From: Volvariella volvacea V23
Lineage: Eukaryota; Basidiomycota; Agaricomycetes; Agaricales; Pluteaceae
Reading direction: 5' to 3'
DNA: 64,000 nucleotides
Assembly: GCA_000349905.1 (NCBI GenBank)
Contig: KB722740.1
Span: 1,048,624-1,112,623 of the forward strand
Shown: positions 1-64,000 of the stretch, piece after piece
How positions within the stretch are numbered: the first letter of the stretch is position 1
Layout of the letters: each line of letters begins with the position of its first letter
Translations under genes and position numbers: made by a program
The notes under the pieces: model-generated
What the model was told of the DNA's origin: nothing
Database searches by the model: none
What the model saw: only the letters and a program-made list of their open reading frames with translations

Positions 1-37
1 GGTAGTAAAATACACTGCGGCTAAGGCTCCCAAGCGT

Positions 38-334
38 TTACTTGGAGCCGCAGTTGCACTGGCCGGGGCACTGGCAGCTGTTGGAATGCGCCATCAGCGA
101 TTGGTCGTAATGAAGAGGCGTAGAAAGATAAGACGCGGAGCGATGATTCAAAAATCGGATAGGAATAAAGGTGGACGCATAAAATCAACGAGGATGACGA
201 CGACTTACTTATCGCCGCAGTTGCAATTGGGGTTGCCGCAATGAAGGTCGACAGGAGTGTCGGTGAACTGAAATGTGCGCAAATAGGGATCAGCACGGTA
301 TCATATATGCGTCGAGGTGGCTTACAGAGATCAT
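38..334 (-). CDS. MT1: short metallothionein, 7 Cys
   Basis: Small cytosolic metal-binding protein that should chelate Cu(I), Zn(II) or Cd(II) through cysteine thiolates. Three exons on the minus strand: 326-334 (ATG ATC TCT), 209-267 and 38-77, with GT...AG introns. The product is 35 residues with seven Cys spaced C-x4-C-x-C-x3-C-x-C-x3-C-x-C and a C-terminal CNCGSK. The first exon carries only three codons, as in every MT of this window, which is why the gene is invisible as an open reading frame. Closest relative in the window is MT7 (same FTD start of exon 2, same GSK end, same GAT AA/C splice codon). A TATA box lies 87 bases upstream of the ATG. Family assignment rests on the Cys pattern; which metal it binds cannot be read from sequence. 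Confidence 0.88.
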
Positions 335-420
335 ATTGCACGTAGGAGTAGCAGTAGAAGTAAAATTGGAGGTGGTGGTAGTAGTTGGGAAGAAACCCGC
401 CCTCGCACAATTGTCTCACC

Positions 421-761
421 TTATATACCCCCTTCCCAGCTCAACCACACCGCACCACACCACCAGCCAACGGGGCCAAATAATTCAATTGAATAAACTA
501 GATTAGAATAGACTCCACGATCGCACTCTAAATTTGGACTCTTGATACTTTCCATCATCGCATCATCGGGTTCCTGGACAACCAACGCCTGATGGTGGGT
601 CAGAGCACGGGCTTGAATGGGCATCATACCTTGCACGTTCTGCGTCTTGCGTGTGGGGTTGCGTCCAAGGCCGCATCTGACGATACAAGATGCGCAAGTT
701 GATGCGCGCCCCCATCTAGTTTCATATGTGTCTAAACGGAACTTAATTGAGGCAATTATGC
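421..761 (-). promoter_or_regulatory. MT1 promoter: TATA box and distal MT element
   Basis: On the minus strand TATATAA is at 421-427. The region just downstream of the TATA closely matches the same place at MT7 (GAGACAATTGTGCGAGG against GAGACATTTGTGCGAGG). A distal copy of the shared MT element, GCATAATTGCCTCAA, lies at 747-761, about 413 bases before the ATG. The remainder of 335-1026 shows no convincing gene. Confidence 0.5.
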
Positions 762-1026
762 ATTCGATCACTGACGTCGCCAATGACGATTGCACATCTC
801 CAACGCGGGGGACGCCGCGTTGGACGAGTACTAGAGCGCTCGAGGCCGCAGCTCGCACGCGCGACTCAAAAACCCTTTTTGAGACAACGAGCAAGATGGC
901 AATTCAACATACTGATTCATTTCATTTAACATTTTGCTTCTGATACAGCGCTACTTCACAATGTACAACAAACAGCCGCAAGGTCCGCCAACTCGAAAAA
1001 CCAGATTTTTAGGAGAGACCCAACCC

Positions 1027-1896
1027 TTAAAGCTTAGACTCGCCGGTGAAGCGCTTCTCGGCCTCATCAAAGTTGATGACGTTCCAGATAGCGTTGAGGT
1101 ACTACGCGTGTTGAATTAGTCTCAGGTGGGACGGGGTAATGCCTTGGATCAACTTACATCGGCCTTGACATTCAAGTATTGGAGGTAGAAGGCGTGCTCC
1201 CAGATGTCGACACCGATAATGGGGATGTGGGTGAGGAGAGGGTCTTGGTTGGCGGTGGTAACGATCTCGAGGACCTTGGTGGATGGGTTAAGACCCTGGG
1301 ATGCACTGCGCTTAGCCTACAGAATCATACGCAAGATAGATGGGCGACTTACGAGCCAGCCCCATCCAGAACCCTGGATCGCAGCGGTGGTGGTGTTGAA
1401 CTCCTTCTTGAAGGCCTCAACACTTCCGAATGCGCGAATGATAGCGTCCTTCAAGGGGCCATCCTTGAGAACACCACCGTTGCCGCCCTTGCTGGAGGAG
1501 GGGGCAAGGTTCTTCCAGAAGAGGGAGTGGTTGATGTGTCCTGTCAATCGCGTAGGTTAGATATGTCCCCCCTGCAATGATGCATTATATGAAGACGCGA
1601 TGTTACGGCGAAGGCCGAGCTGGTGCAGATAATGCGTTATCGCACCGACCGCGGGGTGATAAGATGATCGATTGACGGAATCATGGAAACTTACCACCAC
1701 CGTTGAACTTGAGAGCAGCCTGGAGGGCGATGCGCTCCTTAGGGGTGGAAGCCCTTGCGTATGCCTCCTCGGCTGCATTGAGGGCATTGACGTAAGTCTG
1801 ATGGTGTTTCTTGTGGTGCAGGGTCATGATCTGCTCCGAGATGAAGGGCTCGAGAGCATTGTAGTCGTATGGGAGATCAGGGAGAGTGTGGGCCAT
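1027..1896 (-). CDS. Mn superoxide dismutase, no targeting peptide
   Basis: Converts superoxide to oxygen and hydrogen peroxide. Four exons: 1695-1896, 1353-1540, 1158-1295 and 1027-1101 give 200 residues. Metal ligands expected for the family are all present: His27 (LHHKKHH), His72 (GGGHINHS), Asp160 and His164 ([10 protein letters not shown]); Gln147 in NQDPL points to Mn rather than Fe. The ATG (context CAACCATGGC) starts directly at the mature domain ([12 protein letters not shown]), so there is no visible mitochondrial presequence, and the enzyme is probably cytosolic or peroxisomal. The end, GESKL, is not a clean PTS1 signal (SKL-like, preceded by E), though it does end in SKL and could act as one. 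Neighbour of the MT array and divergent from MT2. Confidence 0.93.
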
Positions 1897-2700
1897 GGTT
1901 GCTGGTTCAAAGATAAAAAGATGGGAGACAAGAAATTGATGGATTCAGTTTATAAGACCCGTTCCTCCCAGCTGTGATGTCAAGTCATGTGATGCTGGCG
2001 ATGAGTAATTCAGTCCTCCAGCGTCCTGAAGCAAGCTTTCACTGAATCATCACGACTTCGTCAGTACTGATGAAATGGCGTGGTCGCTGTCTCTTATCAG
2101 ATAAGATGGATCAAGGTCGTTGGTCGAAGCAGGAATCGAGTCATAAAAGGTGCTCGGTGGCCGACTGGTGCGCTTGTGAGTCGCTTTCCGTGCTATTGGC
2201 CAGTGAGCGACCAATTTCGCTTTCACAGGCTTCAGGGACTCATACGTCCAGAGCGTGCCAAAGTTGTCAAAAGTCGCCCTCCGTGACCCGTACATAAAGG
2301 GCAATCCGCTCTTTTTGGCCATACCTACTCGTCGGCCGAGTACGATAGCAATGACACCCTGAACTGGGCTGCCTTGTGAGCTCCACACCCCACGTTCCAC
2401 ACGACGGACTCGATGCCGGCCGGCCGGCCTCAAACGTACCCTAAAACTTAACGTCGCAATGGGGGCGTTGATTTGACGTTCGCGTTCTAGGGGCCTTGAT
2501 GTTGCCACGGCCTCGAGCTTCGCCTTGCTAGAAAATATCTCATCTGCCCCTCCTGAGTCAGTTCACACGATGCTGCATTGAAGGCGTTGTATTCTTTGAT
2601 CCAGAGTCGAAGCAGCACGAGTCAAAGCATTCCGGTCGGCACTCTCGCACAGAATCGTGCAGAAGCCTTACTCGGACACAAATAGAGATAAATAGTGGAG
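1897..2700. other. Intergenic, divergent SOD/MT2 upstream region
   Basis: About 800 bases between the SOD start and the MT2 promoter module. I see TTTATAAG near 1949-1956 that could serve SOD (minus strand). No coding region is supported. Confidence 0.4.
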
Positions 2701-2828
2701 AGCCAATCAGATGGTGAGATGACCACGGTACGTGGTCGCACAAATGTCTCGAGGAGGGGCGAAGTAAGAGGGTGAGTAATCGACGAGGTGGCGAAATACG
2801 CGGAAAGGGGAGTCGCTAAGGTATATAA
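2701..2828 (+). promoter_or_regulatory. MT2 promoter module (CCAAT, MT element, TATA)
   Basis: AGCCAATCAG at 2701-2710, GTCGCACAAATGTCTCG at 2735-2751 and TATATAA at 2822-2828, 92 bases before the ATG. The same three parts in the same order and near-equal spacing occur at MT3, MT4, MT5, MT6 and MT9. Confidence 0.65.
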
Positions 2829-2919
2829 GACCAACAAGTCGGTCGGGAGAAACTATCATAATTCAGAACTCAGATCACTTGCCATCACCATAACTCTTAC
2901 CAATTCAAACTCGATAATC

Positions 2920-3410
2920 ATGATCTCCGTACGCCGTGTCCCCCTTCTGTGCCTGGGAATTCCCTGCTTACGACGTATGCGATATCTTCAGATTTTTAAG
3001 GAGGACAGCTTCCAATGCGGCAACGCTGAGTGCAGTTGCGCTTGCAGCCAGGGGTAAGCCCTCCACGCTATAAGAAGTCTTTTCTTGATATTCATCCCTT
3101 GGCTCATAGCGGGATCTGCCAATGCAAATCAACTAGCTCTGTACGTCCTCCTCTCCGCGGTACGTGTCGAGGCGTAGGACTTACACACGTTTTGTAGGCC
3201 CTTGTTAATATGAACTGTGGCATGAGCTCTTGCAGTTGTGGTGCTAGGTAAGTAGCAACGGGTCCCTTGCCCCCCCCCACCTCCTTTCATCAGAATTCCC
3301 TTGATCTTCTCGTATTTTATTTCTGGCTCCCTTTGCAATCGTTGTGACGAAGATACTGATATGCCCGCTTTTGTAGCTGCGCCTGCAAGCCCGACGAATG
3401 CAAGTGCTAA
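2920..3410 (+). CDS. MT2: two-lobe metallothionein, 13 Cys
   Basis: Five exons: 2920-2928, 2992-3053, 3110-3140, 3198-3247 and 3377-3410, giving 61 residues with 13 Cys. Lobe 1 has C-x4-C-x-C-x-C-x5-C-x-C, lobe 2 has C-x4-C-x-C-x3-C-x-C-x4-C-x-C and ends ECKC. The linker is KSTSS. Lobes 1 and 2 are each split by a phase-2 intron and separated by phase-0 introns after a TCC/TCT codon, so the gene looks like an exon-module duplication of the short MT. Exon 2 has drifted (QCG instead of HCG, IFKED instead of the common ..ENVV), more than in MT4 and MT6. Predicted cytosolic thiolate buffer of metals such as Cu, Zn or Cd. Confidence 0.85.
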
Positions 3411-4055
3411 GCAGCTTTACGCTACTTTAGCGTAGTACGGTTAACTTTCTCGAAACACGTGCGAGCGCGACTTTGAGGATCTAGTGTAGCTATTGTTTTT
3501 ATTTCGACGGCGGCACATCTGCCTGCCTTCATTGGACTCAGCAGAGTGAATAAAAAAAGTTATTAATCGCAAGTCGGCATACAGAACAAATTATGGCTTT
3601 ACCTCTCGCGCTCAGTACTTGGCTTGCGTTCCCGAGTCTCACCTCTGGGTCCACGCCGTACATCTGAGTCCTTGGAATATCGTCGGTTTTAATTCGACAT
3701 CCAGCATTACTCCTGCTCTGAGATCCGAGCGTTGTCATCTATAAGGCCCAAATCAAGTGTGAATCTCGATTTTACATCTTGTTGTACACATGTTGCGATC
3801 AATCGCCCGAGTCCGCTCTTTGGTTTCCGCAAGCCCTGGATTCGCAAAAGAGCCTCCCTCTCGTCATCTTCCTCGGTACAACTTACAAGTGACGTAGTTT
3901 TCTTTGGCCTAGAATACAAAGGTCCAACGTGCAGAACGTCAAGCTGTCCAACTACAGTATCCAAAGTGCCAAGAACGTGTAGGATTCGTGCCATACTCGT
4001 GCAGCGGACAATGGAGATCCAGTACTTCTGTCCAAACAGCGGCAAATAATAGATA
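3411..4055. other. Intergenic between MT2 and MT3
   Basis: No gene seen. The stretch 3786-3880 and 3958-4050 is recognisably similar to 9730-9830 and 9868-9945 upstream of MT5, which marks it as part of the duplicated MT block. Confidence 0.5.
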
Positions 4056-4184
4056 GCCAATCAAGAGATTAAATGGTCCAGATCTGTCGTGCAAGTGCCT
4101 CATGGCCCATAAGAGGAGGAAGGAAAAACGGAAAGGTACAGCAAGTTATTAGCGTGGGGAGTGGCGTCGTTTGGGGTATTTAAA
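4056..4184 (+). promoter_or_regulatory. MT3 promoter module
   Basis: GCCAATCA at 4056-4063, element GTCGTGCAAGTGCCTCA at 4086-4102 and a TATTTAAA box at 4177-4184. Downstream of the TATA, GGGGTGAGGCTCT is shared with MT5. Confidence 0.62.
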
Positions 4185-4275
4185 CTCGATGGGATTTGGG
4201 GTGAGGCTCTACAAGACTCTTTCCTGAACTATCATCACAACCGCTCTTACCACTACCAACCCGAACTTGAACACT

Positions 4276-4520
4276 ATGATCTCTGTATGTCGCCTTCACC
4301 CTCCGTGGCCACGTCTTAGATTCTGATTGTATTCTGTCAAACAGGCTACTGAGAACGTTGTCAACATGCACTGCGGCGAGGCCAAATGCAACTGCGGTGA
4401 TAGGTGAGCAGCCGAGCTCCTCATCGCCTTCGTTTCTCTGTCTTCGTTGTCTGTCACACGGTAGCGGCTGACAAGGACTCTTACAGCTGCCAGTGCACAG
4501 CTGGTAACTGCGAATGCTAA
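4276..4520 (+). CDS. MT3: short metallothionein, 7 Cys
   Basis: Three exons, 4276-4284, 4345-4403 and 4487-4520, encode 33 residues with seven Cys: C-x4-C-x-C-x3-C-x-C-x4-C-x-C, ending CEC. Exon 1 is only ATG ATC TCT before a GTATGT donor. It begins MISATENVV and is the counterpart of MT5 in the second MT block; flanks of the two genes are also alike (GTAACA...GTGAAATGCTCT in both 3' regions). Function by family: cytosolic metal chelation. The short length matches described one-lobe MTs of ectomycorrhizal and saprotrophic Agaricomycetes (about 34-37 residues). Confidence 0.88.
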
Positions 4521-5267
4521 GCAGCGTCCCCCACGACGCTAAGCTGCGCCACACATGGTGCTACCAGGATTCCTTTGTACAATAATTTGAATTGCTTTTG
4601 GAGATTGTATAGTTGATGTCTATCCCCTTTGTCTGTATCTTAAACGTAACATGGATTTTGTGCCAGTGAAATGCTCTGTCAACGCTTCCCTCGAGGAGTT
4701 GCGGGGTGCGTGCCGAAAACGTTAAGCCCTATCAAGGAAATCTCGATGCTAATCTATACATGTCGTCCTTGGTTGTTGAAAGAAGCCTCCCGATTCCCGA
4801 GGCACGCTGATACAGGTCATATACTACCCGAGCCCCGCCATCGGGCCTGAATGAAACTATCAAGTCTCATTTCTCTCATTGCCTTCCAGCAGGTGAAAAG
4901 TTCAGAGTCGGTCGTCACCCCGTGGGCATGACACTGTCACGTCTCTACAATCGACGTCCACATACTCAACATAGAAGCCTAGACTCAGGCTCAGCTTACT
5001 ATGACAAGCCTGTCCATAGCTGTTATCACCACCACACCACGCCCTGTCCGTTCTCCGTTCCGCTCATCCATAAAATCCCTCAACTCTATCCACAAAATCC
5101 CTCATTAGTCACCTCCACAACATCAACGACATCGCGTCCATTTGCATAGAATCGAGAATTGCGGACCGATGAGTCAAGTGATCCGAGGACAGCACCCGAA
5201 CTGCCATGGGTGCAAGCAGGAATCATGCAGAGATGTCTGATCCGTAAACAGAGGCAAATAATAGATG
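4521..5267. other. Intergenic between MT3 and MT4, duplicated later at 10.4-11.1 kb
   Basis: No gene. Sequence from about 5050 to 5215 is strongly similar to 10926-11090 (for example TGCATAGAATCGAGAAT and GATGAGTCAAGTGATCCG in both), which shows the spacer was copied with the genes. Confidence 0.6.
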
Positions 5268-5382
5268 GCCAATCAGGAGAATAGCTGACTCGGATCGGTG
5301 GTCGCACAAATGCCTCAACGGAAGGTGGTGAGTAATTGAGCAAAGAAGTAATGCGGAAAGAGGACGTGCTAGAAATATTTAA
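5268..5382 (+). promoter_or_regulatory. MT4 promoter module
   Basis: GCCAATCA at 5268-5275, GTCGCACAAATGCCTCA at 5301-5317 and ATATTTAA at 5375-5382. Between the first two, GCTGACTCGGATCGGTG is identical at MT6. Confidence 0.68.
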
Positions 5383-5469
5383 GGACTAGGAAAATTGAGG
5401 AGGGCACTCAGAACTTGCCTCGAAAACGCCATCGCCACCTACACTACAAATATTAACTTGAACATCATC

Positions 5470-5891
5470 ATGATTTCTGTACGTCTCCTTCTCCCCTGAT
5501 CCCGCGGAGCATTTCCTGACTTCTTGGCCCTGCCAGACTATTGAGAAGGTCGTCAGCTCCCACTGCAGCAGCACCAAGTGCAGCTGCGCTTGCAGCCAAA
5601 GGTATGTATCCGCTATTTGTTCATTTTTCTCCTGATACTAATACGATTCACTTGCTTCCATTTACAGCGGTACCTGCCAATGCAAGTCCACCAGCTCTGT
5701 AAGTTCTCCTCTCCACAATCTATACTGAAGGACACAGCTGACCATATGTTATAGACCCCAGTCAGCATGCACTGTGGCGTAAACTCCTGCAATTGTGGTG
5801 CGAGGTAGGTAAAGATGGATCATTCGCCTTTTCTCCTCTAACGTACTTGTCCTCTAGCTGCGCCTGCAAGCCCAATGAGTGCAAATGCTAA
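5470..5891 (+). CDS. MT4: two-lobe metallothionein, 13 Cys
   Basis: Five exons: 5470-5478, 5537-5601, 5668-5698, 5755-5804 and 5858-5891, giving 62 residues. Lobe 1 (exons 2-3) reads C-x4-C-x-C-x-C-x5-C-x-C; lobe 2 (exons 4-5) is a complete short-MT lobe, C-x4-C-x-C-x3-C-x-C-x4-C-x-C, ending NECKC. The lobes are joined by KSTSSTPVSM. Intron phases are 0, 2, 0, 2, so each lobe is a symmetric phase-0 module interrupted by one phase-2 intron. Counterpart of MT6 in the second block. Likely a cytosolic metal buffer with two clusters. Confidence 0.88.
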
Positions 5892-7263
5892 ACTACTCAA
5901 TCTACTCTACTTGATGTCGTGGCACTCAAAGCTTGAGGAAAATCCTTTTAGATAGTTGTCTACGCATCAGCGTCAAGGACATCTATAATAGCTTATTTTG
6001 ATTTTAATTATTTGCTCCATTGGGTGCATAATAAACACCTTCACTTGATTTTGTTATTAGAGGACAGTTGAAGCAGGATCGACTTTGGATGTATACATAA
6101 GAGTACCGTATCTAAGTGTACAATTGTCTTGGGTAAGTTTTATCCTCATATCACGCAATGCACACAGGTATAAGATGAAGTGCGAATACTGATGAAAGAG
6201 TGCCCTTAGTTCATGTATCGTAGTATCCAAATATGCCTAGCTTGTTGTGGAACTGCATCACTCCTAAGATTTGCCTGTCTGGTTCTGGTTAACAAATGAT
6301 GATGGTGTGGAGATTCAAAGTGGTTTGGGGGAAATCGCTGGGCTTCTTTTCTCCACATGCTATGGCTAATTATACAGAATTACTAGCACAATGGTCAGCT
6401 TATGTGGTGTATTCAGCCCTTGAGACCTCTCTCAGGCCATTTTTAGACGTACATCTCTCGGATTATAACCTACGAGGCGGCAGAAAGGCAGACACGTCAA
6501 AGCATCTGCAAGGAGGCAACGCATAGCCAATTGCAGTCGCATTTCCAATAACTATTGAAGGGTATCAATTTATACAGCCCGCTTGGTGTATCAGTGTATT
6601 CCCCATACCACACTTGGGAGAAGAATGTCACCCCTGTTGTCCATCTGCGTTTTTAGTTATCCACGTGCAAAGTTGATGCATAATGCATAATGTCCAACAG
6701 ACTCCGCTCAGTGGAACGACATACACCTTCCAGATGATGAGGCACAAAATAAACGTACCACACTGAACTCGGTTGGATGAGAGTGACCCACATGCATAAG
6801 GTGTCGCCTTCGACAGGATGTCAAGATTTGGATGAGCTTTGGCATTTCCGAGGGAATATACAAGCTGGAGACAGGCGGTTTTTAATTCTCAGTGTATGCA
6901 ATAATGTCCATGCTACCGAGATTATGGCGTTTGTAGGATAGCGTCTCTGTTGTTTCCTCGAGAGGATTGTGTGTCGACCCTCTACACTATCTACTCAGTC
7001 ATGTAAGTGCATAGTAAGAAGATTCAAGGTCTGCATCACCAGGTGGGAGGCCCCTCGCACCTATGAGGTGCCTCACCCCTCGCAACATACTCGCAAATTG
7101 ATCACGGTGCACCGATAGACAAAAAAGAGTACATAGTGCGCACATTACACTGCGGAAGCTACAAAGAAATGCAAAACTGCAAATGAGGAACTTTTGATTG
7201 GATAGCACTAATGTGGGTCTGGCAACGAGCACAACCTGTACTGCACTACCCACCACCCGCCAT
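5892..7263. other. Gene-free stretch between MT4 and F-box gene
   Basis: About 1.4 kb. No coding region can be supported on either strand. A perfect 6-base-arm hairpin with an ATG loop sits at 7057-7071, probably chance. Confidence 0.4.
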
Positions 7264-8919
7264 CTACTGGTCCTTCCATCCCAAAAAACCACTTAGCTTC
7301 AATGGCGCTTTGCCCTCTGAAACCATTAGCGGATATTCCCAATGTAGGCATAGACACCGATTGGTCAACGATGTCTCTGGATGGATGGAATAAATCTTAA
7401 TATTGATGTAACGTAGCCTACCCCTCATCACTGAAACCTCCCCGAGCTCTGGACCACTCAACTTAGACTCCAAATACTGTGAATCCGCTTTATAGTCCGA
7501 AGGTGGGATTGTCCATGAAACAATGAACACCTCGAGGATAGGGATATTCGTCACATAATCGAATAAGCGCTGCACGTGCTGTGCATTGAACACTACCATC
7601 CCGACAAGGACGTTCAGCCTCACGAGTTTCCGGAATGATAAAGGTGTCGGCCAAGTAGATGTATCCAACGTTAAGCCAGCCTCGAATACCCATGGCAAAA
7701 ACCTTCCTCGATGAAACGTGAGGGAAGTGAGTGAGGCGGCATGTCGAGGGAGAATGCCTCTGGGGAAGATGTGGGGAGAAGGGGGTTTGGCTTCTGGGGC
7801 AAGTTCGGAATCAAGACCGAAATTCAATATTCGCACCCCCGTGTAAGATGCCAGGTATTGCATAAGAGCGTTAGAAATGCCATAGCAGATATGCAGTTTT
7901 GTAAGGCATGCACCAGAGTGCTTAAGGGCATACCAGAGTAGGTCGAGATTCCGGGTGGGTATAACAGGACTGAGGCCGAAGGGAGGAATGAGGATCAATT
8001 TCTTCAAACTCTTCATGTTTGGAAGCGCGCAAGGTGACGACGGAAGCGCAAGCGAATTAATTGGGATATTAGGAAGGTACCCAGCTATCCTGACCTCCTC
8101 TAGTGTTGGCGTGTCAAGCGTAGGTGGGAATAAGTCTTGGAACCGAGCTGTCGAGGGAAAAGCGTTGACACTGAAGGAACGAAGTCCGGGCATGCGAATA
8201 GCGAGATTGGTCAAGTACGGCTGAGGAATTTGTCGATTCCAACAATGATCAAGTGCCAGATGCTCGATCAAGAAGGTTGGTTGTAGAATTTGGAGTGGGG
8301 GTTGATCCAGCTGCGGTGGAATTGGGGGTGACAAGAGGAGACGTGAAAGTCTGCCACCGGTGGTTCGATGGACGGTTTGAAGGAGTTTATCTACGGGGGG
8401 TAGAAATGACCTGTGTTGACTGAAGTCTAGGTCCCAACGTACGGCGAGGCAAGTCAGGGATGTATATCGTTGAACCTCGTCCCAGAAGGCTGAGAGTCGG
8501 TTGACCGAGTCCTGCATAGCTTGGTCAGTAGTCTCGGAGATCCTGATGTCGAAAAAGACGCCAAGCGAGGAAATGGATTGGACAAAAGCTTCTGGTGCAG
8601 GTTCAACTAGGGGATCAACTTTCTTGAATTGTTGATAAACTTTGACGTGCATGTCCTTAGAGAGAGAGATAGTCCACTCGAAGTCAACCTCGCAGACCGC
8701 GTACGGAGTGAAAATGGCATTCAAACGACGAGATATGAGACGAAACGCGAGAAAAGCCCGGCTAGTTCTAATATAATGCACGGAATTTCTATCTTTGGAA
8801 ATCCATTTATGGCGACGATGACTGACAATCGAGTCATTCTGTCCCTGAACGACAATGTCCTTGATGTGGAGAAAAATGTCAGTAGGAAGGCGCTCAAATG
8901 GAGAGAGGTGGTCGTCCAT
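7264..8919 (-). CDS. F-box protein, single exon
   Basis: Uninterrupted 551-residue protein starting MDDHLSPFERLPTDIFLHI, where LPTDIFLHI is the core of an F-box-like domain (about residues 8-55); the rest is leucine-rich without regular repeats. F-box proteins recruit substrates to SCF ubiquitin ligases by binding Skp1. The reading frame stays open for 59 codons upstream to 9096, but that part looks non-coding (it runs towards the MT pseudogene), so I choose the ATG at 8919. It lies between the two MT blocks, and its 5' side abuts the breakpoint where the MT pseudogene lost its promoter. This is a generic member of a family hugely expanded in Agaricomycetes; the target is unknown. Confidence 0.75.
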   Translation of the reverse strand: MDDHLSPFERLPTDIFLHIKDIVVQGQNDSIVSHRRHKWISKDRNSVHYIRTSRAFLAFRLISRRLNAIFTPYAVCEVDFEWTISLSKDMHVKVYQQFKKVDPLVEPAPEAFVQSISSLGVFFDIRISETTDQAMQDSVNRLSAFWDEVQRYTSLTCLAVRWDLDFSQHRSFLPPVDKLLQTVHRTTGGRLSRLLLSPPIPPQLDQPPLQILQPTFLIEHLALDHCWNRQIPQPYLTNLAIRMPGLRSFSVNAFPSTARFQDLFPPTLDTPTLEEVRIAGYLPNIPINSLALPSSPCALPNMKSLKKLILIPPFGLSPVIPTRNLDLLWYALKHSGACLTKLHICYGISNALMQYLASYTGVRILNFGLDSELAPEAKPPSPHIFPRGILPRHAASLTSLTFHRGRFLPWVFEAGLTLDTSTWPTPLSFRKLVRLNVLVGMVVFNAQHVQRLFDYVTNIPILEVFIVSWTIPPSDYKADSQYLESKLSGPELGEVSVMRGRLRYINIKIYSIHPETSLTNRCLCLHWEYPLMVSEGKAPLKLSGFLGWKDQ

Positions 8920-9141
8920 ATCGCGTATCGGAGGATTGGGCTGATGTGGTGCAAGAGAACTGGAAACAACTGGTTGGACGACAGGTTGCAGAAGCACATC
9001 ACCGTCACGTGCAACTGCGCTGGTGCGTAAGAGTGAAACTCGCAGAATTTGCTGAGTGGTGTGCTGGTCATCGACAGGCCCTTGGGAGAGAACCACTCGT
9101 GAAATATGCCGACCAAACCACCGCTAAACCCGTATATCATC

Positions 9142-9431
9142 ATGATCTCTTTACGTCTTTCCTCGCCTGATGGCTGACACCGTTATTCCACCAGGCTTCT
9201 AAGAGCACCGTTCGCTCCCACTGCGGCAACGCCAAGTGCAGCTGTGCTTGCAGCCAGGCGACGCTCCAGGTCATCTTTTCTTAACATTCACGCCTCGTTC
9301 TTGTAGCAGAACATACCAGCGCAAATTCACTCGCTCTGCACGCTCTCCCCTCTGTAAATGTATATCGAGACGCTCCTTTTGTAGACCCCTGTTAACACGA
9401 ATTGTGGCATGGGCTTTTGCGGCGCTGCTAG
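9142..9431 (+). pseudogene. Decayed two-lobe metallothionein
   Basis: Aligns with MT2 and MT6 from the ATG (ATG ATC TCT) on but is broken. The first donor is TTACGT instead of GTACGT. Exon 2 (from 9195) keeps HCGNAKCSCACSQ but its donor has become GCGACG. Exon 3 (from about 9309) has lost both cysteines (TYQRKFTRS where the others have TCQCKSTSS) and its donor is GC. Exon 4 (from about 9385) keeps NCGMGFCG and ends in a GCAAGT donor; no exon 5 follows. No CCAAT/MT-element/TATA module is present upstream, where the F-box gene begins. It occupies the first position of the second long-short-long MT block. Confidence 0.82.
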
Positions 9432-9951
9432 GCAAGTAATAATGAGCCCTTTAGCCCTTCACCCTCTTTTGTGGAGCTTCCTTCCTCCAGACCGGGGGCG
9501 AGGTTGAGTCGAGGGTTTGGTTATCTGGTCGGTCTGCGCACGTTGAAATGTGGCCGCCGGAGGATAGAATTCCTGCACCATCACCCAACTACACACGTTG
9601 GACCTTTCTGTACGCTCCCCCAGAAAGGATTCGACCCCGCCCTCCGTGTCATCTTGAAATTCAAAATCAAATACGAACCCTGACTTGGCCTCCGTTGACG
9701 TTCTTCAGACAGCACCGACACGTGCATACTGTAGTAAGTTCGGCCAGTCGCCCGCTCTTCGATTTCCGCAGTCCCTGATCCGAATGCCAGAAGGCACCTC
9801 CTTCTCGTCATCTTCCTCGGCCCAGAGCAGAGTCGATGCGTGGTGAGCCAAACTATCCATCTATGGTATCCAAAGTGCCAAGAACGCGTCACATTTGCGT
9901 ACAGTGGACAATGGGGAATACTCCTGCCCAAACAGCGGTAAATAATGGATA
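9432..9951. other. Intergenic between MT pseudogene and MT5
   Basis: No gene seen. 9730-9945 resembles the MT3 upstream region 3786-4050 (shared TATCCAAAGTGCCAAGAACG and TCTCGTCATCTTCCTCGG). Confidence 0.5.
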
Positions 9952-10079
9952 GCCAATTACAAGATCGTATGGCCGAGATCTGGCATCAGTCGCACTGGCA
10001 AATGCCTCATGGGAGGAGGAAGACGAAAAGCGGACTAGTGAATAATTGGCGTGGGGAGTGGCGCATATGGGGTATATAA
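9952..10079 (+). promoter_or_regulatory. MT5 promoter module
   Basis: GCCAATTA at 9952-9959; the MT element at 9989-10009 carries a four-base insertion (GTCGCAC, TGGC, AAATGCCTCA); TATATAA at 10073-10079. Confidence 0.6.
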
Positions 10080-10168
10080 GTTCCATGAAACTTGGGGTGA
10101 GGCTCTCCAGAACTCTGTTCTTGACCATCACCACCACTCTTACTACTATCACCTCGAGCTTCAACATC

Positions 10169-10386
10169 ATGATCTCCGTACGTCGTCTTCATCATCGTTG
10201 ACTAGGTCTCGGATTCTGACTTGCGTGTGTTGCAACGACAGGCTGCTGAGAACGTCGTCAACATGCACTGCGGCGAGTCGCATTGCAACTGTGGTGCTAG
10301 GTGAATAGAACGATTCCTTCGTTATCTGCGATGCTGATAAGGGCTCTTGTAGCTGCGCCTGCAAGCCTGGTGAATGCAAGTGCTAA
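10169..10386 (+). CDS. MT5: short metallothionein, 7 Cys
   Basis: Exons 10169-10177, 10242-10300 and 10353-10386 encode 33 residues: MISAAENVVNMHCG start, seven Cys with spacing C-x4-C-x-C-x3-C-x-C-x4-C-x-C, end GECKC. Paralogue of MT3 in the duplicated block, but its last exon (CACKPGECKC) resembles the second lobe of the two-lobe genes more than MT3 does (CQCTAGNCEC), so exchange between neighbours is possible. Role by family: intracellular metal binding. Confidence 0.88.
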
Positions 10387-11135
10387 GCGGCAGCACCTAA
10401 TAATTTAGGTTGCGCCTCACTTGGTACTACCACGACCGCCTCCATTCAAATTGCCTTACGATTTGTATAGTTGACGTCGCACTACCTTTGTCTGTGTATC
10501 ATAAATGTAACACGAATTGTGTGTTTGTGAAATGCTCTACCAGCCCTTTCCGGAAGGGACTAACTCGCATAGCGTGTGCCCCTTAAGGTCAAGCTCCATC
10601 AACGAAATTTCCATGTCGATCCGTCAAAGATTTGCAAAGAGAGGGATTCTATGACATCTGAGGCACATCGATCAAACCTGAGTATTGCCCCCGAAGTTCG
10701 AGACCTTTAATCAAACCTCATTCAAAGCGCCACACACCACCCCCCACGCGGTGTGAACACATCTATGGATGGATGACTTCCTCTCTCAACGCCTGTCCTT
10801 CGGCTGCTCCCGCTCTGAACTTGGTCATGGGTAATTCATTTGTGCTGACGAACCAGTGAATTACTAGTGTGTGATCTAACCGAACGATGTCGAATGTTCC
10901 AACGCGACTGCGCAGCGTCGCACCCCGTCCCCACTCATCCAGAAAATGCCTCAACTCATCCACAAAACCCCTCATTATTCATCTCTACCACATTAATGAC
11001 GTTCCTCCCATCTGCATAGAATCGAGAATGACGGTCTGATGAGTCAAGTGATCCGGGTACAGCACCTTGACTGCCACGGGTGCATACGTGGGGGATGGAG
11101 ATTACTCATGCATAAACAGAGGTAAATAATGGACG
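10387..11135. other. Intergenic between MT5 and MT6
   Basis: No gene. Copy of the MT3-MT4 spacer; the match is clearest from 10926 to 11090. Confidence 0.55.
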
Positions 11136-11250
11136 GCCAATCAGGAGGTCAGCTGACTCGGATCGGTGGTCGCACAAATGCCTCAACGGAGAAGCAGTGA
11201 GTAATTGAGCGAAGCAACAATACAAAAAGGGGAAGCGCTGGAGGTATATA
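11136..11250 (+). promoter_or_regulatory. MT6 promoter module
   Basis: GCCAATCA at 11136-11143, GTCGCACAAATGCCTCA at 11169-11185 (identical to MT4) and TATATAA at 11244-11250. Confidence 0.68.
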
Positions 11251-11351
11251 AGGTCGACGGAAACGGAGGAGGACCATCAGAACTCGTCCCAAACCCACCA
11301 TCGCTACTACCACAGTTCACTCGTACTACCAACTTCAACTCGAATATCATC

Positions 11352-11710
11352 ATGATCTCTGTGTGTCTCTTCTTCTCTTGATCTTGGCGAATCGTTCACT
11401 GACACCGTTATTCTCTTAGGCTTTTGAGAACGTCGTTAGCTTCCACTGCGGCAACGCCGAGTGCAGCTGTGCTTGCAGCCAGGGCGGCACCTGCCAATGC
11501 AAGTCCACTAGCTCTGTAAGTTCCTTCTCCCTTCCGAGTGCCAAGATGCACGACTGACGCTTGGAAATAGACCCCAGTCAACGCGCATTGCGGTGTGAGC
11601 TCCTGCAATTGCGGCGCTAGGTGAGCAAAAGTGAATGATTTCGCTCTGCCCCCTCTGCTAACATGCTCGTTCCCAGCTGCACATGCAAGCCAGACGAGTG
11701 CAAGTGCTAA
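11352..11710 (+). CDS. MT6: two-lobe metallothionein, 13 Cys, one intron lost
   Basis: Exons 11352-11360, 11420-11515, 11571-11620 and 11677-11710 encode 62 residues. Lobe 1 is C-x4-C-x-C-x-C-x5-C-x-C, lobe 2 the standard seven-Cys lobe ending DECKC. The intron that splits lobe 1 in MT2 and MT4 (after AGC CAG GG or CAA AG) is absent here: AGC CAG GGC GGC ACC TGC runs through without any scar. The other intron positions and phases are conserved. Counterpart of MT4 in the second block, and the best-preserved of the two-lobe genes. Function by family: cytosolic metal buffering. Confidence 0.88.
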
Positions 11711-12815
11711 AACGCTCGCCCTGCCTGTCTGATGTGGCCCGTGCGAATTGCATAGATACGCTCTTTAAGGGCCCGAGTCTCTATATCGATGTCATGGATA
11801 TTTATAATTGTGTACTTTGATGTTCTATCGCGAATGTAATACAGAGCTTTGCTTAATCTCCCTTGAGGCTCACCGTATCGACAACCTGTTGGATAAATAT
11901 GTGGCCTGCACGTATTAATTTCATCTCGCTCGGCTTGTGTTGTTCCGAAGAGCTTTTCCCTTGACGTGATTCTGAACACCAACGCCAGGTGGTGAATCAA
12001 CTGAGAGCGGATTTCCAAGGCCACGGAGATGTGGTGACGTCCCTTCCAATATTCAGTAAAGAGAAAGTGAAGGCCGGGTATAAGGCAAGTGCGATAACAT
12101 GATACCGATTTGACAGTGTCAGCTGGAGAGTGGCTAGGAATCGATACTCGCCGGCGTCAGCCAAGGTACTGAGAAATCCTAGGGTATGAGCGACATATTT
12201 GGATGGGAAAGGTGTTCAGCTGAGGCAACGATAGAACTAGGTGCGAAATTATGTCCTGCGGGCAGGTAGCTCGGCTATCTCGGGCTTTAGCGAGAGCGTA
12301 TTGTTTGTTTCCCAGGGCATTGAAATGCGCGGCCTGGGATTGCTTCTCGCTGGATACTTAGCACACATTCCCTGCTTGGAGCCCGAATTCCACAAAAACC
12401 TATGTGTGCAAAATAACCAACCCCGGATGACGTTCTTGAGCAAGTACAGAAAAGAAGGAAACCTCGAAAATCAGTAGTAAAGATCGCCATGGTAGTGCTT
12501 TCAGACTTAGCCGAATTACTCTTCTTGCTAGCACTATAGGTCCAGCTTTGATGAATACAGGGGTTGTAGAACACAAAGTGCATTTATGCTGTGGGTATGT
12601 TTTCACCCGAGCGAGGGCGCTGAGCTGATCATCTGAGTGATGCCTAGCTCGACGGCTAAGCCCCTGTCCATGTTAGACAAAATATCCCACGTTGACGTCG
12701 TGCTTGAGTGTGGGTTAGTAACGCGTCTTATCAATCTGCCTGTGAGCACCTATAAAAATGGTATCCTGTTGCTTCTCACTTCTTTCAATCTTCCCCACTC
12801 GACAAGACCCAAAAA
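11711..12815. other. Intergenic upstream of aldo/keto reductase
   Basis: About 1.1 kb. TATAAAA at 12751-12757 is well placed for the following gene. No coding region is supported in the rest. Confidence 0.45.
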
Positions 12816-14138
12816 ATGTCGGTTGAATATCGTAAGCTCGGCCGCTGTGGCCTTCGTGTCTCCGTTCCAATTGTAAGCCACCCTCACCCCGTATGTGCGC
12901 TTTGATATATCATGCTTCGTAGGTTGGAGCTATGAGCTTTGGCTCAAAAGAATGGCGTCCATGGGTAATCGAAGAAGAAGAGACATTCAAAATCCTCAAG
13001 GCGGCCTGGGATAAGGGCATCAACACCATCGACACCGCCAACGTATACTCCAATGGTTTCTCAGAGGCAATCATTGGCAAGTTCCTCGCCAAGGTGTGTT
13101 ACTCCAATGTCCCCAATCTGCAGCCAATGACACTGGTTTTGATTTGCCTATGACCTCATGATCCGTGATCCGGTATCATATCGCCCTTGGCGACTTCCCT
13201 CTCATCTCGTGTAGTACGAGATTCCCCGCCACGAAGTTGTCATCCTTACAAAGTGCTTCGGCGTCGTTGGCAAGACCCCCGATCTCCCGACGTGGGGAAA
13301 CAACGCTACCCTCTTCAAACAACGTGACTATGTCAACCAAGGCGGTCTCTCCCGCGCAGCCATCTTCAACGCCGTTGAAGCATCATTGAAGCGTCTCAAC
13401 ACTTCTTATATTGATGTACTGCAAATCCATCGATATGATCAGGACGTTGAACCAGAAGAGACGATGAAGGCTTTGCACGATCTGGTTCAAAGTGGGAAAG
13501 TGAGGTATCTGGGTGCTAGTTCGATGAGGTGCTGGCAGTTTGCGCATTTGAATCAGATTGCGGAGAGGAATGGGTGGACAAAGTTTGTGTGCATGCAGGA
13601 TGAGTACTCTTTGTTGTACAGGGAAGACGTAAGTACCGGTCTCTGCGTTTCTGATCTTTAATCCACATGACTTGACATCGCTATATGCGCATATAGGAAC
13701 ACGAACTTCACGCGTACTGCAAATTCCACGGAATCGGTATCATTCCTTGGGCACCTCTAGGTGCTGGAACCCTCGCTCGTCCAGTTGGTGCAAACTCCAC
13801 CACGCGTAGCGACTACGTCCGCGGCACAGCCATGGACCGACGCCTCAGCCAATCTGATGAAGTCATCATCAACCGCGTTGAAGAGCTATCAAAGAAGTAT
13901 GGCAGGAAGATGTCTCAGATTGCACTCGCATGGACCGCAAAGAAGATCACGAGCCCGATTGTGGGCTTGAGCTCTACGGATAGGTTGGAGGAGAGTTTGA
14001 TTGGTGGTTTTGAGCTAACTGATGAAGATGTAAAGTATCTCGAGGAACCGTACGTGTTATTTCTGTTGGGTTCGCAAGGAAGTTGATTATTGATACTGGA
14101 TCAGGTACGAACCTCGGCCAATTCGAGGACATGCTTAA
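12816..14138 (+). CDS. Aldo/keto reductase
   Basis: NADPH-dependent reduction of aldehydes or ketones by a TIM-barrel enzyme. Five exons (12816-12872, 12923-13093, 13215-13628, 13697-14049, 14105-14138) give 342 residues, normal for the family. The catalytic tetrad is visible: Asp56 and Tyr61 in DTANVYSNG, Lys89 in LTKCFG, His148 in QIHRYD. The C-terminal part carries the usual cofactor-binding pattern ([14 protein letters not shown]). It resembles fungal members called versiconal hemiacetal acetate reductase or yeast YPL088W-type, but the substrate cannot be assigned. A TATA box lies 65 bases upstream of the ATG. No sign of a secondary-metabolite cluster beyond distant oxidative genes. Confidence 0.92.
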
Positions 14139-14793
14139 AGCGCACGGGAGCCCAGTTGAGTTCATGCCATAAATTATGCATCACCACGAACTACTTCAAT
14201 GTATGCGAAAATTTGCCAATGACATTCCTCGCCCCCATGCGTGATTGTCTAAGTCCCTGTGCAAAACAAAATGTCAAGCGAGTTGGTATTGGTGGAGGCG
14301 ACGAAGACAGCCGCGATGGCATGGATAATTTTGTCTCATACCAAACAGACTGGCTGTCGCATTTTTGACATACGTGGTCATTAGGAATACCACTGAATGC
14401 AAGAACCCAAACCGTTCGCGTCCGTCCAAGGCATTCGTGAATATGTCAACGAAATTCGAGTAGGGATTAGAGGAAGTGCGATCTTCCAACTTCATTGGTG
14501 AATTAAGGCTCTAAGCACGCACGCAGTCACTTACCACAAGAGCAACTACTTACTACAAAAAGCGGTCAGCCTTAGGCTTCTGGCTTTGTCCAATCCCAAT
14601 TTATAGAGCCGAAATAGATCTCAAGGCTGACCCGGTGTCAAGAGGGCGCTTGCGCAACACTGAGTGCTGCAGGCACTGATATCGTCGGACAAGGGACTAC
14701 TTGGATCGAGCGAGCGAGCGCAAAAACTCACTCAGTTTATGCGTAGATTTAAATCCCCGCAGTCGGCTATGCGTGCCTCACCCAATCCATCTT
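14139..14793. other. Intergenic
   Basis: No gene or repeat recognised between the reductase and the frameshifted F-box gene. Confidence 0.35.
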
Positions 14794-15871
14794 ATGACTC
14801 TCCCCTCCGATCTTTGGGAGGAGATTTCTACCGACTCGGGAGCTGTTGATCATCGAATCTATGCGTATCATCTCGATTTCTTCTTGAAGTCGTCCGACCA
14901 GTGCCATACCGCAATGTGATCCTCCACAGCTCACGACCCAGGACGGCGATGACTTGCCAATTGCTCATTGAAAACCCACGCCTTGCTTCGAGTATCCATG
15001 AAATTCATCTTTCGACAAACGACGACCGCACCTATTTGTGTGATTCTATCAACTGGCCTCCTGTCTCTGCTTTTCGGAATATGACAGGCCTCCGGAAGTT
15101 GGTTTTGTCGGGGAGGAGTCCGTTCAAGAAAAAGGCAAAGCAACCTCAACCCACCACCTTTAGTGGACCAGACCTTGCCGCTCTCGAATTTTTCGCTATG
15201 GACTTCCCGATGTTGAAACGTCTCTGCATCGGCTTTATACCTACAAGCAACGAATTCCCACAGTTTACGCAGTTTCTCAACAATCACTCCACGATTGAAC
15301 ACCTCACGCTCAGCTATATGGCTACCAGGTCCCGGAGTGTGCAACTCGCACGACGGCTCATTGAGCCAAACCTACTTCCCAACCTAAAATATCTTCAGTG
15401 TAGCCCTTCTGACGCGATTTCCCTCCTCGAACGAGGGGTTAATTTTCTTGCGTCGCTCCAAGAGCTCCATGTTGTCCACGATGGGCCATTGAGCGCAGAC
15501 ATAGTACACATAAAGGAATTGATTAGGCGAATCGATGACGCAGGTACCCCATTTTCAGACCTTCAAAACCTCACGTTTCCCTTAAATACTCGTTACGGGT
15601 ACGATTACCCTTTCGATATGTGTGTCGACCGGTTGGAGATATTGGGTGTGGCAAGCCCCAGGGTGTCGCATCTTCGCATTTCACTGGATTGCCTATCGCC
15701 CCTTTTCTTGATTCCTTGTGCGCAGAACAGGTGCCGTTGTGCTCCCAGCAATGCTTCGATTGTATTGCTAGATCATTTCCTCAGATCCGTCGTGTTGAAC
15801 TTCGTGGCCTCGACTGGGGGTATGATTGGAACGACATCCGAGATCTTAATGACACCGTGGGCAATGTTTGA
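14794..15871 (+). pseudogene. F-box/LRR gene with two frameshifts
   Basis: Begins MTLPSDLWEEI, the same F-box start as the intact gene at 24739-26156 (MTLPTDIWADV). Around 14850-14870 the frame shifts by one base: the expected F-box continuation (LCVSSRFLLEVVRPVPYRNV) reads in another frame, in which the central part stays open from there. Near 15690-15715 a second shift occurs inside a CCCCTTTT run, after which a typical C-terminal segment (FPQIRRVELRGLDWGYDW) reads to a stop at 15871. No GT...AG intron of usable size explains either shift. Either this is a pseudogene or the draft assembly has two indels; the nearby N gap makes poor assembly plausible. Confidence 0.65.
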
Positions 15872-16204
15872 GACCGGCGCCGCCGGNNNNNNNNNNNNNN
15901 NNNNNNNNNNNNNNNNNNNNNNNNNNNNNNNNNNNNNNNNNNNNNNNNNNNNNNNNNNNNNNNNNNNNNNNNNNNNNNNNNNNNNNACGCAGATGATAAT
16001 ATTAATGCTCACATACCATCAAATCCAATACCTTGTCATGAACTCCTTGTACATCCAACTGCCGGTAAAGTGAATTTACTTTGACATGAAATTTGAGTAT
16101 ATTCACGGTTTATTTAACAGAGATACTGAAGCGCTAACTAGAAGCTACTTCAAGGTTTATTCTCAGTATTCTCCGACGCCGGTTTCAAACATTGCCCACG
16201 GTGT
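15851..16204. repeat. Inverted repeat around gap 1
   Basis: 15851-15879 (starting GACACCGTGGGCAATGTTTG) matches the reverse complement of 16176-16204 at all but one or two positions. The left arm contains the last codons of the frameshifted F-box gene. It could be a real foldback or a mis-join made when the contigs were scaffolded. Confidence 0.7.
15887..15986. other. Assembly gap 1 (100 N)
   Basis: Exactly 100 N, a placeholder length. It is flanked by an inverted repeat (15851-15880 and 16176-16204). Confidence 0.98.
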
Positions 16205-16559
16205 GAGTACGCTAGCAAGAACACCCCGTTTGAGGTTGAGTACAGTAGTGGCCTCGGAGCGGTAAGGTCTTCCGCATCTATAGATACTCGACAACTAATC
16301 AAGTGCTTATCTGCCCAGAACTACATAACCTCGAATTAAATCGCCTTGAGTGTACTTAGCACCCTAGAGGAATGTAAGACATGATGTTGGCGGAATGGAG
16401 GCTCTGCTGTTCAAAGGGCTATACGGAACTTTAGGATTTGGGGTGCTAATCACCTCACTCGCGGAGGTGGAGCTCAATACTGTAGGGCAAATACGTCACT
16501 CGCCGATGGGACCAGGAACTCGAGTTCGACTAATTTAGGCATTCGATCGACTACACTCG
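16205..16559. other. Intergenic upstream of MT7
   Basis: Nothing recognised other than distal promoter sequence. Confidence 0.35.
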
Positions 16560-16845
16560 ATCGCAGAAATGCCTCAACCCCAATAGGGGATTCAACGCCG
16601 CGGGATGTCTACTCAGGTGAGCATTTCCAATCGTCAGCCCAGAGAGAACGCTTTCCATGATCCGGAGGAGTAAGCATGTCACGAGCGCAGCGACGACTTG
16701 AGCTTAAATGAAGGGGCCATCATAATGAGCGAAGCATTGAGTCACGAAAAGGAGACCCGATTATGCAGCGGAACTAATTAAGGAAATTGGAATTGGGGCT
16801 CGGGTGTGGAGTAGGAGGTTTTCGGCTTGGCCTGCAGGTATATAA
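16560..16845 (+). promoter_or_regulatory. MT7 promoter: distal MT element and TATA
   Basis: ATCGCAGAAATGCCTCA at 16560-16576, about 376 bases before the ATG, and TATATAA at 16839-16845. No CCAAT box of the GCCAATCA type sits beside the element, unlike the block genes, but the distance resembles that at MT1. Confidence 0.52.
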
Positions 16846-16935
16846 GATGAGACATTTGTGCGAGGCAAGGTTTCTTCTCAACTTCCATCATCAGATTTTA
16901 CTTGCTACTCTACTCGCTATCAGCTACTCTTCAAT

Positions 16936-17181
16936 ATGACCTCTGTGAGAGCAAAGGCCTTCGGTCTAGCCGCCTTTGTGTTGATCTTGGTATTTGCAGT
17001 TCACTGACACCTCTGTCAACTTCCACTGCGGAAACACCAACTGCAACTGTGGCGATAAGTAAGTCATCGCTATTCCGCCATCTACTCCCCACCCTCGCCT
17101 TATGATTGAACTGTCCGCTGATGTGCTCACTTCCCCAGCTGCCAATGCCCTCCTGGACAATGCAACTGCGGCTCCAAGTAA
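16936..17181 (+). CDS. MT7: short metallothionein, 7 Cys, CNCGSK end
   Basis: Exons 16936-16944 (ATG ACC TCT), 17000-17058 and 17139-17181 encode 36 residues with seven Cys, C-x4-C-x-C-x3-C-x-C-x4-C-x-C, followed by GSK. The C-terminal CNCGSK recalls the classical Neurospora and Agaricus 7-Cys metallothioneins. Sister of MT1: both start exon 2 with FTD, share the GAT AA/C splice codon and share sequence after the TATA box. Predicted cytosolic metal chelator. Confidence 0.88.
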
Positions 17182-18199
17182 AGTCCCAGAGGCGCTCCAA
17201 CTGAACGCCTTTTCTACTTCACCTCGTGCATCTAATTCGTAGTCTGTATCATGCATGTACTTTGTGTACGCTTTGTGATGAGAAATTGAAGCTTGTATTT
17301 GCGACTAAGAAACCCAGAACCACGAGTAAAGGAGCTTTGCTACGGATCTGATTTTGCAACACGAAGTGTACAGAATAGGTATAAGGGTTGATAAGCCCTA
17401 GCGAAGTAAGTCTTATGCACGCAAAGACATGGAAGAGATAAACGATAGTTAGCTCTTCTCACGTCTTACGTACTATTCCTCTTCTCATCGCTGTATCAGT
17501 GATAGTATGGTATAGGTAAGGAGGAGCGGCATACTCATGGATACATATAGGTGAACCAGAGTACGAGATTAAAGAGGACAGAGAAGGGGATGCACACGCA
17601 GAAGAGAGTGGCGAGCGCGATGCATAGTGCATACATGGGTCTCACTCACCACTCTACTTCGTTCCAGACCGTGCAAACGGGCGATGTACTTATACGGCTT
17701 GACGATGAGAACGTGGGTCCTGCTATGGGCGTCGGGCCGTCCTTATTGTAGGCGTTCATTCCAAATTACACCTACAGGACTTGCCAAAGAACTTTCCGTA
17801 TTGAGATCACTTGATATGTCATTCCGGTTGCTGGTGGGTTGGAGGACCCACAACGCCTGCTGGCCGGAAAGAGACAATCGAAACTGGATTCAGGGTGACA
17901 ACAGGGCCTTTTAAGAACCGCAATAATGGAGAGCTGACGATTGAGGCCCAAGGCCTTCAGGACAGAAGATTCCCAAAACACTTTTTCGATGCCCCAACAA
18001 AAATGATGTAGTGGAGAACATGCTCCTTTCCTGATTCAAACAAATAGCCGTGCATTTATTTGCCATCTGCCATCGAAAGTACACACAGAATGCCAATAGG
18101 GAATTAGTGGGTCGGTCGTAGGTCTAGGAGAAGAGAATCCAAGCTCCGGAAAAGCCCAGGTGCTCTATTACAATTTACACTACTTGGCCTATTCGTAAT
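17182..18199. other. Intergenic MT7 to transporter 3' end
   Basis: About 1 kb with no supported gene on either strand. Confidence 0.4.
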
Positions 18200-20649
18200 C
18201 TATTGCCGCGTATCTAAAGGAGAAGCCGAAGCACCCGCTTCCGGCGGTATAGTTTGGATATCAAGAGCTCCCTCGACATCCCCATCCGTCTTCTGCTTCT
18301 GCTTATTCTTTTTTTCCTCCACAAACTGCTTTCCCTCTCTCTTCAGCTGCGCATCATCGTCTCTATCCAGCGTCCGATTCTTCATCAAGAAAAACGCCAC
18401 AATAAATGAAAAGACAGCCAGAACGGCCAGCATAATAAAGACGATCCTGAAACCTCGTCTGTACCCTGTGATTACGTCTTCGTATAGATTGGGATGGAGA
18501 TGGCGTGCGTGGACGGGGTTGTCGATGATGGCTCGGCGTTGCTCGTCATCGATGTTTAGTGTCTTGAGGTGGTTGGAGAGTACGTTGTTCCTGAGAGCGA
18601 AAGATGGGTTAGTTTAATCTTAAAGTCCTAGGTGGATAACGAGGCGTACACGATTGTCCCTGTGATTGCTAATCCCAAGCTCGCACCCATATTCCGAACA
18701 AAGCTGAGCATACTCTTATGAGAAGCTGGCATCGTCTAACTGAGAGATTGGCGTCATACCTTCTCATAGTAGTGACAATGGCCATGTCCTTTCTGTCGAG
18801 AGCGCCTTGGACAGCAACGAGAGATGGCTGGAAAGTCTGTCCGACGCCTACACCAGTGAGGATGGCATATCCTATCTGTTGGGCGACGGTCGAATTTTGG
18901 TTCAAAGTGGCCAGGAGGCCCAGTCCAATAGACCACATAGCCCACCCTGATAGAATAAGCTCCTAAACCTCATTCGTGAGCAAGTTCCAGGATTTCCTCT
19001 TAGCGACTCACTCTGTATCGCCCCGTCCATGTCACTATAAGACCAGATGCTGTGGAGGTAAAGGCTTAGGCACCATCAGCTTGTACGTTTCTAGAGCCCA
19101 CACACTGCCAAACCTACTTTGTACAACCGTCAAGGGCAAAAGCATAGTTCCGCTCTTGACGGCAGAATATCCATATGCAGTTTGGTAGAACGTAGGCAGG
19201 AAGAAAACTTGGACCATCGTCAGGAATCCATTCACTAATTGAGTAATAGCAGCTCCAATGACGACTGGCTCCTTAAAGATGTGCACTAAAGAGAGTTTAA
19301 GTGTTATACAGGGACTCTTGGGCCTTGCCGAAAATGACGTACGAGGTAGAAGCGGGAGTTTGGCACCGCGCCATTGCCATAGAACAAACCCAATTAGGAG
19401 GAAGATTCCAATGATCAGAGTGGCCAATACGTGAACACTATCCCATGGATATGATACTCCAACCCAAGACAACGCGAGCTAGTGCTTGCATTAGCACGTC
19501 ATCCAGCACGGGCGATAAAAGCACATACGACGACAAGAGTAGTACCAGCAAGGATTAGGATCGCACCGAGGTAATCAATGAGGGCTAATTTTCTAAAGAG
19601 CAAAAACAGGATAGCTTAGTCGCAGCAGTAAACTGGCGATCGTGCTCTTACCGTTTCCAGTTACCCTCCACTTTCTTCAGTGGCATGAAGAAGTATACAA
19701 GGACAGCTGAAGCAGCCAAGGCTGGCAATGATGAACGGAATATCCACCGCCTTATTCGGAGATCAGTTCCACGCTCCAAAGAGAGCGAACATACTTACCA
19801 AGTGGAATATTGCGCGAATGCACCTCCTAACAGTGGCCCAACTCCGTGAGAGAATGCGACAGCGATACCCTATTGATGGGAAGGAGAGTCGATATATTAT
19901 ACTTAGTACCAACTCGCGGGCAGAAGACAAACTACTTACTAAGATTCCTTGGTATTTTCCCCTTTGACGTAACGACACGATGTCGGACACGATCACTTGT
20001 GCAATAGTTGGTAGACCACCACCAGCCATGCCCGTGATCTTTCAAGGAATGGGAAGTTCAAGGCTCAATCTCACAGAAAAGTTGTAGAAATTCTCCTACC
20101 GCACGAAATACGAGAAGCTGAATAAAGGTTTGGGAGAATGCTGCACCGAGATTTCCAATGAAGAATATGAACATAAGGGCGAATAAGACCGTTTTACGGG
20201 ACCATATGTCCGACAACCGCCCGTAGAGAAGCTGACATGCTGTATTCGTTCTGTGGTATGCATTTAAGTTAGCGACAAGGCCCTCAAAGACAGGGAATTC
20301 GACGGACATGAAGTATGCTGTCGCAAGCCAGCCAATCTGACTCCCGGCTTGCAGCTCAGAGCTAATGGTTGGCATAGCCGTTGATACCATTGTCTCGTTA
20401 AGGAGACCTACAGTCTCTACGGCTGCACATGCCAAGAATACCTAGGAAATTTCTGAGCCCAGGTTGCACAACACAGAACAGAACACGAGGACTTACGGAA
20501 ATAACTTTTCTTCTGGGCAAATAGTTCGTTTGATCGGTCAGACCAGCTTCCGCATTTCTGGATCTGTCTGCCAGAGCAGCAGCAGAATTTGCTTCCTTTT
20601 CCACGTCTGGTGTATTGGTACTCGACGTTGAGGGCATAGTAGTGGTCAT
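18200..20649 (-). CDS. MFS drug:H+ antiporter, DHA2 type
   Basis: Plasma-membrane or vacuolar proton-coupled exporter of the major facilitator superfamily. Thirteen exons fit with all phases consistent: 20497-20649, 20308-20441, 20100-20250, 19940-20038, 19799-19869, 19652-19750, 19529-19592, 19343-19478, 19118-19285, 19012-19049, 18760-18962, 18650-18703 and 18200-18590, giving 586 residues. That length fits the 14-helix DHA2 class. Visible family motifs are LNETMVSTAMPTI (motif D1 region) and YGRLSDIWSRK (motif A). The N-terminal 50 residues are polar and cytosolic; the tail is rich in Lys, Asp and Glu. Substrate unknown; drug or toxin efflux is the usual role, and metal or siderophore export would be a guess. 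Confidence 0.9.
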
Positions 20650-21975
20650 TGGACAAGGTAGAGCAACGATGTGTGCTTTTCTCGCTTATTATCTCGTCTG
20701 ACCTCATTTCATCGTTGGGGTACCCGCGCGAGACCTTCATGGTTAACGGAGTAATTCCGCGTTTGTGAACATCGGCGAAGAAGCAGAGAGGCCGCAGGGT
20801 GGTTTGGTGTTTGCGGCTGTTACGTATCCATTCCTCGGTCCGGAGAGTGGACCGAAGCGAGCATAACGTTACATTTTCTGCTTGTCCCGCGACTTGTCGT
20901 CTGTTGCGCTGTATGTTGTCTCCGTTTTCTCCTGCGTGAATCGAGGGTCAAGTGCTGTCATCTCATCCCGCATGCTGCTGGCATTCTCCTGGAGGTGATG
21001 CCGGGGTGAGAGCCCTAGATCCTCACATTCTGACGAAGGACGACCATTGATCAACCTCACCGCACAGGTGATGCATGATAGGCTCGCCTAGATTCAGTGA
21101 GTATGTTTCAACCTTTCAAGGAGACTTTGGAACTGATTCAAAACGTTATTTCTCGTGCTCGTGACATACCAAAGCCTCCAGTGGCCAGGAGCATTTCCAG
21201 CAGCATGCTGACAACAGCAGACTAGACTTCTCATGCACAGTCCATTGGCGACAATTTCACACCAGTATGGTGCAATGTCTACACCTTCCAAATGGCAGAA
21301 CTCCGGAGATACAACTTCACGTCAAAGCCAAAGGTGAAATGGGCCTTCAACGCAGGCTCACAGACAAAGAAGCCCGCCAGGCAGTCGTGGTCCAATAAAA
21401 GCTTGGGTGCTTCTCTTGGTATTAGGCATACTGGAATGCTTGGGTTACGGAAGACTTCACATTTTGCGAAGAAGTTGGGGTGGTGCGACTCGGACATCAG
21501 ATCACCTCATCATCGTCGACGATTTTCTAGCTGTTTCATCGGGAGCGGAGAGGAATCGTGTCTTTCACAGTGTTCTTCACTTCTACATAACGTTATATCG
21601 ACATGCGGGAGCTGCATACCACCGAATTGCAGGTAACTAATTCCCTAGACGGGGTCTTTCCCGGCGCGGGCAAGGACGGTGATGCGTACTTCACTGCCAT
21701 AGCAAGGGTTCATACGGGCCGAAAAATATTTTGAAAGAATGAACTCAACGTAAATGGCAACTTACCGTGCACCTCCCCGCTTTTCGACTATCCAGCCTAA
21801 CGTTATTGCTCTCTGGACCATGGGCGCCAATTCGAAGACTCGTTGAGCATATAAAACGACTTCGTGGGGTCTCTAATTTTCATCACACCCCGATTCGCCA
21901 TAACCCCCCTGCGAGGACAATTCGCTTTACTTTTTCGCTTATCTGCTTCATTACTCTGAACCCGAACACACAGTC
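20650..21975. other. Intergenic, divergent promoter region
   Basis: About 1.3 kb between the divergent transporter and cysteine-synthase-like gene. TATAAAA at 21851-21857 serves the latter. Two overlapping open frames around 21292-21640 have no recognisable similarity and no supporting splice structure. Confidence 0.4.
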
Positions 21976-23988
21976 ATGACTTCGAGCGAGACACTGAACG
22001 TCTTCTCTGGGGAGGATGCCATCAAGGACTTCTACAACCCAGACAAGAACCCGCCAGTCCCAGTATGTTTACTGAAGACTACTCGATATTTTACGTGTCT
22101 GACTCCCCCACTAGCTAGTCGAGTTGCCCGCTCGTCTAAACCCATTCCGAGAAGGTGGGTGATTTGTCACTGGACATTGTTCCGTCATGCTTACACCGGA
22201 GATGCTAGATGGCGTTCGAATTTACGCAAAATTAATGAGCAAATTGCCTGCAACAAACGTCAAATCCCTCCCAGGTATGTTGACACCTTGATTAAGGGAA
22301 TTCTGAACTAAATTCTGGAAATTAGCTTTGAATATGATACTCGGAGGGCAAGAAAGGGGCGCGATAACAGACGATACGCATACCATCGTCGAATACTCCT
22401 CAGGGAGCACCATCATTTCTCTCTGCCTCCTTGCCAACATTTTTGGCATTCCGAACGTGAAGGCCTACCTCTCCAATAAAACCTCCAAACCAAAATTGGA
22501 CCTCCTCCGCTTCTTTGTAAGTGCGTTTAGTTTAGGGCGGAACCCGGGTTAACCCCTTTTCTTGTAGGGACTAGAACTGTGAGCTACGGAGAACAGAGCA
22601 TATCTGCGAGGAGACTGACAGATTACTTCGTAGTACTCTCTTTGGTGGTCCATCACAGCCGGAATACTCTGATACCAATGGCGGAATATTTATGGCTCAC
22701 AAAGAGGGTGAAGAAGCTGGCGTTTACAACCCCAACCAATATACCAACTCCGAGGTACGTACTGCGTCTTCCAGCGCAAGTCAACTAATTAACATCTTTC
22801 CCTAGAATTACGAAGCACACATGCGCTGGACAGGTCCACAGATATACAAGCAGCTACCAGACATTTCAGTATTCGCTGCTTCAAACGGCACTGCCGGTAT
22901 GTCATCCATCATTGGGCGCGGTTCTCTCATCTCAGTCGTATTAGGTACCATGACTGGCACGGGATTATACTTGAAGGAAGCAGTGCCCACCATCACCAAT
23001 GTTGGGTAAGTCAGATCACCCCTTTAGTTCTTGTTCCCCAACTTACGTGCACGCTTAGTGTCGTAACCGCACACGGTGACAGAGTCCCCGGACCGCGAAC
23101 GCTGAACCTCTTGACTCCAGTCGAGTTCCCCTGGAGAGAAGTGATCGATCACTTTGAAGAAGTTGGCTCGTTCGCCTCCTTTGAAAAGAGCTTGGAACTC
23201 TGCCAGAATGGTCTGCTAGTCGGTCCAAGTTCTGGTCTCACTCTCGTTGGTCTCCTCAGTTTCTTGAAGAAGCAAAAGGAGGCTGGGAAATTGGACTTGC
23301 TGAGAAATTCCAAGGGCGAGATTCCTTGTATGTCTTTTACGTTCGCTCTGGGAGGATAACATGACTAAATTGCCGATAGGTGCTTTCATCTGCGCTGATC
23401 TGCCATTCCAGTACATTGGGGAGTACTACGCCAAGCTTGGGCCCACTTATTTCAAGGACATAGTCAACGAAGAACTGTTCGACACTGACTTGTGGCCGTA
23501 AGTGTCTCATTCCTCTGCCTTTAACCAGCCACTCACCTCATCGCAGTTATAACGTCGATTGGGAAATCACTCCAGAGAAGGCACACAAGATGCTCCACCC
23601 AACTACGACCTCTGGTATCCACGAGCGAAAGAGAGTCGTCATACTCGATCTGCGCAACGAGGACGACTACCAGGCCTCTCATTTCCCTGGCTCGCTAAAC
23701 ATCGACGTCAACGCTCGTAACCGGCCTAACCCGTACAAGGATACTGCGACACTCTCCCACCTCTGGAATTACTTTGAGAAACGCTTTTCGGAGGATGACC
23801 ATGAGTATGGTAAACCCCTTCACGGCAAGAAGGTCATCCTGTTGTCGTATAAGGGACACGTTGCTCGCCTGGCCATGAGCGTCTTAAGACATCGTGGCAT
23901 CGAGGCTCTGAATGTAGTCGGCGGCTCAGAGGCTTGGGAGAAGACGCCTTTCTGGATAGCTGATCGTCATTCCCAGCCTCACCTATAG
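21976..23988 (+). CDS. PLP-dependent cysteine-synthase-like protein fused to a degenerate rhodanese domain
   Basis: Eleven exons: 21976-22062, 22115-22154, 22209-22274, 22326-22516, 22568-22578, 22634-22754, 22806-22896, 22945-23005, 23059-23327, 23380-23497 and 23547-23988, giving 498 residues. Residues 1-340 are a fold-type II PLP domain of the CysK/CBS group: Lys61 in ATNVKSLPALNM is the likely PLP lysine, with EYSSGST, AASNGTAGTMTGTG and GPSSGLT as cofactor and phosphate loops. Residues 375-490 are rhodanese-like (RVVILDLRNEDDYQASHFPG), but the active-site loop reads LLSYKGHVAR with Ser452 where the catalytic Cys belongs, so sulfurtransferase activity is unlikely. Exon 5 is an 11-base micro-exon. 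It may take part in cysteine or sulfide metabolism; the true substrate is unknown. Confidence 0.87.
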
Positions 23989-24738
23989 GGCCATCGCCTT
24001 TCCAAACGTATATAGTTTCCATTTCGTCTTGGGAGCTTGTTATTTATGACTGTTTTTCTGAAAATACAATCGTGGCATCATCTGCTGCAGTATTGGGGTC
24101 TACAATGCTATTTTGCGTCGTCGTCAGATTTCAGAGCCTGCTCCATGCTACAAGCGTGAATCTGTTATTTCTTGTCATTTCTTTTATCTAGTTGTGGCAA
24201 TGATAATACCCAGTCAACAGTGACTATTCTGAGCCGTGGGTATCGTGCTCAAGGATGCTGAATGCAAACTCATTGCAGGCCTGCTGACCAATGTCGCGTG
24301 CGCATTTCATCACGAGCTGAGATCTTTCAGACATGGAAGGGACTGTGTCTGAATGAAGTTTGAGACTGGTTCGCGTTCCTTGCTGTCCCAAATCGGGCTA
24401 TCGATTGTTGAACAATTGCGGAAAAAGCGAACGAAGTTAAGCGCTGGCTACTAACTCAACTGCTCGGAAACGTTAAATACTTCAACGATGGAAATATTAT
24501 GAATATCATTTTGGAGGGCGTTAGCATCGATCTGAGGCTGTCAAGCGGGAGCGGCTTCAAAGGCACAGAATGAGGAAATGCGCTGAACTACCTTCGGCCT
24601 TCTAGCAATGGCAGGATTAAGTTGTATATTAAATCTATATATGGGTATAGGAATTATAAATGTCGAGGCTCGATGCTCTAGAACTCTACTACTCGTGACG
24701 TAAGACAGGTACTACCCCTCCTCATCACTCATCAATGC
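23989..24738. other. Intergenic, convergent 3' ends
   Basis: No gene or repeat recognised. Confidence 0.4.
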
Positions 24739-26156
24739 TCATCTATGGCTCTCGTCATGACTCGACAAAACGACAAACGGCGTGTCATTTGGAGCATAAC
24801 ACATGACATCTTGGTCGTCCTCCTTTGTGATGAAGGTGTCGGTGGAATACTTGAACTTGAGGAGGCGGAGGTGCGTGAAGCATTTGGCAACCTGGTCAAA
24901 GCATAGCTAGAAGGTAAAATATATATATATATATATATAATGAGCAGACAGTTCGAAAACGCAAATGTCTCCCAGAACACGCACTTTGACCTGAGCAGGT
25001 TGTAGATACCCTAGCGAAACATCGAGGTACGTCAAATTCGGCGCAACTCTCCCCAAGATCTCCAACCACCGCAGCATTATTTCCAGCGGGAACGTCAACA
25101 GAGTCGTCATAGGGAAAGTCAGGTACTCCATGTTCGGGAACGTCACTCCCAGTCTATCGATCGTATCCATCAACATGCTGGCAAACATGTTGTTTGGCGC
25201 AAAGGAGGTGCAGCTGAGGATCGTAAGTCGCTGCAGTTGTTTCAGAGAATCGATGTTTTCTTGGAGCAAGGTGACGATGACGAGTGGATGCCCGCGGAGA
25301 CATTTGAGGTTGGGGAGCATGCTAGGCTCCATGAACGAAGGGACGAGTCCCTCTGAGGGTGTCTCAGGGTAGTAAGACTCCAAGGAGAGCTCTTCGAGGG
25401 TCGGGTGGTTGAGGAGGAACTTGGTTTGCTCGTCGTCCGGCCCCCATGGAACGACGTTGCCGATGTGGAGGGAGCGTAAAGCGGGGAATGACATTCTGAG
25501 CAGCTGCGCGACACCATGGATTTCGTTGGCGGTGAGAGCGTTGGCAGGGAGGGAGATGGAGGTCAGGGTTTGATGGGAAGATTTGAACAGGCTTAAAAGA
25601 CCCTTTTCAGGTTTTACTAAAAAGGAGTGAGTTCAAAACGAACGCAAGGAAATTTTAAAACCTTACGGAAGTGATGGCACACGATAGACTCTAACCCAGG
25701 AAGTGACAGCTCAAAGGCATCACGAAGATCTACACCCAGCGTAGGTGACATAAAAACCCCAAACTCCTTCACTCTGCAGTGACTGGACAAGGTTTCTGAC
25801 AGCTCCACCTGCTCTTCTCGCTTCGTGAACGGGTTGTTCGTGAACTCCAGTTTTCGAAGTTGAACCATGTTTCGGAACGCGGGAATGGGGAGCCATGTCA
25901 CGTCAGGACTGAAACAGGAAGCCCAGCCGTTTGTTGTGAGATGGATTCCACGAACAGAGGCGGCGAGGCGGGTGTCGCGGGTGAGTAGAGCGCATGTGGA
26001 CGCGGTGCTGGCCTTGCCGCTCTGCAGGTGCACGTTTCGGTACAAAGTAGGGCGGAGGACGCAGTAGAGGGGAGAGGCGACTAGGCACAGCTGGCTCAAG
26101 TCCCGAGAGTCCAAAAAGGCTCCGACGTCTGCCCAGATATCGGTGGGGAGCGTCAT
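24739..26156 (-). CDS. F-box/LRR-like protein (intact family member)
   Basis: Three exons: 25667-26156, 24991-25616 and 24739-24906, giving 427 residues. It begins MTLPTDIWADVGAFLDSRDL, an F-box-like start, followed by irregular leucine-rich segments such as FPALRSLHIGN and LPNLKCLRGHPLVIVTL. The second intron holds a (TA)n tract of about 20 bases. This is the reference for the frameshifted copy at 14794 and for the fragments near 50.3 kb and 55.7 kb. A likely TATA (TTTATATAA, plus strand 26250-26258) lies upstream. Presumed SCF ubiquitin-ligase adaptor; target unknown. Confidence 0.78.
24907..24990. repeat. (TA)n microsatellite inside an intron
   Basis: Alternating TA of about 20 bases from 24919 within the second intron of the F-box gene. 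Slippage-prone; useful as a marker, no function implied. Confidence 0.8.
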
Positions 26157-26258
26157 TTTTTTAGAGTGGAGAGGAGGTTGAAGGTTGGAAAGTGATAAAA
26201 CCGAGCTATACCGAAAGCCAGGCACTGATTGGTATCCAAGCAGCCGGGCTTTTATATA

Positions 26259-26930
26259 ACCATGCGCAAAGACCTGAAAGTGGCATCGAGGCAATCCTCC
26301 ACCAGGGCAAGACGACATTGCCTCACCTGTGCACCCCATTGTTCTAAGGGACGCCGGATACTAACTAAAGAGCCGTGAACTTCGGACGTTCAGCTGCCTG
26401 ATGGTGCGAGGACACAGACGCCCTTCAGGCAGACAGTTGTCCTGTCTTGAACTGGATATTTTGCATTGAGAATCAGGATGAGTAGTTGGTGGCTGCGACT
26501 CTCCATTGCTCGGAGAATTACTCCCCCGTAGATGGCTTTTGCCGAGATCGGTAGAGTCCGCCGGACCGAAAGGCAATTGCGTACCGCCAAGGTGCTGCCA
26601 TCCAACTGTTGGGGTACTACAGAACCGCCCAAGTAGAGCCCCTACTTCGGTGCAATCACATTAAAAACCATCTGGACTCAGAGTTTTGGGGTGATGTCGC
26701 TCAGTCTCGCATCCTGCTTTTTTGAGTTGTGTACGGCCAAGTGTTAACCAAGTGGGGAACAGCGGTGTATTGTGAATCGTTAGAACCGGTGCGTAACATG
26801 AACCATGACCGCATTCAATGGGTGTAAAGTCCGTCAAGTACAGGGCAAGCACTCCAGCCGAGGTGCTCGGAACTAGTGTATGTACAGGATTGCACAGGAG
26901 TGGCTGTGATGAGAAGTACCGGTTGCGTAC
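26259..26930. other. Intergenic
   Basis: No gene recognised between the F-box promoter and MT8. Confidence 0.4.
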
Positions 26931-27141
26931 TTAGCACTTGCACTCCTCCGGTTTGCATCTGCATCTATCAGAAACGGGAGTAAGGCAACGATTCGAGCCA
27001 AAACAGCTAGGGACGCTCACCCGGATCCACATTCGCACTCGTAGCTACCACAGTGGGAGTCTACGATAATTTCAACGCTCTAGAACGGGGTTAGAAATGG
27101 TTGGCACCATGCACTTCCACAGAACCACCTACGGGGGTCAT
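26931..27141 (-). CDS. MT8: short metallothionein, 7 Cys
   Basis: Exons 27133-27141 (ATG ACC CCC), 27021-27079 and 26931-26964 encode 33 residues: MTPSVEIIVDSHCG start, seven Cys, end PEECKC. Spacing C-x4-C-x-C-x3-C-x-C-x4-C-x-C is the same as MT3, MT5 and MT9. Intron positions and phases (0 and 2) match the other short MTs. The most divergent short copy, acidic in its first half, and isolated 10 kb from MT7. A (T)TATATA box and an inverted CCAAT box are upstream, but I could not find the MT element. Confidence 0.85.
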
Positions 27142-27193
27142 GTTGGTGGTTGTGGGTTAAATAAAGATGTGAACTGCAATCGTGGCTAGCAAG

Positions 27194-27286
27194 TTTATAT
27201 ACCCACTGCCCAGTCACCTGCAACCACTAATTCACGACGCTTTTCCGATACTTGTCCGACTCTTGGAGCAAGTACGACGATTGGTT
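27194..27286 (-). promoter_or_regulatory. MT8 promoter: TATA and CCAAT
   Basis: On the minus strand TATATAAA at 27194-27201 and AACCAATC at 27279-27286, preceded by AAATA as at MT9. No GCCTCA element found in the 350 bases upstream. Confidence 0.45.
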
Positions 27287-27464
27287 ATTTGTCATTTACC
27301 TCTACTGAACTTCGGAACTCTGATTGATGAACGGCTAGCTGGAAGTTTGATCCTCCCAAGACGCAAAAAGGCTAAACGCCTTGTTATTTCCAAGAGGCTA
27401 TGGAACACAAATACAACAAGGTCGAGCAATGAGTACGCCAGATACAAACTGCACGATAGCAAAC

Positions 27465-29703
27465 CTATTGATTAAAGTAATCCAAACTAGCAGTATTTTG
27501 TATGGCCGCCTCAGCGGCCTTTGAACGAGGCTTGAGAACGCATTCAAACGGCTCAGGTTGCCTATAGTCTCCGATCAATGGAAGAGCATCAACACAAGGA
27601 AGCGGATAAACAGCACTGACACGATGATCGTTGACGTGTGTTCTACTCTTGGCTCAATCACGTTTCCTTGCTCGTCAACCGGCTTGGATATGTCGAATAG
27701 GGTGACTAGGGAGACCACTGCCATCCATACGGCATCCATGGCGAAGTATCTGCCCGGACAAATCCTATCGGTGATCTTCGTGTCACTAATCTGGAGATAG
27801 GTTGTGATCGACGCTCGCACCTCCTTCCAAAACCAAACGCAAAGTCCTCCGGATCCCTCACGTCCGGGTTCAGCTTTCCGTCCTTCATAAACCGTTCTGG
27901 GATGAACGCGTCCGGGTCCGGGTATGTTTCCTCGTGGTGCAACATCGCCCTACATACACTACGTCAGACCGCCTCGCCTATTTTTAGACGACCTACACGT
28001 CCACATACCAGATATTGGGGATCACTATCGTATTAGCGGGAATCCTGTATCCGCGGTATTCGTCTTCGACCTCGATATAGTGCGGGATCCCTGCAACGTG
28101 CGTTCAATTTGTGGCATTTGCCTATCTATCTATCGCGACGATTCCCCGAGGAGCTACGCACCGATTGGGGCGACTTCTCGCCATCTCAGGAGTTCTTTTA
28201 CCACGGCTGTACAGTATGGAAGGGACTTGCGGTCTTCGAAGGATGGAAGGCTGCCGGGCTTGATGATCGTGTCCGCTTCTGCTTGTGCCTTTTTCAAGAC
28301 TTCTGGGTGGCAGGTGAGAGCGAGGATCGCGTTGAGAATGGTCGAAACAGTCTTGAGAGGTGATGTTAATCGCAAGAGAGATGAATTGGGGAAAGCAGAC
28401 TAACAGTATCCGTGGCAGCTAATACGGGCGAGCGGGGCCTATGAGCTGTCTCGCAACCCGAAAACAATTGGACTTACCAAAATACATCGTCCCCGTGGAT
28501 TCCTTCACGATCCGTTCCTGGGCCGCGACGTCACCAGACTCGTCGATCTGCTGCAACCCATTCAACGCAAGCGATCTTATCACCTTTCCCTCGCTCTAAT
28601 CGTACCCCACATCAGCCAATAAACCCTACACACTTGACGATCAACACGAACCAAGTTCTTTTCAACTTGGATCCAGGGGAGCTCGAGCATGTTCAACGCC
28701 AGCTGCCTCCACTCGCGCGCGAGGCGCTTAAACTCCGCGCCGGGCATCCACTCCGGGACGTACTTTAGTACTGGAAAGGCGTCGACGAGGAACCTCCCTG
28801 GCACAGCAGCGATGGAGAACGAGTGGACCGCCTTTTCGCCGTTGTCCAGGAAGGGATCGTCCGTTGGGAGCACCTCGATGCCGTACGTGATGGAGAGGAT
28901 CGTTTCGCCTGCGAGGCTGCCGGTGCACGTTGGCTCGCTTAGACGGGGACGATGAAGTCTAGACTTGGACTTACTGCCGTACGTGGTGCATGAAGTTTTG
29001 GGGCGAGGTAAGGAGGTTTCGCAACATGGTGTGGGTCGCCTTGAGGACGTGTGGGTGGAACTGGGAGACGGCGGCGGGGTGGAAGGATTGGTGCATTAGC
29101 TTCCTGCGTTCTTTCCTGATCTGAAGTTGGGTTCATGTGTCTTGCGTGCTATGCAGGATCTTACCAGCTGTTTCCTTTCATGCGTGACAGAGTCAGCGTT
29201 GCGACAGTGGATGTTTAAATGACACGCACCGTATCCCATGAAGCCGAACAAAAAGTCCCATCCCATTAGGTCCAACAACATCGGTTGTGGTGAGCTAAAC
29301 ACAGCTAAGTTGCAGTTCCTGAGAACACTTGGACATTTCCCTACCGACTAGAGTAAATGGCCGACCTCCGTTCGAGCAGCTCAGCTGTAACTGCGGCATT
29401 ATCCAGTATGAGCAGTCTTGTTCCGGAGACATCGAGGAATAAAATGTCCGTATCTGCTCGAGTGCTTGTGATAAGACAATGGTCGAGAGTTGATAAGGGC
29501 TTACTATGATCCTCTGACCACTTGTGATATGCCTTCCATTCGAAGCTCTTCGGAAGATCCAACAGATTTCCGATGACCGGAAGCCTTTTGGGCCCAGGGG
29601 GAAGAGGAAGGTGCCGATAAGGAGATCTACGATTGTAATGAGAAATGTAGACAAGGATGAAGACTGCCGTAAGGACGACTGCAGCGTCTAATGAGGTGAA
29701 CAT
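27465..29703 (-). CDS. Cytochrome P450 monooxygenase
   Basis: Membrane-anchored heme monooxygenase of the ER. Thirteen exons with consistent phases: 29505-29703, 29345-29453, 29230-29294, 29165-29174, 28975-29115, 28652-28916, 28478-28595, 28405-28418, 28162-28351, 28009-28090, 27821-27949, 27636-27764 and 27465-27561, giving 515 residues. Signatures: N-terminal helix at about residues 4-22, hinge LPLPPGPKRLPVIGN, helix C region YGNSWKERRK, I-helix AATDTT near residue 305, ExxR in KELLRW, PERF, and the heme loop FGFGRRICPGR with the Cys ligand near residue 443. Exons of 10 and 14 bases encode part of helix C and of the I-helix motif. Family of the expanded multi-exon Agaricomycete type; substrate unknown. 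Confidence 0.9.
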
Positions 29704-30764
29704 TGCACAAGCCCCTCTGAGGCTGGAGGCAGAGAGCAGCAGGCATTGGCGATACTCCAGTCCGTGGCTGATATACTCACTCGGTTCAGCTTTGACAGTT
29801 GCTACTCCCGTTGTGTAAGGTCGGGGAGGTTGTGCATCAGATGACACCGTAGTGACGCCACACCATTGCCCGATATGCCTATTACTTAACTGCTCGTAAT
29901 CCAGGTGCGAGGGTGCGAGTGAAAAGTTGCGAATGGACTCTACAGCAAATGCAACAGCACTATGACATGGCCAGCTGCGACGGTTACGGTTACCGGTTGG
30001 CGGGATAGCCGCTCCGACGACAGTCTAGTCTTCAAAAGACCGAAATAGGGGCTATACATTCACTCATCTCCACAATAGACGACGAGGAGTTCCGCATCCG
30101 CGCATGCAGCACGCGTAGCCCCAGGAACTGGTGGCCTGAAACGCAGTGCTAGCACTCAAGTCAATACTGCCCGGGTCAAAGTGAGAGCAGGTGGAGAGAC
30201 GGTGGAAAAGTCAGAGGGTGAACACGTGGTTGTGTTTGGTTATGGTTCGGTGGGAGGCGTTCTGATACCTTCCTCCATCAAGCTCAACTCCGTCAATACC
30301 GCATGCACAATCTCGCTTCCCCACATCACATCTCCTGCACGCTTTTAATTTAGGTCTCCAGCATCCCAATTGGGCACCCAGCTGGTGCCCTTTGACAAGT
30401 TTTGTCTACGACGCCTCGGGATGCCCAACGTCTTTCCGAGTGGTGTCTGCTCACCCGCTAGTCGCTAACCTGCCTGACGGTTCATCTTTATACCCACCCC
30501 AAATGGACGAGGAGTGTGTATTGGAAAATCTTTGATAATTATAGCAACCCCGCATCAACCTTATCGCATAGCACGACCGGATCTGGCCTCCCCACTTCAA
30601 TTTACGAACCCCACTGGGGTTGACGGGAACGCCATGGCCTGATGGCCTGGTATATATTGCGTCGTACTCGAAGAAGCAGCTTGAGTAGGCTTCCCCGGAG
30701 TCACCTCTTCTCCCCTCCACTCATACCTCTGGCCTGAGCTCCACACCCCCACGGTCAATCTACG
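29704..30764. other. Divergent intergenic region P450/symporter
   Basis: About 1.06 kb. TATATATT near 30651 is a candidate TATA for the symporter. No coding region supported. Confidence 0.4.
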
Positions 30765-32551
30765 ATGTCTTCTTCCGACAAAGAGAAGCAGGAGATAGAG
30801 AGGTTCGAACACACCACACTCGATACCGGTTCTGGCAAGTCAGAATATGGAGAACATGGCCTCCCGCCTCCCCCAACTCTGACTGAGGAGCAAGAGAAGA
30901 AGCTATGGCGCAAGATCGATGCACGACTGATGCCCATTCTCACAGTCATGTACCTCTTGTCGTTTTTGGACCGAGGTAAGCACATCAGTGGGGTGTCCGT
31001 GCTTCTATTAATATTCGTTATCGATTTCAGGCAACATCGGTAAAGCAACTTCTTTGTCCGTCTCCGTCTCAGACGTGCTGAGGTGGTTGCATCGTAGGAA
31101 ATGCTCGACTACAAGGTCTCGAGGCCGAGCTCGGTCTCACTCCTACTCAGTACAACATCGCACTTGTGAGTAATGCTACTGTGTATTCGTTGCCCATTCT
31201 GATCACCTTCATAGACTATGTTCTTCATCGTGAGTATTACCGCTAATTGCGTGCGACAGCGCCTTACACGCCATCTCGCATAGCCGTACTGTATTTTTGA
31301 ATGTCCGGCAAAGTGAGTGCACACGTTCGTTCCCCCGGACAAATCAACTAACCCCACATTACGCTAGTCTTGTCCTGAAGCGCTTCCGTCCTTCAAGGTA
31401 CGGTGTCCCAACTTCTCGCTCCACACCACACACTGACGACTTTTCTTTCCAGATGGCTACCCGGAATAACTGTGAGCCATTGCTTAGTGATACCTTCTCA
31501 ACTTCGTTCACTTACAGAGTGACCCTGATAGGTCGCGTGGGGTATTGTAATGTCAGTATCANNNNNNNNNNNNNNNNNNNNNNNNNNNNNNNNNNNNNNN
31601 NNNNNNNNNNNNNNNNNNNNNNNNNNNNNNNNNNNNNNNNNNNNNNNNNNNNNNNNNNNNNTGCAACCCCGATTACGTGGTCTAACTGTTTGATAGTCTA
31701 TGGTATTACACTCTTCTTGCCGTAAGTTCATCTGTTGACGTACTCCTTCGCTCCATTCGCTCACCATCGCCTCTTAGGACTATCATCCGAAGCTTCGGGT
31801 ACTCCACGGCTATCAGCCAACTCCTCACAGTTCCTCCCTATGTCGTCGCCAGTACGTCGTCGTTCAAATCTCTAGTGCTCGAGACCAACTGATTCATCCT
31901 CCGAACAGCCATCATCCTATACATCTTTGCTTACTTCTCAGACAAGCTGAAGATGCGATCCCCATTCGTCTACGGCGGTCTCCTCCTCTGTCTCATCGGG
32001 TTCTCCATCAACATCTCCAACGTCCCCAACGGCGTCAAGTACTTTGGCACCTTCTTCTGCGTCGCCGGAAGCTATGCTGGCTTCCCGGGTGTCGTTGCTT
32101 GGTGCGTGTCCCTGATTCCGCACGTTGTGCGTTGCGCAGACTCATGGATTTCTCATTATGTTAGGCTCGGCAACAACGTCTCTGGGCAATACAAGCGAGG
32201 CGTGGCTATGGCTCTACATATTGGTATCGGTAACTTTAGCGGTGCGATCGCCGCCAACATCTACCGCTCCCGCGATAGCCCTCGATTCATCCTCGGCCGT
32301 ACGTATTCCCCCTTCATTTATCTATCCGAAACACAGGTGTGCTCACACGCGAATACGATACAGACGGACTCGAGCTCATGTTCGTCGGCATCGGTCTCAT
32401 CACCGTCCCGATCGTCGTGTTGTCTTACAAGAGAATCAACAGCAAGCGCGACAAGATACTACAAGAAGACCCAGACCTCCTCAACAAGCTTACGGTCAAG
32501 GAGATCAGAGACTTGGGCGACAGGTCTCCCGATTTCCGGTATACCCTATGA
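30765..32551 (+). CDS. MFS anion:cation symporter (allantoate/nicotinate permease type), broken by gap 2
   Basis: Proton-coupled uptake of an organic anion or vitamin at the plasma membrane. Exons before the gap: 30765-30975, 31031-31039, 31098-31165, 31215-31229, 31284-31312, 31368-31397, 31453-31471 and 31532 into the gap. After it: 31697-31721, 31778-31851, 31909-32101, 32165-32298 and 32337-32551. The start reads WRKIDARLMPILTVMYLLSFLDRGNIGNAR and PYCIFECPANLVLKRFRPSRW, hallmarks of the ACS family (TNA1/DAL5-like). The C-terminal half has five or six helices. By comparison with ordinary family members, well over 150 residues (helices about 3-7) are missing, so the real gap must be longer than 100 bases. 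Two exons are only 9 and 15 bases. Confidence 0.85.
31562..31661. other. Assembly gap 2 (100 N)
   Basis: Placeholder gap inside the symporter gene; the missing coding sequence alone would exceed it several-fold. Confidence 0.97.
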
Positions 32552-35500
32552 TGAGGGTATCCCCCAAGTCACGATTAGTGGTATTAGTATTAGTTGTAAT
32601 GCGTTTTTCATGTCCAGTCTACGATGACTCCAAACGTCTGTCCGGATTCCCCCTTTTTTTGTTTAGTTTTTTTTCTGCGCTTACTATCGATAAACAAGTA
32701 ATTCAAATAGCATTTGTGATGACGACAGATCCGGATATGGGTTCTTGAGATCTTTCGACGGATCTGAGTGAATTTTCGTTTTTGAGTTTGAATTGGGCGG
32801 ATGTGTGAATGGTAGCAGCCTATCTGAGCACGGTCGCAATGGGCGGATCTGTGGCGGAAGGCTTCGTGTCGCCGGAGTGTGGTTCCCTGATTGAATTGAA
32901 TGAATGAATAATGGGCGGGGGATCACATGGACTTCGGGAACTACCCGCCGAAGGAAGTAGGCTTCTCCAGTTTAATGCACCGACGGTGGAGTTGGAGGTG
33001 TACTCCGAGTTGAGTTGATTTGGGAGCTACATTTCGTTCAAGCCCCGTGCGTTTCGGAATTACGAACAGAGTTTGCAGAGTCCAGATCTAAAACGATTTC
33101 AAGTCATCCACGTCGCAAGGCTCGAGTTTGAGAAACCACACAAAAGTGCTGAACAGAACAAATGCAGCCATCTGCAGCCATATCCAATAACCCGCGTCAA
33201 CGCAATCCCGACTGCCCCCACCTGATGGTCCTAATCTTGCATCGAGGGGCCCCGCAACGCCCCGCTTACGTTTGCGGGGTTGGATGATCGCCAGGTGGGG
33301 AGGCGAGTCCGGTATATTTTCAGCGCGCCCTGTCTCCTGTAGCTCACCAAGCCGGCCAATAGTGGACCGCGGAATTGTATTGGATTTCAAAATCGTATCG
33401 GTGATCAATTGGTGCGGGGCATTGTTGATCCTCTGGACCCACCTAAGATACTGCGAGTACGTCCAAGTTTATCATTTTGTTTGAGCTGTCGCTATTATGA
33501 GGAATAAAGTGAAAGCGAAGGGAATACACGAGACTAGACCGTTTACGCCTCCTAGTTCTGTGTGCAAATCCTGTTGACAGGTTTATACCCGTCATTAACA
33601 CCTAGCGCATGACCACGACGCCGTCCACGGTCACGGTGAGAGACCGTTTGAAAAAGACGCGCACAAGAGTCGCGGTGGAACAGCACCGCCATCAAGTCGA
33701 GATATTCACACAGCCCCTCGCGGGTGACCTACAGCACGCAGTGCAGACATGGTGCATAATACATGGTGCCCGGGCCAGTGCTGTCCTTGCAGTAGTACAA
33801 AAGACATTCTATACGCTCCTTCGCCGAGTTTCCCTACTTCCTTCGAGCCTCATGTTCTCCAGCGTGTCTCGCCGGGAGAAGAAGCTCCAACGAAGCAGTT
33901 CCGAACGCCAATAGAATCGTAGGATGAGAGTGTGTTCTCAAACTCCCCAGCTAAATCTGATTTCTGGGCGCATATGGGATGCGCTGTTGGCCTTGTGCCA
34001 CAAAGTGGACCTTTACTGTTTCCGAATATACGAAGCTAAGCGATAAAGGGTCAAATGAAAATATACAGAGAAGCCCCAAATCGAGTTACAGTCCCGTATT
34101 AATCCCCTTGAGCACCCTTCCAAGAAGAGCAGTCGAATATCCTACTTCCAATGACGTTGCTGATAAATCTCGCCTTCGTCGGGCACGTAAACGAGGACCC
34201 TAACCCACCCAACTGAGCGTCCAGGGTAAGATCACCTGCAGAAACCCATTACTCAACATGGGCAAAATGCACCAAACAGGCAGGAAAACGGACCCGTGTA
34301 GGGACGAACGGGTTGACAGTTTTGTACCACATACGAAGTTTCCGTGAGAACCCCTGTGTGCAGAGCCCCAAGGGTTTACCGCAGAAGGCGCGGTTCTAGC
34401 AGATATACCACCAACACGTGTGCGAGCTAGGGGACGGTTTTGGACGTGGGTGGGTTAATATAATGTGAAAGGTCTACCCGTGGTGATAGGTGCCGGGGAT
34501 AGAGAAGCCCCGGCAAGTGCCAAAGTCCCATTAGAGCTTAGAGCATTGGGTGTTGACGTGGGATATGCACCCCTTTGCTTTGGTGCCCTTCAATGTTATT
34601 CTCTGAATGCGCGATATTAAGCCGGTAATGAGAAATACAGTGGGTCATATGAGTGGTGGTATACATACAGGGGATAGCGTGGGCGCTCGGCTTGAGACAC
34701 TAAAAGGGAAACTCAAGCCCTATGTGACACTCTCGTGTCATACGTCCAAGTACAAGTCTTCCAAAGACATGTTGTGAGGAGGCTTGTGGACAACAAAGGA
34801 CGAGTTGACAAGACCAAAACGTGTAGAGAACCCGATATGCCCGCGTTCCAGCCGAGAAGATGGTTGAGGGTGATTTCGCTGATAATTGATTGCCATCAAG
34901 GGGGCTGCGGAGGGTAACGCGTGGACCCATCAGTGATCTATTTGAGCAAAGCTGACTCGATTAGATTTGGATTCAGAAATAGAACAAAACAACGTACGCG
35001 ATTGTGCAACCGAGAAAACACGTCAGTCGACCAAGAGGAAGTCTACATGCAAACGTGTCAATTAGGGTGTCGAGAAAGGCTGCGCGAGGAGAGATATACT
35101 TGGAGAATCGTCCCCGCAGCCTCCGGTGAGTATGGGGGTGGCTGTGACGTGACCAGAATCAAGCCACATCACCGGCATCGACCTTGATGAGTCCACGGGC
35201 GCTCGAGTGCCGCGCGCATGAGCGCGTTTGTTCCGCTGTCGTTGCTAAAACTGAATTGGAGATGCCGAGGCTCGCCAGCAACCGCGTCTGTGTCAGCTCG
35301 GTTCAAGTTTTGAGGGTGTTGGTGTGGTCGTGTGTTGGAGAAGAGGCTTGGATGGTTGAATGACGTTTGGCCAAGTTAGCACGGCATTTGCACGATGCAC
35401 ACTGTGCAGTCTTGGTAATAATCAGCGCTCGGCCCAAGGGCTGTTTGGCACTCCAAAGGCCGTGCAGGACTTGGTTCGAGAAGCAGGGAGAGAAGGGTTG

Positions 35501-35882
35501 CAGAGTTGGAGGTGAAATGTCGGGTTAAAGGAACCAGACTATTTCTGGTCGTAAAGATGGTCGGGCGGTGGGGGTAATTGGAATCTTGGATCATTGATCC
35601 AGGCAGGGTCGTGTAGCTAATGACGATGATACTACGGATATAATAGCCTCCCCAAAGACCCTCCTATGGCTGCCAAGGGGTGCCTCGTATTCATACCACA
35701 CAGACCAGAGCTCAGGACCCTTCATTCTCCCAAATCTTTTCCTCCATCTTAATATCTCATTCTTGTCCCCGTCTCGAGGCCCTGCGGCGAGGTCCACACG
35801 AGCCTCAACACCACTCGACCTCCCCTCGCCCTCACCCACCCCCCATTTCGCCCTCCTACCTCCAACACCCAAGCTCGCCCAA
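32552..35882. other. Longest gene-free stretch (3.3 kb)
   Basis: Upstream of the phospholipase C gene. Read on both strands; open frames here (for example 33609-33914) lack family signatures, splice structure or a sensible context. Could hold an unrecognised non-coding or lineage-specific gene, or a long regulatory region. Confidence 0.4.
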
Positions 35883-38800
35883 ATGTCCAACCCTCCTTCG
35901 GAACCAAGCCCATGGACGCTCCAGCGTGCAACCAATATACTGACGAGCAAAGGCAAGCCCATCAAAGAGCTAGCAGTCCTTCTCAATGAATCCAGTACCA
36001 ACAGCTCCAAGAAGGCGCCCAAGAAGCCATCACGTCACACCTCGACGACCACAGCTCCCACCATAGATGACAAGTTTGTCGACGACAACACCAGCAGCAA
36101 CCTCGAAGCCTCGTCTTCCAGTGTCGATGGCACAACTCCTCTGAGCGAAGTTCCCACCGAAGACGACAGTGCATCGTCGGTCCATGCGACGCCGAAGAAG
36201 CTCAAGCGGAGCAGTCTGGGCGCCTCGATTAGACGGAAGCTGAACGCGGTGGGGCTGAACCTGGGAGGAAAAGGGAGCAAGAGCCTGCACGACCAGCAAC
36301 CGGCGGCGTTGATTCGTCCACGATCACCATCGGCCGCCGCTCCCACAGCCACCGCCCACCCTTCCTCTGACCCGGCTAGTCTCAACGGCGGACTCGGGAT
36401 TCCAAACGTCGTTGGAGGCAAAGGACATGCGCGATCGCGCACAGAAAGCGTCATCCCGTCGCCAACAATAGCCTCCGCGTCCGCCGCCACAGATGCCGCG
36501 CGCACACCAATTGTTTCTCTTCCCATTCCACCCAACACCCATCCCTTGCCTTCAAGTTTCTCAAGCTCCGTCGCCAATCCAAAGTTGAAAGTAAACACCG
36601 ACTTGGCTCGAGATAAGGACGTAATGCAAGCGTCCGAACGACGTCAACGCGACCCAAGTTCCGGGATAGCCGCGCCTTCGCCCCCCGCCCCCAACCCTGC
36701 CTCTTCATCCTCGCTTAACCGTCCAACGTCCACCTCGAACCAGCCTCGCAGTGGCAAGGCTAGTCTCGACGTCAGCGAGGACGCGAGCGACGGTATCCAG
36801 CATGGAGAGGTCACGGTTCCACACGAACTGCAAGTCGGCGTGGTCATGACCCGCATTTCGGCCAAGAACCAGAAACAGCTGGTGTTTCGCATCGACCCGG
36901 ACCAAGGGCAGATCGTATGGGAGTCGAAGAAGCGGAAAATAAGTGAGTGTCATCTGTGTATTCTCTTGGCCCCAAGTCCCCACCCGCCGCCCGTCCCGCT
37001 GCTTTGATCGTTGACTGACTTTGGTTTTAACCTCTACATATGTACCTCCACCCACTCCATCCCATCACCCTCCCATGCTGTCCACTCGACTGCGGGACGC
37101 AATTGTTACTCCTGATGCCGCCGGTGTGGCCCCATCGCCCGCTTAACTCCTAGTCCCCATCGAGACCGTCAAGGAGATCCGATCAGGCAGCGACGCGCGA
37201 TACTACCGCGAGCAGTTCCAGCTCTCGCCCATCTACGAGCCGCGCTGGCTCTCCCTCATCTACGTCGTCAACCAGAGCAACTACAAGTCTCTGCACCTCG
37301 TGGCGCCCACGAGAGAGCTGTTCGCTCTCTGGGACTCGACGCTGAAGAAGATGTTTGCTGTGCGACAGGAGCTGATGAGCGGGATTGGGCATTATGAGAT
37401 GAGGGAGATGATGTGGGAGAAGCTTTATTGGAAGAGCTCGACCACGGACGATGATGGGATCGGGAGGAAAGACAGTGTTGGCGCGGGGAGTAGTGGTGAT
37501 GTCTCTGCGCAGCCAGAGGGCCGGTTGACGTTTGAGGAGGTCGAGAAGCTGTGTCGACGGTTGAATATTAATTCGAGCGTGGAGGACTTACGGAGGTGGT
37601 TCACCGTATGCTGCGATTTCGTCATCTATTGTGAGCTCGTGTTAATGACTTTACAGCAATCCGATACGAAGAAGCGGGGTTACCTCGATTTTGAGGATTT
37701 CCGCAAGTTTGTAAAGTGCCTCAAGACACGGCCGGAGATCAACAGGCTGCATAAGAAGCTGATCAAGGAGTACGGGGGCTCTGCGAGCACGTCCAACTCT
37801 GCGACTTCAGCTACTGACAACACCAACCCAGGCGTTTTTAATTTCAATGTCTTTGAGAGATTTATGAAGGAATGCCAGAAGGTACGTTGTGCATCCACTT
37901 CATCGAACACCATCGCTGATGTTATACCACAGTCCACACTCAGCACCGAAGAACTAGAGACCTTGTTCAACTCATATTCTGCCGAACTACCAATACCGCT
38001 ATCGCCCTCGATATCGAGATCAACAACGACAGGATCGCAGCTACAACCATCGCCGCCAACACCCGTTACTAATACCCAAGATGAATCAACTCTGTACCAA
38101 TATCAGCAACGTAATAATATTCCCCCAACATCTATACCCACACAGCCATCGCCCCTTGCTTCGTCATCCAACGCCATCGCCACTCCACCATCCGCGCAGC
38201 CAGTGGACCAGCCTACGCAAACCGCCCAAGTCTCCCAGGTTGCCCTTCCTGCTCCGCAAACACAACGAATCATGACGGTCGAGAACTTCACCTCGTTCCT
38301 GATGTCGGCCAACAACCCTGCGCTGTCGCCTCAAGATCGGAAGGTTTGGCAGGACATGACGAGACCGTTATGTGATTATTACATCTCGTCATCACATAAC
38401 ACGTACCTTGTCGGACACCAACTCGTCGGTGAAAGCACCGTGGAAGGTTACATTAGGGCCTTGCTAAGAAGCTGCCGAAGTGTTGAAGGTACGTTCTCTT
38501 CGTTGCTTTATAATATCCATCCAATATGCTCACACCCGCTCCTTTAGTCGACATCTTCGACGGTGACGTCGAACCCGTCATCTTCCACGGCAAAACTCTC
38601 ACCACCAAAGTCTCCCTGCGCGAAGTCTGCCAAGCAATCCAAAAATACGGCTTCATCACGTCCCCATATCCCATTATAATCTCGGCCGAGGTGCACTGTG
38701 GACTGCAGCAACAGACGATGATCGCGAACATTGCAAAGGAGGTCTTTGGAGAGAGCTTGATCCAGGCGCCGTTGGAGGGGAGGAAGAAGATTGAGGTTTT

Positions 38801-41310
38801 GCCGAGTCCGGAGGAGTTGAAGGGCAAGATTATGTTCAAGGTTGGCGCTTTGGTGCTTTCCGATGAGGTCCTGCTGATGTTGTGTTCTTGTGTTTAGACC
38901 AAGAACCTCTTTATCTCCCGGTCGGGACGAGAGTCGTCGTGGGACGGTGATAGCTCAACCACGACGGAGGCTTCGTCGTCGGCTTCGGAATCTGAAGGCG
39001 CGCTGCAAGAGTTGCAAGATTGGGTTTATAGACGTCGAGGCTCAGAGGCCAAGAAAGGTCCGCCTCCTTGTTCTTGTGTAATAGGACGATGGCTAACAGA
39101 GAACACCTTTTTTAGACAAAGAGGAGTCAAGGTCGTTTTCGGCTGCTATCGTTGAGCGCGTTCAAAGCATCAGAAAGCGAAAGCAGACTCCAAGCAACGC
39201 TGCCCCACCGACGCCCTCAAAAACTCCAAACAAGGCTACTTCCCCTTCGCCTTCACCACCCCCCGCTTCCGTCCCCCCTAACCCATCTCTGACTACTGTG
39301 CTAACTTTGGCTCAACCCGAAACAACGGGGACACTACACCCCTCACCTGCGGCACACCAGGGTCCCATCCACGATGCCTCACCGTCAAACGCACACACCC
39401 GCAGTCGGTCTAGCAGCAGCGTAGGTGCTGCCGCTGCCAGTCTTATCCAAAAGGCGATTCCGAGTTCGATCAAGCCGCGGCCGTCGAAACCTCCTTCCCA
39501 ATCGGAACCGTCGCAAAAGCGGAATTCGGCGATTGCTAGCCCACCCAAGGCGGGAAGTATCATCGTTCCCCCGACTGCGAGACCGGAGGCGCCATCTGTA
39601 CCGTCTACTCCAGCTGTAGGGCCTAGCTCCCCTGCTGCTGTGTCGCCGACGATGACAACTATGGCAACGCCGACGACCTCTACGCCGACCACTGTTATTC
39701 CATCGTCTTCAGGGCAGGTAGGGTTCCCACCCGTCCGTACCGCGAGCACCAAGCCGCCGAAGATGTCGCTTGAGCTGTTAACGCTGCTCGTTTACACCGT
39801 TGGCGTCAAGTTCCGCGGGATCAACAAGAAAGAGGAGTACGCCACGGAGCATATGTTTTCGTTGTCGGAGACGAGTGCCAACAAGCTGATCAAGTCGAGC
39901 TATGTCGTTGAAGCTGGCTCGGCAGGCGTGGAAGATGGAAGTGGAGGTGAACAGTCGAGTGTGGGCGGTAATATTGTCGAACGGAAGAGCAGTGGGAGTG
40001 GTGATTCCATCTCGACTGCATCGGCAGGAAAGCTGGTTATGGGTGGTGGATCTGGGATGTTGGACCTGATCAAGCATAATCGGACTCATTTGACGAGGAT
40101 ATATCCAAAGGGGACGAGGGTCAGTTCGACGAACTATGAGCCTCATAGGCATTGGAGCGCCGGTTCGCAGCTCGTTGCGATTAATTGGCAGACATTTGGT
40201 CAGTAGCATCGGAATTTCGTCAACAACCGGCTTTTGCTGACCTTGTTCTAGACTTGGGCTACATGCTCAACCATGCCATGTTCCAGCGAAACGGCCGGTC
40301 GGGCTACGTCCTCAAACCACCTGCACTAAGCAGCACCGGCTCGAAAGAGATGCTCACCAAACGAACAAGACATATCCTCCATGTTCGGGTCATTTCAGCC
40401 CAACAACTACCCAAGATGAAAGACTCCTCCGGTCGAGAGACAGAGAAGGGCGGCAGCGCCGATCCATTTGTGGAAGTCTCGCTCTTCGTCCCTGATTGGG
40501 CTAACCCTAGTGGGAAAGCGAAGAAGAGCGGTGGAGGGAGTAGAGTCAATGTGGGAAGGGTTAGAGGCAGTAGTTTCGTGGGCGGAAACACCGATGCATC
40601 AGGTATCAAAAACAGATCTAAACAGGCGGTCGCAGGTGGTGCGAAGGAAAGAGTCGGGAGCACGGATTCTTGGGTAGATTTGGGTGCCGAAAACAGCTCG
40701 ATATCCCGGCAATTGCACGAGTCTGGCGTCCTGACTGCCTCGCCCTCCAATACGCTCTCAGTCCCAGCAGCTCCGACATCCTCGTCATCGCCACCCGTGA
40801 AATCGATTCTGGGGAACGAGCACTTTGTTGTATCGCCATCATCGACGTTAGCCCCTATTTCGTCCGCGCTGTATCCCACAGGAAATGCTGCCCCCAACGG
40901 GGCCCCGTTGCTCCCTGCTACAAACCCGGCTATGGAGGGCACGGTGATTCCGGGCAAGACGACCTCGCTTAGGACATCGGCGGTGAAGAACAACGGATTC
41001 AACCCCGTTTGGGAGGAGGATCTGAGATTGCCCTTCGAAGTCGTCGGCGATATGAAGGAATTGGTGTTCGTCAAGTTTACGGTCAGACAAAAGGAGAACA
41101 GTGAAAGTGAAGAAGCGCTCGCCGTATATTGCATCTCGTTGGCCTCGCTTCAGATGGGTAAGTATTGTTCGTTATCTAGTCGATTTGTGTCCAGTACTCA
41201 CTGAGGACGCGTTAGGCTATCGACACCTCCCGCTGCATGATGCACAGCTGTCGCAATACCTCTTTTCGACACTCTTTGTCCGCATTAACGTCCAAGATCT
41301 TGATATCTAA
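35883..41310 (+). CDS. Phosphoinositide-specific phospholipase C (delta-like)
   Basis: Hydrolyses PIP2 to diacylglycerol and IP3 in Ca2+ signalling. Nine exons (35883-36942, 37154-37605, 37657-37881, 37933-38488, 38548-38840, 38898-39057, 39116-40198, 40252-41157, 41216-41310) give 1609 residues. Order: long Ser/Pro-rich disordered N-terminus; PH domain at about 320-430 ([22 protein letters not shown]); EF-hand-like region at about 460-580 ([14 protein letters not shown]); catalytic X box with His734 (SSSHNTY) and His778 (IFHGKTL), VEVDIFDGD Ca2+-site and SAEVHCG; a disordered X-Y linker of roughly 260 residues; Y box from about 1130; C2 domain at about 1320-1600. Exon 1 is chosen from ATG 35883 (upstream frame lacks an ATG). 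Catalytic residues intact, so presumably active. Confidence 0.93.
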
Positions 41311-41859
41311 GGGGATGTTTGGCGAGCTGCCTGTTGGTGTGCTTTGCATTGAATGGGTTTGATACCTGTATGCATCGTGCACCCGACATTCTCTCCACTC
41401 TATCCCATATCCTTATCAATTGAGCTATCCCTTATGTCAGCTTCCGACCTTGGACTTACGCCATTTGACACTTCTCTCTTTCTGAATACGGCCAGCCAGT
41501 ATACATTTGTAACATTACTTTACAACACTAGATAGCTATTTCGCGCGTATATACTTATTAAAATATTCTCATTAACATCCCATCCAATGTCGCAATGCTT
41601 TGTAGGTTAGAAGCTCGTGTAACTTAGAGTGTACGTTATGTCTATGCGAATTCTCTGACATGCGCACGAGTGCAGGGCCTATTGAAGTACAGTCACTGCT
41701 ATCAACTCGTACATTGTAAGGAGAGAATGTACCGGTCAATTGAGTGGATAACTCAACTTTGCGCAATCTACCTCGGCCTTTCAGGAACGTGATGACCAAG
41801 GCATTGCTCCTCATATGACTAATAATATGACGATGGAAGGAAGAGCTAAATAATGGATA
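41311..41859. other. Intergenic upstream of MT9
   Basis: Phospholipase C 3' region and distal MT9 promoter; nothing else seen. Confidence 0.4.
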
Positions 41860-41965
41860 ACCAATCACATTCCGTACCGAGGTCGCATAATTGCCTCAAG
41901 GATTCAGGGTAAAGATATGGAATGCTTATCATTTGAAATTTGTGGAGTCGGGGCACCGTATATAA
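41860..41965 (+). promoter_or_regulatory. MT9 promoter module
   Basis: ACCAATCA at 41860-41867 (preceded by TAAATAATGGATA as in MT5 and MT6), GTCGCATAATTGCCTCA at 41882-41898 and TATAAA at 41960-41965. The module is preserved 30 kb away from the main array. Confidence 0.65.
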
Positions 41966-42042
41966 AGGGGAATTTCCGTCCATTTTCGCAAATCAAGCCC
42001 ACCACCATCCCAGCCGACATAGTTCAGACGCAAAGCAACACC

Positions 42043-42259
42043 ATGGTCTCTGTAGGTCCTTTACCTCTCTGTCGGCGGCACTTTCTAACGCCCCGCCTTT
42101 CATTCATAGGACGTCGAGAACCCAATCAACCTCCACTGCGGTAACTCTTCCTGCGAGTGCGGCGCTGGGTAAGTTCTTGCTGCCAGTGAAGCGTTGCGTC
42201 AATTTGATGCTAGCCCCCTCTCCAGTTGCCAATGCAAGCCTGGCCAGTGCAAGTGCTGA
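42043..42259 (+). CDS. MT9: short metallothionein, 7 Cys
   Basis: Exons 42043-42051 (ATG GTC TCT), 42110-42168 and 42226-42259 encode 33 residues starting MVSDVENPINLHCG and ending GQCKC, with seven Cys in C-x4-C-x-C-x3-C-x-C-x4-C-x-C. Same intron positions and phases as the others. It stops with TGA where all others use TAA. It stands alone between phospholipase C and an F-box gene, yet keeps the full promoter module, so it is probably co-regulated with the array. Predicted cytosolic metal chelator. Confidence 0.88.
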
Positions 42260-42663
42260 GCACCTCATCTATAAACGCTTTACGGCAGAGCGATGGCTCA
42301 TAGTTGTCCGTGATGGCGTGCCAATGACTACTATATTGTATTACCTCTGCTTTCACCCCATTTCTGCATCCACTACATACTTGTATTCCCCCTCATACCT
42401 GTACTAAGCCTACATGCTATGTCGACTCCATGAGCAAGTTCCACGTGAAAGTCAACCCTGGCAGGGTACGGCATATCATTTTCCCACCACCCGAAGCACA
42501 ACCATGGCAATTCACGTTGTGCATAGCCTGTCCCAACGCCCGTGTAGCCCGTGCCTTCACCTTTTGCGCTGATCTCATCGGGTATTAGGGCTGTTGGTAC
42601 GGCAATGAGGCGTAGCCAAAGTTCTGATATAATGGCCTCCTCTCTAACTCCTTCATCACTACT
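42260..42663. other. Intergenic
   Basis: About 400 bases between MT9 and the next F-box gene; nothing recognised. Confidence 0.4.
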
Positions 42664-44353
42664 ATGACTCCTCTTCGCATTGTGTCAGCAGCGTCTTTCG
42701 AAAACTGTCCCGCTGACATTGTTACTATCGTCGCTTTCTACACTGAAATCAAGACACTCCTGGACCTTCGTCTCGTTTCACGAGCTCTCCATGACTTGAT
42801 CTCTCCGATTGTGCTACGCGCCATCAAGACACCGTTTCCCTGGACATTTTCAAACTGGCATGAGGGTAAGCCAGAGACCGCCACGACAGAGAAGGATGAC
42901 CGACTTTTAGGTAAGGGACCCAAATTTTCAGCATCGTTAGACGGAGTTGACTTTAATCTCAGACTTCGGATTCAGTAATCTGTACGCGTACTCTCAGGTT
43001 CTTACTGTGCGTGTTGGTCCCTTTTACGAAGTCGATATGAAGTCGCTGCCGACTCTCTTGGGCACTATGTCAAAGTTACGGTCCTTGCGGTCATTGAATA
43101 TTCAATGGTACATGTGGGAGGGCGACGAAAATGTTCCCGTCACTTCTACTGTCCTGGATATACTAGGGAGAATCATATCCTCGGTATTAAGGGCCAGTGG
43201 CGGAGTATTAGAGGACCTGAGCCTATACCCCCACGGACAGGGAACGATTTATGGTCAACACTCCTTTCCGTCTGAGCTGCTTCAGGTTCGGGGGTTGAAG
43301 AAGCTACGATTTGTGTACGATAACCAGGGCTGGGATTGCGATAGTCGTCGGAGGGGTCAAAACCACAGAGACCGGATCGAAGCAAATTCACAGCTCCAAG
43401 ACGTTGACCCTAACCCGTCTTGCCTACCCCCTCTTAGCAAAGAGCGCGTTCGGGAAATTATAGCGAATAACCCTGATATTCAAGAATTGACTGTCATCCA
43501 AGGCTGCGCCATGAATTACGTCCAACCTGCGGATTTGCTCCTAGATAATCTCAAACTGGAATACTTGGACGTTCAAGGGGTTTGTTTCCCACTGTCTTCC
43601 CTCTCGTCACCTCAAAATGCCTTTCGTAAACTTACCCACCTAAAAGTGGGCACACCCATGTCGGACATCAGCCTTGACAATCTCTGGGCAATTCTTCTTC
43701 ATGCAGGAATCAAGACGTTGACCACTCTCGAAACATCGCAAGTCTCTTCATCTTTCATCTCCTTCCTCTCCTCCTTTTCTGGCCTCACCAGACTTTCTCT
43801 CAATCGTCTCGAACTCAATAACGAAACTCCCATGTCAAAATTGGCGCAGGATTTCTTCACAACGGGACTGTATCCACACTCGGCCACCTTGCGATACCTA
43901 TCTATTGACTTCGAGTCTAATGTGGATAGCGTCACAGGGTGGTTCTATACCCCATCGTGGATCCCATATCTATCTCGATTAACAGCTTTGGAAGCTCTAG
44001 GCGTCCACACTCGCCAAGCTACCGATGATTTTGATCTGATGAAGGAGGATGGGATTGCCCGACATCAAGAGGTCTTGGGTGGCGTCGGCAAAGCATTTGG
44101 AAGGGCCGGAACCTCTCATTTACGCTCGCTGAAAATTCACTATCCTCAGAAGACACACGGATGCGAAATGAGTCATGTTCGTTGGCTATGGAGTGTTCAA
44201 GAGTTTTTGCACGAGAGCGTTGTGAATAAATTGAAAGTCTCAGATGTTATGCCAGAGACCTTGATTTTGGAGAGTGGGACGTACAGTGCAGTCAAGGGGG
44301 AGCACGCGTTAAGGACGTATGAGCGCGTCAGCGAATATATTGTACTGGAATAA
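42664..44353 (+). CDS. F-box protein, tandem family member A
   Basis: Two exons, 42664-42910 and 42963-44353, encode 545 residues. Residues about 14-60 (CPADIVTIVAFYTEIKTLL ... LRLVSRALHDLISPIVLR) form an F-box-like domain; the rest is leucine-rich with LEYLDVQGVCFP and a conserved end (ETLILESGTYSA). Related to the two genes downstream (46498 and 48305), with the same sequence landmarks in the same order. Likely SCF substrate adaptor; substrate unknown. Confidence 0.78.
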
Positions 44354-44746
44354 CTTAGACTATAATTTATTGGAATTCTTTGTCATATTCTATCTCGCAT
44401 TGAGCTCATGTCAGTACTTTGCTCTCTCATCAGAAGTTCATGCTCGTAGGTGTGTATGCCCACTCTGAGAGTGTACAAGGGAGTCTATGGAGAAATCAAG
44501 ATAGTGACTATGTAATTGAACCTCTCCTTTTAATGCACCTTCGAAACGACCAAGGATTAGGCATGGTCGATTCGAGTGAAGTACCCCACCCGTGAATCAT
44601 ACTACGCCTATGCCAATATATAAACCACTCAAAGCTAGACCCCGATGCAAATTGAGTATTATTACAAATACTATACAGATACCCGACAACGACGACTACA
44701 GAGGAGCGGTGACGACAATTGGATACAATCTAATAAAAAATCAAGG
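44354..44746. other. Intergenic, convergent 3' ends
   Basis: Roughly 390 bases; nothing recognised. Confidence 0.4.
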
Positions 44747-46209
44747 TCAGGATGCAGTTTGGATATTCGGTTCCCCTTTATTTTTTGGCCGCTCATTGAA
44801 TCCTGCTTTCTTCAACGATAATCGCAGCGAGAAAAAAGCGTCATGCGCCACACCCCAAAATTTGGTCCAATTCTCTACTCTCCCATCTTCGTCCGTAAGG
44901 TATTTATTCCTGAGTACCATTAAGGGACCAAGCATGTCGAAAACTGCGCGATACTTGATTCGAACTTCAGAGTCCACAGGAATCGTAGACAAACAGTCTA
45001 CGACACTGCGCATGATAATCGCCACTGCTTTTCTTCCTCGTGCGATGTCTGGATCCAGATCTGATCCCGCAGAGGCTTCCGTAAAGTCCTGTCACAACGA
45101 ATTGCAGAGCCGGAATTCAACACTATGCGGCAAAGTGGAATGAGGGGTACTTACGACGTAATCGCGCTCTGCATCCTCCGGGTCTGTCTTAGGCCACGCC
45201 AAGTATCGAAAAACTTGATATAGGCGAGAGTGAGCCAGAAGGAGACGATCCTCATCGTGTCCTGGGAACATCGTTACCCATGGCGCAGTTGCAGTCGACT
45301 CCAATCCCTCTAACAGCATTTGTGGAGTCACCTCTTGTTTAACTTTACCATTTCGCTTTTCCCTTGCCATTTGGAATCCATTCTTTCCTTTATTCGATTT
45401 TTTATCTTTATCTGAGTGCATGGGGAGCCCATATCCAGCATCATCCAGTCGCCTGCTCAAATTCAGAAGCTCAAGTTGAGCTCTACCCCAAAATTCGGAC
45501 CAGTTCTCCACCTGCCCACCCTGGTCCATATATGTATCATTTAATGTCACTAGATTGTCCACGACGTCGAAAATTGCGCTATGCCTTTGGACGTCGGAGT
45601 CCATGGGGATCGTTGATAGGCAATCCACGGTAGCACGAATAATGTGTGCGATTGCACTTCTCGCTCGTGCGATGTCCGTGCCTAGACCTACGGAGTCAAG
45701 TAGCAGGCGCTGTTACAAACACCAGATTTGGGACAACTTTGACGCGATGCGACAAGCAGCAGAAGTGGGCTACTCACGCTACCGAAGTGCTCAACTACGT
45801 CCCGATCTGGGTCGTGAGGCCGAAACACATACAGGAAAAGCTGCCATAATCGAACGTTGGCCAGCTTCAGGCGGCTTTCATGGCTGTCCGGAAACATATT
45901 CAACGCCTGCGCTCTAGCTATGGACTCCAGCATTTCTAAAGTGATCTCCGGCAACGCTTCCAATGCATGTTCGCTACTTTGCCCCAACTTAATCCCATGT
46001 TCCCCTTTCTTCCACCCATCTGTATCTCGGACTTCATCTGAATAACTCCGAGCTCCCAATGTGGCCACCCCATGGCTACGATTATGGTGGAAATGGCTGC
46101 ATGTCAGCAACCGGAATTGATTTGAGGGTATAGATATCGATCTAGAAATAGGTTTTGAGCTGATGAACGTTTTGGGGAATTGCTTGAGGACTTTGCAAGC
46201 GCGGTGCAT
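44747..46209 (-). CDS. Unrecognised protein with two internal repeats
   Basis: Three exons, 45778-46209, 45155-45709 and 44747-45088, give 442 residues. I do not recognise the family. The N-terminal 55 residues are basic, Ser/Arg-rich and without acidic residues, compatible with a mitochondrial presequence. Two repeats follow, about residues 90-240 and 272-440. Shared landmarks in order: LEMLES/LEGLES, NMFPDSH/TMFPGHD, RLWQLFLY/RLYQVFRY, DPDRD/DPEDAERD, DIARARSAIA/DIARGRKAVA, VDCLSTIPMDS/VDCLSTIPVDS, GQVENWSEFWG/GRVENWTKFWG. Each repeat is split by a phase-0 intron at the same place, so a DNA segment including the intron was duplicated. The repeats are mostly helical in look. Function unknown. 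Confidence 0.72.
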
Positions 46210-46497
46210 TTCAGCTCGATGAGAGTCAGAATGAAGGGTCCTTTGTCGTTGTTTTGATCGATGGCGACACTATTGGTGCTTGTGTGGTTGCAACCCCTTT
46301 AAGTAAAACCATGACTTGCAGGCGTTCGCGGTAGGTAACCCCTACGTCTTATCACCTACGCTTCTCCACGTAAAATGATACAACGAAACAGGCAAATTCG
46401 GTTCAGCTGGCTCACCGTGCACGCCGTTATCCCTGACCCTTTCGAGCCTTAGTTGATATATAAGTGCCTGTTCGTCAACTTTAGTCACGTCCTCGAC

Positions 46498-47979
46498 ATG
46501 CCGAACCTTTTGCTCGACTTCCCGCCTGACGTTTTTCTCTCGATTATAGGTTATCTCGATTTTCGTTCCTGTGCTCAGCTACGACTCGTATGCAAGGATT
46601 TGCACTCCATCGCCTCTGCAACTTGTTTGAAGAACATTTTGATAGATTTGACCCAGCGAGGTCGTTTTGACCCAGGCTTTAATTCCCGACTCTCCTATTG
46701 CTCAACAGCCTTAACAGGGTTGCATGCACACACCCAACATATAGCAATTCGCGCAAACTACTTCTATGCAGGGCGTCACATTTTCCCAGACATATTACCC
46801 CAGTTATGGGAGAACATCACGATGATGAAAGCACTTAGATCACTTACCGTAAAGTTGGTAGGTGCACATAGTGGTTTGAATCACTCGGAGGGCGAAAGGT
46901 TATTAGATGGGTGTTTGGTGAACGTAGGACGAGCCGTTGTCACAGCCACTCGTGGGCAGTTGAAGAAGTTGGTTCTAGAATTGGCCCCGTCGTCACACAT
47001 ACCCGAATCTTTCCTGGAGTTGCGAGAGTTAGAGGAATTGGAGTATAGACTGGGTTCATCATCTGCATGTATGTGCACGCCAACCAGGGGAGGTCTGTGT
47101 TTGTTACCGTCCAACGTCCAACGCTTGCAAAGTATCATTCACGCCAATCCTAATCTCGTTCGTCTTACCTTGTGGAATGGATGTAGGAGGGCTTTCCTTG
47201 AGATGAATCGGTTGTCCGAAGTGGTGTCCCGACTTGAATCCCTCGACATTTCGGGTATAAAATGCCCCACTATCATCTCGAACGGCTTACCGTGTCATTC
47301 TTTAAGTCGCCTGCGGCGTCTCACCATTCGTTCACCCGTAGATCAAACCACTTTCGACGAGCTGTGGGTGGCGCTTTCAAGAACGGCGGTCCAGCTCGAC
47401 TATCTCGATACTTCGCAAGTCACCCTACCACTCCTCAACTATCTTTCGTCGTTCTACGGTCTTCGTCACCTGTCTATGCTGGTCGTTCCGCAAAACCTAC
47501 CACGAAGTGCCGCAAGCGCCTTCTTTCACAGCACCCTCCCTAATCATAGTCACACTCTCGTGTATCTTTCCATCTCCCTCGCTATCAGTGACGATTCTGA
47601 GTGGTGTTACACTCCATCTCTCTGGGATTCCGTCTTGCACTCAATGCCCGCGCTCAAAACACTGTCACTCAACCTACGTCCCCTTGTCGTGCCATCTTCA
47701 TCTGACTACTTATCCTGTGTGGCTGCGAGTTGTCAAGAAATCTTGGACTGCGTCATCGGCATACGCTGTCTCCATTATTTGAAGATTCATGATCGCGAAA
47801 GTGTAACGTGGGGCAGGGCCATAAAGCGGGTGCGAGGTAGTAAAGAAGGGAAACCAAGAACATTGGGGTTGTACTGCGGGACATACTTGAGCGAGGTGAG
47901 GCAGGAGAAGAGCGCTGTCGTTACCGAAAGATCTAAGTCTGCATTTTTATATGGAATTTTACGATGGGTATTAATCTAG
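46498..47979 (+). CDS. F-box protein, tandem family member B
   Basis: Single exon, 493 residues, starting MPNLLLDFPPDVFLSIIGYL with an F-box-like domain to about residue 50 (LDFRSCAQLRLVCKDL). I take the ATG at 46498 because a TATATAA box at 46457-46463 leaves a normal short leader; an in-frame ATG at 46453 overlaps that box. Leucine-rich remainder with WCYTPSLWDSVLHSMPALKTLSL-like (helical LRR) parts and a TLGLYCGTYLS end. Closest relative is the frameshifted neighbour at 48305. Confidence 0.8.
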   Translation: MPNLLLDFPPDVFLSIIGYLDFRSCAQLRLVCKDLHSIASATCLKNILIDLTQRGRFDPGFNSRLSYCSTALTGLHAHTQHIAIRANYFYAGRHIFPDILPQLWENITMMKALRSLTVKLVGAHSGLNHSEGERLLDGCLVNVGRAVVTATRGQLKKLVLELAPSSHIPESFLELRELEELEYRLGSSSACMCTPTRGGLCLLPSNVQRLQSIIHANPNLVRLTLWNGCRRAFLEMNRLSEVVSRLESLDISGIKCPTIISNGLPCHSLSRLRRLTIRSPVDQTTFDELWVALSRTAVQLDYLDTSQVTLPLLNYLSSFYGLRHLSMLVVPQNLPRSAASAFFHSTLPNHSHTLVYLSISLAISDDSEWCYTPSLWDSVLHSMPALKTLSLNLRPLVVPSSSDYLSCVAASCQEILDCVIGIRCLHYLKIHDRESVTWGRAIKRVRGSKEGKPRTLGLYCGTYLSEVRQEKSAVVTERSKSAFLYGILRWVLI

Positions 47980-48304
47980 TACTTGCATTGAATGTGAACA
48001 TTATTTGCTAAACTGTAGCGCAGATGGTGTCGCAACTTCGCAATACTGCGGTACTTAGGCTTTGCTAATAACAAGTAAAGACCATCATTCCGCAGTATGT
48101 CCGGGTCATTGCCTCCAATGGCGTTGGTATTACAAGATCGTCAAAGCGAGCACTCACTCTCAATACCGCTTGGACTGCGCAACCGGTTTTTGACTTCAAT
48201 GCCTGCGCCATTTCTGTGTGCCTCCACATTTATATCTAGTCTTCCCGCAGGTGCAGACGTCCTTACCATTGAAGAGCTGCTCACTTCGCTTTTCGTTCGC
48301 AATC
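47980..48304. other. Intergenic
   Basis: About 325 bases with nothing recognised; TATATCTAG near 48231-48239 may be a weak TATA for the next gene. Confidence 0.35.
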
Positions 48305-49832
48305 ATGCAATACTCACTTTTCAACTCTCCTGTCGACATTATTCTCCATGTCGCGGGCGAACTTGACCTCCAATCACTTGCCCAGTTGCGGCTCACGTGC
48401 CGAGATTTGGATGGAGTCATCGCACCTCTTGTCCTTAGGAACATTTCGATCCGTCTCATGCCCAAAGATCTCCGCAGCCTACTCTCAACTTGTCCTGGAT
48501 CGTTGGCAAGAGTTTACGCGAACGCTCAGCACCTGACTGTGCACTCAAACGCAGGGTTACTTCCTGTCGTAAATCTTCCGGAAGAATCACAGGATTCTGT
48601 ATGGGGCCTCAAGTCACTGAAGCTGATGTGGCCATTTACATCAGCAGAAGAATCGCAAGCTTATGTATGGGACATGATAGGAGAGATGAAGGCTCTTAAA
48701 TCACTGAAGCTGATGTGGATGGAGTCAGATTATTATTCCAAGCCAGTGATGGTCGAGGTGCAAGAACAGCTTCTCAAAAATGTGTTGAGGGCTACTGGAG
48801 GACACTTAAAGAAGCTGGTGTGGAGTCTTCCAGTACCTTGTCCGATCCCAGAGGCGGTCTCCCGTTTCCAAGGTTTAGAAGAGTTCCAACTCATTATGGA
48901 CCACGTAGCCTGTTCCAGACATTGCTTCCCCGGATCCTCCGACCCCTGCATTCCAGATGACGTTTTAAACATCCTGCAACATATGGTACATACTAATTAT
49001 AACCTATTCTGCATCACCGTGGACATACCCTGCAGGAATTTGCTTTTTGACGTGACTAAACTCTTTAAAAATGCTTCCAGTGTCCAATCTCTCCACTTGG
49101 GTGGCATGGCATGCCCGACTCTCATCCCGAACCAACCACTTCAATCCTCACTTTGCAATCTCAGACGGCTTGTTATTGGTTCCCAGTTTGCGGTGTTAGA
49201 CCGATTCTGGATATCACTTCGGAATGCTCAAATATCCCTCGAGCATTTAGATACGGCGCAAGCATCTACATCTCTCTTCGACTACCTATCCTCATTCCGT
49301 GGTCTCAAATCCCTCTCAATCAAAATTTGTCCCGGAAACCTACCTCAGGATGGCGCTGCTACATTCTTTAATACCATTCTCAGGAAGCACAGCGACACTC
49401 TCGAATCACTTTCTATCAGGATTGCAGCCCACTTGGGAGCATACGGGGAATGGCGTTACACTCCATACTTATGGAACTCTGCATTGACCTCCACGCCACG
49501 ACTTGTCGCCCTTTCTCTTCATGCACCCCACATTAGGGCATCACAGTCAGGATTTCCTGCTCGCCATGGTCGATAACTATCAGGGAGTGATAACAGGACT
49601 CGAATGCATTAACACTCTCCAATGTTTAACGATATACTGGTCAGAGGTCGTTCGGAATAGGAGGAGTGGGTATTCTCGCTGGATGGGAAAACGTGATGCA
49701 CTAGTGGAGGACATGGTGATGCGGTTAAGGTGCCGTGATGGTAAACCAGGGATACTCAAGCTGCGCACTGGGACGTACACCGCTGAACGTGAAGCATCTG
49801 GCAGTAGCTGGCTTTACAGAAAAAGTGCTTAA
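48305..49832 (+). pseudogene. F-box protein, tandem family member C, frameshifted
   Basis: Starts MQYSLFNSPVDIILHVAGEL and reads an F-box domain plus leucine-rich body for about 415 codons. At about 49535-49550 the frame shifts by one base: the expected C-terminal part (SQDFLLAMVDNYQGVITGLE ... ILKLRTGTYTAERE) continues in another frame to a stop at 49832. No intron fits the site. Also carries an in-frame 87-base partial tandem duplication (TCACTGAAGCTGATGTGG at 48614 and 48701). Recently inactivated gene or an assembly indel. Confidence 0.68.
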
Positions 49833-50287
49833 TGTTGTCATAAATATTACCATTACTGTAGCTGCTACTCTATGCACTAATATATATTTCGAGAAAGGAC
49901 AAATGATTTGGTGGGCATTGTGTCCTCCCATCTCCCGAGACACCTCCAAGGATGCAAACGACGACGAATGCATCTCATCTATACAAAGTTCAAAATGCAC
50001 CCCCATGGAGTCCTTTCCGACCCAATCTTATTTATCGGACCATTTCTCACAATTTGTTATTCAGCACGATCCACATGTACACTATGCAGGAGTTCTAATC
50101 AAACGAAGTAACGGACCAAACGATACCCGTAGCCAAGGATATCGGAAGCATATTTCCTTACTTTTCGTTCCTGCTCAATCATAACATCCTTCCCAACTGG
50201 ACTTGAAAACTGGATGCAGCGTAGGGAGGGAATGCACTGGACGGCTGAACGGAATGTTTGCTTGTCCAGGGCAAAAATCGTCGATTT
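49833..50287. other. Intergenic
   Basis: Nothing supported. Confidence 0.35.
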
Positions 50288-50695
50288 TTAGATTATAAGA
50301 CGGATGCGAGTTGGATAATTTGTCTGGGGATAACATACCTTATAGTGAATAGCTCGGAACGAGCGCCCACCAATGCATATATAGTCTAGAATAGGAGCCA
50401 CTCGACTAAACGACCCAAAGCAGCGCCTATAAGTCTCGGTTAAAAGGTCTGCAGGTTCCAAAGTTATGAAGAGGCCCTTCCAGACGGGGAGGTCCACCTT
50501 TCCGTCATTGATCAACTCTATCAGAGTCTCCAGGTATTCGTCGACCTGCTTGTACACGAGCATGAGCTCTGTTAATCCCTTGATTGAACCTACCCTCTGG
50601 TTCAGCATGATGACTAGCTCTTGTGGGTAGCACCAGATACGCTTGAGGGAGGGCAGAAAGTTGGATCCCTTGATGAGTGTTCTGAATGCTTTCAT
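50288..50695 (-). pseudogene. F-box/LRR gene fragment (C-terminal part)
   Basis: An open frame of 135 codons whose order of segments (NFLPSLKRIWCYPQELVIML, VGSIKGLTEL, RVAPILDYICIG) matches the C-terminal half of the gene at 24739-26156 (MLPNLKCLRGHPLVIVTL, IDSLKQLQRL, RVAPNLTYLDVS). No F-box start is present upstream. Most likely a truncated remnant. Confidence 0.55.
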
Positions 50696-50784
50696 TCACG
50701 ATCCACTTGTCGAATGGGAGGACAAGAAGCGCAGACTAGTATGTCAGTATCGCGTCATATAAAGGCCAACCTCACTATTTATTA

Positions 50785-51091
50785 GGAACGTAAAAACGAC
50801 AAACACATTAAGAAACACTTCTCGGCCTATAGTGGATTTGAGGAACCTTGCCGAGGGTGCTCTTAAACCGATTGAGATGAAGTTAAAAGGGATTTATTCA
50901 ACCAGCAACGAGAAGAGCGCAGTTGAGAAAGAAACCTCAATCAGCAATCTAGTACAGACGCTGATCCAAGAGGCAACAAACGCCACTCCATCTTGTGAGT
51001 ACTTGCTTTAACGAGAGAAGCCATGACTTAGCATCAATGCAGGGGAAGACGTATCAAGGTTGGGCAGCCTGGTTATAGATTTTCAACACTA
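50785..51091 (+). other. Possible orphan 3' exons of an unknown gene
   Basis: A frame open from about 50788 (RPIVDLRNLAEGALKPIEM ... SNLVQTLIQEATNATPS) reaches a GTGAGT donor near 50995; after an AG acceptor near 51043 it continues WEDVSRLGSLVIDFQH and stops at about 51091. No start codon or upstream exon was found. Could be a remnant. Confidence 0.3.
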
Positions 51092-51254
51092 GGACTCGAC
51101 AACTCGTGAGCAGTAGGTTGTACGATGGGTATAGTATTGTAATATACGTATGTATGCATAAAAATTCAATGTTCATGTACTCCAGGCAAGACGTGCAGAG
51201 CAGGCCTGCCGAAAGTCTAAGGGTCTGTAACTATAGAATCCTCACAGCAGGTAA

Positions 51255-52331
51255 TTAAAGAGCACCCATAATAACTACTGCACCCGCAATGGCGAGGCCA
51301 GCAGCAGAAATAGTCGAGCGTTGGCCAAAGTTGTCAACACTAGGTAGTGATGCCCCTGGTGTTGCTGCTGTGTTTGTACCCTGGCCACCTGGTGTGAAGG
51401 TGAAATCGCCAGCTGAGCCGTTACCGCTACCGTTGCCACTTCCTGTACCAGTACCGCCAGTACTGCCAGTGCCACCCGTACCAGTGCCAGTTCCAGTTCC
51501 ACCAGTTCCGCCAGTTCCAGTCCCGCCAGTACCAGTTCCGTCAGTACCAGTACCAGTATCAGTTCCACCGGTTCCGGTTCCAGTTCCGGTTCCAGTGCCC
51601 GTGCCAGTACCACCGCCGGGGGTACCCGAGTCACTGGGAATCGGCACAGTTTCTTCATCCGTGGGGGCTAGGAGTTGTACGAATGATTAGAACTTTGTAA
51701 TCAGAGCTACAGAAGATAAGCTTACTTGGGATAGGTGTGGGTGTGGGTGTAGGCGTAGGCGTATCAACACCACCACCACCACCTCCGCCTCCGCCAGAGC
51801 CATCTATGGCATAATTCAACACTGTATCTCCCACGGAAATGCAAACGGAAATACATACCACAACAGTGCAGAGGATCATCTGGGCATGGGAACGTGCCTT
51901 CGACATCACATTCGTCGGAAATACTTCCCGAACATGTTACTCCAAGGGGGCAACATCCGTACACTCCACTACTGGCCAACTGACACGTCGAGCTGTCAAA
52001 AAGTGAGTTCTTTCTTCGCTTCTTGGCGCAAATAGAGGGCCATACGTAATAGAGCAGCAACCACCGTCTAATAGAGCAGGGATTAAACATCAGATAACGT
52101 GCACTTGGTGGTGGTGGGCGAGACATGAATCTTACCTGGACATGTGTTCAAACCAACGCCGCAAGCGCCAGCCTGGCGAGGCAGAAGAGGCGTATCTCTA
52201 CGGCCTAGCAGACCGGGAATGTAAGTGGCAGCGTGAAGTGCATTATCCCGCTTGTGTACAGCTGCTTCAACAGGGTTAACGGGGTTGAGGACGAGGAGTC
52301 CCAAAGCTATTTGAACGAGTGAGAGGAGCAT
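51255..52331 (-). CDS. Secreted GPI-anchored protein with Gly/Thr repeat stalk
   Basis: Five exons: 52136-52331, 52046-52067, 51859-51992, 51726-51803 and 51255-51667, giving 280 residues. Signal peptide at residues 1-23 (MLLSLVQIALGLLVLNPVNP then VEA). A Cys-rich domain follows at about 50-120 (CGVGLNTCP, GGCCS, CCPLGVTCSG, HCC), about 12 cysteines, suggesting disulfide-bonded extracellular folding. Then a poly-Gly run, a TPTPTP stretch, and a long TGTG/GGTGTG low-complexity stalk. The hydrophobic C-terminus (AAGLAIAGAVVIMGAL) fits a GPI-anchor signal. Probably a cell-wall or surface protein; no enzymatic motif. The repeat region may vary in length between strains. Confidence 0.82.
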
Positions 52332-53541
52332 CCTGCTAGGACGAGAATCGCGCTAGGAGGGGAAAAGAATGGAATGGGGAGGAAGGAAAAACCTCTCGCC
52401 TTGTGGAAAAGAAGAAACCAACCTAGCCCCCTTTATAGATCGCGTCCGAGTTGACATGTTCAATTCAAAACGAACCTCGCCGCCCTTTCCATGTTTGCCC
52501 CGCAACCTGATGCGGGTCGTTTTGCCCGGTGACCCTTCAAGTTTGCGTTCCAGGGCGAATTTGCAAACCATAGCCATATGTGGTAATGTATAGATCAGCT
52601 GGAATGAAAAAGCAACCTGTCTTGTGGTTCCACATCTCCTTCAGGTTTGTGAGGGAAAGATTCAATACTTGTCAAATTTCTTCCACAGTTCCCCTGAATC
52701 AAAGTGACGTTTGGGCGCTGAACATTAATTGACTCACGCCCTGGGGGAGATACCAACACTTCATCCTCCAACACGTACACTCCTTTTCATAAGACCATGT
52801 TTGGCTCCATCACGACGAATGATCAGCAACACAAAGCATAAGGGTGGTGCGGCACATGGTGCGCAATTGAACGTTTGCAGATTGGTCAAGAAGTGGCGAT
52901 CAGGGACGACATATTTCATACTTCGCCGAGGGTAGCGGAATCGTTTCCGTTTTCTGCTGGGACCGTTTTGCCTTTGTATTGCCAGCCTGGTGTTCAATTC
53001 CCGTGGATGTAGCCTTAAACCCTTGTTAATGCCATCCAAACGTCCTCCTGACATGTCGATGAAGCTGTGCCAACTAGTGGCACTGATCACTACCACAAAA
53101 GACATGATCCCTGCTCGCGATTTTCGTCAAAATTGCCGGAAACGAGGATTGCAATTCCAAATAAAATCCGAATGATAGGAACCGAATGATGATCGTCTGT
53201 TGATATTGAAGGGATGTACACTACCCAGAATCGGGGGCGGTGCCAAGGCGATGCGACGATGTTAAGGGTTGGCCGCAAGAGACCTAATATGGACACGCCT
53301 AAGCTCCATGACTCGTCGATGGTCCCCGGGACTATGGGGATCGGCCAGCTCAGTCACGGTTCTCACCAGCACCATTGGACAAGAAGATCCGAAAGGAAAC
53401 CGAGCTGCTACCAGGGTCTGAGTACAATACAAGAACGACACGCTGCATATCACAAGGGATGGTTCAAAACCCAACAAGGGGCGATAGGAAGGACAAAAGT
53501 GCCAATTGAACTGGCAACGTAGCAACACAATCACGAAGACA
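52332..53541. other. Intergenic (1.2 kb)
   Basis: Promoter side of the secreted-protein gene; no gene recognised on either strand. Confidence 0.4.
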
Positions 53542-54346
53542 CTAATCCGAGATTAGCTTTTGGAGCCTCTCCAGCTCCTTCTCCTGAATGCTCTGACGGA
53601 GCTGCTCATGCTGTGCAACAATCATCTTCTTTCCCTCTTCCAGTCTCTCGGATTCGTCTTGTATCATGAGAGTTGTAAACTCGGGCACGCTACCTTTGCT
53701 GGCTTCTAAAGACGCCCGGTGGGCCTGATGGAACGGTACTGGTCGTGTCTTCGCCTTTGGTAATGGTGTGGGAGGATGAGCCATCAGGATATTGAGGAAG
53801 TTTTGGTAAGGGTCGTTGAAGACGATTTCGTCGTACTGCCAGGAGTGTACGGGCCCCGCCTTCATTGCGACGTCAAGCGGCGGTATTTCGGGCTCCCCAG
53901 AGGCTGTCCATGGGTGCAATTTCAGGTGGTGGTAGAGCGTCATAGCCTTTTCACTCGACTCTGGGATGAAAGTGATGCAGATTTGGATTTCAAATTCTCC
54001 CTACTTGAGTGGGGTGAGAACGCGTGTCAAGACAAAAACATGAGGCAACGGCCGCTTACCAAGTCTCCGACANNNNNNNNNNNNNNNNNNNNNNNNNNNN
54101 NNNNNNNNNNNNNNNNNNNNNNNNNNNNNNNNNNNNNNNNNNNNNNNNNNNNNNNNNNNNNNNNNNNNNNNNCAGGCAAGGCTTCGCGCTCTTTCTGTGT
54201 CAATACGGTTACGGTGTTGCCCTGTATGATTGGCCGAAAGATACTTAGTCCTTATGAAGACCTCTATGAATGAAAGGTTGATTTATCGGAAACACAATGG
54301 ATCTGAACCAGGGACTTACTCTGACGCGGACGCGTTCATTAGACAT
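53542..54346 (-). CDS. Unrecognised conserved-looking protein, interrupted by gap 3
   Basis: N-terminal exons on the far side of the gap: 54320-54346 (MSNERVRVR) and a following exon from about 54261 into the gap (VFIRTKYLSANHTG). Other side: a short exon piece 54060-54072 and the last exon 53542-53960 (139 codons). The C-terminal part reads MTLYHHLKLHPWTASGEPEI, FNDPYQNFLNILMAHPPTPL, then a highly charged coiled-coil-like tail (ERLEEGKKMIVAQHEQLRQS) to the stop. It looks like a conserved fungal protein but I cannot name it. The middle is lost in the gap. Confidence 0.6.
54073..54172. other. Assembly gap 3 (100 N)
   Basis: Placeholder gap within the preceding gene. Confidence 0.97.
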
Positions 54347-55737
54347 GGCGTGGTAGAAGTCGTGCTCGTTGTTTGGTGACTGTTGGGGTGAGAGTCTGGG
54401 ACAGGTCTAGGAGGTCCTGAGGTCCATGGACGTGGTCTCGCACTCCACAACTTCCCGTTCCAAATATTTCTCGACACACACAACTTGAACGCCTTGCAGC
54501 TCCTCCTGTATTCGCCCTTTGCAGTCTTCGCACATTCTTTCTAGCCCATCATGCTCTCTGCTCTCTACAATAGTGCGTAGCTGTGCTATTCGACGAGAAG
54601 GCATTTTCAAAAGAGCCCAACGCCATCCTCGAGAAGCAAAGAATCTACCAGGTCTATATTGGCCTTACATTCTGGGCTATAAATTCGGTTCTCAATACAC
54701 TTTCGTTATTTAGAATGACCATCGCAACTTCATTAGATGGCTGCCTCGCTCAGGCCTCTACCTCTGTAAGAAATAATCACTCCACCTGTATTTTCGTGGC
54801 CTCACAATCATGCACTATTGCCACAACTCCACAACTAGACCTCTTCGGTGTTGGCTTCGTCGCAGGCATGATTGGAACCACATATGGGTCGTCTCATTGA
54901 TCAAGGTGCGTCACATTGGGTTTGTGTAGACGCTTCTCTTGCTTATGTTTTGCTCAGGGTAAATCGACGAAGTAGACAAATAGAAGTGCTCGCTTTTCGT
55001 TGCTCCTCCTGATCCTGCGTGAAAATAGAAAGGATTGAATTCCGTCGTCCTTAGGCAACAATTTGCTACACGAGACCAAGTCGATATAGCATGCCGTAAC
55101 GTTCTCGAGGTTCATGTATGTTCGGAGGGGATTGAGCCCGGACAACAGCTTTAGATTGAGTGCAGGGATGATGAGCTCCTGATGATTGATACTAGTGCTG
55201 AGGGTTTCCGAGTCATTCACCATACGTTTCTCTTGCACAGACTGTACATTCCAGACGCCTTACCTATGCTCCTCATCCCATGAGGCGCATTAGTCAAGGG
55301 TCCCAAAGGCGGCACTTACGCACCCACCTGCACGCTCGGGTTGACCAAAACTGCCGTTTTGGAAAGCATATGTTCTCCCGTAGTAAATTCAATATCCACA
55401 CATATCCCCCGAATCTCTTCCTCTCATCCTCATCCCACCAACTACGCCCTTCCCCGTCTTTCTGCCCTTTAAACACATTAAACGCCCCCTGTAGAAAGAG
55501 CACAAGGACCACGACTTCCAAATCTTACCCCCGCAGTCGGCTATCAGAAACAGTTGTGTTCTTTACACACGCTGCGATTGCTTCTATTCACTCACCACAT
55601 CTTCTCTGGTCAGCATCGATACACTTTCTGGTCAAGCGTATTCTGTCAAGCTGCCAGAACCATAAAGCAAGAATACCCCTTCATCTGGTCCCAACACACA
55701 TACCCCGTGGTCCTCCAGAGACGACGTCACTGCGCAA
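54347..55737. other. Mostly gene-free, with eroded F-box-like sequence
   Basis: Minus-strand 54407-54604 is open for 66 codons (MPSRRIAQLRTIVESREHD start), too short to judge. 54954-55238 (minus) has leucine-rich character (ELIIPALNLKLLSGLNPL) and may be 3' debris of the F-box fragment that follows. Confidence 0.35.
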
Positions 55738-56397
55738 TTAAGCTCTCACCTCGACTAAGATTGGCGAATTGGCGGATATCAAACGCTGCGGCGGGATATC
55801 AATACAGCTTTCGGAGGGCATTCGCAGAGGGACAAAGGCAAACAATAAGACCTTCAGCGATGGGAACGTCACATGGAAGAGTTCAGGGAGCACTGTCAGC
55901 TTCTGTGGAGTGATAAGGGAGATCGCAGTGAGGGTTTGCCGTGAGAGGAGAACGAGAGGGGTAGGGCATATGTCCTGTTCGACTTGAAAACCGGTTAGGT
56001 AGACCAGCACGAATGAGCGAGGAGGCTTACAATGGCAGTGGATGAAGTCCAGTCCTTGGATCCCGAGTTCAAGGTCCAAGTGTGTCAGTTGATAATCGAG
56101 CTTGTTAACTCTGCAGTGCTTTCCTATCGTTTCCATAAACTTTCTTTGATGCTTTGCCCTTGCCGGAGGTAGACAACCATTCAGGCGCAACCACCCAAGG
56201 TTGGACATACTTTGGACAGCCAGGGTAAGGGACGAGATGACGCTGTCCCAGTACCGGGAGGGTGCATTGTTCGCGAGGTGAATATCCCGGACACGAGAGG
56301 CGAGGTAACGATCGGATCTAAGCAAAGCACGCGTCGCACGAGGATTCGTGGTTGCTCTTGGGGAATAAGTTTCGATATAAAAAGGGCTGAAACGCAT
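55738..56397 (-). pseudogene. F-box/LRR gene lacking its F-box
   Basis: Reads the middle part of the 24739-26156 family: ASRVRDIHLANNAPSRYW corresponds to AASVRGIHLTTN, and GLDFIHCH sits before an intron (GTAAGC at about 56030 to an AG at about 55985) at the same place as GLESIVCHH in the intact gene. The F-box start (MTLP.D.W) is missing upstream, where an in-frame stop occurs, and the frame ends early at VEVRA. A truncated family member. Confidence 0.55.
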
Positions 56398-57469
56398 GAG
56401 TGATATAAATCACAGCGGGGAGATAGAAAGCTATTGCCTCTTAAATATCTGCAGGCACTTTGAGGACGTTCGCTTCATTGCATTGAGCAGACTCTCCTGC
56501 CTCTCCCGCCTCGACCACTTGGAAATGAATGAGGGAATCATGGTAAAGACGGAGAACAAGAAAATGCCTAGTCGCCAGAGAAAGGAGTTTGTACAGCACC
56601 CCTATTACAGAGACTTTTCGAGCCTTGGGTGTGATAGGGACTCAACTCAAAAATCAGAATATAGACACTCGCAGCGATATGGATGGTATTTTATAAAGAA
56701 ATTCAATCCACTGCAACTCGATTTTCACATATACTTCAACCGTTGCCCGCAACCCAATTAGAGTCACCACAACATGGATAAAAACGCGCGCAGCCCGAGT
56801 GAATGGACAGTGACTTGCTTCACAATTCTCCACAATTTTGTTGAAGTCTATCGTGACTTGGTGGGAAGCTGCAGTGAATTTGTGGAAACTCACCGCGCTT
56901 TTGTTGAAATTCCAGTGTCGGAATCCGCCACGAATAGCTGTTGGTGTCATCACTAGCGCCCTCCCTGCCTCTTGCTATGCACTCAGAAGCCGCAGATAAG
57001 GTTGTCTGGGTCACGAGCAAAACACGTCTACTCACAGGCAAATTGCTAGCAAAAAACACACAAAGAAATACCAAGTGGTGGGCAAAGCATACCCACGTCA
57101 CATACAGAATACACTTAGTCGCGAGCAAAGCATACCAGATCGCGGGAACGATGTGTTTGAGTTGCAGGAAATAACAGCAAAAACCACACGAAGCCCGGTC
57201 GAATCCTACCAGCTTACCTTGGATTTTTAGCTTGTTGCGTGCAAGGTGAACAGCCACTGCAATTGGGTGTAAAATTGCATGGAATTACGGTAAAGCTAAA
57301 GCTGCAGGGCAAAACATTGGATTTTGACAAAAGTTGCGGTCAAAACACCGGTTTTTGACTAAAGTCCCGGTGAATTGAATTTCTTTACAAAACACCTAAC
57401 GCTGGTCGCGATGGTTCTCCGTGCAACGGTTGAAGTATACGTGATTATCGATCACTACTACACAAATAT
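56398..57469. other. Intergenic
   Basis: About 1.1 kb. Imperfect short repeats (variants of TTTGTTGAA and AACACCGGTTTTTGAC) at 56830-57370 but no gene. Confidence 0.35.
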
Positions 57470-58580
57470 TTAACACAAATATTTGACAACAAGCTGGTGG
57501 TCGAAAAACGCGCCAATTCCAACGATGGCCACAAGACGAATTATCACGGCAACAACAGTCAAGATGGCGAGAAGCGCAGAAACGACCGGATAGCCAGTGC
57601 TTCTGTAAGTGTCGAATCCGACCTGAGCTCCAATGGAAAATGCCGCAACGGAATGAGAGAATCTGGCGACGTTGCGGGCCAACGCCAACCGCTCGAACAC
57701 GAAGCCTGAGCCGACAAAGAAGAGGACGGTCAGGATGGTGCCCACTCCTGTGAATAGCAATGTGAAGGTTATTCCTGTTGTGAGTTTGTATAAAGTCAGA
57801 CTCGGAGCACCCTACTCAGAGGAATGGCGTGGCGAGTAGAGCATTGCAGCCAGGATGACGAGGGCTAGCTGTAGAAATCGTTCAGCCATACACACCTATC
57901 CATCGATTCAAAGGGCTTACCACACCACGATATGTTTCGACTTTGGATTTCAACCTCAACTGCCAATCTAGGTGCATGCGGCGCACTCCTCAGCCAGGGC
58001 TCAGCTCGAGGTGGACAACGCAAGCTCACCTTTATGATTGGACGCTACATTTGGTCCCTTGACTGAAATGACTCGGTGTGTTTGTAACCCCTCTGCGTCA
58101 CCGTCAGCTGCTCATCTATGCCAGCTGAGTGCGCATATAGACGGACCTTTGTCGCCAATGCTGCCCGCATCAAAGGAAGAGCTGGCACCTGAATAGCTCA
58201 GGGCGTCCTGACCAAGGAAGAACGCAGGGCCTCGTTCGTTGGCGAGCTCGGCGGTGCGCGTGTCCTCGAAATGTGGGATGCCTTCGGAAAGAGCACCTTG
58301 AGGCGCACTGTTGGTGCGTCCTCGAAGATTCTGCAGACGGACATCGCTGTTGAGCCCGGAGTTGTCGTCTTGAACATATAGGGCGGGGCGATCAGTGGGG
58401 CGAACGGGGACGTCAGTGGCGGAGAGGATATATGGACTTTGTGGAAGGATCACCTTGGGGTCCCTGGTCGGCGAGCTGCTGATAACGTTGAGGCGGCTCG
58501 TTGATTTCTCCAGGTTGAGTGAGACCATAGCCCCCAACCGTGGGCGCGCCAGGATTAAGGGTAGCCAGAGGAGTGTTCAT
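57470..58580 (-). CDS. Putative small integral membrane protein
   Basis: Six exons fit with consistent phases: 58454-58580, 58147-58368, 58030-58062, 57921-57967, 57816-57864 and 57470-57774, giving 260 residues. The N-terminal 150 residues are polar and disordered (MNTPLATLNPGAPTVGGYGL start). The last 100 hold about three hydrophobic helices (ITFTLLFTGVGTILTVLFFV; a weaker one; VVSALLAILTVVAVIIRLV). An alternative start at 58528 in another frame without the first intron is possible. I do not recognise the family. Splice sites of exons 3-5 are the least certain. Confidence 0.55.
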
Positions 58581-58644
58581 TTCGGGTCAGGCAAAAGAAA
58601 TGGGAAAGTGGAGAGGCTTGGGGCGGAAGCTTGAAGCCTAAAGC

Positions 58645-58908
58645 TTAAAGCCCCGGCGAAAATTTATAGAGGAACTGCAATCTATCTAAAGACGTCCAAC
58701 AATGCGTGTCAGCGTGTCCCTGCTCCGGGATGGAGCTTCCTTGTCTAAATGACCAACATCCCTCAGGAAGTCCTGCCACGGACACCAGTATGATGTTGCC
58801 GACAACGCGACAGTTGGCATTGGGGTATATGGTGTATTGAAGTTGTGAGAGCGCGTCTGTGTCGCAGGCTGCAACTCCACGTATGCCTCCTAGTAAGTAG
58901 GGAAACAA
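58645..58908 (-). CDS. Possible small Cys-containing protein, partial model
   Basis: An open frame of 87 codons with four spaced cysteines (ACDTDAL, NANCRVV, EGCWSF, DTHCWTS). A 5' exon with a signal peptide would be expected for a secreted protein but could not be built. Weak call. Confidence 0.25.
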   Translation of the reverse strand: MFPYLLGGIRGVAACDTDALSQLQYTIYPNANCRVVGNIILVSVAGLPEGCWSFRQGSSIPEQGHADTHCWTSLDRLQFLYKFSPGL

Positions 58909-59450
58909 GGAGACGGGGAATGGGAACGATAGGATAGGCGAATGTCAATGCTGACAGGAAGAAAATGCAATTCGCGAGGAAACAGCCCGATTTACACTCT
59001 TCGAAAAGAAAACAAAAAACGTCAAAACCAAGAAGAGGCTAAACCAGTATGTAGAGCAAGTCCGAGAGCCTGCTATCGTGATCAACGGATCAAAAACGAA
59101 AGAAGTAGCGTTGCATTGACAGTGGAGATTGTAGCTATGGATACGACAGAAGAGACGTTGATTGACTGTTGGATGACTAGGAATGGGAATGCGCTGTCTA
59201 GAGTTTATGCTGGAAGTGTACCAAGAGGATGGGCAGGGGAGGATGGGGGATGACACAAGGATGGAGGTTGTAGCGATGATGGATATGGCGCGAAAAGCAA
59301 ATGGTGGGAGCACAGCAAATGGCAAGGGAGAGCGAGGCGTCCGTGAGCGACTATTGGCGAGTAAGAACGAATAGCGAGAGGAGCAAAGTGTATGTCTATC
59401 GAGATAAGGTAATTTATCCAAGCGGCAGACGGACTGGAGCCGGCCTGAAG
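58909..59450. other. Intergenic
   Basis: Downstream of the glycosyltransferase; nothing supported. Confidence 0.35.
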
Positions 59451-61840
59451 TTAGAGCTCGAAGCTCATGGCATCCCTATCGTCCGCCCACAACCTTGCCC
59501 ACTCCAGACTAAGTCGATACACATACACTGCATCAAAAAAATAAGCGGGGCGTGTCAGCAAAAACAATCCTAGTGCGCATATAGCGACAAAACCAGAATC
59601 AGAAAGAACCCACCCTCCATGTCAATCTTCCTCCCAATCGTCCTCTTCCACTGCTTCCCGGCTCTCGCGATCCTCCTGAGCCTCCTATCGCCCTCAACCG
59701 ACCGCCTTTCGTCCAGCGGCACATCCGCCTCGGTCGAGTTGACCGCTACCAACGCCGCCTTGGGCGGACCCGTGAAATACGAGTAGATATTGTAAATCTC
59801 CCTGTACGACGTCGACATTGGGATATAATGAACCCTAAATAGCGCAAAACGACCATCAGTCACCGTGCCCGTTCCGAATAAAACAAAAAGGCAGGAGCGC
59901 ACCACGGCTGAATCCAATGCTCGAAAAACTCCTCGTAAACCGTCGCCTTGACCGGCACACTATCGCTCGCCAGGAACGCCATAAACCGCCCACTGTACCC
60001 CATCCCATCCAGATCCACCAGGTACTTGTACTCCCAGTGTTTCCCCAGCGGCACCGCATCCGCGAACCGGTGGTCTCGCATCATCGCGTCCAGTCCGCCC
60101 GGGTACGAACTCGCGGCTATAGCCTTGACAAACGCCACGTCCATAATCTCCGCGTTCAGCTCCGAGATCGGGAGCGCGAGTTGGAGGAGCAGCTGTTGAT
60201 TCAAAGTGGACGGAGGGGTCGGGAACGGGTTGACCGACGCGGGGAGTGGGAACGTCAAGGTGACGTTGGGAGTTTCAGGACTGGCGGGGACACTCGTGTC
60301 CGTTATCATCTGCACGAACCTGTGTCTTTGGTATTGAGGTGAAAACCCCGGGGGGTGGTTTCCCCCGCCCGTGCTCGCGCCTCTCCAGAATATGATGTCC
60401 TTCTTCTTCTCCCAGGGTACCTCCATGTCGTCGACGTCTTTCAGCTCGAGGTTGACCGGGTCCCAGCCGTAGGTGTACCGCGACGTGCTGCCGTAGTAGT
60501 AGTGGCTTGGGATGCGGATGTCCATGAATCCTTGTGCGCGACCGGGACTGAACACGGGGTAGAGTCGCGAGATGGTTCGCCAGTCGGAGAAGAAGTGGCC
60601 TTGGGTGTAATGAGCGTGTGGGTTTTGGCAATAATCGAGCGTTTGGGAAGAGGGAGATGTGATAAAGTTGAAATCGGCGTTGTGCCTCGCTGGTTTTGGG
60701 GCTACAGATGAGGAGTCCTCGAAATAGTTGATGGAATGGGAGAGGGAGGGAGTGCGGAGTGAGGAGAGTTGGCGGCGGGCGGGGGTATTTGGGGGACAGG
60801 TCCGACGCCAGGCTTCCCAGACGTTGCCGTTTGAGCCCCAATCGGGTTGGAATGTATCGTCAAGGCGTATGTTTTCTATCCACAAACGTTCAGAACGAAA
60901 CAAGGGGAATCAGGTGCATACTCACGGCTTGGGTCGACAGTGGAAATGTTGGGGTACATTCGATGCTCCCAAGGGACTATGACGCGTCCTTCGGCCTTGG
61001 CATTGATAGGAAAATCCATGTCTGGCAGCTGTAGATTTCTTAGAGATTTTCGCGTCAAAGGTCGCGATAGATCACGTACTCTGGCTACAAACTTGCCAAG
61101 CATACTCTTGAACCCATTAGCACGGGCACTGACTTCAGAGTCGGTAAAGCCATGCTCTAGATGCACAGTCGTAGCTTTTCCATCTCGGACTCGGACCATA
61201 TCGATGGAGGGTAAACCCGCAACCTGATCCAGTCAGCTCACTTCACGCCGTTCATTCAAACCTCAACACGAACCTCCAGCGTCCTGCTCCTGAGCTCTTC
61301 CCCACTCAAGTCCCAAAAGGGTTCAAGGTCATCAACCAGCCCATCGTACTCATCGACCATCTTCACCTCGTTATCCATCGCAAACTTCCACCAGTCGTCG
61401 AACCCCTTGGGCGGCTTCCTGCCATATCTCCTCGTGTACTCCACCACGGCCTCCTTCAGCGTCTTGCTCTGCCTCGCCATCTTGGCCTTGAACTTCTCCT
61501 CCGCCTCCTCCATCAACCGCTCGATCGGGTGAGCAGGCACACCGACTATCCTAGCGCCAAGCTCGTGCAGCTTCTTGAGCTCTTCATTGTCCTCCAGCGG
61601 CTCCTCTGCGCTCGACCAGCCGAAAAACGAAAGGAAGCTTGACTTTGAGGTGGAGCTGTTGAGCGATGCGCGCGAGCGGGAGTGGGGGTTGGTGTAGGAG
61701 AATTCGTCTTGGTGGCCCTTGTGTCCTGCGAGTAGTCCTGCGTGGAAGAACACGACGACGATGATGAGCACAAAGATGTACGCTCTGTTGTGAGATATCC
61801 ATCGAATTACACCGCGCCGTGAGAAGCCGGGGCCGTTCAT
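59451..61840 (-). CDS. GT90 glycosyltransferase (CAP10-like)
   Basis: Type II Golgi membrane glycosyltransferase; the GT90 family includes the Cryptococcus capsule protein Cap10 and beta-1,2-xylosyltransferase Cxt1. Five exons: 61274-61840, 60926-61223, 59903-60875, 59614-59834 and 59451-59527, giving 711 residues. Start MNGPGFSRRG, membrane anchor at about residues 16-37 (AYIFVLIIVVVFFHAGLLAG), a stem, then the catalytic domain with DIIFWRGASTGGGN and YKYLVDLDGMGYSGRF, both family hallmarks. The last small exon (VYVYRLSLEWARLWADDRDA) restores the typical C-terminus and is easily missed, because the frame before it runs on to a false stop at 59570. The donor of intron 1 (GTTCGT or, 12 bases later, GTTTGA) is uncertain. 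Confidence 0.88.
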
Positions 61841-62968
61841 GGCGAGTCTCAATCCGCGGAAGCGATCTATATACTTGGAGGGCAACAGCGCTGAGGGGGA
61901 GCGAGAAGAGGGAGCTGGGGGACTCGCGGATGGAGGTGAACGAGAAAGTTGTGAAGTAACGGTCCTGACGCGCCCGATGGCACTTTTGTGAGTGAAATGG
62001 ACCAAAAGCCCTCTCCGAGCAAGTAGAATTTGCGGAGGTTTCGGGGTAGCCGTTTGAGGGCTCCTATATATTCCAAGGATGGTCAAGTCGAGAGGGGAAT
62101 GTGGCGTCGATGGTGGTGGCCAAGACCTGCGCTGTATTTGCTCTTGTTTACATTGGTACCTTTGGTGTGACGATGAGTCGCCCAACCGTTTCTACCGCCT
62201 CCAATGTTTCCTGTGCTGTCGACTTGACTAACAGCTGAGTGACCGTGCTGGGTATACGCCAAGCACTTTGCTGCACTGACCCAGTAAGATTTGCGTGGTA
62301 AGCTCTCAGTTCATCATTATTAAGTGCTACGCGCTCATCCCATATCGCACCCATATAAGCTCTTCGACCATCTATTCTTGCCAATATTTCCTAGTTGATT
62401 TAGTTTTTTTAGAGTTTATCATGTCGACTTTCCGACTGTAGCAATCTCCGACGCTGAGTGCAGTGGGGACTAAGCCTTCGATAAGTTGGGATGCATTAGA
62501 CTCGTCACTTCGTGGGACAGTGATACGAGCACAACATATTTTTTTACATATGCCTCGGTGTGCTCCACAAATTTATGATCCCTTCTTCCCATCCCTCACG
62601 ACACGTGTGAGCCTTAACCCATTGTCACTCACAGAAATATCAAGCTGCTAATATCGTCAGCTCAGTGTTTGGCGATTTCGGAGTACCGGACACCTCTAAA
62701 TCAGAGTTCCAGCCCCGTTTATCCCCACCCCCCACTGAAAGTCGACACCGAGCATCAGCTCAAAGTTGAATTACGAAAAAATATTCCTAAGAACACAAGG
62801 AAATGATGGTATACTACTGAGTGTACGAATGTCAAGGTCAGCATGCTACCTAAAGCCTTGGCGCTCAAGCACAAGCGCGACCATGGCGCATGGCTTCGTC
62901 CAAGAACAACTATATGCCTCAATAACTTGGTCGAGAGACAATAAAATCCGTCAGTCAGAACCAAACGT
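61841..62968. other. Intergenic
   Basis: About 1.1 kb. A 62148-62384 minus-strand frame of 78 codons has protein-like composition but no ATG at its start and no splice partner. Confidence 0.35.
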
Positions 62969-63701
62969 CTAGCCATCTCCCACAGTACCACCACAATTCT
63001 TCACAACATTGGAATACAACTTTTTCTTGACCGAAAGAGCATCTCCGACCTCGCTGGACGATTCCCAGTCATCTTCATCCCAATCACCCTCGTCCCAAGA
63101 CTCACTCAAGTCAAAATCGGTATCGACAGTGAACGACTCGTCATCGAAAACAGAAGACATGCTATCGTCATCAAGAGCGATGACTTGCTTAACTCCTCTG
63201 ACCATTTCGTATTCCTTCTTCGACCCTATACTCCGAATTAATCCGATGTCCTTTTGTATAACCAGAGGAAAACTGACCCCTTGGCTTAGCGGGCTTAGCA
63301 ATGTCCAAGAGAGAAACGGAATATCTCGATTCTTGCTCCCCCTGAGGGCGACATTCTGGCGTCTTGGAATTTTCGCGCTCGTAAATGTATTGGCGCTGTT
63401 CGTCATCGTATTCGGGGTCGTTCACATCATCTTCGTCAACTTGATGGACGAGATCGAACGATCGCCCGTTCCATCGGACACCGTCCAAAGGGTGGATATC
63501 ACCAACTGGATAAGGTCCCTATTAATGCATATTTGGTGATAAGGTATTTTTGGTGCAGGAAGGCGAGAAACGCACTTTTGACTTGTCTTCCTCCTGCGTT
63601 CGCCGGATATTTACGAGGTTGAGATTGTGCGGTGTTCGCCGCTCAGGAAACGCCCTGTTCACTTGATACGGAGAATACGTAGAGGTTTCCACAAAAACCA
63701 T
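62969..63701 (-). CDS. Unrecognised acidic protein
   Basis: Three exons, 63576-63701, 63278-63518 and 62969-63225, encode 207 residues with consistent phases. Start MVFVETSTYSPYQVNRAFPE. The middle (GPYPVGDIHPLDGVRWNGRS, DEDDVNDPEYDDEQRQYIYE) and the C-terminal third (DDDSMSSVFDDESFTVDTDF, WDEGDWDEDDWESS) are very acidic. No membrane segment or known motif. The segment RGVKQVIALDDDS looks conserved in style but I cannot assign a family. Neighbouring upstream exons beyond the window edge cannot be excluded. Confidence 0.55.
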
Positions 63702-64000
63702 TGAAGGAGCAAGCGTGTATGAAAAAGGCAATGGATAGTTCGACTCCTTTTGGGAATGTAAGCGAAGAAGGGCTCCGTGGACGCGTTGAGCAAATTGTGC
63801 GATTATCGTCGTCTGGACCTAAATAGGTCTTTATACTTGACTCATGCAGTACAGGGGCTGTCCAATGAAAATCCGCCCGAGTCATCGCGCGTCGTCTAAA
63901 AGTGAAATATCCTGTGTGATTCCAGGTCCGCACAGCCACGATTGACGCGTTGCCCAAACTCCAGAGCTATAGCCGAATGTGGGGTATGATTCAATGAAAG

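Follow-up and report, generated by a model that had tools for sequence, protein, structure and literature searches.

The 64-kb stretch of Volvariella volvacea DNA that we analysed (hereafter the window) holds nine intact metallothionein (MT) genes (A, B, C, D, F, G, H, I and J) and one dead copy (E). From sequence comparison we think it likely that these loci form an old, diversified Agaricomycete MT cluster that grew in part by duplication of a gene triplet and whose promoter element is putatively metal-responsive. What is new here is the size of the array and the promoter element; the MT family itself is known.

Metallothionein loci in the window and in the genome

The initial annotation had listed nine loci, eight intact and one dead, between the stop codon of A at position 38 and the stop codon of I ending at 42259. 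Rebuilt from the sequence, all nine were recovered in their places over 38 to 42259, with complete spliced frames for A, B, C, D, F, G, H and I and with E dead, but the total of nine is an undercount, as a tenth and intact locus, J (27141-26931, minus strand), had been overlooked. J first surfaced in a DNA self-comparison of the window. It is also one of nine window matches to a spliced-signature regular expression spanning exon 2, the intron and the last exon, the other eight being genes listed earlier; this pattern, which was composed after the genes had been seen, had no match in 100 simulated 64-kb sequences. A start-motif scan allowing up to two mismatches gave 18 matches against 9.5 expected, with one of 100 shuffles as high, which is weak evidence and not convincing by itself. 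The sole off-cluster match to the start motif (L001) lacks the MT signature and was rejected as an MT. No MT signature was found in the 10 kb to the right of the window.

Relatives elsewhere in the 35.39-Mb genome were sought with four last-exon patterns (AG[C/T/A/G] followed by coding DNA for C-x-C-x4-C-x-C), which gave 13, 6, 6 and 7 matches, against 9, 7, 3 and 6 for reversed-pattern controls. By the spliced signature, 10 of these 32 matches are MTs: B, C, D, F, G, H and K from the first scan, I from the second, J from the third and L from the fourth. K lies unlinked on contig C3 (L007) and L, likewise unlinked, on contig C14 (L062). The remaining 22 matches lack the spliced signature and were rejected; because the reversed controls total 25, such non-MT matches are at chance level. 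A is outside the reach of these patterns, its last cysteine spacing being shorter. With A included, the scans of 35.4 Mb put the genome total at at least 11 intact MT genes and one pseudogene, a lower bound in that genes with other cysteine spacings elsewhere could escape them. Similarity queries of the genome returned small subsets of the family: DNA of H found only A besides itself, one exon of G found only G, E and B, and the protein of F found only F and C.

Membership of the Agaricomycete MT family

On their predicted proteins, the loci belong to the known Agaricomycete MT family, and this membership is ordinary. Short forms carry seven cysteines and long forms 13. The C-terminal motif C-x4-C-x-C-x2,3-C-x-C-x4-C-x-C keeps its seven (heptaCys) cysteines in all ten aligned intact proteins (A-D and F-K), with A departing by one residue (x3 for x4 in the last spacing); the C14 gene stands outside this alignment and matches the spliced signature. 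A profile built from the ten sequences found 13 proteins, eight of them named metallothionein, which upholds the MT identity first assigned to the loci. The matches include MTs of Serendipita, Laccaria bicolor, Russula, Cystoderma, Amanita strobiliformis and Suillus himalayensis, at E-values from 1.4e-10 to 9.6e-7. A single-sequence protein search with G found no homologues, and a PDB search gave no usable match. Pfam scans of four of the proteins returned nothing above cut-off; three had no match of any kind and I came nearest, at 19.1 bits against PF05522 (cut-off 23 bits). As the 13 public homologues are likewise without a precomputed Pfam domain, we read this miss as a gap in the model library and not as a defining failure.

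The Agaricomycete MTs treated in PMC12508003 (AcMT1/2, LbMT1/2, HcMT1/2, HmMT1-3, PiMT1, AsMT2, CcMT1/2 and ShMT1/2) have in common with ours the heptaCys motif C-x4-C-x-C-x3-C-x-C-x4-C-x-C, a short type (up to 35 aa there) and a long type (up to 59 aa), small introns and a long type that, as that paper argues, arose by internal duplication. Ours differ from the proteins described there in that the long forms reach 61-62 aa (B possibly 58) and H 36 aa, that A has C-x3-C in the last spacing, and that A and H end in GSK. Table 1 of the same paper gives one to three genes of this kind per species, so that at least 11 intact genes bear out the earlier impression of an unusually large number. The table overstates the contrast, however: with isoforms counted, at least five MTs have been named in A. 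strobiliformis (AsMT1a-c and AsMT3 in PMC5924815, AsMT2 in PMC12508003). Among the literature matches listed, taken by title and start of abstract, none reports a mushroom MT cluster of this size.

Gene structure

All nine intact window genes have the three-codon first exon that had been claimed for them, and the two architectures, short and long, are borne out by the gene models (Table 1). The claim of conserved intron positions needs a qualification: a phase-0 first intron and a phase-2 last intron occur in nine of nine intact genes, but G lacks intron 2 of B and D. Short genes consist of three exons of 9, 59 and 34-43 nt with intron phases 0/2. In B and D the phases run 0/2/0/2, and the exons of D (9, 65, 31, 50 and 34 nt) run twice through the phases seen in the short genes (9, 59 and 34 nt), as a doubling of exon 2 plus exon 3 would predict. 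The frame of J is intact (MTP/SVEIIVDSHCGSYECECGSG/CRCKPEECKC), with exon phases as in the other genes. Our preferred models of D and F rest on conserved junctions; the automatic gene finder did not return them, choosing another acceptor in D and failing at the weak donor of F (GTGAAT).

That ORF-based annotation would overlook these genes, as first supposed, is plausible, and the three-codon first exon is a possible reason for gene callers to misstart them. Public entries from Armillaria and Coprinopsis (P0127 and P0128) have another N-terminus at the place where several other entries begin M-x-S; we infer that the differing N-termini may reflect missed three-codon exons.

Two features lie beside the MT genes. 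A 610-aa open frame on the opposite strand starts near E and has no Pfam match, and a neighbouring CAP10-type gene has its best named matches in Agaricales at about 60% identity (among the best 120 of 343 hits).

Table 1. MT loci and putative promoter sites in the window
Feature	Position	Strand	Details
MT A, short, 35 aa, GSK tail	38..334	-	exons 334-326, 267-209, 77-38; MISFTDTPVDLHCGNPNCNCGDNCQCPGQCNCGSK; pair of H
MT B, long, 61 aa (58 with alternative exon-2 acceptor)	2920..3410	+	exons 2920-2928, 2992(or 3001)-3053, 3110-3140, 3198-3247, 3377-3410
MT C, short, 33 aa	4276..4520	+	exons 4276-4284, 4345-4403, 4487-4520
MT D, long, 62 aa	5470..5891	+	exons 5470-5478, 5537-5601, 5668-5698, 5755-5804, 5858-5891
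MT E, dead long copy	9142..9438	+	first donor lost, some cysteine codons altered, no last exon
MT F, short, 33 aa	10169..10386	+	exons 10169-10177, 10242-10300, 10353-10386; second donor GTGAAT weak
MT G, long, 62 aa	11352..11710	+	exons 11352-11360, 11420-11515, 11571-11620, 11677-11710
MT H, short, 36 aa, GSK tail	16936..17181	+	exons 16936-16944, 17000-17058, 17139-17181
MT J, short, 33 aa	26931..27141	-	exons 27141-27133, 27079-27021, 26964-26931; MTPSVEIIVDSHCGSYECECGSGCRCKPEECKC
MT I, short, 33 aa	42043..42259	+	exons 42043-42051, 42110-42168, 42226-42259
Element of A, TCGCACAATTGTCTCA	403..418	+	reverse relative to gene, just downstream of TATATAA
Composite promoter of B	2703..2827	+	CCAAT - TCGCACAAATGTCTCG - TATATAA
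Degenerate element of C, TCGTGCAAGTGCCTCA	4087..4102	+	AAATAATAGATAGCCAATCA block at -232
Composite promoter of D	5269..5381	+	TATA-like box TATTTA
Composite promoter of F	9953..10078	+	TCGC to AAATGCCTC spacing 6
Composite promoter of G	11137..11250	+	
Distal element of H, TCGCAGAAATGCCTCA	16561..16576	+	forward orientation
Proximal element of H	16848..16863	-	reverse orientation, adjoins TATATAA
Composite promoter of I	41861..41966	+	

History of the cluster

B to G are best read, from the window self-comparison, as a duplicated long-short-long triplet (B-C-D and E-F-G). Collinear blocks and matched spacers support this reading: C aligns to F at 69% over 764 bp, D to G at 75% over 554 bp and B to E at 69% over 248 bp. 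Identity between the matched spacers is 64% and 62%, whereas three comparisons of unmatched ones gave 51%, 49% and 43%. The case is clear for C/F, D/G and the spacers and is weaker for B/E. B also resembles D almost as closely (67% over 270 bp), it matches G through its exon 2 (91%, 47 bp) and its promoter (70%, 164 bp), and the beginning of E aligns to G (76%, 147 bp). The B/E pairing therefore depends on position and spacer and is the weakest part of the triplet reading. B-G may instead have undergone gene conversion or have arisen by events in another order. A and H, which align at 70% over 248 bp including promoter sequence, are by the same comparison an inverted pair.

Our best reading is that the long form is a short gene in which the unit of exon 2 and exon 3 was doubled, and that G is a long form with one intron fewer, the intron between the first doubled exon pair having gone. 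The triplet would have been duplicated to give B-C-D and E-F-G, after which E died; I and J would stand further off, with K and L unlinked.

Divergence, selection and the nature of the array

The initial annotation had suggested selection for dosage, as in metal-hyperaccumulating or metal-tolerant fungi. On that view the array would serve to make more of one product in a metal-exposed fungus, as CUP1 does in yeast. Nine intact copies in 42 kb and shared promoters are what such selection might leave, and MT dosage arrays are known, with 2-18 repeats of CUP1 (PMC4232551) and over 30 copies of MT-IIa in some Candida glabrata strains (PMC5812535). These are likewise multi-copy MT loci with copies near each other, but they amplify one gene (the CUP1 arrays are repeats of a single gene; PMC4232551), whereas the set here is diverged, mixes long and short forms and includes a pseudogene and unlinked members. 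Near-identical tandem repeats of the CUP1 kind were not found in the window: the longest DNA alignments among the loci show 69-75% identity, the other members share 48-81% protein identity with G, and dS in the closest pairs is about 0.5-1.2. Given that dS, the copies are old and not assembly duplicates. The copies also differ in length, tail and promoter layout, which makes several classes of them, one is dead and two relatives are unlinked. Selection for dosage is thus possible but not favoured, and we consider it unlikely; an old, diversified birth-and-death family fits better. The same divergence answers the worry that one or two real genes were over-counted as haplotype or collapsed-repeat copies. 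There are 300 N in the window, but none of the loci is nearly identical to another and their introns vary in length and number; we regard such an artefact as extremely improbable.

Birth and death could also have been mostly neutral, with unequal crossing over outpacing decay and many copies redundant. The death of E, the isolation and divergence of I and J and the missing intron of G are consistent with this, but dN/dS in the closest pairs (C/F 0.36, D/G 0.14, B/D 0.16, B/G 0.10 and A/H 0.06), together with full cysteine retention at dS values some of which are near 1, speaks against it. So does the promoter element, which an unlinked locus has kept and which A and H have kept in the opposite orientation. 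We consider this mostly neutral reading unlikely. Each of the 15 pairs computed keeps every cysteine. Values for distant pairs (H/I 0.53 and K/H 0.78) are weak numbers at 33 codons, and three pairs with J were saturated. A protein tree of 18 rows was largely unresolved, with one of 15 inner branches starred (A+H), and was left out of dating or rooting the family.

A promoter element nearly confined to MT genes

The element TCGC(N2-6)AAWTGYCTC is common to most promoters of the cluster. A composite promoter of the form CCAAT - TCGC(N2-6)AAWTGYCTC - TATA-like box precedes B, D, F, G and I as well as the unlinked C14 gene; in F and the C14 gene the two halves of the element stand four bases further apart. 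The AAATAAT...CCAATCA block occurs with two or fewer mismatches at B, C, D, F, G and I. It is weak at J (6 mismatches, where 300 random windows gave 7-10) and absent upstream of A, E, H and K (8-9 mismatches). Thus the promoters of A and H have the element and no CCAAT block, those of J and K have no element, and upstream of E we found no composite promoter and only a weak 12-bit match to the element.

The strict form, TCGCANAANTGYCTCA, has seven exact matches in the genome, six of them in MT promoters of the cluster (A, D, G and I once, H twice) and the seventh on contig C9 within what, read by eye, is an apparent open frame; the reversed-pattern control gave 0 and 0. The looser TCGC(N2-6)AAWTGYCTCR has 22 genome matches, comprising eight in the cluster, one at the C14 MT and 13 elsewhere; its reversed control gave 3 and 3. 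When CCAAT had to lie upstream and a TATA-like box downstream, the five window promoters and the C14 MT remained. The composite did not occur in a set of 43 non-MT loci (137,210 bases; the 13 off-target loci belong to this set, L039 and two all-N loci do not), nor in 60 simulated windows. The shared promoter module that had been proposed is supported, with the proviso that common descent accounts for part of the sharing among the promoters of B, D, F and G. A matrix derived only from the forward sites, five in number (those of B, D, G, H and I), placed the held-out reverse sites of H and A fourth and sixth over both strands of the 64-kb window. This is the fair test, as a seven-site matrix puts its own seven sites first by construction; its eighth match lies outside promoters at 63787 (17.7 bits), and the degenerate site of C comes tenth at 14.7 bits, below that non-MT site. 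An element search allowing one mismatch gave seven matches, three of them off the cluster at loci read by eye, a count that by our own arithmetic is about at chance. No control site for these MT genes is described among the literature matches listed.

The element might instead be a general core-promoter or stress site, a reading that we regard as a real possibility though hardly the probable one. At A and H it adjoins the TATA box, and the looser form occurs at the 13 non-MT places; set against this are the near confinement of the strict form to the cluster, the lack of the composite at all 13 off-target loci, and the Mn-SOD promoter, which lies inside the cluster and has no element.

Possible regulator and function

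The GCTG core is characteristic of ACE1/Cuf1-type sites. Within 600-bp upstream regions, searched on both strands with the core taken as GCTGA, it is absent at A, B, C, F and I and present at D, E, G, H, J and K. The genome has three copper-fist loci; the one on contig C27 lies about 1.2 kb from a cysteine-rich stretch of the same strand, and the two may be one gene. In Cryptococcus neoformans, likewise a basidiomycete, the MTs are under metal control and are activated by the copper-fist factor Cuf1 (PMC5812535). The element described here differs from that system in having no GCTG core, and therefore the factor binding it may be a protein other than the copper-fist type. Our most specific proposal, which we put forward tentatively and would not call probable, is that the composite is the metal-response promoter of mushroom MTs, served by a sensor other than a classic copper-fist/GCTG factor and tolerating either orientation and spacings of 2 or 6, with the cluster as a diversified metal-specific toolkit under one switch.

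MTs fold around metal. Each gene here is predicted to yield a peptide of 33-62 residues whose cysteines would bind cytosolic Cu(I), Cd(II) or Zn(II). If the element is a metal-responsive control site, much of the set would be switched on together, and differences in sequence and promoter (the reverse elements without CCAAT block at A and H, the lack of an element at J and K) would assign different metals or tissues to different members.

A repertoire of at least 11 MT genes compares with a handful per species among characterised mushroom MTs, and its history has left traces in the form of a duplicated block, an internally doubled gene type, a lost intron and one dead copy. We consider the size of this repertoire, its history and its nearly exclusive promoter module worth following; an element nearly confined to these promoters may give a handle on toxic-metal sensing in Agaricomycetes.

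Metallothionein genes and promoter elements outside the cluster

The composite promoter of five of the cluster metallothionein (MT) genes, in which TCGC(N2-6)AAWTGYCTC lies between a CCAAT box and a TATA-like sequence, is also present at the unlinked MT gene on contig C14, and the element is absent at the one on contig C3. By eye, the C3 MT appeared nearer to the MTs of other mushrooms than to those of the cluster; its placement relative to these two groups was not resolved in a protein tree. Elsewhere, a copy of the element with one mismatch is found at approximately 1501-1517 of locus L025 (G000 contig C6), upstream of an open frame that we read by eye as tyrosinase-like and, as such, a candidate copper enzyme. 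This copy may carry no meaning, as approximately three such one-mismatch matches are expected by chance.

Features of the MT genes and the superoxide dismutase gene
Feature	Location	Strand	Context	Sequence
MT	L062 1310-1536, G000 contig C14	reverse complement	unlinked to cluster	MISNIENPVNAHCGLDKCSCGNECSCKPDECKC
MT	L007 1320-1536, G000 contig C3		unlinked to cluster	MISATQTPANYAGCGSNSCNCGSSCQCKPGECKC
Mn/Fe superoxide dismutase gene	window 1040-1896	minus	between MT A and MT B	

Other genes and candidate regulator

Assignment of the superoxide dismutase gene is based on a Sod_Fe_N domain match covering its first exon (E 7.4e-23), with the remainder read by eye; the MT element is absent from its promoter. 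Also within the cluster, window 15852-16204 contains an N run with a 31-base inverted repeat (94%) on both sides; this may be a hairpin or a mobile element at which the assembly broke. A gene with a PI-specific phospholipase C X domain (window 38526-38897, E 7.8e-30) directly precedes MT I. Window 42900-49600 holds three consecutive long open frames (42947-44353, 46453-47979 and 48218-49576), with an F-box in 46453-47979, the single frame among them that was scanned for domains.

On contig C27 of G000, loci L036 and L039 carry a copper-fist domain and, separated from it by approximately 1.2 kb and sharing its strand, a cysteine-rich stretch; this is a candidate copper-responsive regulator.
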